DNA from: Ceratodon purpureus | Lineage: Eukaryota; Streptophyta; Bryopsida; Pseudoditrichales; Ditrichaceae | NCBI GenBank assembly: GCA_014871385.1 | Contig: CM026433.1 | Coordinates: 15,441,985-15,505,984, forward strand | DNA: 64,000 nucleotides | Direction: 5' to 3' | Part shown: positions 1 to 64,000 of the stretch, piece by piece | How the letters are laid out: every line of letters begins with the position of its first letter | Numbering within the stretch: the stretch's first letter is position 1 | Notes under the pieces: model-generated | What the model was told of the DNA's origin: nothing | Databases searched by the model: none | The model's input: only the letters and a program-made list of their open reading frames with translations | Program-made: the position numbers and the translations under genes

Positions 1-144
1 GTTAAGTTATATCACTTGAACCAACTTCTTGAAATATTTTACTACTACTTTTGTTGTATCAGTTTTTTGTAATCTGGATTGTCAGGGCTCTATTATTTAT
101 TTCGCTCTAACTAGACATGGCTTCGTTGCTTGCGATGCTCGCAG

Positions 145-1097
145 GCAACTAGCTCTGGCTCCAAGGAGCAAGAAGCAGTCAATTTCTTGGAAAAGAAGAT
201 CAAGAGTAACCCACAACTTTCTTATGAAGAGACTGTACAAGTATGTCTCAGGCTTTTTACTATCAGCTCCTACGATTTGGATATTTATCTTCAGAGATTC
301 CTGGCAACCCTTTTTTAACGTAAGTTACGTCATTCTGTGTTTTGCTTGTTTCTGCGGGGATTAACAGACAGCGATTTCATGCTTGCAATCGATACTTTTG
401 GAGGACTTCAAGCCTACTGAAATAGAGGTACATTTTTGTTATCTGGTGTGGTATTTGTTGGTTTTTAAAACAAGGTGTCTTCAATTACTATCATGTCAGA
501 AATCTAAAAGGTGAATCTTTATCTCTGGGACATTTATATCTAAGCCTTTGTACAATGCTTGTTTGAGGCTGATCTATATATGGTACATACCTACCGTGAA
601 CAAACGAAATGATAATATGGTCTCTTAAAGTGCAATAAAAAACAATTTCCACAAAAACTTTCAAAGAAGTTGAATTTTTAGATATAGACTGGATGCCTTC
701 AGATGTTCCAATTTAGAAGCTTGTGCTGAAGCTGAGAGAGGAATTTGAAGATTGCTGGGAATAAATTTCTGAATGATTTTGAGATCAACGAATGGATGTA
801 TTGTCAAAGCTATTGTGGCTGAAGCACCTGCCCAGCTTTTTACCAGTAGTGCAGTTGTTGAGTGATTTTGGTAGTGACTCAAAACCTCCTGCACTGAAAT
901 GCGCTCTCACTAATGGCTCTAGTAATAAAAATTTATGACTTTGCATGTTCCATAGTCTGGACTGCTGATACTGTTTTGGTGGAATTAAATTTTTTTTATG
1001 CCAGGTTGGAGTGGTTAGTGCTGGCAAACCGGAATTCCGTGTTTTGACGACGGAAGAGATTGACGAGCACCTCACAGCTATCAGTGAGCGCGATTAG
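145..1097 (+). CDS. PAA: 20S proteasome alpha subunit PAA/PSMA6 (alpha-1 ring position), 3' part
   Basis: This is the C-terminal part of a 20S proteasome alpha-ring subunit, which gates the degradation chamber in cytosol and nucleus. Three exons are visible: 145-240, 368-427 and 1005-1097, each bounded by ag/gt and joining in phase 0. The joined peptide begins [18 protein letters not shown], continues [20 protein letters not shown] and ends [20 protein letters not shown] then [10 protein letters not shown]-stop. From family knowledge, the EQEAxNFLEKK block and the [14 protein letters not shown] tail are characteristic of plant PAA, the PSMA6 orthologue. The N-terminal two thirds, with the proteasome_A signature, lie left of the window; bases 1-144 read as the preceding intron. 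Nothing looks broken. Identification is very secure; only the upstream exons are missing. Confidence 0.93.
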
Positions 1098-3330
1098 AAG
1101 CCAGTCTTAAACGAGGGTGCTGACTAGAGCCGTACTGAAATCAGACATTCGAAGAGTATTCAAGTATTTTCAGTGGGCCTCTAGTGGTCTTACCATCTTC
1201 TTGTATACATCTTGTTCATTGTGCTCCCATTGAGAACACCTTGAATGAGTCCTTTCTTTTCTTCTCTTGCGTTCTACGTAGGCTTCATTTTCACAGCGAG
1301 TGGGTTGCGTTATTTTCGACTTGTGATTGTCCAAATGTGTTTTCTTCTCAAGGAAGGTGCCACATGGTTTTTGTTACAAACACTAACAAGGTCAGGTGGC
1401 CTATTTTGTAGCACAACTTGAAGCTTGACAAACAAATTTGGATGCACACCAAACCAAGTGGATCTCCCATGGGTTTCTATTGCATCAACAAGGCAATCAG
1501 TTTACATATTTTTCATGGCAAACTGAGTCTTGCTCAAATATTGTTAAGTGTTAGATTAGGACTTTCTTTGAACATCTTCAAGCACTGAAATTTGGAAAAA
1601 TGACTTCTTTCAAATGTTGCTAGAACAAGATTAAAAATTACCACTGATAACTTGATATCAAAGGTTATAATTTCTTACCATGATTTTATTTTGTATGCCA
1701 TTGACATAAGTTTTTGTATACATTTCAAAAGATATAATTATAATATTGTAATTGTAATACTTTGAAAATGATCATATGTTTTAAATTAAAAGACCTTAAA
1801 TTTTTAAAGTCTAAGGAATGGATACACTTCAAAGATGTATTATTAAGGTTGGATGGATTGCAAATTTGAAGCTTTGATATAAATAAACTTGTAAATGTTT
1901 TTATACAGATTATATCTAGATTATATTCCCTAAAATCATTCTTAATATTTATAGATACATTTTCAAAGCATTATCATTGAAATGCATTAACAAATCAAAA
2001 TTAATATTGTAACTAGATTTTTTAAAGTAGATTAGATAATAAAAATGTATATAAAACAACTTGTGAGAAACCAATAAATAGACTATCTTTAAAAGTGTTT
2101 ATTGTCATCTTAAGGGCAATAATTTGACTCTAGTCCAAATTAAGGGCATAGGAAATAATTAAGAGCGTAGGATTTTGTCCAAATTTTGCAAGAAAGTAAT
2201 GCAAAGAATCCCCTAGGGGAAAGTAAAGGTATTTGCTCTCTTTATCTGTAGTGTAATGTTTGTAATCCATTATTCAGTGAAAAAATCAACATCCACTTGT
2301 ATCAAAAAGAAGAGTATTATTATTATCACTATTACTAATGTTAATTATAAATAAATAAATGATGTTAAGGATAATCTTTATATAATTATATTTCTTGAAA
2401 AAATCAAAAGTTTAATTATAAATAGATTATGGAGTGGCTCATGGTGTTGTATGTAGACAAATCAATGGCACTTACAATGCTAATACAAATTTGTTTCTAT
2501 AAGCCATTGCAAAACAATACTATAAAAAAAATCATGCATCCATTCTATTGAGGGACTTTTTCATTTTCAAATTAATTATATTCCAAGTAATTTATATTAT
2601 AATATGATTATAAAATTTAAAGTTTTATTTTATTTGGTATAAAGATTCTATGATTTAGAAAAAAAACATAAATGCATGTAAAATATACACTATGTGAAAA
2701 TATACGTATAAATATATTAAATGATCATGATCTATCCAAACCTAATTATTTCCTAAATCCTAAACCCAAATCTAAAGTCATTGAAAACACAAAAATTATT
2801 TTCAATGGAAGTTTTTGGCGGAATTGGCTTGTGAAGAATTGACGACACTGTTGTTTTTTTATTAATATAGAAGTATAGGTATATATTATACTTAATTTTA
2901 AATCTTCTTTATAGCCTTTTTTGTTAGACAACAACTTTAATGTAAATGCACAACATTTTCTTCAAAAAATCTAAATTGAATTGTTTTGAAATCTTTAATG
3001 TACACAAGAATTCAAATAGCTTTTCTGATTGGATGAGAAACGTAACCATGTGTCAATGATAAAAGTGGCACAACACATCCACAATTCAAAATCTCAATTC
3101 ATCATGAATATCTTTCAATACTATGATGAATATTATGAATATCATGAATATCTTTCAATACTATCTTTCATCATGAATACTATCATCTCTATATATTTAA
3201 ATGTTATTTGTTTTTACTTTGAATCACAATGTTCATTGCAAATGAAATTTTTGCAATTGGTTGTATGTTACTTGAATTTTAAAGAGAATTTTTTATATGT
3301 TATAAAACATATTTGATTATTGTAGTTACA
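1098..3330. other. Spacer between PAA and the DRC5-like gene
   Basis: The first few hundred bases are probably the 3' UTR of the proteasome gene, since AATAAA-like hexamers occur near 1880, but the poly(A) site cannot be fixed. The rest is very A+T-rich with no ORF that looks coding. A short local repeat of ATCATGAATATCTTTCAATACTA-type sequence occurs around 3100-3170. The DRC5-like start at 3331 lies just after a possible acceptor (ttgtag), so its 5' UTR may contain an intron. Confidence 0.5.
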
Positions 3331-6072
3331 ATGGCTGCCAAATCTGAAGAGAAAAAAGAAGGTGAAGATGAAAATAAAGAAAAAGAAGAAGCAAAAAAAG
3401 AGCCACCAAAACCTCCATCGCCAAAGACTAAAGAAGAAGTGTGGAAGGAAGGAATTCCAATACCTCCTTTCTATTTTCAACCAACATTGGTGGATATGCT
3501 TGTACCCATTAAAGCAGAAAATTATAAAGATTATCCATATTTTGGTGATATGCCAGGAGATATACGAGAGCGTATTATCGAATTATTACCTGTCGATTTG
3601 CCATTGGCGCTTGTTTCCGATGTGAGGTGACCATTTTTAATCACTTGAATAAAAATATTTAAATACATATGTTTATAAGTTTGGTTCTATAAATCCTTGT
3701 TGTTTATTTGTTATTAGACAAAACCCTAATATTTTGTATTGTCATTTTATGCCTAATAGTCTTGTATGTAGTTGATTATAGAAGAAAGCTATTGGAAGCG
3801 ACGATCTCTTCCAAGGTGGCGCAATTGCGACATTGCATGTCATGGAGATTCTTGGAAACAATTATATTTTGAGCGTAATCTCAATGATCATCTAGAAAGG
3901 TACAATAACAATTACTTATTTATAATGATTCTTTACTATTATTTTAATAAAATGTCTTTATGACTATAACTTACTATTGTAATAGTACTATTCAAAAGAT
4001 CCCAAATATCTTTACAAATATTAATACGCTTTTCAAATAAATATGTTGCAATGCACCTTTAGTTATGAATTGACAAAGGATTGGGAAGAAGATTTAAGAT
4101 TTGTTATGAGCTTCAGTGCACCTTATGTACATAATATTGATCTCCGCAAATTTCCTTCTCACATGCAATTTCTAGTTATCAATGATGAATTTGAATCGTA
4201 AGTTAGACTTATACATTCTGATTTTATTTTTTTAATTTAAAAAAATAATAAAAAATTAAAGAAATCTTAAATTAGAACTTTCAAAAATTGACATGTAGGT
4301 GATAGACTTAATGAATTCTCATTTTTAATCTTTTTTAAAAAATCATTCTAATTATTTTGTTATAATTAAATAATATATTCACATAATTTGTGCATAACTT
4401 TTTTTTAGCAATTATTTTCATTGAAGTGTGTTCCCTACAATAATTTATTTTGATAAAATACAGGAATTTATGCACAATGAAGATTGAGTATGGGAATCCT
4501 AATGTATGCATGGCTTATGATATCAGAAATTTTGGAATATTAAACTCTGATTGTGTATCTTTGTCCGCCTTCTGCTCTGTCACTTACACACTCACTGAAC
4601 TCAATTTATCATCAAATTTGTTGACAGATGATCATGTATGATTTCCTACTTTCATTTTCTCTTTTACGGGATATGCTTAATCATGTAACAAATGATTTAT
4701 TTACTAATATTCACTGTAAAGAGGTAGTGGGACCTGTGCTGTTGAGCACATTGACTGCAGCTCGGTTTGTCTCGTTGACATATTCCATTGCGGAATGTTC
4801 GAATGAGACAAACCGAGTTGTATTATATAATAAATAGTAACTATGTGTCTATTTCTTAAGTAGAAAAAGAATAATTACAGTGTTCTAAGAAGTAACATAT
4901 ATTGCACAGGTGGCCACACTTGTTGGTGGAATGGCCAAAAATCCTACTGTTGTGAATTTAGATCTTTCACACAACATGATCACTGATGTTGGATGTGAGC
5001 ACCTTGCCAAACTTCTTGATGCAAAAAACTGTGTGGTTTTATTTCTCAACCTTTGCAACAACAGAATCAAAAAAATTGGTAATTCAGAATCAATTTAAAA
5101 CATAGTTTTGACCTTGAAAGTATGATTTTTATTTTATTTATTTTATTTTAGAATGGATTGATTTTGCACAATTGGATGTTAAACATAGAAATAAATATAA
5201 TGCAGGAACACGTGCAATTGGGTATTCTTTATCGGCTAACAAAAGTCTACTGTCATTGAATTTACGTTTGAATGACCTTGGAGATTATGGTGGTCACCGC
5301 ATATTTGATTATATGATGGATAATCAAGTTATTCAGGTTAACATTCTGTTCTAATATACGGTAACACCATAGCAGGTTAACCGCATAGCAATAGAAGTTT
5401 TTGAAAAGATAAAGTTGGCCTCTCAAGAACTGAATTTCTCAATTTTTGTTTATTAGCAAAAACATCAGCAAAAATGACTGTAATTCACTTAGAAATAACA
5501 AACTATTGCAAAAAATAATTTACTCAATTTTTGTTTTTCTGTCTATATAATTTTCTAAGTTTTGCTTTTTGATTTTTAGAATTAGGATTGTTTTTTTTAA
5601 CGATGTATTGGATGATCTTGTGTAACATACAATCGTTGATTTACTGGAACTAAATAGGTATGGCACACATATTGTGAAATTGTGAATGCAGAGATTGAGC
5701 ATGTCAGCAACTGGATTTACTGTGGAAGGGGTTGAAGCATTGTCAAAGTTACTTCATTTGCCGCAATCCGAGCTCATTTACCTTGACATTGCAGCAAACC
5801 CAGGCATTGGGGCAGCAGGTGGACAAATGATATACAATGCTCTAGTGACAAAGAAGAAAATGAAAGAATTGAACGTTAAAAACTGTGGGTTTGGGGCAGA
5901 GTTGGAAGCCAAATTTGAAGGCTTGTTGATGGCGCGCAAATTTGATGAAGAAGATTTGTTCTTGAATCCGGAGGTCAAGGAAGAAGAAAAAGATAAGAAA
6001 AAGAGTGTGAAAAGCAGTGTGATTCAAGAGTCTCCGGACGGTGCTCCAAAAGAAGGAACAAAAGCCAAATAG
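3331..6072 (+). CDS. DRC5: Dynein regulatory complex subunit 5-like (TCTE1/DRC5) leucine-rich-repeat protein, seven exons
   Basis: Seven exons join in frame to 468 aa: 3331-3621, 3772-3899, 4063-4197, 4464-4635, 4910-5078, 5206-5336 and 5692-6072. The ATG at 3331 opens an Ala/Lys/Glu-rich N-terminus. Next comes a block including ESYWKRRSLPRWRNCD and GDSWKQLYFERNL, which resembles the animal TCTE1 block ahead of its repeats. Leucine-rich repeats follow (LTELNLSSNLLTDDH, VVNLDLSHNMITDVG, LLSLNLRLNDLGDYGG, LIYLDIAANPGIGAAGG), then a Lys/Glu tail. Human TCTE1 is of similar length (about 500 aa). In the family this protein is part of the nexin-dynein regulatory complex in the axoneme, so in a plant the expected site is swimming sperm. 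A different LRR protein is possible, but the pre-LRR block argues for DRC5. All junctions are GT-AG; introns are A+T-rich and intron 4 holds a hairpin. Confidence 0.8.
4756..4822 (+). ncRNA. Intronic imperfect hairpin, candidate small-RNA precursor or short MITE
   Basis: Within intron 4 of the DRC5-like gene, 31-nt arms 4756-4786 and 4792-4822 fold on a 5-nt loop. By hand count there are 24 Watson-Crick pairs, 4 G-U wobbles (4757, 4760, 4774, 4781) and one 3-nt internal loop at 4777-4779. The pairing is better in the host-gene sense strand, where the wobbles are G-U rather than A/C mismatches. No target duplication is clear at the edges. It may be a microRNA-like precursor or a small palindromic element; sequence alone cannot decide. 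Confidence 0.45.
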
Positions 6073-7403
6073 TTGAAACCCATTCCATTAATCCCATGCA
6101 AGAAAGGATTTTTTTGCAAAGACAATTTTGGATCAACATTGAGTAACTTAAAGAAATTGTATCATCATCTACCGGTCAAATAAGATGAATCTTCATGCCA
6201 TATTTGAGAAGAACTAATTTTATTCATCTTTAATGTGTAATTGCTGACTTTTAAAACAAGAAATTGTGTCAAGCTTTAGTAAAACCAGAATGTAATTCAT
6301 ATTGTTATATCGGATGATTCACAAGTGCCATGGATGATGACATTTGCATCCCATATTAATTTGCTCATATGTTTTTCATGATTCCTTAAGTCATTTCTAA
6401 TACAAATCATCATTCAATATAGACTTTAGTGTTTTGAGGCTTAATTTATAGATCATTGATTCTTATTCTAATTGTGTTGTTTGTCAAAAATTGTCAAAGT
6501 TCAAGGACATTCTTTTAATTTTACCTAAGTTGTTTGGCAAGGTGACAAGACGTTGACATTTTTTGGTGTCAAATATTTTCACTATGGCAAAGATGTCAAA
6601 GGCAATAAAATTGTATAGCAAAGTTTTATAAGTGCTCAAGATTGAAAATAAATGACTTTGCATAACAAAATTTAATCTTAGAAGTCCAACAAAAGAGTAT
6701 ACATACATACATACATACATGCATAGGAAAATACTACTTTCTTGCATTTATATTAAAAAATATATATAGAAGTTCAAGATAAAAATTGCCATTGTAAAAA
6801 CTTGTCAAGGCTTTTAAAAGACCCATTTTTGAACAAAATTTACTTAGGAGTAAATAATATATCTTTTTAATCTATATTAGTGAATGATATATAGCACCCA
6901 CAATTTTTGTTGTAAATAAGACATATACATAGTACATGATGAATGAAATACACATATTTATTAATGAAAAAATATTGTATTATATTTATAATTCTCATTT
7001 TCTATAAAGGCATTCATTTTGGAAGAAAATTGATCTTCTTGTGTGAATATTCAATATTAGATACCATTCAATACCATTCAATATTAGATACCTTGAGATT
7101 TACACATAGTTTTCAAGCAAGGTTCCAATGAAGCTTGATTGAGTTCTAAGACGATCATGAACTTCTGTTTTTTGCTAATAAAAATTTCTAGCTTATTTTT
7201 ATAATAATACAAGGCAGCATGAGTAGTTTCTGGTTAAATCCAAGTGATGCTATGAACTGTGTCAAACTAAAAAAAAAAATAGTTATGTTAGGAACTGTGG
7301 GGACAGTGGAGCTTGATGTAGCAAATACATCCTTAAGGCTAGAGCATGTAGATTTCATGTCCAATATACTTTAACATAATGTTGCTTTTATAAATAAATA
7401 TAT
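6073..7403. other. Spacer downstream of the DRC5-like gene
   Basis: A+T-rich sequence without a convincing ORF. It contains a (TACA)n/(CATA)n microsatellite at about 6698-6722 and a duplicated ATTCAATATTAGATACC motif around 7048-7092. The first few hundred bases are probably 3' UTR. Confidence 0.5.
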
Positions 7404-8262
7404 TTAACCCCTAAAGTTCTGAGGGCATTTTTCATTAAAACTGCCTCAAAACAGCCCCTCTTCAAAGCAAGGGGGATTTTGCAAACTTTGGGTCTTTTTT
7501 AGTACATCAAACCGTAAGATCTTGTAGCTAACTTCTATGTTTACATGTCCACCAAATCTCATGCACTCATTCTTCACCAATTGCAAGATCATAACGTTCA
7601 AAGTAGAAAAACAAGTTTTTTTCCCCTGCAAAAAAAGGGGACAGTAGAGTTTTGAAGGCCCAAATAACCATTTTTTTGCATTATGGATTTTGGGGGTTTT
7701 GATGCACGTCAAAGAAGACTGAGTTAGCTAATTGTTCTAAGAAAATTATATTCAAAAAAATTGTGGAAAGTTGCCAAAAAAATCATTTTCCGCTAGGGGG
7801 TATACTGAAATTCACAAACAAAGGGCATTTTTGGACAATAAAAATAGCATATGAAAAAAAATTGGAGTAAAAATCCGAACGGTGGGAACATGCTCTACTG
7901 CCTTCTCTATACATAGAGATTTTTATTTTAAAAAAATATCAAAATCTCAATTTTTGGTGGAATTTCAAAGTTTCGTCTTTGGGCACATTTTGGTAGTTTT
8001 GGGCAGTTTTGGGCAGAATTTGCTGCATTCACTGTGGTTGGGAAAAATTCAGCAGCTGCCCAACGAGCAGCGTTTGACACTTAAACCTTCATAACTTTTG
8101 ATCCCGATGTCGGAATTGAAAAATAAAAATACCCACACGAAGATCTCCAAACGGCCCACCTTCAATAAAAAATTCAGAAAATCCTGATATAAATTGCATT
8201 CGTAGGTACATGCCCAAATTCAAAAAAAGCCCAAATGTGGCAGATTGTCCTTTAGGGGTTAA
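7404..8262 (+). mobile_element. TTAA-flanked non-autonomous element, subfamily A copy 1 (A1)
   Basis: The element is bounded by TTAA (7404-7407 and 8259-8262). Inside these are inverted ends CCCCTAAAG and CTTTAGGGG; the interior is 851 bp with no transposase ORF. It matches A2 (28.3 kb) and A3 (29.6 kb) almost throughout: the GCAAACTT/GGTCTTTTTTAGTACATC block, the AACCGTAAGATCTTGTAGC core near 7510, the repeated TTTTGGGCAG tract near 8000, and the end AATTGTCCTTTAGGGG or close variants. TTAA at both edges with C-rich ends is how piggyBac-type and some Kolobok-type elements look; the assignment is inference. Confidence 0.8.
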
Positions 8263-8560
8263 TACATTAATATTCTAATTTATATCAAGGTATAAATATT
8301 GTAGGTAGGAAAAATTTGCTATGTGGCCTGCCGAAAAGAGAAGCCATGCATTGCTTGTAGCAGCTCTAAAGACATTTGTTGTAAGTTCTTTGAATTTGAG
8401 AACCACCTTCACACCTCTCCTTAAGAAATTTGAAATCATATGAACAATACTTCTGCCATGCTCTTACACAATCTTGCGCACAGCCTTGCGTAACGAGTTG
8501 AGAAAAATTTGATAGGGCATGTCTTCAAGACTCCTAAAAATGTGCCTTGCCGAGTAACTC
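8263..8560. other. Short spacer without recognised genes
   Basis: Nothing recognised apart from the edges of the neighbouring elements. Confidence 0.4.
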
Positions 8561-8830
8561 TAAGAGCATCCCCAGTAAGGCCTGAACCGTAAACCTGTAA
8601 TCGGAAAGATGTAGAAAGACGTGAATTGCGGTTCAGGCCAAGCATGTATTCGAGCTTGTAAGTCTGTAATTTACAGGTCGAAACCTCATTTTGGAAGGTT
8701 TTTTGGGGCAAACCTGTAAATCTGTAAACGGTTCTGGAATGTTTTGCTTCTGAAAGGCACTCAGGTTTGGGAGAACGACGTTCTCATAATTAGAGGCTTA
8801 CAGGTTTACAGCTCACTGGGGATGCTCTAA
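8561..8830. mobile_element. TAA-flanked MITE (PIF/Harbinger Tourist-like)
   Basis: A 264-bp element (8564-8827) begins GAGCATCCCCAGT and ends with its inverse ACTGGGGATGCTC. It is flanked by direct TAA on both sides (8561-8563 and 8828-8830). A 3-bp TAA/TTA duplication is typical of Harbinger/Tourist elements. The interior repeats segments around ACCTGTAA and TTACAGGT. There is no coding capacity. Confidence 0.65.
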
Positions 8831-11800
8831 CATAGCTTTCAGGTTACTACATTGAAAATATAATTTCTAACTACACGTCGGCGAAGTCTAAGAGATTGAC
8901 ACAAACAAATGTTATTCTCAAGGTGTTAAACTTAGAAGTTTAGTTTATCATTATACATAAAGAAACATATTGTTCATAAGCTTCTGAAATTACAGCAGTT
9001 AAGCAATATACTAAATTTTGTCACTACTACGGTATACATACATGTAGATTCCCTGTTTCCACCGTGTTATTAGATTTTAGGACTGTTGAAGAAGTCTAAC
9101 TAGGTGGCAATGCAATCTCAAAGCGATCCAATCAATGATAGAAAAAAAGCCCCAATTTTCATATAAGTTAGCCAGATAAAACATCTTGTGAATTTGATGT
9201 CTACCTACAAATTGCAAATTAATAAATGTAAAATTATTATGGGCCTATCCAAAAATGTCCACATTGTGGTATTTATTTATCAATGGTCCATATTTTCATC
9301 TCATGCAAGTGTTCTTCAACTTTAAAAGCTTATTTATCATCTCGAAGTTTGCATATGTGAACATCTCTTGAATGTGTTCTTGACAAGGCTCAATATGTGT
9401 ACCTCTGCTGATCTCTTTGAACAATAATGTGTTGACCTTGCTCAGGGATTCAAATAGGTTTTATGTTCCAGTTTTGAGTGCAAATTATTGAGAAGAAAAC
9501 TTGTAAAAATATGTACTCATCAGAAAGATAATTACACGCTTCTTGTGGAAAGACTACCAATGAGTACAGACTGTATGTTACAAATACAGAACACCACATT
9601 CGCCAATCATCTCTTCAACCACTTATCTGCAAGAGTAGGACATCATAGTTTCTGGGTCCTTGAGATTGGTTAGATAACATATGATGATGATTTTCTACCT
9701 CTATCGTTATACCTTGTGTGACTCAATGTATTGCAAACCGTGATCAAGCACACCCAGAGCGGGCTTGATTCAAATTCAGCATTCAAATTTCATATCAAGC
9801 AAAAAGTCTTGAAATGTTTATAAAATTGGCGCATTTTCAAAAAAATTAAAAGATAATAGTGTTTGCATTATGAAGACTTTGCAAACACAACATTTTTTTT
9901 TATTGATACATGTCATTAATATGTTTTAGAGCCTTAAGTTTTTTTGTGTGTATTTTTAAAATGTTTGAGACTCAAATGATATGTGTTATATTGATATGAT
10001 AAAAAGAAGAGATTTTTTTGCGATTTCTTGAATCAACTATGAAAAATATAAATCACATTGGAAATTGAAAAGTTATAGATTTTTTTATTCAAATTTTAAT
10101 GACTAATTTGATAACACTTCCTAGTTTGTGTTCCTTTGTATACATATATACATATAGATACATATATTTTAGAAACAAGCAATTTGACAAAGGTAGAATT
10201 GTCATTAGTGTGTTCAAAATAAGTGCAAAATAATAAAACACTATATCCTTCTATATTTAATTTAAGGATGTACAGTGAAATCTATAATAACATACGTATT
10301 TTCTAACCATTTCTCTCAACTTTTCAACCAACTATTGTTATTGCCTTCCATATTGACATCGACCAAATGAACATTCTTTTTAAACAATCACCTAATTTCT
10401 TTTACACCTCAACGTACGTATTCACTGTAGATTTCAATGTTTTTTTAAGAATTTCAAGAGTAGTTTCTCTCCAAACAATCATATGAGTTTTCAATCTATG
10501 CATACTCTCCATGCACAAATATGAACATTCAGTCTAAGGGTTAAAATTGAAGTCTCATTTCCAAATTCACAGTTAGGTATCACAGGAAGTTTTGGAGCTG
10601 TTTGCCCCCGGGGCTAACTAGAAAGGGGGCTAATCCTTGGCACTTTAACGTAGGCTATACGTGCGGGCTTTCTTCTAGCCATGAAAGATTAGCCCTAACA
10701 ATGTGATCCTTTTTGGGGCTAATGTCCAAAGCAAAAAGAAATCTCAGATTTTTTTCTGCGTGAGTAGAGGGGGGCTAATGAGGGGTTAATGCACGCTGCG
10801 TTAGCCCCGGCAATGTGATCCTTTTTGGGGGGCTAATGTCTTGAAAACTTCTTGTGTATGTTATTTCGGACAAGGACAATGGTCGGTGTATGATACCAGT
10901 AATATTGTACACATTCAACAGATCTCACGAAACTCTTGTCAAGATGCCAATGGCCATGCACACACGACAACATGAAATTATAAAACAATTCCTTAAATAT
11001 TCACCGACCTGTCAGTGCAGCAGCTTCATCGAGATCAGGAATGGCCTCAAATGCAAGTTAATTCGTTTACTAGAGTTATCCGTAAAGACCACCTAAGAGT
11101 TACCTAGTGAGAACCTGGAATATTATTTATTATGACTAGGTTGTAAATATGCCAATAAATTTCACTATTTTAGGACCATCAAAACTTTTTGTAGATATGA
11201 ATAATGCCTTGAGTCGACAATCGTGTGTAGACGACATCATAGGTCACGGTGAATTGCAGATGGAGCTATCCACCGATTCCGTTGCAACTACCAACTTCCA
11301 TGGGCAGAAAATCGACCAGTCCTTGCTTGCAGCATTCGTGCAGCAGGAGTGCCCTATAACCATATTACCAAGTTGAGTGCAGGGCAGGCATGATCGATTC
11401 CCCTGATCACTGATCACTGATCAGTCGACCATGTGAGCGGAAGACTGGAAGTAGAGTGCCGCTGGGAACAGATTCGGTACTATCTCGTGACCGCAAGTTT
11501 CGGCGATCGACCTACTCCAGCGTAATATGAGAAATCAACTGATTATTGCGGCCATGACAGAGAGCGAGTGCGTGTGCACATGTACATGCAGCACTAGCTG
11601 CACACAGCCACCAGTTTCGCTCACTCCGCACATGATCCCTGACATCATCTCCCCATTCTGTACCAACCGCTCTACTCTCAGGCGCTGCCGATCGATCGAG
11701 TGAACTGCAATGTGAACTCCCCCCAAGTCTCTCCTACTTCCTTTGAAGATTGAATTCAGAGCTCTGCAAAGACTGCGGTCACTTGCATTAAAGCACACAT

Positions 11801-12882
11801 ACCCACTTTAAAGCTCGACACTATCTTTGATTTCTACAGATTTCAGCAGTGTCAGATGTATGTGCTCGGTAGACAGTCCTGGTTTTGGAGTAAGTGCTGG
11901 TTTGTGGGCATGGCTGATCTCTGAACACCGACACGGAAAATTTAACAAGTGTCAACTGGGTCAAGAGATCGTCAGCCGCAGTCTGACAAGTGGAATCTTT
12001 GGAGGCATGGAAGCTCGGAGTGGTGGATTTATGGATTCATGTGTCAACTAAGTTAAGTTACGGAAACTTAGCTATGTATATGTTCAAAATTAGATGATTT
12101 GGTGCGGCTGTTTACTGTGGATCCGAACATATATCGAAGCATATGTGTGCAAGCCATTGGATTTGGAAGAACAGTTCGTGCAACTTCGTCGTGTGCCAGT
12201 CAGCCAGCGTCTGATGGCGCTAATTTCGTTTCCGAAGGAATATCGTTCATAGATTCCCTTCGTCGAAGTTCAACACTGGTTGTGGACTGGCTCCTGAGTC
12301 CTGTGGGCTGGGAAGTGGGAACTGATCCGGGTGATGGCCCTTTGTACTGTAGAGAGCCAGGCGCGCGTCTTGTGTGTCCGGGTATCACACCTGGGACTGG
12401 TTTTTAATCCCCGATAGGTAAATGAATACATGAAGGAGTTAACCACTTTCTTCGTTTATACAGTACAGCATTTTTATTATGTCATTAATATTATGCTTTT
12501 CTGATTATTATTTGATTTTGACACAGGTGAATCGTTTTTTTAAACCCTGAAAAGTATATGGTTTAATATTTTGGGCCTTAATAGGGGTGATCGAGATAGC
12601 CTGAAGCACTGACAGCCAAGTAAACACAAACCTGGTCGCATGTTGTGGAGACAGGCTAGTATTGAACAGACCCCTATCCAATGTCAAACATATTGATCAC
12701 GGTGTTAGTAGCAGTGTACTCTGTTTCTGCAATGAACTTTATTTTCATCATGTGTCCCCATACAGACCAAATTGTCCATATTGATTCATGGAGAATTTTT
12801 GTAATAAATATTAATGACTTGATCACGCAATGCAGCCTTTGGGTCCTAGTGCAGTGAGAAGTTGAGAACTCCCTATTGCCAT
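8831..12882. other. Gene-poor spacer
   Basis: No gene was recognised. Visible features are A+T-rich sequence to about 10.5 kb, a 35-bp direct repeat at 10690-10836, and a less A+T-rich stretch at 11380-12410 containing several ORFs of 60-100 codons with no family resemblance. TGATCACTGATCACTGATCA repeats lie at 11405-11422. A decayed gene or transposon in 11.1-12.4 kb cannot be excluded. Confidence 0.4.
10690..10836 (+). repeat. Direct repeat of a CAATGTGATCCTTTTTGGGG motif
   Basis: TTAGCCC(T/C)(A/G)(A/G)CAATGTGATCCTTTTTGGGG followed by CTAATGTC occurs at about 10690-10723 and again at about 10800-10836. The surrounding sequence carries extra GGGGCTAA words. It may be part of an unrecognised repeat. 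Confidence 0.6.
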
Positions 12883-13308
12883 TAAGGTAGAAACACCTTA
12901 AACCGGGCGAATAAGAGATTCAGCATGGTTGTGGACCTCGTGTGTACTGTTTGTAATTTTTCCTGGATGGGGAAACAGGAGGGAGAGTGAATGCAAAAAT
13001 TTCCAGAATTAAATAGCAAAAATTGAATTTACTACAAATTTTTGAAGTCAAAAGTGTACATGACCTTAAAGTGATCAGTAGACTCTCCTTTTGTGGCGCT
13101 CACGCATGTAGCTAAAACCGTGCAAATAGAGTTAATGAACCATGAATCTATGAACCAACCACCTCCCTACACGTGTCCATATCGAGTCACTATTCATGAA
13201 CTATTTATGAAATTGCTGTGCACGCAATAAGGTTCATGCCATGGGCGGCACAGGGGCGGTCTACCCTGCGCTTCTGGGGGCCGCCCGGTTTAAGGTGTTT
13301 CTACCTTA
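12883..13308. mobile_element. TA-flanked MITE with 25-bp perfect terminal inverted repeats
   Basis: Arms at 12885-12909 and 13282-13306 are perfect inverted repeats beginning AGGTAGAAACACC. Direct TA dinucleotides flank them (12883-12884 and 13307-13308). The element is 422 bp with no transposase. A TA duplication suggests the Tc1/mariner superfamily, but the ends are not the classic Stowaway sequence. The ends share AGGTA with the MITE at 51.57 kb. Confidence 0.7.
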
Positions 13309-15386
13309 CAAGGAATCACAAGGAAGCAAACTGGCAATGGTGTAAGTTAGGGATTCAGAATTTCAGAATTGTTGCTCAGCTGGACTCAGCAGTATGCCAA
13401 CTCTGACATGTAAAGAAGTCATGGATCCATCATCCCACTGTCCCACAGTGTAACTGATGAAGAACAGCTGGGCTTTAGTTATCAGCAATTTATTCACATG
13501 GGTGGTATCCAACAAGGACACCAAGTACTACAAAGACATTACTACAAGTATACAATGCATTCATAATTTGTGCCCATCACTCCCACCACCCAGTCCTCCT
13601 CTCTGAAGCCCTAAGCTCTATCTATGAGTACCAGTTACTTGTTAATACATTGGAGAATATTGACAACCATATATCCACTATAAGATTGACAACCTGGAAA
13701 ATTGAACTTCTACAAAAATGTGAAGATCCGTGAAAATTGAACACAAAAGTCAGAAGACACTCCTGGAGGCTTGCGAATCATATGAAAAATAATGCAACTT
13801 GATTGGGAGTGTGGGCCTGCCCTTTGACTTGATGATCATGGAGTTACAAGGAACCTCCTCCCTTCACATTTACCTGATTTTAGCACCCACAGAAATGCTG
13901 ATCCAACAACATGGAGTAATAAGTTAGTAACTTAGCCCACGATCTGCTCATACCGAGAAGACACCATACGGACTCCATTACCATTTGTTTCGAGATTAAA
14001 ACCAAAAAAACTAAAAGATATCTGAATAATTAAAAAAAAAATGCATATCACCCACCTCGAACTTACAATTGTTTAATTCTACCATTCCCTTGAACATACG
14101 GATATTCTACCATTCAAGGCTCAAGCAGATGCTAAACTAAAAGCACCGCGTGGGGCCCTCCTAAGTACTGTGCAGTACAGAGGGTGTGGCTGAGTTGGCA
14201 AGCGCCCCGAGAGGGTCGGAAAACAGGAGGGTCGGAAACCAAGACCTTACCTACCCACATCCCCAGAAAAAGACCATCACCTCGCTCTGCGCAGTGTTTC
14301 TTTCTCCCCCTCTCTCTCTGTCTGTCTGTCTGTCTGTCTCTCTCTCAGGCTGATGAGTCCTGTAATTGCCGACTCACTCAGTGTGTCCAAATTGTCAATC
14401 AGCAATATATGCAATGGTGACTGGTGACTGCATCCTCCGTCTCAACTTCTCCGCACCTCAGTCAACCCTGCTCTTCCACATCACCCCAACTAATTAGCCC
14501 AAATTAATACTGGTGCCTGTTTTGTTTTGTTGGTGAGTCACATTGGGATATGTACATATCTCCCACAGTCAGTATAATATGAGAGAGTGAGTGAATGAGT
14601 TTTAGTATTTGTAAAGCCCTTGCAGAGGAGCCTAACACATAGGATCATTGAGAGTTATTGAATGTTTATGTTTTGTTGGTGAGTCACAATATTGAGATAT
14701 AACTTAATATACATATCTCCCACACAGACAGACAGTGAATGAGTGAGTGAGTGAGTGAGTGAGTGAGTGAGTGAGTGTGGGCATGTTTGGTATGCTTAGA
14801 AATGAGCTCTTGCAGGGAAGAAGTGGTCTCAGCTCATTGCAACTTGTGGGATGAGAGTTGTTGAGCATTTCTGCCCCTGGCGATAACTTAGTTTGTGCCC
14901 AACGAGCACAGGTCAATACAAACAGAGCACCATCCTCATTTGTAGTTTTCTTCCAAAACTCCCAGTTTTTTCAGGGCCTTCAGTGCGTCCGACCGACGCT
15001 AAAGTTCCAGGTTTGAAGTGCCTTAGGTGCAGAGAGAGACAAAGACTACAGTGACAGTAATGTGTTGGTTGTGTGGTGTTGGAGGTGTGGGGCGGGTTGG
15101 TTTTATGGTCTCAGAGTGTGAGGTTGCATTTTGAGGGGGTGTGGGAGAAGTGTGTGTGTGTGAGAGAGTGAGTGTAGAGGTTATTAGAGGTGGTGCTAAG
15201 TTGCTTCTTTTCTTTTCTTTTCTTTTTTCCCTTTTTGAGTGCATTGAGAGGAGAGGAGGGGAGAAGAAAATGGTGACCAAGCGGTGGGGTTATGCAATGT
15301 AGAGGAGGGAGGGTACCTGTAGTGTGGAAGGTGGTGGTAGAGAGCAGGCGGGGGTTGTTGTTGGTGGTGGTGGTGCAGTGAGGGGG
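13309..15386. other. Spacer and presumptive promoter/5' UTR of the NDL gene
   Basis: No gene seen. It contains CTGT/CTCT microsatellites (about 14308-14347), a (GAGT)n run (about 14739-14776), a duplicated segment of about 75 bp around GTTTTGTTGGTGAGTCAC (14519-14600 and 14670-14755), and strongly strand-biased G/T-rich sequence from about 15050 to 15386 leading into the NDL start. The overlapping minus-strand ORFs in that stretch are low-complexity artefacts of this bias. Confidence 0.5.
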
Positions 15387-18025
15387 ATGATGGAGGAGCG
15401 ATGTGATTCTGTTGCGTTGGATATGGACATTGCGCCGTGGGGTGGGCAGGTATGGACGTTCTCTCGGCACTTGCATTTTCGTATTGACTTGGCAATGTGA
15501 TTTTTAGAGCTACGTATGAAGGGGTTGAGGAGAGTGAGTGATGTGGAATCGGTGCGATGACAACTGGGGTAAGACCGAAGAGAGATGGACATATAATGCT
15601 TCGGTTGTTGGATTGCAACAGTAGGGTTGGGTGTACAGTATCAATCAGATTGTGTGGTGACAGGAATTTGCAATGCAGAGTGACAGTTTTGTTTCGCCCC
15701 GAATTAGGGCTATGAGTAGCTACTTCTTTTACACCGTTTGGCTTGATGGCGTTCTTTAGAGCTCCAAACGCGCGTTTTCTTCGAAGAATTGCTGGTGTTG
15801 GTCGTGAATGAATGTCACATGTGTACTAATAGGAAATTTATATCTTAGTTTATTTTTTTAATAATTTTGATAATTTCCAAAACTTTTGCTGACGGTCGGT
15901 TCTTCGTCGGCAGGACTATTTGGTATCGACCTCATTTGGCCACATATCAGTCACTGTTTGCGGGGATCAGTACAAGCCCGCCCTCATCACCTATCCAGAT
16001 GTCGGACTAAATTGTAAGTCTCAGGACTTGGATTTGTCGTTTGGGAAATCACATTTCGGAGCAAACCAATTACTGTAATGTGTGAGAGTCTGCAGAATTC
16101 CCAGGTCTGACACCGGCATAATCTGTTTGCAGGTATGTCTTGCTTTGAGGGGCTGTTTTCTTGCCCGGAAGCGTCGTCGGTGCTCGTCCACAATTTTTGC
16201 ATTTACCATATCGACCCACCTGGTCACGAGGTGCGTAGTCAATCCTCTCTAATCGTCGGATTAGAGTGGCCAGAAATGCAATTATTAATCGTCACACTTT
16301 CCGTGTCAATCAACTATGCTTCTGTGAAGGTGCTGTTCTCTCAATTTTTTATTACAACGCAGACGCTGAGTTTAATCGTCTCTTGCGCAATCTGTCAGAT
16401 AGGGGCACCTGAAAGCGCTCCGAAGCATTCCTCACTGTCCGTTGATGATCTAGCGGACCAAGTGGCGGAAGTCTTGGATTATTTTGGGTACGCAACTTGT
16501 ATGCATGGCAGTGTCTGCTTTCCTCGACTTTTCATCGTTCGTGACATAATTAGGAGCATAATTGAATAAATAGCTGTTGACTTCGAGCTCTGAACCGATC
16601 CAAATTTCAATTTTCGTTTCGTGAAATTCAGACTGGACGAGGTGATTGGCTTGGGAGTCACAGGTGGAGCATACGTCTTGAGTCTGTTCGCGGTAGGTTC
16701 TTCATCCCCTCATCTTTGAAGCTGCTTTCACCCAACCAATTGCATAGTTTGCAACTGTTCAGAATGCTGTTCGGGATGGTATAATTAGACATCAAAGTCT
16801 TATTCGAAATTTCTTGGTGCGGTGCAGTGCAAGTACGCGGACCGTGCATTAGGGTTGATCTTGGTGTCACCTCTTGCGCAAAGCCCATCCTGGACTGAAT
16901 GGCTACAAAATCAGGTGAATTCTATCACATTACTTCCGTGATTCTTTTTCCATATGGATGCTCTTTGAGTTCACTGGACCAAACGTCTCTTTTCACAGAG
17001 ACGCAACGTCACTGACTGAATTCTGGCAAGTGGGGTGATAATTACAGGCTCTGGTCAACCTCCTTTACTACTGCGGCATGACGGGGTTTGTCAAGGAGAT
17101 GTTCTTCCAACGGTACTTCTGTCCGGTAAGCAGTCGACCTGTTTTCAACTAGAGAGTGAAGAACAAATTTACACGAGACAGTGATCTTTTTCAGTAGTGT
17201 AGTTAATGCCAGAAAGTAACGTTGGCTGTGGCTTTCACTTTTCCAGGAAGTCCGCGATGCAGCTGCTTCAGTTGGAGGGTCGGACGTGCTGACGACGATT
17301 CGCCGAGTAAGTAGGCTGTCATAAAATGCACATATCGAAAGTACATACGTTTCTATATTAAAAGTGTTTCAAAGCCTGTGTAGGCTTTCCTCTGCAAACT
17401 CTTGGTGTGTCGACTCCTTCCATTTAGTGTCTGATTGTTGACTCGTCGTTTGGTGAACCGTGCAGTACATGCAGGATAGGCGTAGCCAAAATGTGATGGC
17501 TTACCTGCAAGCAATCCACCAGCGGCAGGATTTGACGGAAAATTTGAAACAACTGAAGTGCCGAACATTAATACTAGTTGGTGATCAGTCGCCATTTCAT
17601 CATGAAGCTCTGCATATAAACAATGCCATGAACAGACGTTATAATGCATTGATAGAGGTGAGAAAGGAGCATTTTCTTTGTCGTCTTTTATTGTTATGTA
17701 ATGTCTTGTTTACTGTTCGATGAGATTGTTTGCTACATTATTTTTCCAATCTCAGTACTCCACCTGACTGTCTCTAGAACATGTCTTGCAGGTCAAAGGA
17801 GCTGGATCTTTAGTAACTGAAGAGCGACCACAATCTATGCTAGTGCCAATTGAGTTGTTCCTCACAGGCTATGCGTTTTACCAACGGCCAGTAGTCTCTT
17901 TGGCATCCAGCCCTAAAAGCCCTTTGAGTCCCCCTTGTATGTCAGCCGAGCTTCTCTCATCAGAGAGTCTTGGGCTGAAGCTGAAGCCCATCAAGACTCG
18001 TGTTACATCTTCACCCGAGCTTTAG
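15387..18025 (+). CDS. NDL: NDL-type NDRG family protein (N-MYC downregulated-like), ten exons
   Basis: Ten exons join in phase to 353 aa: 15387-15449, 15914-16013, 16133-16230, 16399-16487, 16632-16692, 16828-16914, 17048-17125, 17247-17306, 17466-17657 and 17792-18025. Arabidopsis NDL1 is about the same length. Recognisable blocks are [88 protein letters not shown] and the tail [24 protein letters not shown] proteins have an alpha/beta-hydrolase fold without a working triad; here the elbow reads GVTGGAY with no Ser nucleophile. In Arabidopsis NDL proteins bind the G-protein beta-gamma dimer AGB1/AGG and affect auxin transport. The ATG at 15387 is followed directly by another ATG, so either may start translation. 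Identification is secure; biochemical role is by homology. Confidence 0.93.
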
Positions 18026-18718
18026 GATAACCACTTTTTGATACATAATAGTTAGGAGCATAATTCAGGTCTACATCATTCAGTGCCACCAACCTGTACC
18101 ATTCCAGTAGTGATATCTACCGAGAGTCCAAATTGGCACAATGTGAGAAATCCAATTAATTCAGAATAAGGTGTGGCCAGCATCATCTGCCTGTGGTCGT
18201 GGCGATATGCTCTCCACACCCAATTCAGCGACTGACGATTCATGGTGCATTCCCACCACGTTCAAATGTAATGTCTCATTATTTCAATAATGAAGCTAGC
18301 TGTACAGTACAGTATCATTGCCCTGCAGGAAAAGCACTCTTGTGCCCATGAGGGTGATGTTCACTCCAATTCACTGATATTTGGTTGTCTACTACACTGA
18401 GGTTCCCAAACATGATGTTTATTTCACGTAGATGAAGGTCATTTCGCGTTGTGAGTGTTGTAACCACCTCCGGTGTCTCAGGAGGTGTGACTTTTGAAGG
18501 ACATAACAAACAGTCAGGTGGCAGAATGTATGTACTATGCAGTGGTCGTTTCAACTTGCGGCAGAGAGAGACATTGTTCTGTTCTGGCAAGCCCTAGTTT
18601 TCCGAGACCTTGCAGGCAGGCGAACAGAATGGTAATGAGGAGAGATCAGACCCATCAGACAGCAAGATGCATCAAGTAGCGACCGGGGAGCGGGAGCGCT
18701 CGATCGGCAGGGGACGAG

Positions 18719-19559
18719 ATGGAAGTGGTGGACGTTTGCCAGAAGTGCGTCAACTTGATGGAGTCCATCTACTGGTCCCAGTTGGAGACTCGCGCATACC
18801 GCACGCACTGCCATGACATCACTCTCGTGGTGTGCAAGTTGTGGCCCACTCTTGTGGAAGCGCTGCAGCAACGAAACCCTAATTTGTGTGAAGTGCCCGG
18901 AGCAGAGTATGTGCTCCTCTGATGTCTTTCCCTTTCTTTCGTTCAGGACTTCTTTTCCGCACAAGGTCTGCAATTCGACACTACTACGTTTTGCAAGTTG
19001 AGAAATAGTTGGACGTCGGATTGCGCGAAGGTTGTTTGGAGTTTAGGTCTCGTATGGTGAAGAGACTGTTCGGTATGATCGTCTGAATGCCGTTTGTTAC
19101 GTGAACTAAGATCGTGGCATGCACATGGATGTTGTGGATAGGCAGGGAGGTATTCGATGCCTTGAAAGCAGAGTTGGAGGCAGCACTGGCGATAGTGAAC
19201 AAATGCTGTGCCATGAGACAATTTGACAAGTTGATCGACCAGGGCAACACCAAGCGCTTTCTTACAATGATTCGTGAAAATCTCTTCATGCGTTCTCGAG
19301 AGGTCAGCAATTCAAGTCCATCCACGAGTTGGACAATAGAGTATTTATGAGCTTTGGCCAATGCTTCTTCAAACTATCCAACGTCGATAAGACTCACCTT
19401 TTAGTGTGCTGATAGCAGGCATTCGAATACACTATGCGCGTGTGTCCACCTAAGTTTCGAAAAAAATCACCAGCCTCCTCAACAGGAAGACCTGAGTCTG
19501 CCAGCTCAGCTGCATCGGGAGGAAGTGCTGAAAGAATCCGTTTTGCGGATGATGTATAG
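18719..19559 (+). CDS. Unassigned 156-aa helical protein, three exons (possible MCAfunc/HeLo-like bundle)
   Basis: Exons 18719-18887, 19142-19302 and 19419-19559 join in frame to 156 aa. The start MEVVDVCQKCVNLMESIYWS opens a predicted helix-rich region. It continues through LVVCKLWPTLVEALQQRNPN, then across the first junction into REVFDALKAELEAALAIVNK and GNTKRFLTMIRENLF, and ends in a Ser-rich tail finishing AERIRFADDV. The spacing of helices and Cys residues loosely recalls the N-terminal helical bundles of plant MCA and PUB proteins; this is pattern recognition only. The first junction (donor gtgaag at 18888, acceptor tag at 19141) is the least certain. The gene lies about 690 bp after NDL on the same strand and is convergent with the ankyrin gene. 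Confidence 0.6.
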
Positions 19560-20140
19560 CTGGGTAGGATGGTCGACTGAGACAGTCTCTTTCATGATTT
19601 TGTATAGCAACCAACAACTTTGTCACGCACCGGTGAATAATATACCTTCACCACACATCTCTGTTCACCATCCACGTGTAGTATTCTTAAGATTTATATC
19701 CGGATGTTGTTGTGAGGTTGTTGTAAGGCTCATATCTTGTTGAAGCACCTGAATCCGTGGTTCTGATGCTCTCCAGTTCATCCTCTTCCTGTCAGACAAC
19801 GCTAGCCTCCAACACCTTGTGAATCTTATCAGTGGTTGGATGATAAGTGGAAAAATATGTAGCATCATAGCATGTTCCTTTAAGATAACTTCCTCTTCCA
19901 GACTCGTCTTAGCCACAGTTTGGATTAGTGTTGTGATCCATCTAGCAACTTCGAGCTCAATACGAAGCCGTTAAACCCCTTCCAAAGTCTCGAGCGAAAA
20001 ATATTCTGGCAACCAATATTGCATCCTCACAAATCACTGAGTTTACAGATTCCACGTAATTGCATCCTTGTGGCACCCTTTGATAGCTTGCATGTAAAGG
20101 CAGTGAGCGCCAAAGGTGAAGAATGTGTACGATGCAGGCA

Positions 20141-23100
20141 TTAATCAGGGCTGGGGACGAGGCTGAACCAGTTAACTGGGTCCGTTTTTGGGCCTGCTTT
20201 GGGAACGAACGGCAGAAGGTCTTGCTGTGCTCGTTCGGAACAACCAGTGGAATGCAGGGAGCCTTCACTTGCAGATCGAACCATCCCGGACCCCGAGCCA
20301 GCTTCATACACTCTGCTTAGCTCCTGCGTAGCTGCTTGTTCTTCCCTTCGTATCACTTGAAACTTCAGCTCAGCATTTTCTGCCTGCATTCATAAACAGA
20401 TAATTGTCCGTATGTTACTTGGATGGTTGTCGAGGAATTGCAAATTATGCACCCAGTTGGAAAGTGAATCAGCATACCGTTTGAGATTATTGTGAACCTG
20501 CGTAAGTACCTGTAAGATTTCAATGGTCTGATTTTGAGATGAAACAACTGCTTCCAAATCGCGAATGCGGAACTCCATCTGAGTCTTCGCATTCTCAGCA
20601 TGAAGTGCTGTAACTTGTGCTCTAGATAATGAGTTTGTCAACTCTGATATTTTCGACAGGTTTGTCTCTTTCAACATTTCAAGCGTCGTCACCTTCAATG
20701 ACACAATTCATCATCAGATGCAAAATCAGGAAAGCACGTACTTCCTCATTAATTCGCATCTGCAAGGAGGAAGGTCAAATAGTACATTTGCATACCCTTG
20801 GGAGTATTTTGCTCCCTCAAAAAAAAATTGAACCCAGACACAATACGCGAAAACACTAAGACCCAAGTGTATTCCAAGATTTAACCAGGGTTTCAGAAGT
20901 GGCCCAATTACAGAGAACAATCGACCCGACCAATGCTTAGTAGAAACTAACCTTTTCCGCACTCGCTCGCTCGAATTGTCTTGCCTGCTCCAGCTCCAGC
21001 TCCAGCTCAATGCGACGTACACGATCAGCCAATATCTCCTCTGCATCTTCTGCCTTACCTTCCGATGGAGAAGGTTTTGAGGGAGCAGCATGTCCAACAG
21101 AGTGCGTCCTTCTAATAGGTTGTACCCAAGGTGACGAGCCACCAGCCTTAGAATCATCCTCTTTGGATATTTTAGTGACTCCTTGATTTGGCTTGTTGTA
21201 ATGAGTACCGCCACTAATCTTTCTTTCAACGAGCAGATGATCGGCGCTAGGTGATGTTTCTCCAGATTTTGAAGTTTTGGATGGAGATGTCACTCCACTT
21301 GTGACACTCCCTTGAGGTTTTAGTTTTAGTTGAGGCGCTCCAGCAGCAGCAGTCCGCTTTCTCTCGACCCTTGTCCACTCGTCATCATCTTCAGCTCCTC
21401 CACTAAAAAGGTGCGTAGTTAAATCAGAAGCAGAATCCTCTTCTAGATTTGAAGAAGCTTGCTGGTCCACTGTAACTTCTGACCCCGATGAAGAAAACAC
21501 ATTCACAGCTAGGAGAGATTCATCGGCAACTTTCGCTCTTGGGGCTACCTTCAAGAGCTCTTGCTTAGCATGGTCAGCCGGTTCCTTCTTCTTCTTTGCA
21601 TTCTTTTTCTCGCGTACGTTTCGTGTGCTTGGCTTTTTTAATGTACTTTTCTCATTTCCCTCTTGTGCAAAGCTCTTAAGAAGTGCCTCTTGCCGCATTG
21701 CAATTTCCGACTCCAGCATCTCCCAACTTTCCTCCTGTGTTCAAATTTAATACCAGGTTCTTTTGAATTAAACTTCTAGAGGATCAACTGTTATCAGCTG
21801 TGCAAGCCATAAGACATACTTGACAGACCTTATTCCTAAACCAATTGGTGAAACCAGTGCAGCATATGAACAAATATTTTCATTTGCCATGCTTTGCTTG
21901 GATGTCAGAAAAGAATGGGAGTACCAAGCTTGAAGGATCAAAACATAAATGCAATATATGAATCTGAGGGGCGGGGCTTGCAGAACATACCAGCAGCTTG
22001 GCAGCTTCACTGTCCTTAGGAGCATCTTGCAGTGGAGTCCGGCCACGTCGACATTTTCGAGTAATATCTGCCTTTCTTTCCAGCAAGAGTCGTCTGAAGA
22101 AGAGGCACGGAATCATTGCCACAAAACACGCCCCAAAAAGTCAAGGCAAATTTCTAACTCGTCTTGTACGTCAACATTTTGCAATGTAAGAGACAACCAA
22201 TTCAAGTCAGTTTATCTGAAAACAGTGTGAGTGAAAAAAGTTCGTACAAGCTTTCAACAGAGTTGTTTTGTGCTCCATGATGAAGGGCTGTGTAACCATC
22301 TCCGTCAGCGGCATTGATGTCAGCATTTTTGTTCAATAGAACTTCTGCAGCTTCAACACAATTGTGGCTGACAGCGTGCATAAGAGCAGTTTTGCCCTCA
22401 GCAGTCCTTGCATTCACATTTGCACCAGCCTGAACATATAGCACAAACAAGAAAAAGTTATACTGTGTTCTTTTTAAATTATGTTTTCCCCTCTTCCCGT
22501 TTTGCGTTTCGCTGTTCAGCCTACTAAAGATTTATTCATGGAAATCAAATCTCCACTTATAAGGTCATAAAAATAATGGAAGTCAGATCGAATGACAATT
22601 GTCAAAAGGCATCAAAAGGTCATATAAGTAACCGTAACATTGGAATATCTCGTATAGAAGGCATATTCTGATGACTAAAAAGGTAAAATAAGATGCCACA
22701 TCTTGAAACACATACGGATGCCTTAATTTATCCACAAGTGTATTGTGGAAAACAAAATTGACAAAGGGGAGCCGAAGATTACCTGAAGAAGAACTTGAGT
22801 GCAATCACCACTACGGCCCTCTGCAGCGGCAATGAGGGCTGTGACACCCCCCTGAGATACTGCTTCTACCGAAGCACCATGACTCAGAAGAACTTCCAAA
22901 CAATATGAGTGCCCAGCGTATGCCTAACCACCAGGAAACAAAATTATCAAATATCCTTTGGCGTATCCTTAGAGGACTAGTAGTTATACAAACTAAAAGC
23001 CACTGAAATGAGTGCATTACCTTCAAACATAAGCAAGTAACTCTAGAAATCTACATGATATGAACCGAAGCATGCGCTAAAGAAACTGGTCAAGGATGCA

Positions 23101-24743
23101 AGGTCAGACATTACTCACTGCAGCAATGAGCGCTGTGACACCCACACTATCTCTGGCATCCGCATTGGCTCCGTACTTAAGTAGCAACTGGACACATCTG
23201 TGATAACCCATCTCAATGTCCACATGGATCCAATATGATGCCTTCAAAGCTACTGGTTATTCATCACAGCCACATCAGTGCATTGAAGAAAGTCTATTTC
23301 AATATGAAGAGTTCTGGAAATGATTTGATGGTGATTATGTAAAATGATTGATTCCAAGAAGCGATTGCCAATAATCGTTTCTACAGTTTTCACAATGCTT
23401 AAAAAAAAATAATAAAAAATAATGACATACTTGACGAATCCACCATCAGCTGCTGCCAGAAGGGGTGTTGCACCATCCGGCCCGCGAGCATCTACTTGAG
23501 CGCCACCTGATAGCAATAGCCTCACAAACTCCACATCACCTTCTTTGCAGGCCCCTGCAAGCCGAGCTAGACTTAGATTTCCTGGAAAGTGGTCACTGTC
23601 TTCCAAACATTTTGCTAATGCAATAAATGATAGATCTCTACAAACAAGAGTCGCTCTATCTCATTTCACATAAAGCGTGGGTAAAAAGTTCTGAAAATAA
23701 TTCTTTACTTTTGATTTTTTCATTTTTGATTTTTTTAAAAACGTCTAGAAAAGATTTCTTGGGTCTTTGAACTCCTCAGATACAGGGTGTTGTTCACCGC
23801 TTCGAAACCGATATTTACAGGGTGAAGGATACACAACAATGACAGGACAACAAAGCTGGAATAACAATGACACGAAGCTCGTATTGCATACTCTGTGCGT
23901 TGCAGTAAACCATTAACGTTCATGCACGCACAAGCTGAAGTCACTGGTTTTTAGAGGCCAGTCCGTGTCAAGAACAATAATCTCAGGTACAACAGTCTAA
24001 TAACAATACATACCTGTAAGGGCATTACCCAGAGCCACTGAGCCTAGTGCCTTCTTTTGTCTGCCAAAGCTGCTGCTCTGAACGATCGACCGCGACTTCT
24101 CAGCTGCAGACTTCTGACCTTTCTCTTGTGCAGCAATGTCGACGCTCTTGCTTTCGGCATCAGCCAGCAGCCGTATGGTCAGTTCAATGTCTCCTCGAGG
24201 AACTTTTAACGAACTTTCAATGTCTTGCACTTGATTACTCTTGTCATCACAAACCTCCATTGCAATCTCTCGAGGAGTCCACCCTGATCGCTCGCGAGCA
24301 AACACATTTGCACCTAAAACAAAATACAAGATGTCTGTTAAAATCGCCTATCAATAAAAAAAAATGTTATATCATATGACAAGGTTTATATTCAAGAATT
24401 CTAGATTCTTCTAATAAGATTTCTTAGCTTGAAGTTTAAAATGGACATTTCGAAGAGAGAGCTTACCATGCTCTAGAAGAAGTTTCACACAGTCGCATCG
24501 GCCATAAATGGCTGCCATATGCAGGGGAGTGCACTCATCCACATCACGAGCATTCAGATCCGCACCAGCATCCACCAAAACACGCGCAATATCTGCAGAA
24601 GCCATCCCGCAGGCGAAGTGCAGAGCGGTCCGTCCCTTCTCGTCCCGTGAATTCACTACATCCTGCGACTCGGCTGCACCTACCACTGCGCTGCTGCCCA
24701 CGGGGGACGACGACGACGACGTTTTGCTCGCTTTGTGTACATT
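20141..24743 (-). CDS. Ankyrin-repeat/coiled-coil protein, at least 11 exons, N-terminus unresolved
   Basis: Eleven minus-strand exons join in frame for about 819 residues: 24743-24467 (upper edge uncertain), 24313-24014, 23581-23431, 23197-23119, 22923-22783, 22429-22248, 22093-21991, 21734-20952, 20759-20742, 20692-20510 and 20383-20141. Two ankyrin repeats come first ([40 protein letters not shown]). After a linker there are about six more ([56 protein letters not shown]). Exon 8 is a charged, disordered region with [12 protein letters not shown]. The last three exons form a coiled coil ([37 protein letters not shown]). Exon 9 is an 18-nt microexon (MRINEE). No ATG exists in frame in the first exon, so a 5' exon probably lies to the right. 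Ankyrin arrays usually bind proteins; no specific role is assigned. Confidence 0.85.
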
Positions 24744-25139
24744 CTGACCTCCCAGTCCCGACCCTAATCAACCAAACCGGGCCATGCTTCTCATTAGTCG
24801 ACGTCCTCAGCATTTCAACATGATTTCATCGCCAATTAAATTCGACATATGCGCAATCGACTTAGCCGCCATTGATGCTAGACTAACTCTTGAATGCGCT
24901 TTGAATATACAAGAAGACCAAAGGATCGGCACAAACCTGATCCAAGACCAAGTGGCTGCATTCTGAATGACAACAATCAACCTCCAGCTACAATCTCGTC
25001 CTCGTTCGTCTCATCTCAGTTCTTTTCATCAATCGCACCTTCCGTTATCATCTGAAAAAAAATCTTCCATACAGGCCAACCAAAAACTACGTCCTAAGTA
25101 ACATTAATTTCGTTGTCATATATCAACAAAAATCCAAAA

Positions 25140-25300
25140 GAAAGTCACATTACAAGGTTTCAGTTCAAGAGTTTCAGTTTCTCCTAACAAAAGGTTTTCC
25201 AAAAAAATCACAGTAAAACAGCCACACAAGTAGCACATGGAGGATCTTACCGAGCTCTAGGAGACGCTTCATTCAGTGTCATCGGCCATAACCAAATCAA
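25140..25300 (-). pseudogene. Degenerate duplicate of an ankyrin exon 3' end and adjoining intron
   Basis: On the minus strand 25250-25300 reads like the end of the first ankyrin exon (24467-24515): ATGGCCGATG..., CTAGAGC, then a GGTAAG donor-like site. It carries base changes and no long open frame. The neighbouring 25140-25210 resembles intron sequence at 24360-24425 (CAAGGTTT...TTCAAGA...TCTTCTAA-like words). It looks like a decayed partial tandem duplication of the gene's 5' part. Confidence 0.5.
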
Positions 25301-25326
25301 TGACGCCGTCGCAATTCCACAGCCCT

Positions 25327-25665
25327 ACCGCAACGCACACGCAACAAATTCCGATTCCGCGCTAGCTGCACTAACCTAGCTCCTCCATTGACGCCGGCGC
25401 TTCACCTCCTCCAATTCAAGCCACATGACGCATCGCCAAACTCCGCCCCTAAGCTCCCAAAACCAGGTGCACAGGTGCTCAATGACTAGACCTAGCGCAA
25501 TGCACACACAAAACTCCGATTCCACGCTAGCTGCTCTAACCTAGCTCATCCATCGAAAGCCGGCGCGTCACCCCCGCCTTCAATTCAAAACACACGGCGC
25601 ATCGCAAAGCTTCGGCTCTGAGCTGTGAAAGCCAGGCGCACAGGAGCTCAATTGCGCTCACGTTT
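25327..25665. repeat. Diverged tandem duplication of about 165 bp
   Basis: Two units share CCGATTCC(G/A)CGCTAGCTGC and (A/T)CTAACCTAGCTC, then a CCGGCGC(T/G)(T/C)CACC block and CCAGG(T/C)GCACAGG(T/A)GCTCAA. The first runs about 25327-25490 and the second about 25500-25665. Either unit could contain the 5' exon or promoter of the ankyrin gene. Confidence 0.65.
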
Positions 25666-26934
25666 CGACACCGACAATGCTGCGAGTGCGTGCATGGCGA
25701 CGGCAGATCGATGGAGCTCCAGTCCGAGGGCGTCACTGCGATTGTGTCCGTGATCGACGACGGATGGATCGCCCTTTACTTAAGGATGCGGGACGAGGTT
25801 CGTACTCCTGTCTAGTTCTCAGGATGAATCCCTGAGTATCACGCGGATATGAAGCAGGTATGCTACCAGTATCACCTGAGTATCATGCGGATATGAGTCG
25901 AAAAGCTCGGCTCGCAAACTGCCCAAGGCTTCTGTGTCTTGTGAGCCACGAATCAGTGGTGGCGAAGTGTGAGGCTCTTGCGTAGTGCGGAGAGGATGAC
26001 GGTTCAGGATGGAATTGTCGTCTTGTGGGGCAGCCTTCACGCCGGTTTCAGGTCAGAATGTGAGATAGCTGTGGATGTCAGTTTGGCGGGTGATGGGGGG
26101 TGACGGTTCCGGGTGGAATTTTCGCCTCGTTAGGGGAGGTTTTCATTTGTGCCAGGGGATAATGGTCCATGGGGGGTGGGGTTGGATTTAGTGAGAGAAG
26201 GGAATCTCCTACAGTCTGGGCCCATTCCATAGCTGAAGCCTGAGTCCTTATGTCTTTTGGAATTGACTGCCTAGACTACAAAAAGGACCACAGCATGCGG
26301 ATATCCTCAATTGGTGTAGAGTCTAGACCGGCATGTAGAACTTTGAGTACAGATTTGATGGATTGTAACATAAGTTAGTAACTTAGTGCAGCACGGCCAC
26401 TCATGGGCGCAAGTTGAGCCAGACTGGGGCTGTTTTGTGATGAAGTGGACAGTGTGATTCAGATTCTATCAAAAGTCATGAACGTCAAACCAAGTAAAGC
26501 TATCACCAAAGTTAAGGTGTAGACCGGAGGAAAACCATTCCCGAGGAGCACCATTCCCGAGGAGCGCCAGACTCCCGAGGCCCGAGGAGCGCCATTCCCG
26601 AGGTTGTACCCGTTCCCAATCAATACCCGTACCTAGGCACTTGAATCCGGTTCTCTGAAGCTTGACGCGAATTTGGGGACCTTGCAGGACGGATGTTGAA
26701 TTGTTTGCGAGTGATGGAAACCCAGAACAGGCTGTTGAACAGTGGGTGCAGTGATTCATGGCACCCCTCATTGAGGAATAGTTGAATCAGGGGCGTTCCA
26801 GATATTTCATCATAGTTGACCGTAGAGATTAGAAGATTATAGCGATTGAACTTTTAGATTTGAAAGCAAACTTTTTTGATACAATTTTTAACTAGGTTGA
26901 CACACTTTTACTTTCGTTTTGTTATTTTTTATTT

Positions 26935-27505
26935 TTATTTTATGGATTTTGGAGGTTTTAGTGCATGACAAAGACGACTAAGTTAGCTAACCATGTAAAA
27001 CACTTTACACACAAAAAACAAGTGTAACATGTTGAAAGCAATATTTTTATTAAGTTGAATATACAAGAATGCTAATTCATATTTCTTTTCTAGAAATTCC
27101 GTATATCATAAAGTCCCAATTCAAACAATCAAAGTAAAGATTGATGTCCATCCATTAAGTGGAAAAAAGAAAAAACCTAAAAAAACAAATTTTCTAACTT
27201 TTATGAAGGAAAGAAGAAGTTTTTTTGGTACATTGACCAAAACAGTGAGAAAATTTTGATCTTTTGTGGAATGAACATTTTGTACGAAAAGAAGTTTTTT
27301 TTGAAATCTCAAAGATGTTGACATTAAGTTTTATTGGAAAAATAAAATTAATTAGCACGGCTGTCCAAATTGCCCACCAAACATTTAATTCCACTTTGGG
27401 TACCATATCCATTTTTATAATTGAAAATTATCTAAAATCGACATCACACTTACATGCCCAAACTTTCAAAAGCCCAAATGTGGACAATTGTTCTTTAGAG
27501 GTTAA
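26935..27505 (+). mobile_element. TTAA element, subfamily A, 5'-truncated copy (A4)
   Basis: Homology to A1-A3 begins near 26935 (TATGGATTTTGGAGGTTTTA, then a GCATGACAAAGACGACTAAG-type block). It ends in the subfamily terminus GGACAATTGTTCTTTAGAGG followed by TTAA (27502-27505). The 5' inverted end is absent and the 3' end has mutations in the conserved CTTTAGGGG, so this is an old copy. Confidence 0.6.
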
Positions 27506-28254
27506 TAAAGAGGAATTTGGTCCCTCTGCAAGACTTTGGATTTCTATTCTTATTCAATTCAAACTCTTCTCAAAGGGCTAAACTCTTAGTGCCAAAAGTC
27601 TTAAAGAGTGCTCCAAGGTAAGCATTTTCAAGACCTTCACCCTTGGTCCTTAGTGTGAAGCTCCACATGCTCATTTTTAGCCCTAAATAAATGAAATTGC
27701 TGAAATCGCTTGGTCCTTGGCCTTTGGCCTCTAGTTTGAAACGCCTCTTATAATCGAATGCACGCATCTCAAAGGTCTTCGTTGTTTGGTGTTCACAATT
27801 GCAATGCATTAATTTTAATAAGATAACAACATTCATAAGCGTCCATATATCCATAAGTGTCCTTTCTAAATCTTCAAAAATCTAGGAAAATAAAAAGATA
27901 TGATTCAAAAGATGTATCACATTAGAACCTAAGGTTGGCATTATGTGTATCTGTGGTGAATTCTTTAAAAATTCATAACTTATTCATGCGTTGTCCAAAT
28001 ATTACATTTTAAAGTGCATTGGAGTTATTTTTCTTTTGTTAATCTCGTCCAATAAATTTGAATATATCATTAATATAAAACATACTCAAAGTTCTTAAAT
28101 ATATACTTATGTGTGGTGATATCCTAACCAAGCAGATGGAAATTGAATATGCTAATATAACATCTTTTTAAGAGTTATGGAGTAAAAAAGTGAATCACAC
28201 ATAGCACATATGCTATTCTCATTAATATAATACACTAAGTGTATTTTAATTTCT

Positions 28255-29133
28255 TTAACCCCTAAAGTTCTGAAGGTATTTTTCATCAAAACTGCCTCAA
28301 AACAGCCCCTCTTCAAAGCAAGGTGGATTCTGCAAACTTGGGGTCTTTTTTAGTACATCTAACCATAAGATCTTGTAGCTAACTTCTATGTCTACATGTC
28401 CACCAAATCTCACACACTCATTCCTCACCAATTGCAAGATGATAATGTTCAAAGTAGAAAAACAAGTTTTTTTCCCTGCAGAAAAAGAGGACAGTAGAGT
28501 TTTGAAGGCCCAAAAAACCATTTTTTAAAGTAGATATGGAATGAATCTCTCCATAGTATTGTTACTAAGTGAGTTAGGTACATGTCCAAAAAATATCATA
28601 TTCAAAAAAGTAGTGGAAGGTTTCCAAAAAAAACATTTTCCGCTAGAGGGTATGCTGAAATTCACGTATAAAGGCCGTTTTTTGACAATAAAAATAGCTT
28701 ATGAAAAATTCTTGGATTGAAAATCCAAACGGTGGAAACATGCTCTACTGCCTTCTCTATACATAGAAATTTTAATTTTTGAAAAATATCAAAATCTCAA
28801 TTTTTGGTGGAATTTCAAAGTTTCGTCTTTGGGCAGATTTAGGCAGATTTGGGCAGATTTGGGCAGTTTTGGGCAGAATTTGCTGCATTCACAGTGGCTT
28901 TGAAAATTTCAGCAGTTGCCCAACAAGCAGCTTTTGACACTTAAACCCTCATAACTTTTGCATCGAGTGTCGGAATTGAAAAAAAAAAAAAAAAAAAAAA
29001 GACCCACACGTAGCTCTCGTTATAATCTACCTTCAATAAAATTTTCATAAAATCACGATTAAAATTGCAACTGTAGGTACATGCCCAAGTTTCAAAAACG
29101 CCCATTCTAGGACAATTGTCCTTTAGGGGTTAA
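28255..29133 (+). mobile_element. TTAA element, subfamily A copy 2 (A2)
   Basis: TTAA lies at 28255-28258 and 29130-29133. The interior of 871 bp begins CCCCTAAAG and ends CTTTAGGGG. It is close to A1 and A3 along its whole length and includes the core AACCATAAGATCTTGTAGC near 28363. An A-run of about 20 at 28980 is a local expansion. No ORF looks like a transposase. Confidence 0.8.
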
Positions 29134-29629
29134 ACAATTGCATGATTGAAATTTATATAAAATAAAATCACATGCAATATATCTGATAAGTTATGACCAA
29201 GTTGTATTGAATGACAAATCTTGTGTTCATTGAATTTATTTTGTGCAAATGAGAGTTAAAAAATTATATGAGGATACAATGTTAAGTATTTATACGTCTT
29301 AGACCCCATTGGATAAGACTATCTCAAAGCTTAAAATGAATGGAGAAAACCAAAATTTTATGCCTCGCATTTTTTGAATGTGCCAATGTGCTTTAATTAA
29401 GTTACAAAAACATTATATTTTTAAGATTTGATTCTATAAGCAAGTCACTCAAATTTTCTACGACCACAAAGAGCTAAACAAATAAACGGAATTTTGGTAT
29501 AAAGTAGAACAAACTATTTTTGTCTGGCAACAATTTTATATGAATGTACTTGTATCTAATTAGTTAGTAGCCAATCTAAAAGCCTCAGTCGAGAGAAAAA
29601 CTTTGGTCTTCGGAGGAGACCGACATGAA

Positions 29630-30424
29630 TTAACCCCTAAACGCCCAAAAGTGTTTTTCATCAAAACTGCCCAAAAACAGCCCCTCTTCAAAGCAAGGTG
29701 GATTTTGCAAACTTGGAAACTTAATTAGTACATCCAACCGTAAGATCTTGTAGCTAACTTCTATGTCTACATTTCTACCAAATCTTACACATTCATTCCT
29801 CACCAATTGCAAGATCGTAACGTTCATAGTTGAAAAACAAGTTTTTTTCCCTGCGCAAAAAGGGATCAGCAGAGTTTTGAAGGCCCAAATAACCATTTTT
29901 TTGCATTATGGATTTTGAGGGTTTTGATGCACGTCAAAGAAGACTAAGTTAGCTAATTGTGTTAAAAAAAACCATATTCAAAAAAGTTGTGGAAGGTTGC
30001 CCAAAAAAACATTTTCCGCTAGGGGATATACTGAAATTTACAAACAAAGGCCGTTTTTTGACAATAAAAATAGCATATGAAAAAGATTTGGATTGAAAAT
30101 CGGGACGGTAGGAATATGCTCTACTGCCTTCTCTATACACAGAAATTTTTATTTTTGAAAAATATCAAAATCTCAATTTTTGGTGGAATTTCAAAGTTTC
30201 GGCTTTGGGCAGATTTTAGCAGATTTTAGCAATTTTGGGCAGTTTTGGGCAGTTTTGGGCAGAATTTACTGCATTGACAGTAGCTGTGAGCTTGCCGGAA
30301 GTTTGGCTGAATGCAGCTTTTGACACTCAAAACCCCGTAACTTTTTTTAAGTATGTTAAAAAAAAATTAAAAAGCCCAAATTTTAAAAAAGCCCATTCCA
30401 GGACAATGGGCCTTTAGGGGTTAA
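29630..30424 (+). mobile_element. TTAA element, subfamily A copy 3 (A3)
   Basis: TTAA lies at 29630-29633 and 30421-30424. The interior is 787 bp, begins CCCCTAAACGCCC and ends GGGCCTTTAGGGG, so the inverted ends extend about 13 bp with one mismatch in the shared part. The core AACCGTAAGATCTTGTAGC is near 29738. It lies about 500 bp from A2 in the same orientation and is shortened in its right half relative to A1 and A2. Confidence 0.8.
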
Positions 30425-32880
30425 TTGTCTGTTCGATCTACCCCCAATTCAAAGCCCACATGACAGAGGTATGGAAGTAAAGATCTACTCCCCCCTTTCG
30501 AGAATAGACACTTTAGTCAAAAAGCCTCAGTACTTGATTATTGAATGGATTGTTAGCAAATGGTTATTAGAAAATTCATGAATAATTTGTGTATAAAAAT
30601 AAATTAGTCTATTTTAAAATATTAGGATCTACAAAGCTTTATTTGAATACGAAAATCACATCAAGTGTTTGTAAAATTAAAAATGGATATGAGGTTCTTG
30701 CTCAAATTTCTATTTATGACTAATTTTTTACCCTTCAAAGTAATGAAAATAATATTTGTACCTTAACAAAGGACTAATTGAGTAACAACCAAACACTTTA
30801 ATCATGTCGGTTTCTAAATTAGCAGCTTGCGCTCATCACCAAAAAACAACAATCCAATTGTATACATTCAGACATGAAGTTTTGAATTTGAGTAAAGTGA
30901 ATGAAGTACAAGATAATATGATACTTAATACAGTGTGAATGTTGCCCCACTACGGCTTAGGAGTGGTGATGCGAGAAAAGCTTAATATCCAATAGCAATC
31001 TTTATTGACATATAAACACAACTTATAGTTGTACTTGGCAAGTATCCATTTTTAATTCTTATCTACAATTGACGTTGGTATGTTAGCTTCAGTGTGTTGA
31101 ATGCAAAGGTTGCAAGATTAGCCAAGATATTTTTTTATCAACTTCTATATACCCACTAGTCAAGTTATATTTCTTTTTTATTATCATATTAGTCTTGTTC
31201 TTTGGTGCAACATTCTACACATTTGGTAATTGTTTATCAATACACATGCTTTCAAGGCTCAAGAAACTTTTTTACATATGATAATAAGAGTGCATAGTGG
31301 ATAGAATAATATTTGATATTTTAGTCTGATACTTGCTAATTAGCTTCTCATGTTCAACCAAAACTTGTTTACAAAGCCGTGCACATGTTTGCCATTATGG
31401 ATATGTTAGAGTAGTTGGCCTTGTTATATGTTCACTGGATTCGTATAAGTTAACATGGTTGCACATAATGCTGATTTTCAAAAAGCCAATTAGTTTTGCC
31501 TTTAGTCTTTTGGTTGTGATTTGTAATGTCTCTATTTGACTTGGTTATGCATTGTTTGATCAATTTGAAGTCATTTCTAATTGATTTTTTCTAATGAATC
31601 CACATATATACATAGTGTGATCTCTTGGTCTAATAATTACCATTTAAATTAAGTACAAAAAAAGTAGCAAATAAGATTTGAAGATGGGGACATACAAATA
31701 GAGCTTTTATGAACTTAAAGGCATGTGTTTTATACATCTTCTTTGTGTCTCTTATTAACGAGGGAAAGGGCTGTAAAGAAAGTTGTTTTTCTGTTTTCTT
31801 CTCTTGACTATATCAACGACATTGTCCATCATTCATATATTGATTAGTCTTAGAGAATTTTTTCACTTCATACCATTCAAAGAAAAGAAAATTTAGGAAA
31901 AGCTTCCATCAATAATTCTAAGTAATGTTTTTTCAATATAAACGTCCTAATGAAGAATTAATGGAGATGGCCTTTAGTGACAACACAGTTACAAGACAAC
32001 ACTCTAATTGCATTTGCAGAACTCACTTGTGTTTTAGGGCTTAAACTAAGCCAAATCTTTGATTGAGTCTTTTCTCAAATTTAAAAAAAAAAATTAACTT
32101 GAAAATACACCAAGGTTTGTGATAAGATGTTGAAGATTTTAGAAGTTAATTACTTTGTAGATGATTTCATTACAAATAAACCAAGGCTTTTCACAACATT
32201 AGTTTGCAATTAACCATGGTGAATCAAAACGTTGGAAAAAATCACAAAATTCACATACAAGATAAGTTTTATAACACAGAAACGATGTCCTTCATGGTTT
32301 TCAAACTCTTCTTGGGCATAGTCTTAAAATGACTTACTTTGTAGATGTGAAACCATCACCTTTGGAGGCACCATTAGCTCTATTGATTTTTTTTTAATTG
32401 ACATACAAGATTTCTATAGTATTCCAAATTTTTACACTTATAGTTTTTCAGCCTATAAAATTGCACAAATTCTTCTACTAATGTATATATTATTTTTAGA
32501 AACTAATAGACTCACTTTAGAATCAACGTTTAGATGTATGATTTTATTCCATGTTGCCCTAGATTCCATATAGTTTCAATTGATGATAAGCCTTGATTTG
32601 GCTCTACTTAACTTGTATGAACCAATACTCAAAAAATCAGCATAAGATTATTGAATACTTCATTTTTATTTTATTTCAAGTAAAATTCAATTGCATAAAA
32701 GAAATTGAGCCTATTAGCATGCAAGACAACCATACCAAGCTTATTCTTCCCTTCTAAGTTGATCCAACGTGCCCTCATTGAATGTTCAAGAATGTGATGT
32801 ATGATGTTGGGGACATGACCGCTGGAACAATGTTGGAGAGATAATCTTAAGAACCTTTTAGGTTTCTTTTAGTTTTTACT
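30425..32880. other. A+T-rich spacer with no gene seen
   Basis: Uniformly A+T-rich, with no ORF over about 70 codons that looks coding and no recognised repeat end. It could be old transposon sequence. Confidence 0.4.
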
Positions 32881-33200
32881 TTGACCCCTAAAGTCGAAAT
32901 CGACCCAATCACTATTAATCTGCCTGAAAGTTTTTATAAAAATTGGAACTTTGACTGAATATATCTCAAGATTTGTACAATCAAAATTGATAAAACTTGG
33001 AAAGAAGATTAATTGGATGGCTCTGAACAAGATCGTCCGGTTGGATTTCTTAACATCAAGTTTAATAAAAAATTGTGCAATAATTTTAGAAAAGGTCGTT
33101 TGGAAGTCACTATACACATGTGGTCAATTTTTACTTTAGAAGTTAAATTAGGTCTATATAGAGATATAGATCGACTGTGATTTGGTTAAACTAGGGGTCC
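32881..33200 (+). mobile_element. Short subfamily-D-like element (D2) just upstream of the C53 gene
   Basis: It begins TTGACCCCTAAAG and ends near CTAGGGGTCC. Bases 32895-33117 match, in inverse orientation, 47355-47595 of the longer D1 element; shared words include ATATATCTCAAGAT, GTGGCTCT-like sequence, and AACAAGATxxTxCxGTTGGATTT. The outer edges are diverged from TTAA, so the boundaries are approximate. Confidence 0.5.
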
Positions 33201-33203
33201 TGG

Positions 33204-33210
33204 TATATAA
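33204..33210 (+). promoter_or_regulatory. Possible TATA box for the C53 gene
   Basis: TATATAA followed by AG lies 384 bp before the C53 ATG, immediately beyond the D2 element edge, with C/T-rich sequence about 25-30 bp downstream (CTCTCCTCC). This is consistent with a core promoter, but no transcript start can be read from sequence. Confidence 0.3.
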
Positions 33211-33593
33211 AGTGGGGACACACTCTCCTCCATTTGTAACCCTCATCTGTAAAGACTTTTGACCTTTGTCAGAGCTCTCTGCGAATCACAGTATTAGTCA
33301 AGGTTTGTTGACCTCTGAATTAAGAAACATTGGGGTAACCTCGGCGGATGGGCTCAAGAACTTGGGGTTCAAATCACGGTATCCATCCTGATGCGCTTTG
33401 TTCGTGAGAACCGGGTTTCGACGCATACCCTCCGGAGAACCGCCTGGGCAGAAACAGCTACGACAGGGCCACACCCCAGTAGGAAGCGGGTATCGGATGC
33501 AGGCTGCGTGAAGCGAACTATGGCAGAGTGATCGATCGTGCAGAAGCAGGAGTAGAAGCAGAAGCACAAGCAGAAGCACAAGCAGCGCCAGCC

Positions 33594-36500
33594 ATGGACG
33601 CAGCTGCGGGAGGACCCGACGCGGCCTCGCTCCTGCCCATCGACATCGCCTACGCCAAGCTCGCAGGTCTGCCCCATCACCATGCCCACCTCTCATGCCG
33701 TCCACCTTCGGGACTCAATGCATGAATGAATGAATGAATGATTGACTGAATGAACGGTTGGTTGGTTTTGTGATTCGCTTCTCGCTTTGTGGGTGAGCAT
33801 GACCGGAGTGCAATTTGCGGATGGCAGATTGGCTGGTGGATCGCAAGAGGATTCCCGTGGACTGGCGGAAGAAGGTCGCGTCTCTGCGGGCCAGAATTGC
33901 TGCTGCTCTCGCCTCGCTGCCGCAGTTGGAGGACTCGTGGCTGCAGAGCTCTACTGCTGAGAGTGAGTGTGATCGCGTTGTAGTGTGATCGTTGGGCTTT
34001 TTGTGTTATTGGAGGTTATAGTGTGGCTGGGTTGCCTGAGGTCGAATTGATTGAGTTGCGATGAAAGCTCTCTCTGTTTGTGTGTGTGTGCTGGCGCTCT
34101 GTAATCGGCTGAACAGAGGAGTGAGAATTAGGGTTTTTGCAAGGTCGTTTGAGGGTTTAGTTTTTGCTAACAGGGTCTGGTTGATGGGCGCAGGCACTGG
34201 CTACTTGGAAGCGAAGCGTATACGAGAATTGTTGGTGGAAGCCAATCCTGAGTCTCGTAACTTTTTTGGTCGCCTTTCTGGAGTGGCGGTGAGTTGCTGA
34301 TGATGTTTTGTCTTTGATCGATTAGTCTCTGGCTTTGATTCACTTGATGGTCACAAAATTTCTATGTGAGAATGTTACTTATCTCATGTGGGTGGCAATG
34401 TGTAACAGGGTGAATGGGATGGAATTGTTCGGGCTTACGAGAAGGAGCTGTTGCATCTCGGAGAAGCAGCACAGATTATGGTGCATTACACAGACTATGA
34501 GATGTGTGTTTCGGTGAACCTTCATTCTCTTTGACCCTTGAGATTTGGTCTAGGTCTTTATTCAAGTCTGAAAGGGGTTTTGAGTGATTGATTTATCTGT
34601 TTGGCGTATTTCCTTACAATAGAACGGACATGCCTGACGTTGTTGCGGGTGTGTTGTGTTACAAAGTCCAAGTCAGAAGAAGGAGATTGCCAAAGTGCAA
34701 CAGCATCTGACTGATATGGAGAAAAAAGAAGCAGAGTATAAGCGGAATGCAGCGGCCGCAGCCACTAGGTATCAACAGGCTTGTCAAGAGCTTGGCATCA
34801 AGGTCAGGATCTTTGGCAAGACAATTGTCTCTTTAAACGGTCTGGCTGAAATTTAGCATATCGTTAGCATCGTCGTATGTCCTCACGCTCCTTATTTTTT
34901 TGTTTCTTCACCGTTGTAGGGAAACGATGTCAAAGCAGAGTTGAAGGCCCTTGGCAAGTCACTTCCGGCTGTTTTCATGAAGGTTGTGGAAGCCATCTGT
35001 AATGACAAAGTGGGAGAACCAATGGATTTGTATCAAGCTATGGTATCGTATGCACATTCAGGGCCTGAGGTGGAGCATTGTACCCAGCTACTCGGCATTA
35101 AATCCACAATGCACATGATTATTCAAGTTCTTGGATCTGTTGATTGTTGTTCGTTGTTCCTTGTGTGGTGATTCACATGTGGTATGTGTGTCAGGAAGAG
35201 CAGAGGCCTAATTTACCAACACTTCAAGAGCTTCGCGATCATCCACCTAGCTTTGATCAAGCAAAGGAAAGCAATGTAGATGACAATCTCCAGTCTATTG
35301 AGCATAACAGCAACACGGACGGAACTGGGCTTGAAGGTGCTAATGATTCGATCGACTGGGGTGTGGACGCTTCGATTGGTCAGGATGGTGCTGACCAAAT
35401 AGACTGGGGTCTGGATGCTTCGAGTGGTCACGATGGCACCGGCCAAATAGACTGGGGCGTTGGTGTGGAAAGTATAGACGGGGCTGCAGAAAGTGGTTCA
35501 AATGGTATCGACTGGAGTATTGGTGCGGTAGCAGATGATCCTACTTCAGTGGATGAAAGCAAGTTGGAAACTGACATCATTTGGGATATTGGACCTCTGA
35601 CACCGCAGGCAGAGACGAGTCCTGAATCTGATTTTGTTCTTCTTCAGCAAGACGAGGGTCTTGAAACTGGTGGTGAAATAAATTGGGATATAGATTTAGA
35701 TGAGAGCGGTGTGGATGGAGCAGATCGCACCGATAGCTTGTCGCATGAATTGCCCAGCACTGCATCAGAAACAACGGGAGTAGGGCGCTTCCTAGAGACT
35801 GACTACAGAAACATGCTACTTAATGACTTATTCGAGGTATCAATCCAGCGTGCGACAGATTCCGTGTTCTCAATTGTAGTTCTTGTGCGTTTGGTGGGGT
35901 AATTAAGAGATGCTCCTTTCAATTGGTTGGGCACTAATTATATAATGGTCTATTGCAGTTAAAAGCTTTTGTGAAGCAAAGGGTGGAGGAGCTGGAGAGG
36001 CAAGAAACGGCAGCACTTCAAAACCAGGTGCAGGCAATGGCACCAGCAGCCTGCTTCCAGCATGGATCGGATGCACTGCTGGACATGGCCTCTCACATCA
36101 CTGCTGCTATCGATTTGCTTACAGCACAGAAGACAAGGGATCTGTGCTTGCTTGTAACATCCACTAGGTACACATAAGCTTCGAAGACTGGCTCAGCTGC
36201 ATTAAGTGTCTCTTGCCGCAATTATAAAGAAAGCCGTTGAGGAACATACTTCTGATGACATATTGCTTGCAGGTTTTTAGATAGGTTGCACTTGTCGTTG
36301 GTTGCCAAGAAAGAGAGTGAGACGAAGCTACTCGCAAGCCTCAGAGACCTCAGCCAAAAGCGAACCGAACTCAGGAACTCCTTGACGCTTTTGTGGCCAA
36401 AACAGGTATGCTCGTTTTTAAATGACTTAAATAACGATAGTATCCACGTTATAGGTCTTCTTATGGCAATCATCGAATTTGTATGGTAAGTGTATCTAAC

Positions 36501-36650
36501 TGAGGAAGTTGTTGGGGGTGTTCTCAGGAGTCTTCTCTGAAGAGAACACGGGAAGTTAAGGAGCATGTAGAAGGGTGCATTTCCACATTATACGACGGGC
36601 GTCCTGTGAATATTATTGGGTCAATCAACACTGTCCTAGGGGTAGCTTAG
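33594..36650 (+). CDS. C53: CDK5RAP3/C53 homologue (UFM1-ATG8 dependent ER-phagy receptor), ten exons
   Basis: Ten exons join in phase to 596 aa: 33594-33666, 33828-33962, 34194-34288, 34409-34503, 34667-34802, 34920-35069, 35195-35836, 35959-36167, 36273-36405 and 36528-36650. Diagnostic blocks are KLADWLVDRKRIPVDWRKKV, GYLEAKRIRELLVEANPESR, LGEAAQIMVHYTDYEI, RFLDRLHLSL and the tail YDGRPVNIIGSINTVLG. The large exon 7 encodes a disordered loop with IDWG at residues 281, 297 and 313, IDWS at 333, and related IIWD and INWD at about 356 and 390. In Arabidopsis and human C53 such shuffled ATG8-interacting motifs bind ATG8 and UFM1, linking ribosome stalling at the ER to autophagy with UFL1 and DDRGK1. 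Here the first three motifs sit in near-identical 16-residue repeats. The protein is longer than Arabidopsis C53 (about 550 aa). A GTG-initiated extension to 33528 was not used. Confidence 0.95.
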
Positions 36651-38897
36651 GAGTTGCAGTTACTTTAGTTCTTTATTACTGTAGAACCCAAGGTCAGGAT
36701 TCTTTGGTAGGGCTTCTACCTACAGAAAAAAACATTGCTTTCTAGTTTCAAAGCTTGGCTGGAACTGCCCATGATTCTCATTTCTAACGTCCAGGTTTAA
36801 GGCTTGGTTTAGGTTTTTTCAGGTTTTTCACTGGTGAAACGAGTTTTGTTCCTATCATGTCATTTGAATATTTTGGAATTTAGAGCTGATCTGGTTTGAT
36901 ATTAGCTATTTTCTCAATGAAAACCATGTGGTCCTTGCATACTGCTGTTGTTGGTCTGGTTGTGGGGTCTGGGCTGATGTCAACAGATCCTTCTTCACTC
37001 GTAAATTCTTCAAATACCGTGTTTCTCGTCGAGTTTGGAGAATGCGGTAACATTCATTTTGGCTTTGTTGATGGTGCCCGCAGCTTAAGTTCGATTGCAT
37101 TTGCAGTTTGCAGTTAGAGCTAGCAAACACAGCATCCTGTAGAAACTCTAACCAGAACATAATGTGTTCTCCCCTCCCGACCGTCGCTAATTAGAGGACT
37201 AACTTTGTAGTTAATGTAGCGCTGGCACTTGTTGCGGAAAAGTCGAAGCGGGATACCTGTATCCAGTAGGACACTGTCACGAGATGCCAGCTTCAGTTGC
37301 TTCTTGAACCTTCTATATTCTTTCTTATATGAGAATCTACTTTCTTGAAAGAAACTTCCTTGCATATGCACCGTTATTAATGCATTAGTTCTTTAGACAT
37401 TACTTCTCATGATGTGAATCATTGTACATAGCTTTAGGTCTACAGTACCATTCTCCCAAGATACTCATTACTGATAAGTATGCGAGACACCCTCAACTGC
37501 ATCATCTCCACCATTGGAGTTGACAAATCCAGATTGCCCAAGTTTGATCAGATATGGCAAATCAAAATTTAACAAGCTTAAAACTAGAAAATACAGCTTT
37601 GACGAAATTGGAATGAAGCATTTGCTACAATCTATTTGTATCAATGTATCATTTACAAACATCAAAGAGCCGAACAAAACCAAGACCTCCGTCGACTATT
37701 CAAACCCAAAGAGCTGTAGAACCTAGTATGTGATATTCAGAGTTTGCTGATCCCATTTACATAGAAAACTAGAGTGTCATACCCCATATGATTACATCAC
37801 CTACGCAGAAAGATGTGTAGAAAGGAACTGACTAACTGCTAAAGGTGTATCTTACTTCTGCAATACTTCACACGCATGTGTATCAGCATTGGATCCTCGA
37901 CAATTACAGCGATGATGTCTTTGCTGCAGTCGATTGCCAGTCACTCGGCTGTAACACCTCTACTACTCCCAAATCAGACCAAAACGAAATCTTGGAGATA
38001 CCATGTTGTCCAAGGTGGTGCAGCACAATCACTTAGGTCGGAAGACAATAATCCGACCATAACCGCTACAACAAAAGGTCTTGACAGGATCATATCAGAT
38101 TTCGTATTCTTGCACAAACGCGTTCAGAATGCTCGGAGTCAAAAGACCGGAGCCTTTCAATGCATTTGTAACACCTTGTGCAGTGTTTGTAATACTATCA
38201 CCAATACATATTCTCTCTCGCCTTTCCCTGTGAGGCTGCCTGTAGGGTATCTTTAGTCGGCTCCCTCTGCTCCTTGAAGACAGGCTCAGAAATGGTCCAA
38301 GAAGCTGCATGTGCCTGCCACAAGATTTTCAATCACAATCAGTCAAGGTACACCAGACACGGTTTCAAACCAAAGATACTTGAATACTAGTTTCTAGAAT
38401 AATATCGACACTCAAAATGCTAGCTGAATACACTTCCCCCTTCAAGTCATATCCCTCTACTAAAAAAATAAAAAATTCGTTTCCTCTGTTCGCCAATCAA
38501 TTAGATAGATTCATTACCTTGACTGAATGAACAGCTTCGTTTCAGTGGCACTCGTATAATCCTCCCATCACTTTGCACACCATGCAGCATTGCACCGGAA
38601 CCGACTTTTCAAACGCCGCGCAACAATGCAACGTTCACACAAACTCAACCAATCTAGGAGATGTAGACGGACTCGCTCTTCCGCCTCAGCAAACAGCTCC
38701 CAATAGTAGCAGCCTGCTTACAACCCCATTTCCTTCCACGAGAGTAGAGCTGTCCCATCGCATTCAAGTGACCGAACCTGCCAAGGCAACCATGCCGTCC
38801 GGCTTCGTGGAACACAATGGACTTCCACAATTCTGTCAGAGCCACCAGCCAATCTACGAGATGTAGACGTACTAAGTACTCCTCCACAAAAAGATGC
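36651..38897. other. Convergent spacer between C53 and the SMR-like gene
   Basis: It probably contains the 3' UTRs of both convergent genes. The sequence CCAATCTA(C/G)GAGATGTAGACG occurs at about 38650 and 38850. Small ORFs (for example around 37876-38256) show no family resemblance. Confidence 0.45.
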
Positions 38898-39329
38898 TCA
38901 GAAAAGGTAGCCGGGCGAGAAGCCCAATTTGTGAAACAGGTTTGAGCCCTCACGTTCCGCGGAGCAGAGAACCGACAATCGCCCACTGGCGCGGGGCTTC
39001 TTCGGAGCCGGAGGGCAAAGGTCGACATCCACAACAGGGATCCTGTGCTTCTTGGATTTGGGCGTCTCACATCGAACCTCGCGGGAGCAGGCCTCTTCCT
39101 CCTCATTGCAGGACACGTCCAATGCCAAACTCTTAGCATGCGACATCCCCTTCTCAGTCGTGCAAGAACTCCCAGACGACGAAGTGCTGCTCGCCGTGCT
39201 CACCGGCCGCCCACTGGGCTGACACACCCAGCCATCAAGCGACAGGCACCTCTTCCCAGATCCCATCTCCAGTGGCGCCTGAGACTGACTCCTCAACACA
39301 GACCGGCACATTGCTGCGGCAGAGGCCAT
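38898..39329 (-). CDS. SMR: SIAMESE-RELATED-type cyclin-dependent kinase inhibitor, single exon, 143 aa
   Basis: The minus-strand ORF from ATG 39329 encodes 143 aa with the SIM/SMR signature near residues 87-113: CETPKSKK, then HRIPVVDVDLCPPAPKKPR. From family knowledge the xTPxSxxHxIPxxxxCPPAPxKPR motif marks plant SIM/SMR proteins, small nuclear inhibitors of CDKA/CDKB-cyclin complexes that promote the switch to endoreplication and stress arrest. The N-terminal part is Ser-rich with an acidic patch (NEEEEACSRE), and the C-terminus is FHKLGFSPGYLF. An in-frame ATG 32 codons upstream (39425) would add an unrelated hydrophobic leader and is less likely. The gene is intronless, usual for SMRs, and convergent with C53. 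The motif is clear; the rest is poorly conserved, as expected. Confidence 0.82.
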   Translation of the reverse strand: MASAAAMCRSVLRSQSQAPLEMGSGKRCLSLDGWVCQPSGRPVSTASSTSSSGSSCTTEKGMSHAKSLALDVSCNEEEEACSREVRCETPKSKKHRIPVVDVDLCPPAPKKPRASGRLSVLCSAEREGSNLFHKLGFSPGYLF

Positions 39330-41276
39330 TGCTCCTGAACTGAATATAACCACACTACCGTAGAGAGCTCTCTCCAAAACCTCTCCGACCAAAAAACAAA
39401 ATTCACCCCCTGCTAAACGTCCCAAAATTCTTCCTCCTCGACCTCGCCCACGACAGAAAGCTGACTGCAGAAATATCTAGTCTCTCAACCCACACCACCA
39501 CCGCCGACGTCCTTCCAAAACCAACCACCTCCCACTGGTTGTACTAAACTCGGAGAATCAGCAGCAGCTGCACTGATCCCACTCACCACCGAAACCACAA
39601 AACAAAAAACTCACACTTTGGTTGTGCTCCACCTCACAAAACAAACTCACACTTTGTACTCACTCACTCGCTCAGCGAAAACAAAACCAAACCCACACTT
39701 TGGACTCACTCAGTCACTCAATCACTGAGTCACTCAGTCACGCCTTGGGTACTAAAAACTCACGCCTTGGATGGCAGAAGTGGAGATGAGAGTGGGGTGG
39801 AATTGACAGGCACAGTTGAACTAAGTAGTAGTAGTAGTAGTAGTAGTAGTAGGAGGAGGAGTAGTACTTGAGTGAGAAGTTAGAAGTGAGAAGACGCAGG
39901 AATCACAGGAACACGCCGGATGAAATGGGATTAGTGCCAGGGGGATTTATTTCTTTCTTTCCTGGCCCCCTGGGAGGCTGGGACCTCACTCGCACCTTCA
40001 AGCCGTGTCCACTGTCCAGCCAGGGCAGGCTCAGGCTCCACACTCCACACTCCACACTCCAGTCCACGCTGCTGGGGCCTGGGGCCTGGGGCCTGGGCTG
40101 CAACTCCACACAAACATCCGCCACTCACGCCAAACCGGCACACAGTACCTCTGTAGATTCTGAGCACGTAAATGTTTGTGCTTGGTAGATGGTGGCGGCC
40201 TTCGGGCCCGTGACGGGAGGGGGAGGGAGAGAGAGGGGGGCCCCATAATGACGGCGACGCAGTCTGCGTCGCGGGCACATGACTCGGAGGCAGGCGCGGG
40301 TCGGGCGCGGGTGCAGCGATGCGGGGCCCGGGCACCGGCGCAGCGGGGCGCCGCTTCGGGCGCAGTTTGAGTTACTCCTTGCGATGATGTTTTTTTGGAT
40401 TGGAATTTGGGGGGCAGGGGAGTGGGCAGTGGGGCAGGGGTCATTTTACCGGCGGGCAGCGGGGGCCACACGGGTGAAAACCGCAACCAACGCAACAGCA
40501 ACAGCAACAGTAACAGCAACAGCAGCAACGCCGGCGGCGGGCGGTCTGTGTGGGCGTGGAGGCTGGGCAGGGGCAGGGGCAGGGCAGGGGCAGGGGAGTG
40601 GCGGAGTGGCCCCCGTGGGTGAATGATATGATGCCACTCCCTTACCATGAGATTGATGATTTTTAAGCTGAATCATGATTCATGTCAAGCGCCCTCTTGC
40701 CCAGTGAGTCAGTGACTGCCATTTTGGAGGCTGCTATTTGCATCTATGCCTCATTATTATTGTTTCCCATTCCAAACCTATTATTACTGCCATTTATTTG
40801 TTCATGATTTCCTTTTACTTCAATTTAGTTTCCCTCTGGGTTTTGAACCTGGGTGACTTTTCTGAGAGGATTATTTCTTTGCATTTGTGTTGAAAGTTTG
40901 GGAACCCAGGCAAATTACATCCGGTGTTATGTGGTTTTCTTTCTTTGTGTTTTGGAAGAATCCGATGTTGGTTCAGAAGAGGACTAGAACTTAGGCCGCA
41001 TGATGCCTGTGGCAAAGGATTATTTATACTTTTTTTTTTTTTTTTTTTTTGAACAAAGGTTGCTATGCATCTATACTTGTTTTGATCCCATGAAAAAACA
41101 TGTGTTTTGACTCATTTAGGTAGATACACAAGTCTTTCAACTCAACCATATATCTATCTTAAAATCATGGTCACCCAGTACAGCATAAGGTTCCACAAAA
41201 GCTAACTCTAGCTAATTTACAAATTCCCTTATTCTCTATTATGTTCCAAATAGCGAAGAATTAACCAAACACAATG
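39330..41276. other. Upstream region of the SMR-like gene: G+C-rich and simple repeats
   Basis: This is the probable promoter and 5' UTR of the SMR-like gene. It includes CACTCACT tracts (39650-39740), a (GTA)n run (39824-39852), CCACACT and GGGGCCT repeats (40036-40100), a CAACAG/CAGCAA microsatellite (40492-40532) and GGGGCAGGGGCAG repeats (40565-40597). The region around 40180-40620 is the most G+C-rich in the window. The long minus-strand ORFs here are low-complexity. A T-run of about 21 lies at 41031-41051. Confidence 0.5.
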
Positions 41277-42213
41277 TTAACCCCTAAAGGTTCAAGCCGT
41301 TTTTGGACCTCCAAAACCAAAACTGTGATTTTTGACAACCTTATAGAAGCTGAAGTATGATTCTTAAATTTTTCATTTTTTGGTACATCCAACCGTAAGA
41401 TCTTGAACCTAACTACCTGCACTAATACCATGTCAAATTTCAATGGTTGGATCTTTACCATTTGTGAGATTATAACATTCAAAGTTTACTGTTTTTTTTT
41501 TTTTTTTTGGCTTTGCGCGAAAGGCATACTCTAAATGGTGCCAAGGGAGACTTGATTATTGTTACCTCAAACATTTTGCTCATATTTTTTCCACGTAGGT
41601 AACTAAGTTGAGCACCTCCGTGCAAAATTTTAGAGTCTCATTACACTTTTTTGGCCTTCATGCAAATTATTTTCCACAAGAAGGTACAAAAACCACAATA
41701 TGGTAAAACTGAAATGACCTGAAATGCTTTTGGTTTTTTACAAAAGTGAACGGTTAAAAGTTACGTCCATGAGTTCTTGAATTATTAGAAAAAATAAATT
41801 TGAAAAAATCCTAAATCTCAAGTTTTGACAAATTTTAAAAGAAAAAAACGTAAAATTACCAAAAACTGTGAAGGTTGTTTCTGTGATTTTTGGAGGCTGC
41901 TCTTATAAAATTGGTAAGCTTTTTGACTTAGGCCACTTTGGATTTTGAATAGTGACTTGGTTATGAACACATTTCAAAAAAAAAAAATCTAAAAAAACCT
42001 AATTTTAATTGCCCGTTTTGGACTTGAAATCTAAAATTTGTAGATGAAGGTTCTAAAAGTGAAATTTGGCTTCAAAATTTTTACCACATACATTTTACCG
42101 TATAAGCAGCATCCAATAAAAGTTTTAGGCAAAAATATTACTTTTAACCCCTTCATCTAGGCTGCCCGAAATAGCGAGAGCCATTTTGGATTTCCAGAAC
42201 CTTTAGGGGTTAA
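41277..42213 (+). mobile_element. TTAA element, subfamily B copy 1 (B1)
   Basis: TTAA lies at 41277-41280 and 42210-42213. The inverted ends are CCCCTAAAGGTTC and GAACCTTTAGGGG (13 bp perfect). The interior is 929 bp with no transposase ORF. The core ACATCCAACCGTAAGATCTT is at about 41389. The right half matches B2 (63.6 kb, inverse). A second internal TTAACCCC word at about 42145 is also present in B2. Confidence 0.82.
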
Positions 42214-43398
42214 AACAATCCTTGCATCTAGCACATTACATATTTGATTCAAAAAATGGATATAAGAAAAAACATAATAGATGTTAACCTTACAAGTGAT
42301 TTTATTATTTGGGAATTTTGAGTGATATAAAATTTTGATTTGATATTGAAGTGAAATATACACCTTTATGTGAATCACAAAATTAAACATTAACATTATT
42401 TGACGTCAAAGAATATGATATATTTTTTTTTAGTAGGCACATTAACATCATGTAAAGAAGATAATAAAACGTGTAAATGATGTAATTGTATTCAACAATT
42501 AGATCCTTCCAAAGTGTAAACGTCTCCAAATATTTTTTGATATGGAAACCACTTCTAATATAACACCTTTTGAAAATACCAAGGCATAATTTACTTGCTG
42601 AGGGTAATTTTGACCCTGGTTCAGTTTATGTTTGTTTTTATTAATGAAATGGACGTCTACACAAGTGTAAATTTCACCTATGAGTGTGGTGGGCCTAAAC
42701 CATGGTATTGAGCCATATCTTGGGATTCCTCGATTCTCGAACATTAGGGTAGGAAGGCTTCATCCAATCATCATCTCACGTGGATCATCAATTAGTTCGA
42801 AAGGACCATCAGAGCACCCACTTTAATCATGTGGATCTGAGAACTTATTTCCAACTCCGTAAGATTTTAGATTTTAAAACATCACCCCACCTTGGACCCT
42901 GCAATTACTCATCCACCTAAATTGCTTTTCCAAATTTGCACATAAATCCATTTCAGCATGTGGATCGGTTATTATTCCTTAACAACTTAACTAACCCAAT
43001 ATGGGTCTTTGGTTACTTTTGCCACTTGAACCTCCTCCCCAGCACAATGCTTTTTACCATCAAAGATTTTTTCGTAGATTTATCATGAATCATTGTCCTA
43101 TTTAATGGATGTATGTGGGATTACTGGAACACACTTCTTTCACTAAAATTACAAACACTGAAGTATGTGAGATTTTGACCAAGCCAATCTACATTAACTA
43201 AGGCTCATAAATGGTTTTGTAAAAATAAAACCATAGATACAAGCAGAAAATTAAGAGTTATAATCTTAATTTTAGATTTCATGTCAATATTATCTCATTT
43301 TGAAAGCATTCCATGAAATTCAGTTTTAGAATTTAATCTAAATGTACAAATAAAACCTAGAATTTAAACTTTATAAACTTCATTTTAATATCATATCT
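42214..43398. other. A+T-rich spacer between elements B1 and C1
   Basis: No gene or recognised repeat end seen. Confidence 0.4.
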
Positions 43399-44569
43399 TT
43401 AACCCCTAAATGCCCTTGAGACCCGTTTGGTGTTGCAGCACTTTTGGGCAGGCTATTGTAAGGTTTCAGAATTTTATTATTTTCTGAAATTTTTACTCCA
43501 TATAGCTTTCAACGATAGCTTTCCAATGGCGCAAATTTCAAAGCATTCGGAGTTACGATGCAAAAGTTATGAGTTTTAGAAGAATCTGCTCTAAATCCAG
43601 GCACCCAATACCCAATGGAAATCACCCATTTTCTGCCCAAGTTGCCCGTCATTCAATGGGGCAGAAAGTGACAAGACGATTTCTCAAAAGGTGGGCACTT
43701 GCAAAATAATGGGTCCAATATTTTTACATCCATATACATTTGTGACGGTTTTCATCCAATTAAAAATATTCATCTAACTAACCATTTCCATCCAAGAAGG
43801 TTGCTGATTTTTTTCATTCAAATAAAAATTATCATCCAGAGTGTAATTATCATCCAAAATATAATTTCCATCCATATAAAACATTTCATTCAATATTTTA
43901 ATTTCATCCAAACAAAATGAATTTCATCCATTATGTATGATGTGGCAAGGGGTCCATCCACAGTACCCCCTTTTACCAAAACTGCCCTTTGAAATAAAAG
44001 GAAAATATACAATTTACACTTCAAAAAATTCTAGAAATTTGATATGTACTCCGATTGCATTAAAAAAATTGTGGTTCTTTTCCTCATTGACTTCAACATA
44101 TCTACCGTTCATATTTCCAATTGGACATCTTCGACTACCCTTTAAGTAGTTTTAATTTTGGAGAATGTAAGGTAATTTCAGCACAACCCCTTTCACAAAA
44201 TCAAGAATTTGTTTGCCTTTCTAAGCCTATATGAGGCTCAAATTTTGTGAGCATATACCTAAGTTCCATACCTAAAGGAATTGATGATCCTCTATGGATA
44301 AAATGTGTTTTTGGGCATCAAAACTTAGGTATACTCTCAGGGCAATGTCAAAAAAACTTTTACAGTGACTTTAAATGTTATAATCTCGCAATCTGTACAG
44401 TGGATTGTCTTCAAAATTGGTATACAACTTTTTGAATAAGTTAGTTATAAGATCTTATGGTTAAATATTCAATTTGATAATTTAATTTATAAATTATTAG
44501 ATTTTTATCAGTAGTGGTATGTTTTTGGCAGTTTTGGCTCTAAATATATCAAGGGCCTTTAGGGGTTAA
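43399..44569 (+). mobile_element. TTAA element, subfamily C copy 1 (C1)
   Basis: TTAA lies at 43399-43402 and 44566-44569. The ends CCCCTAAATGCCCTTGA and TCAAGGGCCTTTAGGGG are inverted repeats of 17 bp with one mismatch. The interior is 1163 bp without a transposase. The core is present in inverse orientation at about 44440-44465 (TATAAGATCTTATGGTTAAA). A central array of about 11 CATCCAA-like words occupies 43750-43960. Confidence 0.82.
43750..43960 (+). repeat. CATCCAA-like periodic motif array inside C1
   Basis: CATCCAA or one-base variants (CATCTAA, CATTCAA, CATCCAG, CATCCAT) recur about 11 times at intervals of roughly 15-25 nt, usually preceded by T-runs. The same array (as TGGATGAAAA) is kept in C2 at 63185-63410 although the intervening sequence differs. 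This iteron-like spacing suggests binding sites; the function is inference. Confidence 0.7.
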
Positions 44570-47114
44570 AGTACTCTTCAAAGTGATACTTTGTAATTTA
44601 TTTTGAAATCTATTATTTGAAAAACGATTATGGATGTTTAGAAGTTAAACATCCCAGTTTCATTTAACTTTATTAGTTAGTTCAAATTTTTATTGCATAG
44701 AGTCACAAGTACAAAATGGCCCAGCAGCACGTGTTGACACGCTTGTGGGCACTGGGGGTCTACTGTCTGCTGCTGGGCAGAATAATCCCGCAATTGAAGC
44801 ATAGTCTCCTGCTGATTGGTAAGCCACGAGAAGTGTAAAAATAAAGTGGTAAAGTAAAACCCAGTCTCCTGCCCATCTCCATGATCCATGATTAGGGAAC
44901 CTTGAGAGATGCTTGTGGGTTCTCAAAGCCAATGCTCCAAAACCATCATGTTTCCTGGACAATTAGCATGCACCATCCGCTTCCAAGTGGAAGTTGTGCA
45001 CAAGAACAATTGTTTTTTCGAAAACCGTGATGAGTGATTTATGTGGATCTCCACCAAACTCTAATTTAATTTGAAAATGTATAGGAAATGGAAAATAAAA
45101 GATGCCTAGACTCAGCCATAAGGCCAGAATTATTATAGCCAATAAAAGTTGATCAAAGACCAAGTAGTACTGAATTTGAGCATTTTGAACACCTAAAAGG
45201 CATCGTTTGGGAGGGAAAATTGTATTCTGTTTTAGCTAATTGGCATTGCTTCACTTTCTTATTGGTTGAGGATTCAGGATCTATGCAGACTCATGTGGAC
45301 CTGTTTAACTTGGATCCATCTCTGCCAGTTGAATGTATCGAGAAGGTGAAGAAAGGGCTTAGATTTCATTGGAAACAGAGATTGCGTTTGGGAAACAGGT
45401 AAAGTTCTAACTTTTTCTCTGCATTGTCTCAATGAACTGCAATTCCCCTGTAACTAACTTAACTTACAACCATATCACCAGTTGTGCGGACTCGCGGAGT
45501 ATCAACATATTTGCATCTTGTAGCCTACTGCAGTCATAGTGTTCATTTTGGTGATTTTGATGAAATGTTTTATTTTATGCAGAGAATCAAAATCAACAGA
45601 AAAGTGTGTTCATTGAACCAACCATCCAATCTTTTGAAAATTACCTTTGTATTCATCATGAGTGGATCATCTACTTACCTTTCTTTTTTTGGAAAGACAC
45701 GTAATAATTTATTACTGCAACGACTGAGAATCATGTTCTACTGACCTTTCAAAAGCAGGCACTGCCCTTGATACTAAATGAGATCAAGCTGAGATTTTAT
45801 GTCACTACTGTATCCAAGCTTGCACATTACTGGGATAATTAAACTGTATATAGGTTCTTGTCAAATATCAACTCAATCAAATCATGTGGAATTAGTTGGA
45901 TTCTTTTCAATGTGGCCCTAGGTGGTGTGGTTGTATTTGTTCCCTCACTGACTGATCTCAGTTTCTGATTTGTGCCAAAAATAAAAAACCAAAAACAAAA
46001 TATCATGCTGAATGGACAAATCCAGTAAACTTGGCTGCTTGTAGCATGCCAATTCCAATTCTACAGAATGGATGCATTATCTCAGAATTAGGCAAAGTGT
46101 GTAGCATGCCAATTACATGATAGTTCAACAGCAAAAGGCTTGAAGCTTCAACATCAACAAAAACAACCATCCCAGATACGGGCTCCCAACTTGGAAAAAG
46201 AGTTTTGGAGGGGAAATGCTGCTGCGTATCCCTATGCAAATTTAAACCACCTCCAAAGCTCCCACATTCAAGTGTGTTTGATCATGGAGTCATGGGATTG
46301 TGCAGGGAGGGGCTGCTAAAACTAGCCCCAATCCAGGAGTTCACCAAAAAGAGGAACACTCCATAACAGCAGATCCAAGCACAGTACTTATAACTACAAA
46401 AAAGTACCCAGAAGAAGCTCCAAGTTAGCTAGTACTGTACATGGCCACAGGCACACTCCCCAAGAAATCAAGGATGGTCCCTGCCTGTGCCTCTGCCTGT
46501 GCCTCTGTTTTAGCCCTCCCTCTGTTTTAACTTAGCTGGGTTTGGCGGGGCCTTGCCTCTAACTTATGATTGCGCCAAATCCTTCAGACACACTTTGTTC
46601 CTGACATCTGTGACATGGATCAGTTTAGTGGAATCTTGAAATTCTGGTGGCATTTCAATTTCAGAGCCTCTGCCTCTGAGGGAGGAAGGGCCCTCCATGG
46701 AACTTTGGAAGGTGCAGTAGACTCTGAGACCAGGGTCACACCGGGCGGCCCAGCCAAGTTCAGCAAGCGGAGGGCTACTCGGACCCTGGTTGCAAGGTTG
46801 TCCCCTCCTTTCAGCCACTCCAGTAACTCTAGCCAACTGATAATACCATCAAAGATTCGTGGAGAATATTTACGGTTGATATCTTATGACAGGAGCTCTT
46901 GAAGTCCTTGGTGTGGCCTTAATATGAGCCCAAGACATTCTCAAATGAGAATGCAAGTTTTTGTTTTATTTTATTTCTATAAAAACAGATGGGCCAACAA
47001 GATACGAGAAAGCCTCCTAGTGCTAAGGGCCGCTTCACACTATGGCCAATGATTAGAAGTAAAAGAATTCAACCAATCAAATTGTTGAAATGTTGGATAT
47101 CGATCTTTTGCATT
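44570..47114. other. Spacer with a dispersed repeat
   Basis: No gene recognised. Bases about 45020-45400 resemble 50690-50975 in the same orientation. GTAGCATGCCAATT is duplicated at about 46040 and 46100. ORFs at 46564-46902 on both strands have no family resemblance. Confidence 0.4.
45020..45400 (+). repeat. Dispersed repeat, copy 1 (related to 50.7 kb)
   Basis: Shared words with 50690-50975 include TCACCAAACT(C/T)(T/C)AATTTAATT, GAAATGGAAA, AGATGCCT, ACACCTAAAAG, TTGGGAGGGAAA and AGAGATTG(C/A)GTTT. The family is unclassified, and neither end is defined. Confidence 0.55.
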
Positions 47115-48190
47115 TTAATCCCTAAAGCATCAACTCAACAATTTTGGTATGATTTAGGGTCCAGTTAGGCTCCCTATGAGTCAAATCTTAGTGGATGTGG
47201 CTCTAACTTTGGCACAACATGGGAAATTATCATATTTTTCTAACAAGACCAAATTTTACTTTCATCACGCCCGTAGTTGAGAAATAATTTGTGTTTAAAG
47301 GTCAAAATTCAATCCAGGGCAGCTGGAGCAGGTTTATGGCCGATGGGAGTGGTGTACCAAATCTGTGACAGTCTACAGTCACTTCCAAATGATCCTTTCA
47401 GAAAATCGTTTCACAATTTTTTTTAAAACTTGATTTTGAAAAATCCAACTGTATAATCTTGTTTAGAGCCACCCAATTCTTGTACGTATCAAATTCTGTA
47501 ATTTTTGACCGTACGGATCTTGAGATATATTTAGCCAAAGTTCCAAGCTTTATAAAAACTGTCAGAGAGATCGACAGTGATTGGATCACCTTTGTCACCC
47601 ATTTTTCCTTCACCATTTTCTCCTCCTAAACCACAGTATATGCTGTAAAATTCATATCTATTTTGGATTTCTTTCCTCTACAATTTCTTTTCCATACAAA
47701 TGCATGTACATATCGTTCGGATTTCAAAAAATAGATGATCTTCTTAGGGATTTGTAGTGTGGAAAAAGAACCAGTGTATATGCATTTCATTTGACTCCCG
47801 TCACTGGAAATGTGGTTTTTCAATGCTTTTGTGTCTTGTATTGTCTTCATTTTTTTTTGTGCATACTCCCACTCACATTAGAACCCAAAAATGAAGAGCC
47901 TCCAACCACACGATCTCAAAACATTGGTTGTTTCACTCTTCGAATGGTGGCTGTCGCTGCCAGGTAGTACCAAAAAAAACTTTTCTCTCAAGTTCAAACC
48001 TTACGAACTCCCAAACGGTGAGGAGTTACAATCTAAAATTTTGTGTACACATATATGTACAAGTTAGGTACTAGATCATACGGTTAGATTCTTTAAAATA
48101 CGTTTGAATTTGCATAATTCTACCTTGAACTAAAACAGGGCAGAATTGAGGCACAATTTGGGATTTTATGGCCAAAAACCTAGGCGTTAA
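47115..48190 (+). mobile_element. TTAA element, subfamily D copy 1 (D1)
   Basis: It is bounded by TTAA at 47115-47118 (followed by TCCCTAAAG) and 48187-48190 (preceded by CCTAGGCG), so the ends are diverged from CCCCTAAAG. The interior is 1068 bp with no transposase ORF. Core-like sequence occurs twice: CCAACTGTATAATCTTGTTT at about 47446 and, inverted, GATCATACGGTTAGATT near 48075. Homology to D2 spans 47355-47595. Confidence 0.6.
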
Positions 48191-50196
48191 ATTAGAGTCT
48201 AGAGTTCACCATCAACATGGTATTTGGAAATCTTGCTCATGGCCAAGTGCGTTTTTTGCTTGTCAAATCAACTCAAATGTAGTGATTATGTAAGAAAAGA
48301 TTGATATATTGAAATTTACTTGCAAGGGATGCATAGCCTTTAAAAAAAATTTAAAAAATTGCACATTGTTTATATGCACACTATCCATTGACTTTGGTCC
48401 AATATTCTTTCCTTAACCTCAAAGTTGTAGTAAATAACATATAAATTTAAAGAAAATAAAATAAAATTTATTTTTCCCAAATTTTATTGTTTATTGTCAT
48501 TTACTTTCCATACTTGTACAAATTCAATGTTTTTATGAACTATTCCAATATCTACACCACCTAACCTTCTTTATTTATTTTTTAAACCTTATGAAAAGAA
48601 ATTATCATTCAAATGAGATACATTTGTAAACTAGTATTAAACTACATAAGGTGCAATATCGTTTATTTTGATGCATTTATATGTACGGCCAATATTTGTA
48701 TACTTGGCCTACGTCTGAATTCTTCCTAATTCTATGTGGGTTGTAAAAAAGTCTATAAAACAGTTTCTCAAATCATGTCAATTGAAGTTTTGAGAATTCA
48801 CAACTTGTTCAATATTTGCTGCCCAAAAACCATGTTCTACACTGTATTATAACCCCTTGCATTTCCTTACAGCAATTCCGAAGAACGTATTATTCTAATA
48901 ATTTGAAACACAGTATTTACAACAGCAGATTCTAATTGAAACACCTCCTACTATGTAATAGGCTGTTGCAGGATCAAAGTTGCAGGCTCTGATCAGCATT
49001 CGTCCAAATGGATGTTGTTCCATTCCCATTGCAAACTTTGTCCTGAGCTGCTGAGTCATGAGCTGCTGAGTCACAGAAATGGATTGCTGTTGCCTGAGGC
49101 CAAGTGTTCAAAAGGAAAGAGTTGCTTCTAGCTAGCATAGTCATAAAGCAATCTCAGCTTGAAATGCATTTGGCCAAGATGATCAGTCACTTAGTTCTAA
49201 CTTTCTACTCATGTGGCTCCAAGTTAATTCGCTATAATCCAATGATTGAATTGCTACCTCTGACCTCCAATAGCCTACTGCAAATAGTTCACCACCACGC
49301 CAACATAAATGACACAAAACAGAAACTTTATTACTGTAAGTTAACTCCAACCACCTCCAGAGTCCACAGTAGTCCAGTGCAATGCAAAATTTGCTTTCGT
49401 GTTGGTCGAAACCATGATCATGCTCAACTCTCTCCTCGCAAGTTGCAACCAGAGCCCTGTTTCATAGATTTCCCTCTCCAGATCAGGTGCAGCCTTCTCC
49501 TCATGACAACTTGCAGGTACTAAGTGAGAACTTGGCCCACTTGGTGTAATTTTAAGGTTAGGGGATGAGTGGGACTTTGGACGATGCACATGATAATCAG
49601 AGTGGGGGCTGATTCAAGGCAGAAGTTACTTCCATGTGTGTGTGTGTGTGTGTTTCCATCTCCTTTTCAATCAAATGGGAAGTGTAGTTGTAATCTGAGT
49701 AACACGGCACTGAATTCGCGGCAGGGGGCATTAAGTGGGGTGGGGTGGGGTTCCCTATGAATAGGAGGCCCCAGCTAATGCAAAAGGATGAGTTCTTGGC
49801 CACCGAAACCCTCCACATGGGGTCCCACTACCTCATAACTCACATCCGCCATAACTCGGCTTATAATACCCACGAATGGGATAGAGCTGACCTATATCGG
49901 AGGGAATGGTATCGAGACTCGAGAGGAATCATGGCCATTGGCCTCTCCATTTGGTGACAAATTGAAGAGCGTGTTGCTTCATTAACTTCCCTGGAATCGG
50001 ATTCTATAGTTTTCCCTATTTGAATTGATGGGATATGATTGGTGTGCACACAGAGGTATCAAAGGTCGCAAGTTGTGATGACTGCAGCACATTAGAAATT
50101 CAGGTGTAGATCATTAAACATATTATCAATATACACGCTTGAGTCTGCCTCCGGAGTCCGAATTGAGGTTGACTCCGAATTGGATAGATCACTTGG
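48191..50196. other. Spacer with no gene recognised
   Basis: The first 700 bp are A+T-rich. A (GT)n run lies at 49636-49651. An ORF of 139 codons at 49104-49523 has no family resemblance and no splice context. The stretch 49740-50000 is less A+T-rich, without a call. Confidence 0.4.
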
Positions 50197-50517
50197 GGGT
50201 CTGTCTAAATACCCCCTACGAGAGGTGCTGATGGGGTGGCTCGGAGGGCAGGCTCGGGGGGTTGGGAGGGGAGGGGGCAAATCTCTGCCCCTATTATTTG
50301 CCTTGAGTGGGGGTCCTAGTGATCTCAAAAGGACCTCCCCAGGGTAATTTGGGGCCTACGGCCCCAAATTTGTAAAAAAAAAAACCAAAAAAAGACCCAG
50401 GACCCCAAAACGGGGAAGGGCAGAAAAATGGAACCCACCGAGCCTAGCAACCGAACCAGCGGTTGTGGTTTGGTTGCACCTCTCGTAGGGGGGAAATAAA
50501 GAGACCCGATCACTTGG
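50187..50517. mobile_element. Mutator-type MITE with 32-bp TIRs and 10-bp target duplication
   Basis: The element spans 50197-50507 (311 bp). Its 32-bp ends (50197-50228 and 50476-50507) start GGGTCT and match 27/32 by hand count, with a perfect 17-bp inner part CCCCCTACGAGAGGTGC. The flanking 10-bp direct repeat GATCACTTGG sits at 50187-50196 and 50508-50517. A 9-11 bp duplication with long TIRs beginning with G is typical of MULEs. There is no coding capacity. Confidence 0.82.
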
Positions 50518-51570
50518 CAGCAATTCTAGCAACTGCGAACTCATCACATCGGAGTTATCTGGCAGTGCTATCAAGTCAGGTTATGAAATGGGATCGATGC
50601 CTTTGTCCATTTGTTTGCTGAAATATTAAAAGAATGTTGGTATTACTACTATTATTATTATGATGCCTTCTTCGTCACTCACCCATACTAATTGTGCATG
50701 GGTGAGTTTCACCAAACTTCAATTTAATTCGGAGTGGGTTTGGAAATGGAAAGGAAGAGATGCCTGCACTGGTACCAGCATATTAAAGAGCGCTATGTTC
50801 TACACCTAAAAGTCACAGTTGCTTGGGAGGGAAATTTGTATTCCAATATTTGAGTTGCACAACAATGCACTTTGCCGTCTTCAGGAGGGCCTAAGTTATG
50901 GATATTGCCTACAAATTTATCTCTGCGGTTTGATTTTCAATCGGAAATAGAGATTGAGTTTAGAGAACTTTTTGTAAATATCTAAATCAAATAGAGTTTT
51001 GAGTAATCTAGATAAGTCTTTTTTTTTTTTTTTTTTTTTTTTTCCCTTGAAATCTAGATAAGTGTTTGGCTGTGAGTTTGGTTTCTGGTTTCTGTATTGA
51101 TTATACTGAATGGTCCAAAAACAGTTAGGCTACACAATATTCTAGGCTTTCAATTCACAACTACAGTAAGCTTTTATGGTCCAAAGTTGTGAAATTGACC
51201 ATGTATTTGTAATTCACTATCAAATCTCCAGTTCTTACAGAGTGGCACCCCTAACTTTCTAAGGATAGTAACTTTATTATATGGTAATAACATTAGTAGA
51301 AGACATCGACAAAAACACCCAGCAGAATACCAAAATAAAGCTAAAATTAGAATCAAGCAAATGGTGTTCTCAGTGAATAATTCGGTGTAATTGGACACTT
51401 CTATTTGCTATTCCAGTCGCTTTGGGTTGAGCGTGGCGGAATCCGACTTGGGCCTTGGCCCTACCATTCTCTCGATGTCAGACCACAAGATCCGTGCTTC
51501 CAATTTAAAATACTAATTTTAATAATAATATTTGTCGCCAAGAGCACGTGGTTGTGCGGTAATCCTTGCA
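50518..51570. other. Spacer with a dispersed repeat and a poly(T) insertion
   Basis: Bases about 50690-50975 form the second copy of the 45.0-kb dispersed repeat. A poly(T) insertion with target duplication lies at 51005-51063. No gene seen. Confidence 0.5.
51005..51063 (-). mobile_element. Ultra-short retro-insertion: poly(T) tract flanked by a 13-bp duplication
   Basis: AATCTAGATAAGT occurs at 51005-51017 and 51051-51063. Between them is a 33-bp insert made of C, a long T-run and CCCTTGA. On the minus strand this reads TCAAGGG followed by a poly(A) tail, which resembles the 3' end of the LINE at 55.6 kb (TTCAAG before its A-run). It looks like a target-primed insertion that copied little more than the tail. 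Confidence 0.65.
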
Positions 51571-51949
51571 TAAGGTAATGCGCTCAAAAACCGTCCCGGC
51601 CCAAAAACCGTCCCATAGGCTTTGACATAGGCTGTTCCTGAAACTGTGCAAAATCATTCTAATTCCGTCTATGGCTGCAGAAATTGAGTGCTTGTGATTG
51701 GTGCAGAAACGTCCTATTCAGAGAATCCAAGTGGTCATATTAACCATGACTCTAGGGACGGTTAGTGGAGCACCTAGGGCTGAACATTCAAAAATTCATA
51801 GGAAATTGTAGACTTACTCAAAAAATGATTTTTTTTTTGGGATGGCTTTGCACTAGCTTTGCACTTCATCCAAAAATTATAAAAAAATTCCACCACTATT
51901 CCAAATGAGCAAACCTGAAATTTGGACGGTTTCTGGGCGCATTACCTTA
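51571..51949. mobile_element. TA-flanked MITE with 24-bp TIRs
   Basis: Arms 51573-51596 and 51924-51947 are inverted repeats beginning AGGTAATGCGC, with 22/24 identity. TA lies on both sides (51571-51572, 51948-51949). The 375-bp interior is non-coding. It shares AGGTA ends and TA flanks with the MITE at 12.9 kb, suggesting the same transposase class. Confidence 0.7.
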
Positions 51950-52619
51950 CCTCCTACTTTTGGATTCAAAGTTTAGCTCATCTTTTTGGCATATCCAGAG
52001 TTACACACACTGACGCGAGTTGGATTATTTTCAAGTGAAATTAAATTCTGCGTGCTATGAAGGCTTGTGACTGATTGCTAAGCTGCAACAATCAATGAGT
52101 CCGAGTGCGATCTTGTGCCCAAATTTACTATTGTGTCCAGTCTACACAACATGACTTTGAAGCGATGATGGTTGTTGAACGTCATCTCAAATATCTCAGA
52201 ATTTGTGCAAGGTGCCGACAGTAACATGATACTGGGCCAGGATCTGCACGGCAATATAGACAGGTTCGTCGGCTTCACAGACATGTCTGCGCGCACGAAC
52301 AACAGCGACACCATAGTGCAGGGCACCAACGATTTTCAGATTTGAAAAGCAGAACGTTAGCATCTAAAACTCAGAGTCCTCCGAAGCAGAAAGGCTAGCA
52401 CTTACATCCCATAGTCGTCCAAAGCAGAAACATTCTCACCCACCACACCACTGAAATTCACATCTAGCGACGAGTCCAACACAAACTGAATACAAAAGTC
52501 AGAAACTCAGGGGGCGAGGGAGAAGGTGTGAGCATAGACGTGAGGATCTTCGAGGCATATTGATCGAAGGTGAGTTAAGGTGAGGGTTCTGGTTGCAATC
52601 AGAGACTTGGTGCGAGAGG

Positions 52620-52735
52620 TGAGGGTGAAGCTGTGGAAGGTCAGGGTGAGGCTGCGGAGGAGCTTCGGCAAGGGGTCAGGGTGAGGCTGCAGACGGTGCG
52701 GAGGGTCAGGGTGAGGCTATAGAAGGTCAGGGTGA
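52620..52735 (+). repeat. Minisatellite GGTCAGGGTGAGGCT
   Basis: The words GGTCAGGGTGAG(GCT) recur four times with variable 10-25 nt linkers (AGACGGTGCGGA, ATAGAA and others). Non-coding. Confidence 0.6.
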
Positions 52736-54673
52736 GCAGATGGTGAGACTATGGATGATCTGATGATGATGATGCAATGGAGCGAGCGAGCGGACCCGGG
52801 AGAAAATGCCACCAGATGCTAAATTTATAATAATACAAAGCACGCCCAAATTGGAGGTTTATGAGGTTACTCATCACTGCACAGGATGAGGCCGTCAGTG
52901 CTTAGACGCATGAGATTATTTCGAAAGGGTGATTTACCAAGGGCCCCTTAAAGAGAGAGTGAATGGGAATCGAGTATACAAGAGCGCCTAAATTTGTAAT
53001 CACATCAGAGGTGAACTAGGCAGAGAACACCAAAACAAAAAAGGAGCCAATCAAAGTCTCAGTCACAAATTACTTCTACACCATTTGCCAGTTTTGGTGT
53101 TCTTGTACGTCATTTCTAGTAGTGTAACTATTGAAGATTGGCTCGTAAGAGGCCGAAGACAAGTCTAGTATTCATGAAATTTCCAATCTAATTCATATAG
53201 AGATTCCTAAGATATAAACTGATAAAAATTCAATTGAAGTATAGAGGTTTTGACTATCTACCATTCATGGTGTGAAGCACCAAAGTTTATATCCAATGTT
53301 CAAAAATTCTAAAATTGACCTACTTGGTGGCGATGGCGGCCTTCGGCGCTGGGCGCGATGGCGGACTTGGCTTGTAGCTCACGCGGCAACTCTGCTATGA
53401 GCTCGCCAATACTTTTTTCTACTCCTACTCCCAATTTTAAGTGGTTTGATTGGTTTTTGCACAATTTTCACCACAAGTACGACCTTTCCAAGTTAGGATT
53501 AGGGATTTGTAGCGCCTCTTCCCCCAAGTTATCGTGAGGTCTTAACAAGGTCAGGGACCCAGTTACCGCACACCATACGATGCCAGGGACCCAAGTTTGG
53601 CTGTGTTGTACTCCGCGATGGACAAAGGCTACATCAACAACGGAACACTGAATCCGTTCCAACGCAAAGCGGGAGGGATTTTACCAGGAGGGGCTTTCCA
53701 CAATCATCAAGGTTTGCAGAAACGTGGTATAACCACTTTTAATCTAACTCTAAGGCACAACTTACTGTAGGGTAGGAAATTCCTTTCCTTTCCGCCCATG
53801 TCGTTATTGTATGCGTCGTTGAAGGGAAGCTTCAGAGTGACACACTTGCCGAGTGGTGGGAGTCGCTCTAAACCATGGTAGCTCTAGGCCAAGTGAATTT
53901 CCACAAGCGAGTAGGGCGGCACTTTGCCTACATCCGTACAAGTGGGCCATCAACCACGGCTCAACTCCCGGCGACATTTTTAGCACTTGAAGGGCGACAC
54001 AATGATTTATCAACGCTGGCTCAAGGGTTTTAACCCCAGCACTCCCTTCGGCATCCTTTGGCCGACATGGATTTTGTTCCCGAGCTCCCGCTAGAGTACC
54101 AGAAATATGCAAAGAAGGGGGCGGAACAACTCGGCCCCGTTCTTGCGGAACACGCTGCCGACGAGTTTGATTCTTTACTCATTTTTTGTATAGAGATCAA
54201 ATGTTGCTGCGTTCGATTTCAACAATCGCGGGATACAGTGCAGTCGAGGCAATGCGGCAATCCTGGTGCACTACGACAACCTCATGCTTATTTGCGGCCT
54301 TTGTGGGCACCACCAACACGCGACCGCAAGTTGGCCTTGCAAATGGCATAGCAAAACTCCTCACCGTCATCCTCCTGCACACACTGTGGAGCCCCATGCT
54401 AAGGGTTGTCAGTAGAGGAACAGTGGTTGAAATTGTCGGCTTCTCACGTGACGAACGTGACGGACACGATTTTACCGAACAATCGGACATCCTTATCGAA
54501 CGAGCTTCCGCGCGCGAGTAAAATTACACACCTCACAGTTTGCTGCTATTTACCATGGATGACGCTCGTTGCCGCATCTGCTCGCGTCCGTAGGCATGGG
54601 CGTGCGCGCCCACATGCATGTGCCTGAATGCTCGCGCCCGTCCGCACGCACCCGAGAGCTCGTGCGAGACTTC

Positions 54674-54791
54674 CACCGAGAAGTTGTTTATTTCAATTTG
54701 ATGCTAGCTCCTCCTTTGCGCGCGTGCATGCATGCAGGCATGGATACATGAAAGAATCAAGCATCAAAATGAAATGAACAACTTCCTGGTG
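54674..54791 (+). ncRNA. Strong 32-bp-arm hairpin, candidate small-RNA precursor
   Basis: Arms 54674-54705 and 54760-54791 pair with about 28 Watson-Crick pairs, two G-U wobbles and two mismatches (hand count), around a 54-nt loop. The loop contains GTGCATGCATGCAGGCATG, which is self-complementary. The upper arm includes GAAGTTGTTTATTTCAATTT. There are no TIR/target-site signs of a MITE. No transcript evidence is available. Confidence 0.45.
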
Positions 54792-55662
54792 CAGGTCGGG
54801 CGCGTGCTATTGAGTGTGCGTAGAAAAAATTAGCACGAAAATGAAATGAAACCAAACTCCCAGAATTCATGTCGATATGTTCATATATGATTTGAATCTT
54901 GATTTTTGTACTATTAAAGTTATTTATGTCAAATATAGTTTTATATTTTGTTCATGATTGCATTCATTAATTAAATATGTAAATAACTAATATTTTATGT
55001 TATTCTTGAATTGATTTGCCATATTTCATTCAATTGGCACATACAATAATTTGTCATAAAAAATATAGAAAAACAAAATACATCATAGAATGGGAATGAT
55101 AAAATAAATTAATACATGATAGACTAGGAATGGAAGAAAAAGAGAACAAGTAGATAGAATGGAATAATAGTGAAGTTAAAATGAACAAGATGATAGAATG
55201 GAAGACAATTGGAAAGATAAATCAAATTAAAGATAGGATGGGAGACAAATGGAAGAATAATAAATTAAATTAGTACGTGATAGACTAGGAATGGAAGAAA
55301 AAGAAAATGAGAATATAGAATGGAATAATAATGAAGTTAAGGCCACGATTTTGTCTTCACGTGATCGGCTTTAGAAAAACCTATGTGTTGGTTGTGTGTA
55401 AAAGTAAAAATGTTAATTCAAAAATTTGTATCAATTCAAAAAATGGTCCAAAATTTTCCAAAAAACAGGCATTCTTCATGATTTCTATTTATCATCCCAC
55501 GAAAAATAACCATTCAGCATTCCTCCTCCTGGATCATTGCGAACTCTCTTATTTGGTCGGTTTTGGTGCTTCAACCTTATTATTTTTTTTTTTCTTGAAG
55601 CAAAATTCATTGCAAGGAGATAAAATACAAGCCCTCATCGGGGGAAGCCCAGGGCAGGAGAG

Positions 55663-58600
55663 TTACCAAAAGATTACAAGACGGTTAGCAGGGATGGAGT
55701 TCCAAGCAACATTCAGACCAGTTCTAATACAAAGAATACCATTCTGAGTCCAAGCAGCGTCAAGTTCATCTAAAGCCTTTTGGGCCTTCTCGGGGGTTTT
55801 AGCCCGGTTATGTCTTCGTTTTGTCTTGATCCAGTCGATGCGACCATATTCAAGTAGTGAATCCCAAGTGTAGTCTTGGATTCGTCTGATTGACCAGGCA
55901 GTCCCTTCAAAGACGGCCTCATTGCGTAGTATCCAAGAGCCCCAGAGGACAATGCCCCGAAGAAGGTTCCAGATACGAATGGTACCCATCCTGCGGAGTC
56001 TGATCCTTCTACCGAAGATGCACTGTTCGAGTGAGAAGGTCTTGGCCGGTCCAATGTTTTGTTTTCCCTTCAGGAGCCAGTGAATGATCGTGAAGGCGAA
56101 GGTCCACAGCTTCTTGGACTGGGGGCACTGATAGAAGCGGTGAGAGTATGTTTCGAGAGAGTTGTCCGTGCAGACTGGGCAGCTGGGGTCGGCTCTGGGG
56201 TTGAATTTGTGTCGCCAGGTGTTGGTGGCAACAGCCTGATGCCAAATGGACCAAACAAAAGCTGCTTCCTTCTGCGAGCGACATTTCCAGTTAGTTTTCC
56301 AGTCAAGTGGAAACGTGATTGTTGCTTCGTGGCGCCATTTCCTGTCAATTGAGGTCTGGAGCTGCTGTCTGTTCGATAGAAGTTCTCGCCCAACTTTAGC
56401 ACTAAACATGGTGAGAGGGAGACTGTTCTTCCAGCTCCAAAGTTGCGGGTCGAAGTGTGGCAGCCTCCATACCACTCCATAGTAAACATAAGAGGGGGTT
56501 TTGATAGACTTGCCTACAGGGGCAACTCTGATGATTCTGATCGTACCTTGCCAGCGTCGGACAATGTGTTCCAGTCTTTGAGCTACATCGAGAATGAGGC
56601 TTCGAGATTGTGGGCCGACGGAGTACACTGCGTGACCAAAGGGAAGGGTCGGCAGGCAATTCGGGTCCTGAATGCTGGCTGGTTGCCAAATTCTGCTGGT
56701 TTGGACCAAGAAGAATGGAGTGTCGTCGTCACTGGGTTCAAAACCCCCAATCCATGATCCCTGTCGAAGGAGGATGGGGTCCGTTGAGAGCGCTCTTCCA
56801 AACTCTTGCTCTGTCTTCCTGCAAAGTGATTCAACACTAAGGGATTTTGCGTCGGTTAGGTTGAATTCAGCTTGAAGGGTTTCTATCGGTTTGGGGCGTT
56901 GCAAGGCCATATCCCAGAGATCTGCAACTTTCTGAAGTCCTCTATTGTATAGGGAGAGGGCATTTTGTCGGGAAAGGTTGAGGTCACCACCTTTGTAATT
57001 CAGACCCCACCATAGAGAGACCTCAGATGCTTCCGCCGAGTCAGCACGAGGAGATTCGCGCAGGTTCTTGATCATTCTTTTCCAGGCGAGTTGAACCTTG
57101 GACCAGGTTTTTGATCCTGCAACTGGAGAGTGGTTGTCAACTAGTCCCCAGAGGGGATGGCATGGCCATCGGTTTTGCTTCTCCGGGCTGGACCTCCAGA
57201 GTTTGTTTCTAAGGAACAATTGCAGGTTTGAAGCTCCCGGTAAATATGCGGCAAGCACCCATTTGCAAAGGAGGCTGCAGGTCGCTTCTTGAGGATCGAT
57301 GAGGAAAAGGCCTCCAACCGGTTTCTTTGCACAGCAGTCAAACCAATTAACACGAGTTCTTGCAGAATGCTCCGATCCGGCCCACAGGTAATTTCTCAGA
57401 AGAGCCTTAACTCTGTGGATGGCCTTAACTGACCCGTGCCAGATTGATAAAAAGTACCACAACGAGGATAGAAGAACCTGCTTTACAATCATTGCTCTGC
57501 CTGCTAATGACAATTTGGTTGTGGACCAGTACTCCAGCTTGGATCGAATTCGAGAGATTAGGAATTGATCAATGTCAGCTGTGTCAAGCTTGATTCCGAA
57601 AGGCGTGCCCAGGAGTTTCGAAAGCTCGTTTTCATCTGCCCAAGTCCAGCCAATGTTGGTAATCCAAGCAGGTCTAGGGTGCGTGCTGCACCAGCAGGCA
57701 GAGCTTTTGCTCCAATTAATTTCAAGCCTGGTTGCAGCCTTGAAAGTATTCAACAAATCTACCAGGTGGAGAATGGTTCCTGGGTCACTTACTTCGAGGG
57801 AAATGGATGTATCGTCGGCAAACTGCGATATGAGTTGAGACTGCTGAGAGTTAGGAATCCGAATTCCTTGTATCTCTCCTTGTTGCTGAGCTGACTTGAG
57901 GAGAGAGTTAAGGGATTCAGCGACTAAGATGAACAATAGAGGCGCCAAAGGGCAGCCTTGCCGTACTCCCCTGCAAATGTCGAATGAGGCTGTCTTCTGT
58001 CGGTTGACATTAACACAGGCCGAAGCTCCCGTGAATAACAGCTTAGAGAGGGCGATGTAATAGGGCCCCAGGCCCATTTTCTCCATACATTTGAAAAGGA
58101 AGTGCCAGCTAACCTTATCAAAGGCCTTTCGAAAATCGACCTTTAGGAATAGAAGAGGTTGCTTGGTTCTTCGTGCTGTGTCAATGGTCTCATGAGCCAC
58201 GAACACATTGTCGAGGATGAAGCGCTTTGGCACAAAGGCAGTTTGATCAGGGCTAATCAATTCTGCAAGTAAGGGAGTTAACCTCATTTGGAGAGCTTTC
58301 GCCAGGATTTTGTAGGCCGAATTGAGGAGTGTAATCGGTCTCTGATTGCCTAGGTCTTCTTGCGGTCCTGTTTTGGGAATTAGAGAGATGGCACCTTGAG
58401 TCATTTGCTTGGGCAATCGTTCCGCTTGGAGAGCCTGGTTGACCATTCGGAGATAATCTGGGGCAAGCAGGTTCCAATGGTGGGTATAGAATACTATACT
58501 CACTCCATCTGGGCCGAGAGCTTTATCTCGTGCAAGAGCCTTTGCTGCGGTCCTTAGTTCTTCGACAGTGAGGTCGCAGTTGAGTTGATCTCTCATTCTT

Positions 58601-59958
58601 TCGGTGACTCTCTGGTTGACACAGCTCAAAACTCTGTCGGTGGCTTGTTCATCAGGAGAGGAGGGAGGAGCGTAAAGCTGCTGGTAATAGCTGCGGCAGA
58701 TTTCTTGAAGCTGCTGTTGCTCACATTGAATCTGCCCCTTAGAGTCTAGAAGTTTGGTGATGCTATGGGATTTTGGTTTTTCTCGAACAACATTAAAGAA
58801 GTCTTTGTTGCACGCATCCCCTTTGTCTCTCCACTTTACCCGTGCACGAATTCTTTGACCTTCAGCTTTGGATCTTTCAAGTTCAGATAACTTTTCCCGG
58901 AGCGTAGCCACTTCTAGCTGAAGGGGGAAAGAACAGGGGTCGGAGTGGAGTCTTGCCTGAGCCGAAGAAAGTTCCTGCTGCAGTTCAACCTCAAGGGCTC
59001 TGGTTGAGAGAGCTTTTTGTTTGGAGTAGTTTCGGTAGAAGTGAAGGACTTTTCTAAGCTTCGAATAGAAGGAGAGCCCTTCTGGGAGAGCACTCCATAT
59101 TCGCTGGACCTCTGCAGTTGTCTCGGTAATGTAAGATACATTCATTTTCCAAGAGGGGCGCAGTCGCTGTCCACCTGTGATCGTCAATTTGATACACACC
59201 GGCAGATGATCCGAGAGTGCACACCCCCCATGAATGAAATAAGAGTCAATTTGGACAGAGCACCTGCTTGGATCTGGTTTAGGAGTATAAAACCGATCCA
59301 GGCGAGCTAGGATGCGTTCACCATGGGTGCGACCGTTGTCCCATGAAAAGCGGGGTCCCTGGGTGGAGGAGAACCGGTCCTCGAGATTTAAAGCGGACTT
59401 CAAGCTGTTCCAAATGAACCGCTCTTGGTCGCCCAGAAGGCGTCCACAGGCTGAGGATTTGTCACGGCTGCTCTCCACCATGTTGAAATCACCGCCCAGA
59501 ATCCAGCTGTGGTGGAGGGGAAGGGCTTCAGGTACGCTATTCCATAGTGTTCGGCGTTGCTGGGCGTCGTTGGGGCTGTAGGCATTGGCGATTCCAATCT
59601 CGCTACCTGAGGCGGTTTTGAGTGTGAGCCAGAGAATCCGACCATGGTTAATGCTACCTGAGTTGACTACATGTCCAATGAGTTTACTGAGAATTAAAGT
59701 GGCTGTCCCACCGCAGCCAGCTCCAGCTTCATTTCGGTGATGACCATATCCAGCAGAGGCTTCTGTGTAGTAGTAATCTGCCCTGTTGTTAAGTTGGCGG
59801 CCTAGTTCACTTGCCTTGGTTCCTGTCAGCTTATGTTCTTGAATGAGGAAGATGTCTGGGGCGGGTTGGAGGGATTGGATATAGTTGCGCAGCCTACGTA
59901 CTTTGTCCGGGTCGTTTAATCCCCGGACGTTGAGTGTGTAGATGGACAGCTGCATCAT
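55663..59958 (-). CDS. LINE ORF2: endonuclease and reverse transcriptase
   Basis: The frame is open from 60042, but the start preferred here is the ATG at 59958, overlapping the ORF1 stop, because the endonuclease begins right after it (MMQLSIYTLNVRGLND); this gives 1431 aa. In that numbering, the APE-type endonuclease shows IQEHK (catalytic Glu about 41), GGDFNM (about 155-160) and SDH (about 249-251). The reverse transcriptase shows LGPDGVS, LIPKTG, RPITLLNSAYKILAK, FLKVDFRKAFDKVSW, RGVRQGCPLAPLLF and the catalytic FADD (about 713-716). A zinc-binding zf-RVT region (CPVCTDNSLETYSHRFYQC) lies near the C-terminus. No RNase H domain was noticed. There are no stops or frameshifts, so the protein is potentially active in target-primed reverse transcription. 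Confidence 0.95.
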   Translation of the reverse strand: MMQLSIYTLNVRGLNDPDKVRRLRNYIQSLQPAPDIFLIQEHKLTGTKASELGRQLNNRADYYYTEASAGYGHHRNEAGAGCGGTATLILSKLIGHVVNSGSINHGRILWLTLKTASGSEIGIANAYSPNDAQQRRTLWNSVPEALPLHHSWILGGDFNMVESSRDKSSACGRLLGDQERFIWNSLKSALNLEDRFSSTQGPRFSWDNGRTHGERILARLDRFYTPKPDPSRCSVQIDSYFIHGGCALSDHLPVCIKLTITGGQRLRPSWKMNVSYITETTAEVQRIWSALPEGLSFYSKLRKVLHFYRNYSKQKALSTRALEVELQQELSSAQARLHSDPCSFPLQLEVATLREKLSELERSKAEGQRIRARVKWRDKGDACNKDFFNVVREKPKSHSITKLLDSKGQIQCEQQQLQEICRSYYQQLYAPPSSPDEQATDRVLSCVNQRVTERMRDQLNCDLTVEELRTAAKALARDKALGPDGVSIVFYTHHWNLLAPDYLRMVNQALQAERLPKQMTQGAISLIPKTGPQEDLGNQRPITLLNSAYKILAKALQMRLTPLLAELISPDQTAFVPKRFILDNVFVAHETIDTARRTKQPLLFLKVDFRKAFDKVSWHFLFKCMEKMGLGPYYIALSKLLFTGASACVNVNRQKTASFDICRGVRQGCPLAPLLFILVAESLNSLLKSAQQQGEIQGIRIPNSQQSQLISQFADDTSISLEVSDPGTILHLVDLLNTFKAATRLEINWSKSSACWCSTHPRPAWITNIGWTWADENELSKLLGTPFGIKLDTADIDQFLISRIRSKLEYWSTTKLSLAGRAMIVKQVLLSSLWYFLSIWHGSVKAIHRVKALLRNYLWAGSEHSARTRVNWFDCCAKKPVGGLFLIDPQEATCSLLCKWVLAAYLPGASNLQLFLRNKLWRSSPEKQNRWPCHPLWGLVDNHSPVAGSKTWSKVQLAWKRMIKNLRESPRADSAEASEVSLWWGLNYKGGDLNLSRQNALSLYNRGLQKVADLWDMALQRPKPIETLQAEFNLTDAKSLSVESLCRKTEQEFGRALSTDPILLRQGSWIGGFEPSDDDTPFFLVQTSRIWQPASIQDPNCLPTLPFGHAVYSVGPQSRSLILDVAQRLEHIVRRWQGTIRIIRVAPVGKSIKTPSYVYYGVVWRLPHFDPQLWSWKNSLPLTMFSAKVGRELLSNRQQLQTSIDRKWRHEATITFPLDWKTNWKCRSQKEAAFVWSIWHQAVATNTWRHKFNPRADPSCPVCTDNSLETYSHRFYQCPQSKKLWTFAFTIIHWLLKGKQNIGPAKTFSLEQCIFGRRIRLRRMGTIRIWNLLRGIVLWGSWILRNEAVFEGTAWSIRRIQDYTWDSLLEYGRIDWIKTKRRHNRAKTPEKAQKALDELDAAWTQNGILCIRTGLNVAWNSIPANRLVIFW

Positions 59959-61838
59959 TATTGACGATTGGGGAAAGAGGCCGGGGCAGCTGAGGCGGTG
60001 GGTGCCGCTGCAGCTTCGAGACGATTGGAGAGAGCTTGCCACTTCGCTTTATAGGATGCTGCTAGGCGAATAGAGCTGGCCCGGGAGCTTGATGTTTGAC
60101 TTGAGCTGGGGGAGGCTGATCCTGAAGAAGCTGTGTCCTGTTGTGAGAGGAGGGATGAGCGGATTGCTATATGTCCATTCCCTTGGGGCGGTGTTGTGTC
60201 AGGGATGAGCCGACTAGCTTCAATTGCAGAGTCTGCTCGTGGGGAGTCTATAACTTGTGTTGGAAAAGCGTCAAGGTGGAGGGGGGAGGCAGAGCTGTTG
60301 CTCTGGGCAGTATGCCGTTCCCGATTCCTGATTTCCTCAATGGTCCGAAAGGCCTCGGCAGGTGGGGCATCAAGAAGGATTCGCAAGTTTCCCCCTACAT
60401 CCTGAATGACGAATTGGTTGCTCGGTAAGTCTTCTGGAGATGATAATTCTAGGCGTTTTGAAGTGCCATTGCTTTTCTCTGGGGAGCTGAATTGAGAGTT
60501 GGATCCTGCACCTCGCTTTGCACCGGGATTCCTCCCATACCGTCCCAGGGACCAGGTCATAGGAGCACCGGCTTGCTGATCAGGAGGTTCTTCAAGCATG
60601 GCCGCAACCTGTTCAGATGTACATACCTGTATTGGTTGTTGCAGATTAACAGGTGGAGAGGGTTGCGTTGGTTCGGGGCCTCTTGGAGGAGGAGGCGGGG
60701 GCAGGGGCTCGGGATCCCTAGGTGGTTTCCGTGATCTCCTGTTGCGAACCACCGTGAATCCTTGAGAGTCTGTCTCCCCTGGGGATTGATGTGGAACGTC
60801 TATTGGGGGATCAGCTGGTGCTGGACGGGGTGCCAAGTTGGTGGCTGGGGTCCTTGGGATTGGGTTGAGTTCATCTCGCTGCCGAGGTGGATTGCTGGGG
60901 TAGTCAGGCCGCTCAGGGCTCCAAGCACCGTTAAACTTTAGCTCTAGACAATCTGCCACTTTGTGGCTGAGTGAATGGCAGAACCTGCAGCGTACGGGGG
61001 CGTGCTCATAATTGAGAATCAGCAGGTTCCTCTTCCCTCCTATGCCGAAGACTTCTAGTGCTGAAGGCCATCCTTGGGTTATGTCCAAGCCAATGCAGAA
61101 ACGGGGATCACGCAGAAATTTATTCTGGGGGTCTGCCTGGTAGACTGGGCCTAAAGAAGCTGCGAGCAGACCTTCAACAGGTTTAAATTCGTGTGGAATT
61201 TTAACGAGGCTGATCCAAGTGGGGAGTTTCAAACCTGAGGGGAAATCTGGGTTGAAGTTAGGCTCCCATTCCTGGTAAGCACATTGTCCCCACGGTGTGT
61301 TGTGGGGGGTGAGAGCAAGTAACCGCCAAGTGGTAATCACGTTCGAAGTTGTGAGGAAGATGAAGCCGCGTCCCATGTCCATCTTGAGAGAAACGCCATT
61401 GTAACCTAGCTGCTGGTTGAGAAGGTGTATCCAGTCCACCAATGCGCTCTGAGGGATCTTCCTGCCGAAGAAGCTGGCGATGACTGTGACTTCCTTCAAT
61501 CGAGCTGCTTCCGCTTCCAGCACTGCTGGGTCTAGCTGGGGTCCTGCGGAAAGTTGTCGCATCAAGAGTCCATGATAGATCCTGTTGAAGCCGCTGGGCA
61601 GCTGCTCGTTGGGTTCTGGTTGGTACGGGTTGAACCTGCCCCTGTCGCCAATGCGATAGCATAGAATAGGACAGGCTAGAGATGATTCTGAAACTGCAAT
61701 TTTCGGGGGAAGTACCTGACGATGCGGGGGTGGAGCATTGTTGCCTTGTCCGGATCTGGCCCTGTGTTGAGGTCCTGAGCTTCCACGCGCCCCAGCTCCT
61801 TGCTCGCCTCGTGCGAGCACAGCCTTGTACGAGTCCAT
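59958..61838 (-). CDS. LINE ORF1: RNA-binding protein with CCHC zinc knuckle
   Basis: 626 aa. The N-terminus is Arg/Gly/Pro-rich. Residues about 110-260 resemble the DUF4283-type domain common in plant L1 ORF1 proteins (TVIASFFGRK, MGRGFIFLTTSNVITTWRLL). A zinc knuckle CRFCHSLSHKVADC (C284, C287, H292, C297; CX2CX4HX4C) follows. The C-terminal half is Pro/Ser-rich and probably disordered. The family role is binding of element RNA in a ribonucleoprotein. The stop codon TAA (59960-59958) shares its last A with the ORF2 ATG. Confidence 0.9.
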   Translation of the reverse strand: MDSYKAVLARGEQGAGARGSSGPQHRARSGQGNNAPPPHRQVLPPKIAVSESSLACPILCYRIGDRGRFNPYQPEPNEQLPSGFNRIYHGLLMRQLSAGPQLDPAVLEAEAARLKEVTVIASFFGRKIPQSALVDWIHLLNQQLGYNGVSLKMDMGRGFIFLTTSNVITTWRLLALTPHNTPWGQCAYQEWEPNFNPDFPSGLKLPTWISLVKIPHEFKPVEGLLAASLGPVYQADPQNKFLRDPRFCIGLDITQGWPSALEVFGIGGKRNLLILNYEHAPVRCRFCHSLSHKVADCLELKFNGAWSPERPDYPSNPPRQRDELNPIPRTPATNLAPRPAPADPPIDVPHQSPGETDSQGFTVVRNRRSRKPPRDPEPLPPPPPPRGPEPTQPSPPVNLQQPIQVCTSEQVAAMLEEPPDQQAGAPMTWSLGRYGRNPGAKRGAGSNSQFSSPEKSNGTSKRLELSSPEDLPSNQFVIQDVGGNLRILLDAPPAEAFRTIEEIRNRERHTAQSNSSASPLHLDAFPTQVIDSPRADSAIEASRLIPDTTPPQGNGHIAIRSSLLSQQDTASSGSASPSSSQTSSSRASSIRLAASYKAKWQALSNRLEAAAAPTASAAPASFPNRQ

Positions 61839-62072
61839 GTAGTCGGTCCAAAGTGAGTGCTAATTCGTCATTAGGGTTTGCTAACCCTAATTAGAGTGCG
61901 CGTTTCCGAGGAACCTGCTACAACTAGAGCTAAGTTCGATTCACGAAGTACACGCCCATCGATAGGAATCAGAGAGGAACCATCAGATGGTTAGCATCGC
62001 GGAGCGCCATCGCTCGCCGCCTCCCTGCTCTCGCCACCGATCCGTTTGAGCATAAATTTTCTCAGGCAGCAA
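61839..62072 (-). promoter_or_regulatory. LINE 5' UTR with presumed internal promoter
   Basis: These 234 bp lie between the target duplication and the ORF1 ATG. The first part is G+C-rich (GGCGGCGAGCGATGGCGCTC on the minus strand), as in many plant LINE 5' ends. Promoter function is inferred from family behaviour. Confidence 0.5.
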
Positions 62073-62087
62073 CTTCAACCTTATTAT

Positions 62088-62839
62088 GATTGTGACACTG
62101 TTTTCAGTATTCACAGTGAAAACACCCCGAAGAATCCAAGATTGCCAAAAATCTGGCTAAGTACACTATTTCCAAAATAGCGGCCATTGAATAGAAAAAA
62201 GGCTTTGGCACCAACCACAGCATTCCCATACGCTCTTCACAAATACCAAGACAGACAGAAAATGGGTTTTGGAGGGGAATTTGGTGCAATATCAGAGTTT
62301 ATGATTCAAATTTTAAACAATTTATTTTCCCACATTCTTTGATCATGCATTTTGCAGGGATTTAGGGTGGGTGGCAAAATTAGCTGCTCCAAAGGGAGGC
62401 TGCTCCAAAAGGGGAAAGTCCAGACACATATTGATATGGTGATGAGAAATCAAGCCAATCTCAATGATCATTGATTCACTGATAATGCAACGTGGTAACA
62501 TATGGCACAGGCCCCAATGTATTGTGATACAATGTCACAATGTGGAGCGTTTGCCCCTATTTTAGCAGAGATATTGGCCTATCAGCCATTGCCTGCAGCC
62601 TGAGCTATTCCTTCAAGCAATAAGTAATAAAAAATATTCAAAGAGCAAAGGCGAAAATTCTACAGTATTTGTAAATTCAGCTAGTTGCTTGTCTACCAAA
62701 ATAAGTATTGTTGGTCTTGTAAATTTCTTGGATGATTTTTTGTAATTTATTTATTTTGTAATTTCGTTGCGGATGAAAAGATACACTATCTCATACAACC
62801 ACAAGGAAAATGCTTTGAAGAAAAAAAATTGAAAGTCTT
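62088..62839. other. Spacer right of the LINE
   Basis: Continuation of the pre-insertion locus. No gene recognised. Confidence 0.4.
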
Positions 62840-63572
62840 AATTTGTTATTTGTATAGCAAAGTTTTGGTGCCCAAAAAGTATACATTGCAAACACATTTG
62901 ACCTATACAAGGTCATCAATTCATCTTGGTGTGGAAATTAGGTCTGTGTTCAAAAAGTTTGAATCTCATACAAGCTTCAGAAAGGGAAAGAATCATTGAT
63001 TTTCTGAAAAGAGGTGTTCTGAAATTGCCATACATTCTCCAAAATTACCAAAAGAGCAATCTAAACATGTCCAATTAGAAATCCAAACACTAAATATGTT
63101 GGAGTAAAATTCAAAAAAGTAAATTTCACTGTAATTTTGATGTGCACTTTTGAAATAATGGGTTGTGGAGATGAACCCCTTGCCACATCATAGTTATTGA
63201 ATGAAAAATCTATAGTCCCGATGAAAAATAAAGATTAGATGTAATATTTTATGTAGATGAAAAATGAATTTTGGATGAAAACTAAATTTCTGGATGATGA
63301 TTTTTATTTGGATGAAAAAATTCACCAACTTCTTTAGATGGAACCGGTTGGTTAGATGAAAGTATTTATGAGATGAAAACTCTCATGAATGTGTATGGAT
63401 GAAAAAATATTGGACCCATCATTTTGCCCTGTCACTTTCTGCCCATGTGAATAACATGCAACTTGACCAGAAAGTGGGAGATTTTGATTGCTTATTGGCT
63501 GCCCTGATTTAAAGCGAATTCTTGTTAAATGCATCACTTTTGCATCGTAACTCCAAATGCTATGAAATTTAA
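62840..63572 (-). mobile_element. TTAA element, subfamily C, partial copy (C2) interrupted by B2
   Basis: Inverse to C1. It shares the ATGATGTGGCAAGGGGT block (63180-63200), the TGGATGAAAA array (63185-63410), TTTTGGAGAATGTA, and GGAGTTACGATGCAAAAG (about 63540-63555). The left end near 62840 lacks the inverted terminus. At 63569 the homology is broken by element B2, and the rest presumably continues beyond the window. Confidence 0.65.
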
Positions 63573-64000
63573 CCCCTAACTATCCCTAAAACCCAAAATG
63601 GGTTTTTGCACTTTCGGGCAGTCCATATGGAGGGGTTAAAAGTAATATTTTTTTTCAAGATTTTTACTGGATGCTTCCTTTACGGTAAGGTCTATGTAGT
63701 AAAAATTTTGAAGCCAAATTCCAATTTTAGAACCTTCATCTAGAAATTTTAGGTTTCAAGTCCAAAACGGGCAGTCTAAATTTAGGTCTTTTTACAAAAA
63801 CAAAAATTGAAATATGTTCATAACCAAATTACTATACAAATTCCATAGTGACCCAAGTCAAAAAATTTACCAATTTTACAAGGGCAGCCTCCAAAACTTA
63901 CAAAGACAAGCTTTAAAGTTTTTAGTAATTTTTGAATTTTTCCTTTCAAAATTTGTCAAATTCGAGATATTTGAATTTTTGAATTTTTTTTTCTTCTGAA
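63569..64000 (-). mobile_element. TTAA element, subfamily B copy 2 (B2), cut by the window end
   Basis: It begins TTAACCCCTAACTATCCC at 63569. On the minus strand it matches the right half of B1, including the internal TTTAACCCCT word (about 63634-63643), ACTGCCCGAAA, AAAATTTTGAAGCC-type and GGAGGCTGCCCTT-type words. It is inserted in subfamily C sequence at the point equivalent to 43531 in C1. The other end is outside the window. Confidence 0.7.

Follow-up and report, generated by a model that had tools for sequence, protein, structure and literature searches.

The window analysed here, meaning the whole stretch of 64,000 bases at 15441985-15505984 on contig C13 of the Ceratodon purpureus genome (362.5 Mb, 151 contigs), contains a series of short elements that are bounded by TTAA and have matching inverted ends. 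The question raised by this locus is to which superfamily these elements belong and which enzyme could have moved them. They are almost certainly non-autonomous (MITE-type) piggyBac elements, probably mobilised in trans by the transposases of dispersed autonomous elements of 4.6-5.9 kb.

Elements of the window and their ends

Direct reading of the window placed TTAA at both edges of all six full elements (Table 1), at the coordinates first given. For five of these (starting at 7404, 28255, 29630, 41277 and 43399), both the coordinates and the TTAA edges of the original prediction are thereby upheld. Clustering by blastn yielded four families, {7404, 28255, 29630}, {41277}, {43399} and {47115}, in line with the claim of at least four subfamilies. 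The four partial or truncated copies noted near 26.9, 32.9, 62.8 and 63.6 kb are present, with refined positions. Together the four families occupy 7,055 of the 64,000 bases (11.0%, against the roughly 10% anticipated). The element at 47115-48190 had been described as a diverged one. Its ends do deviate from the canonical sequence at a few bases, but it does not stand alone: it belongs to a family whose other sampled copies, which had been chosen via the canonical 13-mer, are approximately 87% identical to it and carry canonical ends.

Table 1 Members of the four TTAA-bounded families in the 64,000-base window.
Feature	Position	Length	Remarks
Family 1 element, complete, non-autonomous	7404..8262	859 bp	TTAA at both edges
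Family 1 copy, truncated	26940..27505		Fragment of the interior, 26940-26990, plus right end 27451-27505 (minus strand, TTAACCTCTAAAG)
Family 1 element, complete, non-autonomous	28255..29133	879 bp	TTAA at both edges
Family 1 element, complete, non-autonomous	29630..30424	795 bp	Sits in a dispersed host repeat
Family 4 copy, truncated	32881..33121		Left end TTGACCCCTAAAG at 32881; family match 32902-33121
Family 2 element, complete, non-autonomous	41277..42213	937 bp	
Family 3 element, complete, non-autonomous	43399..44569	1171 bp	
Family 4 element, complete	47115..48190	1076 bp	End bases mutated
Family 3 copy, partial	62852..63570		Matches 62852-63047 and 63163-63570
Family 2 copy, partial	63589..63996		At the window end

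The inverted ends of the window elements have the form CCCCTAAAG...CTTTAGGGG, with TTAA outside, and are thus short inverted ends starting with CCC. Allowing up to one mismatch, the window has 13 occurrences of the 13-base end TTAACCCCTAAAG where 0.08 would be expected (mean of 100 dinucleotide shuffles, maximum 2), which rules out a chance origin of the ends. The left ends of the elements at 29630 and 43399 depart from the consensus at the 13th base. Genome-wide, the exact end was found 5,516 times (2,742 + 2,774) and its reversed control 16 times (9 + 7), which bears out the suggestion that the family may be abundant in this genome. The window holds eight exact ends in 64 kb, equivalent to 125 per Mb, whereas the genome averages 15 per Mb. 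At roughly eight times that density the window is a dense spot, and its 11% should not be projected onto the genome.

When the family 1 end was sought without requiring TTAA, 1,019 occurrences were obtained in the genome and nine for the control. Among the 100 of these ends that were listed, all on contig C1 and counted by eye, exact TTAA precedes 96, and the remaining four are preceded by CTTT, CTAG, TCAA and CTAA (ends with G immediately ahead of these four bases fell outside the search pattern). A search with the element at 28255 gave 3,388 first-look candidates. Forty were scored, the element itself among them; the others, spread across many contigs, align with it along almost their whole length at 89-98% identity. 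Many copies of the window families are only 80-93% identical.

Two unrelated features were seen in the same window. A LINE with long open frames occupies 55663-61859 on the minus strand; its 1,461-aa frame carries endonuclease, reverse transcriptase and zf-RVT domains (PF03372, PF00078, PF13966) and is preceded by a 633-aa frame with a DUF4283 match below the family cut-off. An open frame at 35144-35902 on the plus strand matches CDK5RAP3 (PF05600) and is probably an exon. Elsewhere, at C9:11659137-11661295, lies a cluster of MIR160-like hairpins, two of them above the family cut-off. MIR160 is a land-plant microRNA family; the genome search gave ten matches, two above cut-off, and the same search of 14 well-known control genomes gave none.

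Transposases and autonomous elements

No transposase was found in the window by tblastn with 30 transposase domains from the same genome (no match at E<=0.01). The original prediction of a family that has no transposase thus holds for the window but not for the genome. A profile search with PF13843, the piggyBac transposase domain, returned 998 genomic candidates, and all 116 that were scored lie above the cut-off; the control search of 14 well-known genomes gave no match. Counted by eye, 93 of the 116 have no stop inside the match and 23 do. The scored copy nearest to the window, 76 kb upstream, carries two stops. Contamination was rejected as a source, the 116 scored transposases being spread over every contig from C1 to C13, with one on C53.

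Two side observations concern the distribution of these genes. Contig C6 (110.5 Mb, 30% of the genome, likely a sex chromosome) carries only 19 of the 116 scored transposases (binomial p = 8e-4), a count made by eye on the best-scoring copies only, 116 of 998 candidates. One review describes a 360-Mb C. purpureus genome with U and V sex chromosomes of >100 Mb each, together ~30% (PMC8000587). Two equal-scoring transposase copies, at C1:26682207 and C1:26687522, lie 5.3 kb apart in the same orientation and are perhaps head-to-tail elements.

A search for longer elements with the same ends and a DDE transposase, as originally proposed, was successful, and the elements found carry PF13843. In the 5,337-bp element L009, perfect TTAACCCCTAAAG ends enclose the transposase copy L038. 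Its frame of 1,023 codons (stop-to-stop) matches PF13843 at E=4.4e-80 and no other Pfam family. Comparison with the PDB gave two matches at E<=0.01, both piggyBac structures: Trichoplusia ni piggyBac (6x67, E 3.6e-29) and piggyBat (9c0f, 2.2e-25), to which the TIDE, DN and GVD..DQ motifs could be aligned. The three expected aspartates, which in piggyBac form the catalytic triad, are conserved without exception in the 12 domains aligned. With a PF13843 transposase between identical ends, the superfamily is almost certainly piggyBac; of the two types originally suggested, piggyBac or Kolobok, the former stands and the latter is not needed.

The transposase frames, taken from stop to stop, run from approximately 500 to 1,070 codons, many being near 1,000. 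A C-terminal C..C...C..C motif is present in 19 of 27 open frames; of the eight without that spacing, a stop interrupts L033, and several more have Cys-rich tails of another kind. Sequence identity in the N-terminal part is 0.50-0.58 before alignment column 180 and 0.22-0.31 over columns 180-600. The N-terminal part of the transposase frame of L009 (1438-4506, minus strand) also contains an in-frame tandem repeat (GMGVGGA-like).

The sequence outside the transposase gene was read on both sides in 16 copies, including L038 inside L009. Paired TTAACCC-type ends surround 11 of the 16, at distances of 4,637 to 5,871 bp; for some of the copies, up to two mismatches to the 12-base end TTAACCCCTAAA were allowed. 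The end sequence differs by transposase lineage, with TTAACCCCTAAAG, TTAACCCCTAATTG, TTAACCCCTGAGCG and TTAACCCCCTAAC as its forms. The exceptions are L051 and L053, with one TTAACCC end and none, respectively, within the span covered, and L090, L091 and L092 (on C1, C5 and C6), with one end each within 6.1 kb. These last three lie in unlike flanks and become homologous precisely from the TTAA onwards, with 98-99% identity across 3.2-5.0 kb; identity falls to 82-94% in the remainder of L092, and the homology of L090 continues to the end of the stretch compared. An indel of 262 bases separates L090 from L091, which are nearly identical.

Families 1 and 2 clearly, and family 3 weakly, share subterminal sequence with autonomous copies. 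In family 1, 51 to 209 bp of one end are common to the carriers of transposases L038, L046 and L047 (76-96% identity). The last 209 bp of 7404-8262 match the end of the L047-carrying element (L065) at 81% identity, the last 208 bp of 28255-29133 match that of the autonomous L009 at 76%, and the last 51 bp of 29630-30424 are 96% identical to the autonomous L009 and L061. For family 2 (41277), the first 396 bp match, at 79% identity, the element end that lies past transposase L051 (L073). The match of family 3 (43399) is a weak one, 69% identity over its last 132 bp (E 7e-6) with the end by transposase L048. Family 4 (47115) had no clear subterminal match among the transposase flanks compared.

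In piggyBac transposition, the enzyme recognises sequence at and just inside the termini, releases the element by cutting at its ends, and inserts it at TTAA. By the same route, a transposase expressed from an autonomous element would bind the terminal and subterminal sequence of a miniature and cut at its ends, and integration at a TTAA would leave one TTAA on either side. On the strength of shared termini and subterminal sequence, the transposases described above are the probable agents that move the window miniatures.

Insertion sites, selection and age

The proposed comparison of filled and empty sites was carried out on paralogs rather than orthologs, and the difference was the element plus one TTAA. 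The empty paralogs may never have been filled, and would then say nothing of seamless excision with restored TTAA. The left flank of the element at 29630 is a dispersed repeat with 30 genome matches, itself included. Five of the 29 others were read, and all five are empty, with a single TTAA followed by the right flank. Two of them (L095, L096) align gap-free across the site over 141 and 136 bases, two (L094, L097) show a short gap or two, at least a few bases past it, and one (L098) has several gaps from directly after the TTAA. For L015, a family 2 insertion of the same family as 41277, ten paralogs were read from the 40 scored matches of its host repeat (itself included), and all ten are empty. 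The TTAA is exact in seven and has one substitution in three; in one of the ten paralogs (L083) a short stretch is locally duplicated at that point.

The host repeat at 29591-29629 and beyond 30424 (L094-L098) contains the inverted motif GGTCTTCGGAGGAGACC, and 29 further genome matches to its end were scored. The host repeat of L015 (L079-L087, L008) is present in high copy, with 380 candidates, 40 of which were scored at 97-100% identity.

Selection on the transposase was estimated from 13 open frames, most pairs of which are saturated at synonymous sites. When only pairs with dS < 1.5 were kept, the whole frame gave a median dN/dS of 0.23 (16 of 78 pairs, range 0.16-0.59). In the catalytic region the median was 0.11 (17 of 78 pairs, from 0.06 to 0.38), and in the N-terminal part it was 0.53 (28 of 77 pairs). 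A median of 0.14 over all 78 pairs was discarded, since it included the saturated pairs. The catalytic region is under purifying selection and the N-terminal part under little constraint, a pattern that is clear only for the catalytic part. The closest pair, L041 and L045, has a dS of 0.022 and a dN/dS of 0.59.

In an unrooted tree, 30 domains from this genome are set apart from two animal ones with 98/97 support and fall into about ten deep lineages, several on long branches. With only two outsiders and such long branches, the tree is no guide to vertical descent versus horizontal transfer. In IMG/VR, 115 stretches matched a pattern made for the transposase domain (alignment A1), but not one was confirmed, so that this search yielded no relatives.

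Alternatives and relation to known systems

Elements of the Kolobok superfamily also duplicate TTAA, which is the point in their favour. That the window elements are Kolobok is nevertheless very improbable, given that PF13843 is the sole Pfam match of L009 and that both of its PDB matches at E<=0.01 are piggyBac. PIF/Harbinger (Tourist-like) MITEs, common in plants, make a 3-bp TWA duplication, and a TTA or TAA duplication might have been misread as TTAA. A filled/empty pair alone cannot separate the two, because it fits either a 4-base TTAA duplication or a 3-base one with asymmetric ends. The decision comes from elsewhere: the ends are symmetric about TTAA, the fourth base is constant (the full TTAA before 96 of the 100 listed ends), and the transposase-bearing elements with these ends are piggyBac. 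The duplication is thus the 4-base TTAA, and a PIF/Harbinger origin can be set aside as extremely improbable.

The remaining alternatives touch on parts of the interpretation. Family 4, and perhaps family 3, might depend on another TTAA-specific transposase, with ends that are merely convergent. Such a division of labour would account for the missing subterminal match of family 4, but it is unlikely, as its 13-base ends with TTAA are identical to those of the other families and outer flanks were read from only 16 of at least 116 transposase copies. It is also conceivable, though rather doubtful, that the elements are dead relics of an old burst with no recent movement. The 80-93% identity of many copies and the stops in 23 of 116 transposases would suit such an age; against it stand the transposase copies from three contigs with 98-99% identity across 3.2-5.0 kb, the dS of 0.022 between L041 and L045, and the miniature pair at 98% identity. 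The verdict is that the autonomous piggyBac partners were recently mobile; movement may be continuing today. The balance leans slightly towards a broader proposal, that C. purpureus is host to a large, diverse and recently active resident piggyBac clade, in which the transposases form about ten deep lineages and certain of these have miniatures of their own.

The mechanism and the superfamily are already known; the host is unusual. In land plants piggyBac has rarely been more than a name in lists. It is included among angiosperm MITE superfamilies (PMC10004981) and plant DNA superfamilies (PMC10794571), is said to have been isolated from 'insects, fungi and plants' (PMC10813416), and accounts for 1,230 annotated fragments in a fern genome (PMC6890710). 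A 2022 review of land-plant transposons gives six DNA-transposon superfamilies, and the word piggyBac is absent from its text (PMC9033089). Among the open-licence papers listed, none reports piggyBac elements in a moss by its title or the opening of its abstract, and an earlier report is possible elsewhere; both text matches in a Niphotrichum paper are to 'piggybacking', not to the transposon. Annotation pipelines built on the usual plant superfamilies may label such elements 'unknown'. With the moss elements, the spread and silencing of piggyBac in plants can be studied in a natural host, and their transposases, having evolved in plant nuclei, are possibly of use as tools for seamless excision. 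If the broader proposal is true, mosses would be a native reservoir of plant-adapted piggyBac systems.

Animals have piggyBac-derived MITEs. The window elements resemble these and their angiosperm counterparts in being short, in lacking a transposase, in their TTAA and in family-specific subterminal sequence, and differ from them in that transposase-bearing partners are present in the same plant genome. With the piggyBac superfamily as represented by T. ni piggyBac (PDB 6x67/6x68) and piggyBat (9c0f), they share the TTAA duplication and short inverted ends starting with CCC, and the autonomous partners have the DDE_Tnp_1_7 domain, the three aligned aspartates and a C-terminal Cys-rich tail. 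One account defines the superfamily by TTAA and a 'CCYT' end motif (PMC10175614). Teratorn, the piggyBac-herpesvirus composite of medaka, has the TTAA in common with the moss elements, whose ends start with CCCC and fit 'CCYT' loosely. The autonomous moss elements are larger, at 4.6-5.9 kb compared with about 2.5 kb for piggyBac (PMC10813416), and their frames extend to 1,070 codons from stop to stop compared with the 594 aa of the 6x67 chain. Unlike the piggyBac proteins compared, they have a long N-terminal part that is mostly poorly conserved.

Follow-up and report, generated by a model that had tools for sequence, protein, structure and literature searches.

Transposons of the piggyBac superfamily cut at TTAA, insert at a new TTAA and leave a donor site that closes without a scar, and as a kind they are already known. 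The closest described systems are insect piggyBac (PDB 6x67) and piggyBat (PDB 9c0f), and the elements described here are like them in the TTAA target, in ends that start with CCC, in the PF13843 domain and in four aspartates. In contrast to these animal elements, ours are found in a land plant, the moss Ceratodon purpureus, and the DDE domain, which starts at residue 132 in 6x67, starts near residue 430–465 in the moss elements read. Short, non-coding, multi-copy elements with inverted ends are described from plants as MITEs in the available text of PMC12550479, and the moss elements share all of these features but differ from them by their TTAA target. According to the same text, surveys of plant MITEs use mainly five inverted-repeat superfamilies, and piggyBac families of land plants would therefore be missed or mislabelled. 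Neither piggyBac nor TTAA occurs in the main text of that survey of 207 plant genomes (PMC12550479), and piggyBac is absent from the accessible text of the Pack-TYPE paper (PMC8903248) and of a review of gene capture in plants. The group is indeed hardly mentioned in plant surveys, as far as their text is searchable: a C-fern repeat table holds 1230 PiggyBac hits that amount to 0.00% of the sequence, PiggyBac appears among the superfamilies that a plant review enumerates in general terms (PMC10794571), and a tabulation from 2015 records it for every group studied, including land plants. In the searchable part of the literature we found no description of piggyBac in Ceratodon, nor of the families A to D reported below, the Ceratodon genome paper and Repbase being outside that search.

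The window analysed here is a stretch of 64 kb (64,000 nucleotides) of the C. purpureus genome. The original prediction had placed in it five elements that are flanked by TTAA on either side and have matching inverted ends, together with one diverged element and four partial copies, which were said to fall into at least four subfamilies with common ends and without overall likeness, and our analysis bears out this description (Table 1). The coordinates of the five elements proved exact, with TTAA at both edges and the inverted ends present in 5/5. The diverged element at 47115–48190 is real and aligns end to end, over 1096 columns at 85.6%, with locus L020, whose ends are perfect. The partial copies are genuine as well. 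By sequence comparison within the window, four families (A, B, C and D) were found that have in common their ends and a block close to one end, while their middles differ; this block may be a transposase-binding region. A left end was sought for the degraded family A copy at 26932–27505 and none was found, and only 59 and 58 columns of this copy can be aligned with family A, at 83%. The 266-bp copy at 32881–33146 is a short D derivative with two degraded ends and not a truncation.

Table 1. Elements of families A to D in the 64-kb window. The strand of the C element at 43399 and of the D element at 47115 was set so that the block shared with family A falls near the element start.
Feature	Position	Strand	Remarks
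Family A element, 859 bp, very probably non-autonomous piggyBac	7404..8262	+	TTAACCCCTAAAG exact at both ends
Block common to the four families (...AACCGTAAGATCTTGTAGCTAACTT...)	7495..7533	+	about 100–130 bp from one end
Degraded family A copy	26932..27505	+	right end TTAACCTCTAAAG kept
Family A element, 879 bp	28255..29133	+	exact ends on both sides
Family A element, 795 bp	29630..30424	+	one mismatch in left end
Short family D derivative, 266 bp	32881..33146	+	degraded ends TTGACCCCTAAAG / TTAACTTCTAAAG; opposite to D at 47115
Family B element, 937 bp	41277..42213	+	exact ends on both sides; inverted ends of 17 bp
Family C element, 1171 bp	43399..44569	-	one mismatch in left end
Family D element, 1076 bp	47115..48190	-	decayed ends; full-length match to perfect-ended D copies elsewhere
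Family C copy	62852..63568	+	opposite to 43399 copy; broken at its position ~134 by B copy
Family B copy within C copy	63569..64000	-	runs past window end to coordinate 64504 (locus L028)

The element spans total about 7.7 kb, or about 12% of the window. Allowing at most one mismatch, TTAACCCCTAAAG was found 13 times in the window, against an average of 0.08 and at most 2 in 100 dinucleotide shuffles; eight of the ends in the window are exact, which corresponds to 125 per Mb. The original prediction had estimated a share of roughly 10% and suggested on that basis that the family may be abundant, but this share cannot be carried over to the genome because the window is about 8 times richer in exact ends. 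In the whole genome (362.5 Mb, 151 contigs) there are 5516 exact TTAACCCCTAAAG ends, compared with 16 for the reversed pattern, a density of 15 per Mb. If each exact end stands for about 960 element bases, as it does in the window, the elements would total some 5 Mb, a rough figure that corresponds to 1–1.5% of the genome. A set of 40 intact elements found by their ends contained 18 of family A, 11 of B, four of C, six of D and one of none of these; one of the A elements is the coding element L009, and two of the C elements are one element in an inverted duplication. As the loci in this set were taken from the window and from the beginning of contig C1, the sample is not genome-wide.

A search for empty sites, which had been proposed together with the elements, was positive at a paralogous site with one TTAA. 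When the flanks of the element at L016 are joined at one TTAA, they align with the uninterrupted paralogue L008 in a gapless stretch of 165 bases (91%) that has TTAA at the junction. Another locus, L027, was considered as a second empty site, and its unclean match of 73% was left out of the count. The 20-base end CCCCTAAAGGACAATTGTCC, in which the TTAA is not included, has 109 copies in the genome, and TTAA stands directly in front of 100 of them and is missing before nine; reversed controls gave 0. Comparison of the nested B-in-C insertion with the uninterrupted C element at 43399 reveals exactly four bases at the site, which in the uninterrupted element read GCAA rather than TTAA. Empty TTAA sites alone fit both a 4-bp TTAA and a 2-bp TA duplication, and elements of the Tc1/mariner or Stowaway type that duplicate TA and prefer a TTAA context would leave the same empty site as that seen with L016 and L008. 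We reject such elements, which we hold to be exceedingly improbable here, because of the full TTAA before 100/109 ends and because the coding relatives are piggyBac (see below). Dispersal by segmental duplication instead of transposition has in its favour that one C element is doubled within an inverted duplication (L032/L033); however, the other sampled copies differ in their flanks while their ends coincide to the base, and the L016/L008 empty site contradicts it, so that this explanation, too, was rejected and has next to no probability.

The original prediction had also suggested looking for a DDE transposase in longer elements that share these ends, and such elements exist in the genome. 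Among the first 100 places listed, 33 facing end pairs lie within 20 kb of each other, 30 of them at 1.4 kb or less, and each of the three longer pairs (5.3, 10.5 and 12.6 kb) encloses a PF13843 transposase. The coding elements found via their ends are L009, L010 and L012, while L066, L052 and L061 were found, with both ends, via their transposase; five further transposases were probed in all, L066, L052, L061 and L055 on both sides and L064 on one side. Both ends are exact in L066 (5578 bp); L052 (5802 bp) and L061 (5447 bp) are bounded on each side by TTAACCCCTAA, with a deviation from TTAACCCCTAAAG in the final base or two. At L055 the 5' end is clear, and the closest 3' end comes from a C-like element nested there. 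Full-length elements of 5.3–5.8 kb with TTAACCCCTAA ends encode piggyBac transposases, and the transposase open frames in the elements read are about 900–1070 aa long.

The original prediction described the elements as lacking a transposase. This is true of the window, in which tblastn with the L009, L010 and L012 transposases (E up to 1) found no match, but not of the genome, where a whole-genome profile search gave at least 116 piggyBac (PF13843) domains from 998 candidates, with E values of 5e-84 to 4e-73. All 116 scored domains lie above the curated cut-off, in 93 of them the match is free of stops (hand count), and none of 14 control genomes had a match in the same profile search. The number is a lower bound, since the domains of L010 and L012 are absent from that list. 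The piggyBac aspartates D268, D346, D447 and D450 (6x67 numbering, with positions hand-counted on the alignment) are all kept in the 32 moss proteins that we aligned, and the C-terminal Cys-rich domain gave a weak second match to piggyBat (1.6 bits). In four pairs of transposase domains dN/dS was 0.06–0.14, with dS saturated (2.1) in one pair. Two locus pairs are nearly identical (99.2% over 3.2 kb and 98.1% over 4.1 kb), suggesting recent copying, either by transposition or by regional duplication. In a quick tree that carries long-branch warnings, a group of 47 rows (SH-aLRT 95) unites the 32 moss proteins with 15 unnamed proteins from the database and stands apart from named animal piggyBac.

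Kolobok had been put forward beside piggyBac as an equal candidate, and its TTAA target does fit. According to the available text of PMC9587614, however, Kolobok termini are of the form 5'-RR ... YY-3', whereas the moss elements begin with 5'-CC (CCCC), and the full-length elements with the same ends encode PF13843 transposases. Kolobok was therefore rejected for its wrong termini, and we give virtually no credence to Kolobok or another TTAA-targeting superfamily as the source of these elements. The candidacy of piggyBac is strengthened by the same PF13843 transposases, and the description of the elements as TTAA-targeted DNA transposons with C-rich ends is supported by the empty site together with the longer elements that have the same ends.

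The short elements were also compared with the coding elements themselves. In family A, the last 198 bp of 7404–8262 match the 5' end of L009 at 73% identity. The last 208 bp of 28255–29133 match the same L009 end at 76%, and 52 bp of this element match L052 at its 5' end at 90%; the last 51 bp of 29630–30424 show 96% identity with both L009 and L066 at their 5' ends. Family C matches the 3' end of L052 at 69% over 173 bp, and the D copy L020 matches L068 at 78% over 58 bp. Judged from these alignments, the tie to the coding elements is direct for A and modest for C and D, and family B is linked to them by its ends of 13–17 bp and the shared block. No match longer than 30 bp was found between family B and the coding-element ends examined, and this lack of extended likeness would agree with families B, C and D having been moved by a transposase of some other superfamily whose 13-base ends are the same by coincidence. 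We consider this very unlikely: all four families have TTAACCCCTAAAG and, equally far from one end, the same block, a stretch related to the block, CAACCGTAGGATCTA, sits in the transposase 3' end of L009, and C and D are modestly similar to loci that encode piggyBac.

From the common ends, the TTAA, the empty site and the coding relatives with catalytic aspartates we conclude that the five complete elements, together with the diverged one at 47115, are, with high confidence, non-autonomous MITE-like piggyBac elements that were likely moved in trans by the piggyBac transposases of this genome. A transposase of the L009/L066 type would bind at both sides, to the conserved 5' end and, near the 3' end, to the shared block, cut at TTAA and join the element to a new TTAA, and the donor site would close without a scar after excision. 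Families B, C and D may be served by other members of the same transposase population. Movement of the short elements by the genome's own piggyBac enzymes is, on this comparative evidence, likely.

The 10.5 and 12.6 kb elements belong to a large lineage with 20-base ends (TTAACCCCTAAAGNATGTTG) of the form TTAACCCCTAAAG[C/G]ATGTTG, which occur 67 times in the genome and 0 times in the control. There are 16 facing pairs of these ends within 20 kb, four of them spanning less than 5 kb and the other twelve 9.8–17.4 kb, and two elements (10.5 and 12.6 kb) were read among the 16 pairs. The same C or G stands at both ends in 16/16 of these pairs, although this agreement is weak evidence because 8/8 farther consecutive facing pairs, up to 17.6 Mb apart, agree too. 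The two elements are colinear in inverted order, in eight segments. Besides the transposase, both encode a B3-domain protein (PF02362, E 1e-7 and 3e-7), and dN/dS was 0.14 for the transposase and 0.32 for the B3 protein as a whole or 0.23 for its domain, from one comparison each. It is a guess that the B3 protein might aid transposition. Among the 38 database relatives of the large-lineage transposase, two have a name, both of them animal proteins, and the other 36 have none.

Inside the 12.6 kb element there is, in addition, a fragment of Cactin, to which the genome holds four near-complete matches. The match at C5:2381863-2383743 is the only one of the four to span residues 56–685 of P0049, the Cactin query, free of stops, in a 648-aa frame, and no transposase was found beside it in the 1 kb window read there; by its sequence it is taken to be the host Cactin gene. 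A single TAG was once counted at this match, outside the count for the stop-free stretch, and would fit the gene's own stop. In both of the other two copies a transposase 96% identical to that of L012 lies at the expected distance, and 20-base ends bracket them at C5:10975332-10988238 and C11:11800291-11813201; in the pattern search, ends fell inside all four of the end windows predicted for the two copies. A host-gene piece thus lies between transposon ends in three elements of 12.6–12.9 kb, with the parent gene elsewhere. The Cactin copies in the elements begin at about residue 189–201 of the query and contain a frame break or a TAG, and a working Cactin from the 12.6 kb element was rejected on these grounds. 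Being 5'-truncated and broken, the captured piece is likely a passenger and not a working gene.

Host gene fragments between transposon ends are likewise described for Pack-TYPE elements (Pack-MULE, Pack-CACTA and others) in the accessible text of PMC8903248, and the moss carrier differs from these in that it also holds a piggyBac transposase frame. Teratorn, the giant piggyBac of fish, is similarly a large piggyBac with additional genes; in the available text of PMC6431247 it is, however, 41–182 kb long and herpesvirus-derived, while the moss elements read are 10.5 and 12.6 kb long, carry a plant-type B3 gene and had no viral genes among the Pfam matches of the frames scanned. We are inclined to think, with appreciable doubt, that mosses hold a large piggyBac lineage of about 10–17 kb with a constrained B3 gene, which acts as a "Pack-piggyBac" that captures and multiplies pieces of host genes such as Cactin.

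In this one moss genome there are thousands of ends, and its transposase domains, numbering 116 or more, belong to several lineages. It also offers an example of gene-piece capture by piggyBac, a superfamily without a described plant Pack element in the accessible text of the papers searched. The activity of native piggyBac in plants, and its use there as a tool for seamless excision, become directly testable.

Short non-autonomous piggyBac elements, which share TTAA edges and 13-base inverted ends, also occur in duplicated and variant forms. One family C element lies in two places 37 kb apart (loci L032 and L033) in opposite orientations with identical 8-base flanks, and is an inverted duplication. 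A family B element (L025 501-1864) has about 430 additional bases separating its two B parts, and a 237-bp element with TTAACCCCTAAAA ends (L008 2136-2372) lies outside all four families, A to D.

Other repeats in the window are listed in the table. The ORF of 1461 aa in the LINE contains endonuclease, reverse transcriptase and zf-RVT domains. Upstream of it lies a second ORF, of 633 aa, whose DUF4283 match is weak and falls under the cut-off for that domain. The two pairs starting with TAAGGTA are perhaps another small transposon family. Inspection by eye also pointed to two candidate genes: one at 38898-39476 (-) with a motif of SIAMESE-type cell-cycle inhibitors, where a Pfam scan gave no match, and a TCTE1/DRC5-like flagellar gene at 3283-6072 (+), where Pfam gave weak LRR only.

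Repeat features of the window
Feature	Position	Strand	Details
L1-type LINE	55663-61859	-	ORFs and domain matches
Inverted-repeat pair	12883-13308		starts TAAGGTA; 27 bp, 100%
Inverted-repeat pair	51571-51949		starts TAAGGTA; 26 bp, 92%
Inverted arms	54649-54816		64 bases each, 75% complementary, spacing 40 bases

In a pattern search of the host genome, ends of the large piggyBac lineage occurred four times in tandem on one strand with a 164-base period (C1:25449757-25450268). Such ends also face each other at 31-63 kb spacing (C6:108454239, C7:8768278, C11:4008445 and C11:14482574), and these pairs may mark larger elements, insertions nested in one another, or ends that do not belong together. 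In the 12.6 kb element of this lineage (L012), the translated stretch ISTVEARDYPILGVQWHPE, at about 7.2 kb and directly upstream of the Cactin piece, resembles gamma-glutamyl hydrolase as judged by eye; it is perhaps a second captured piece.
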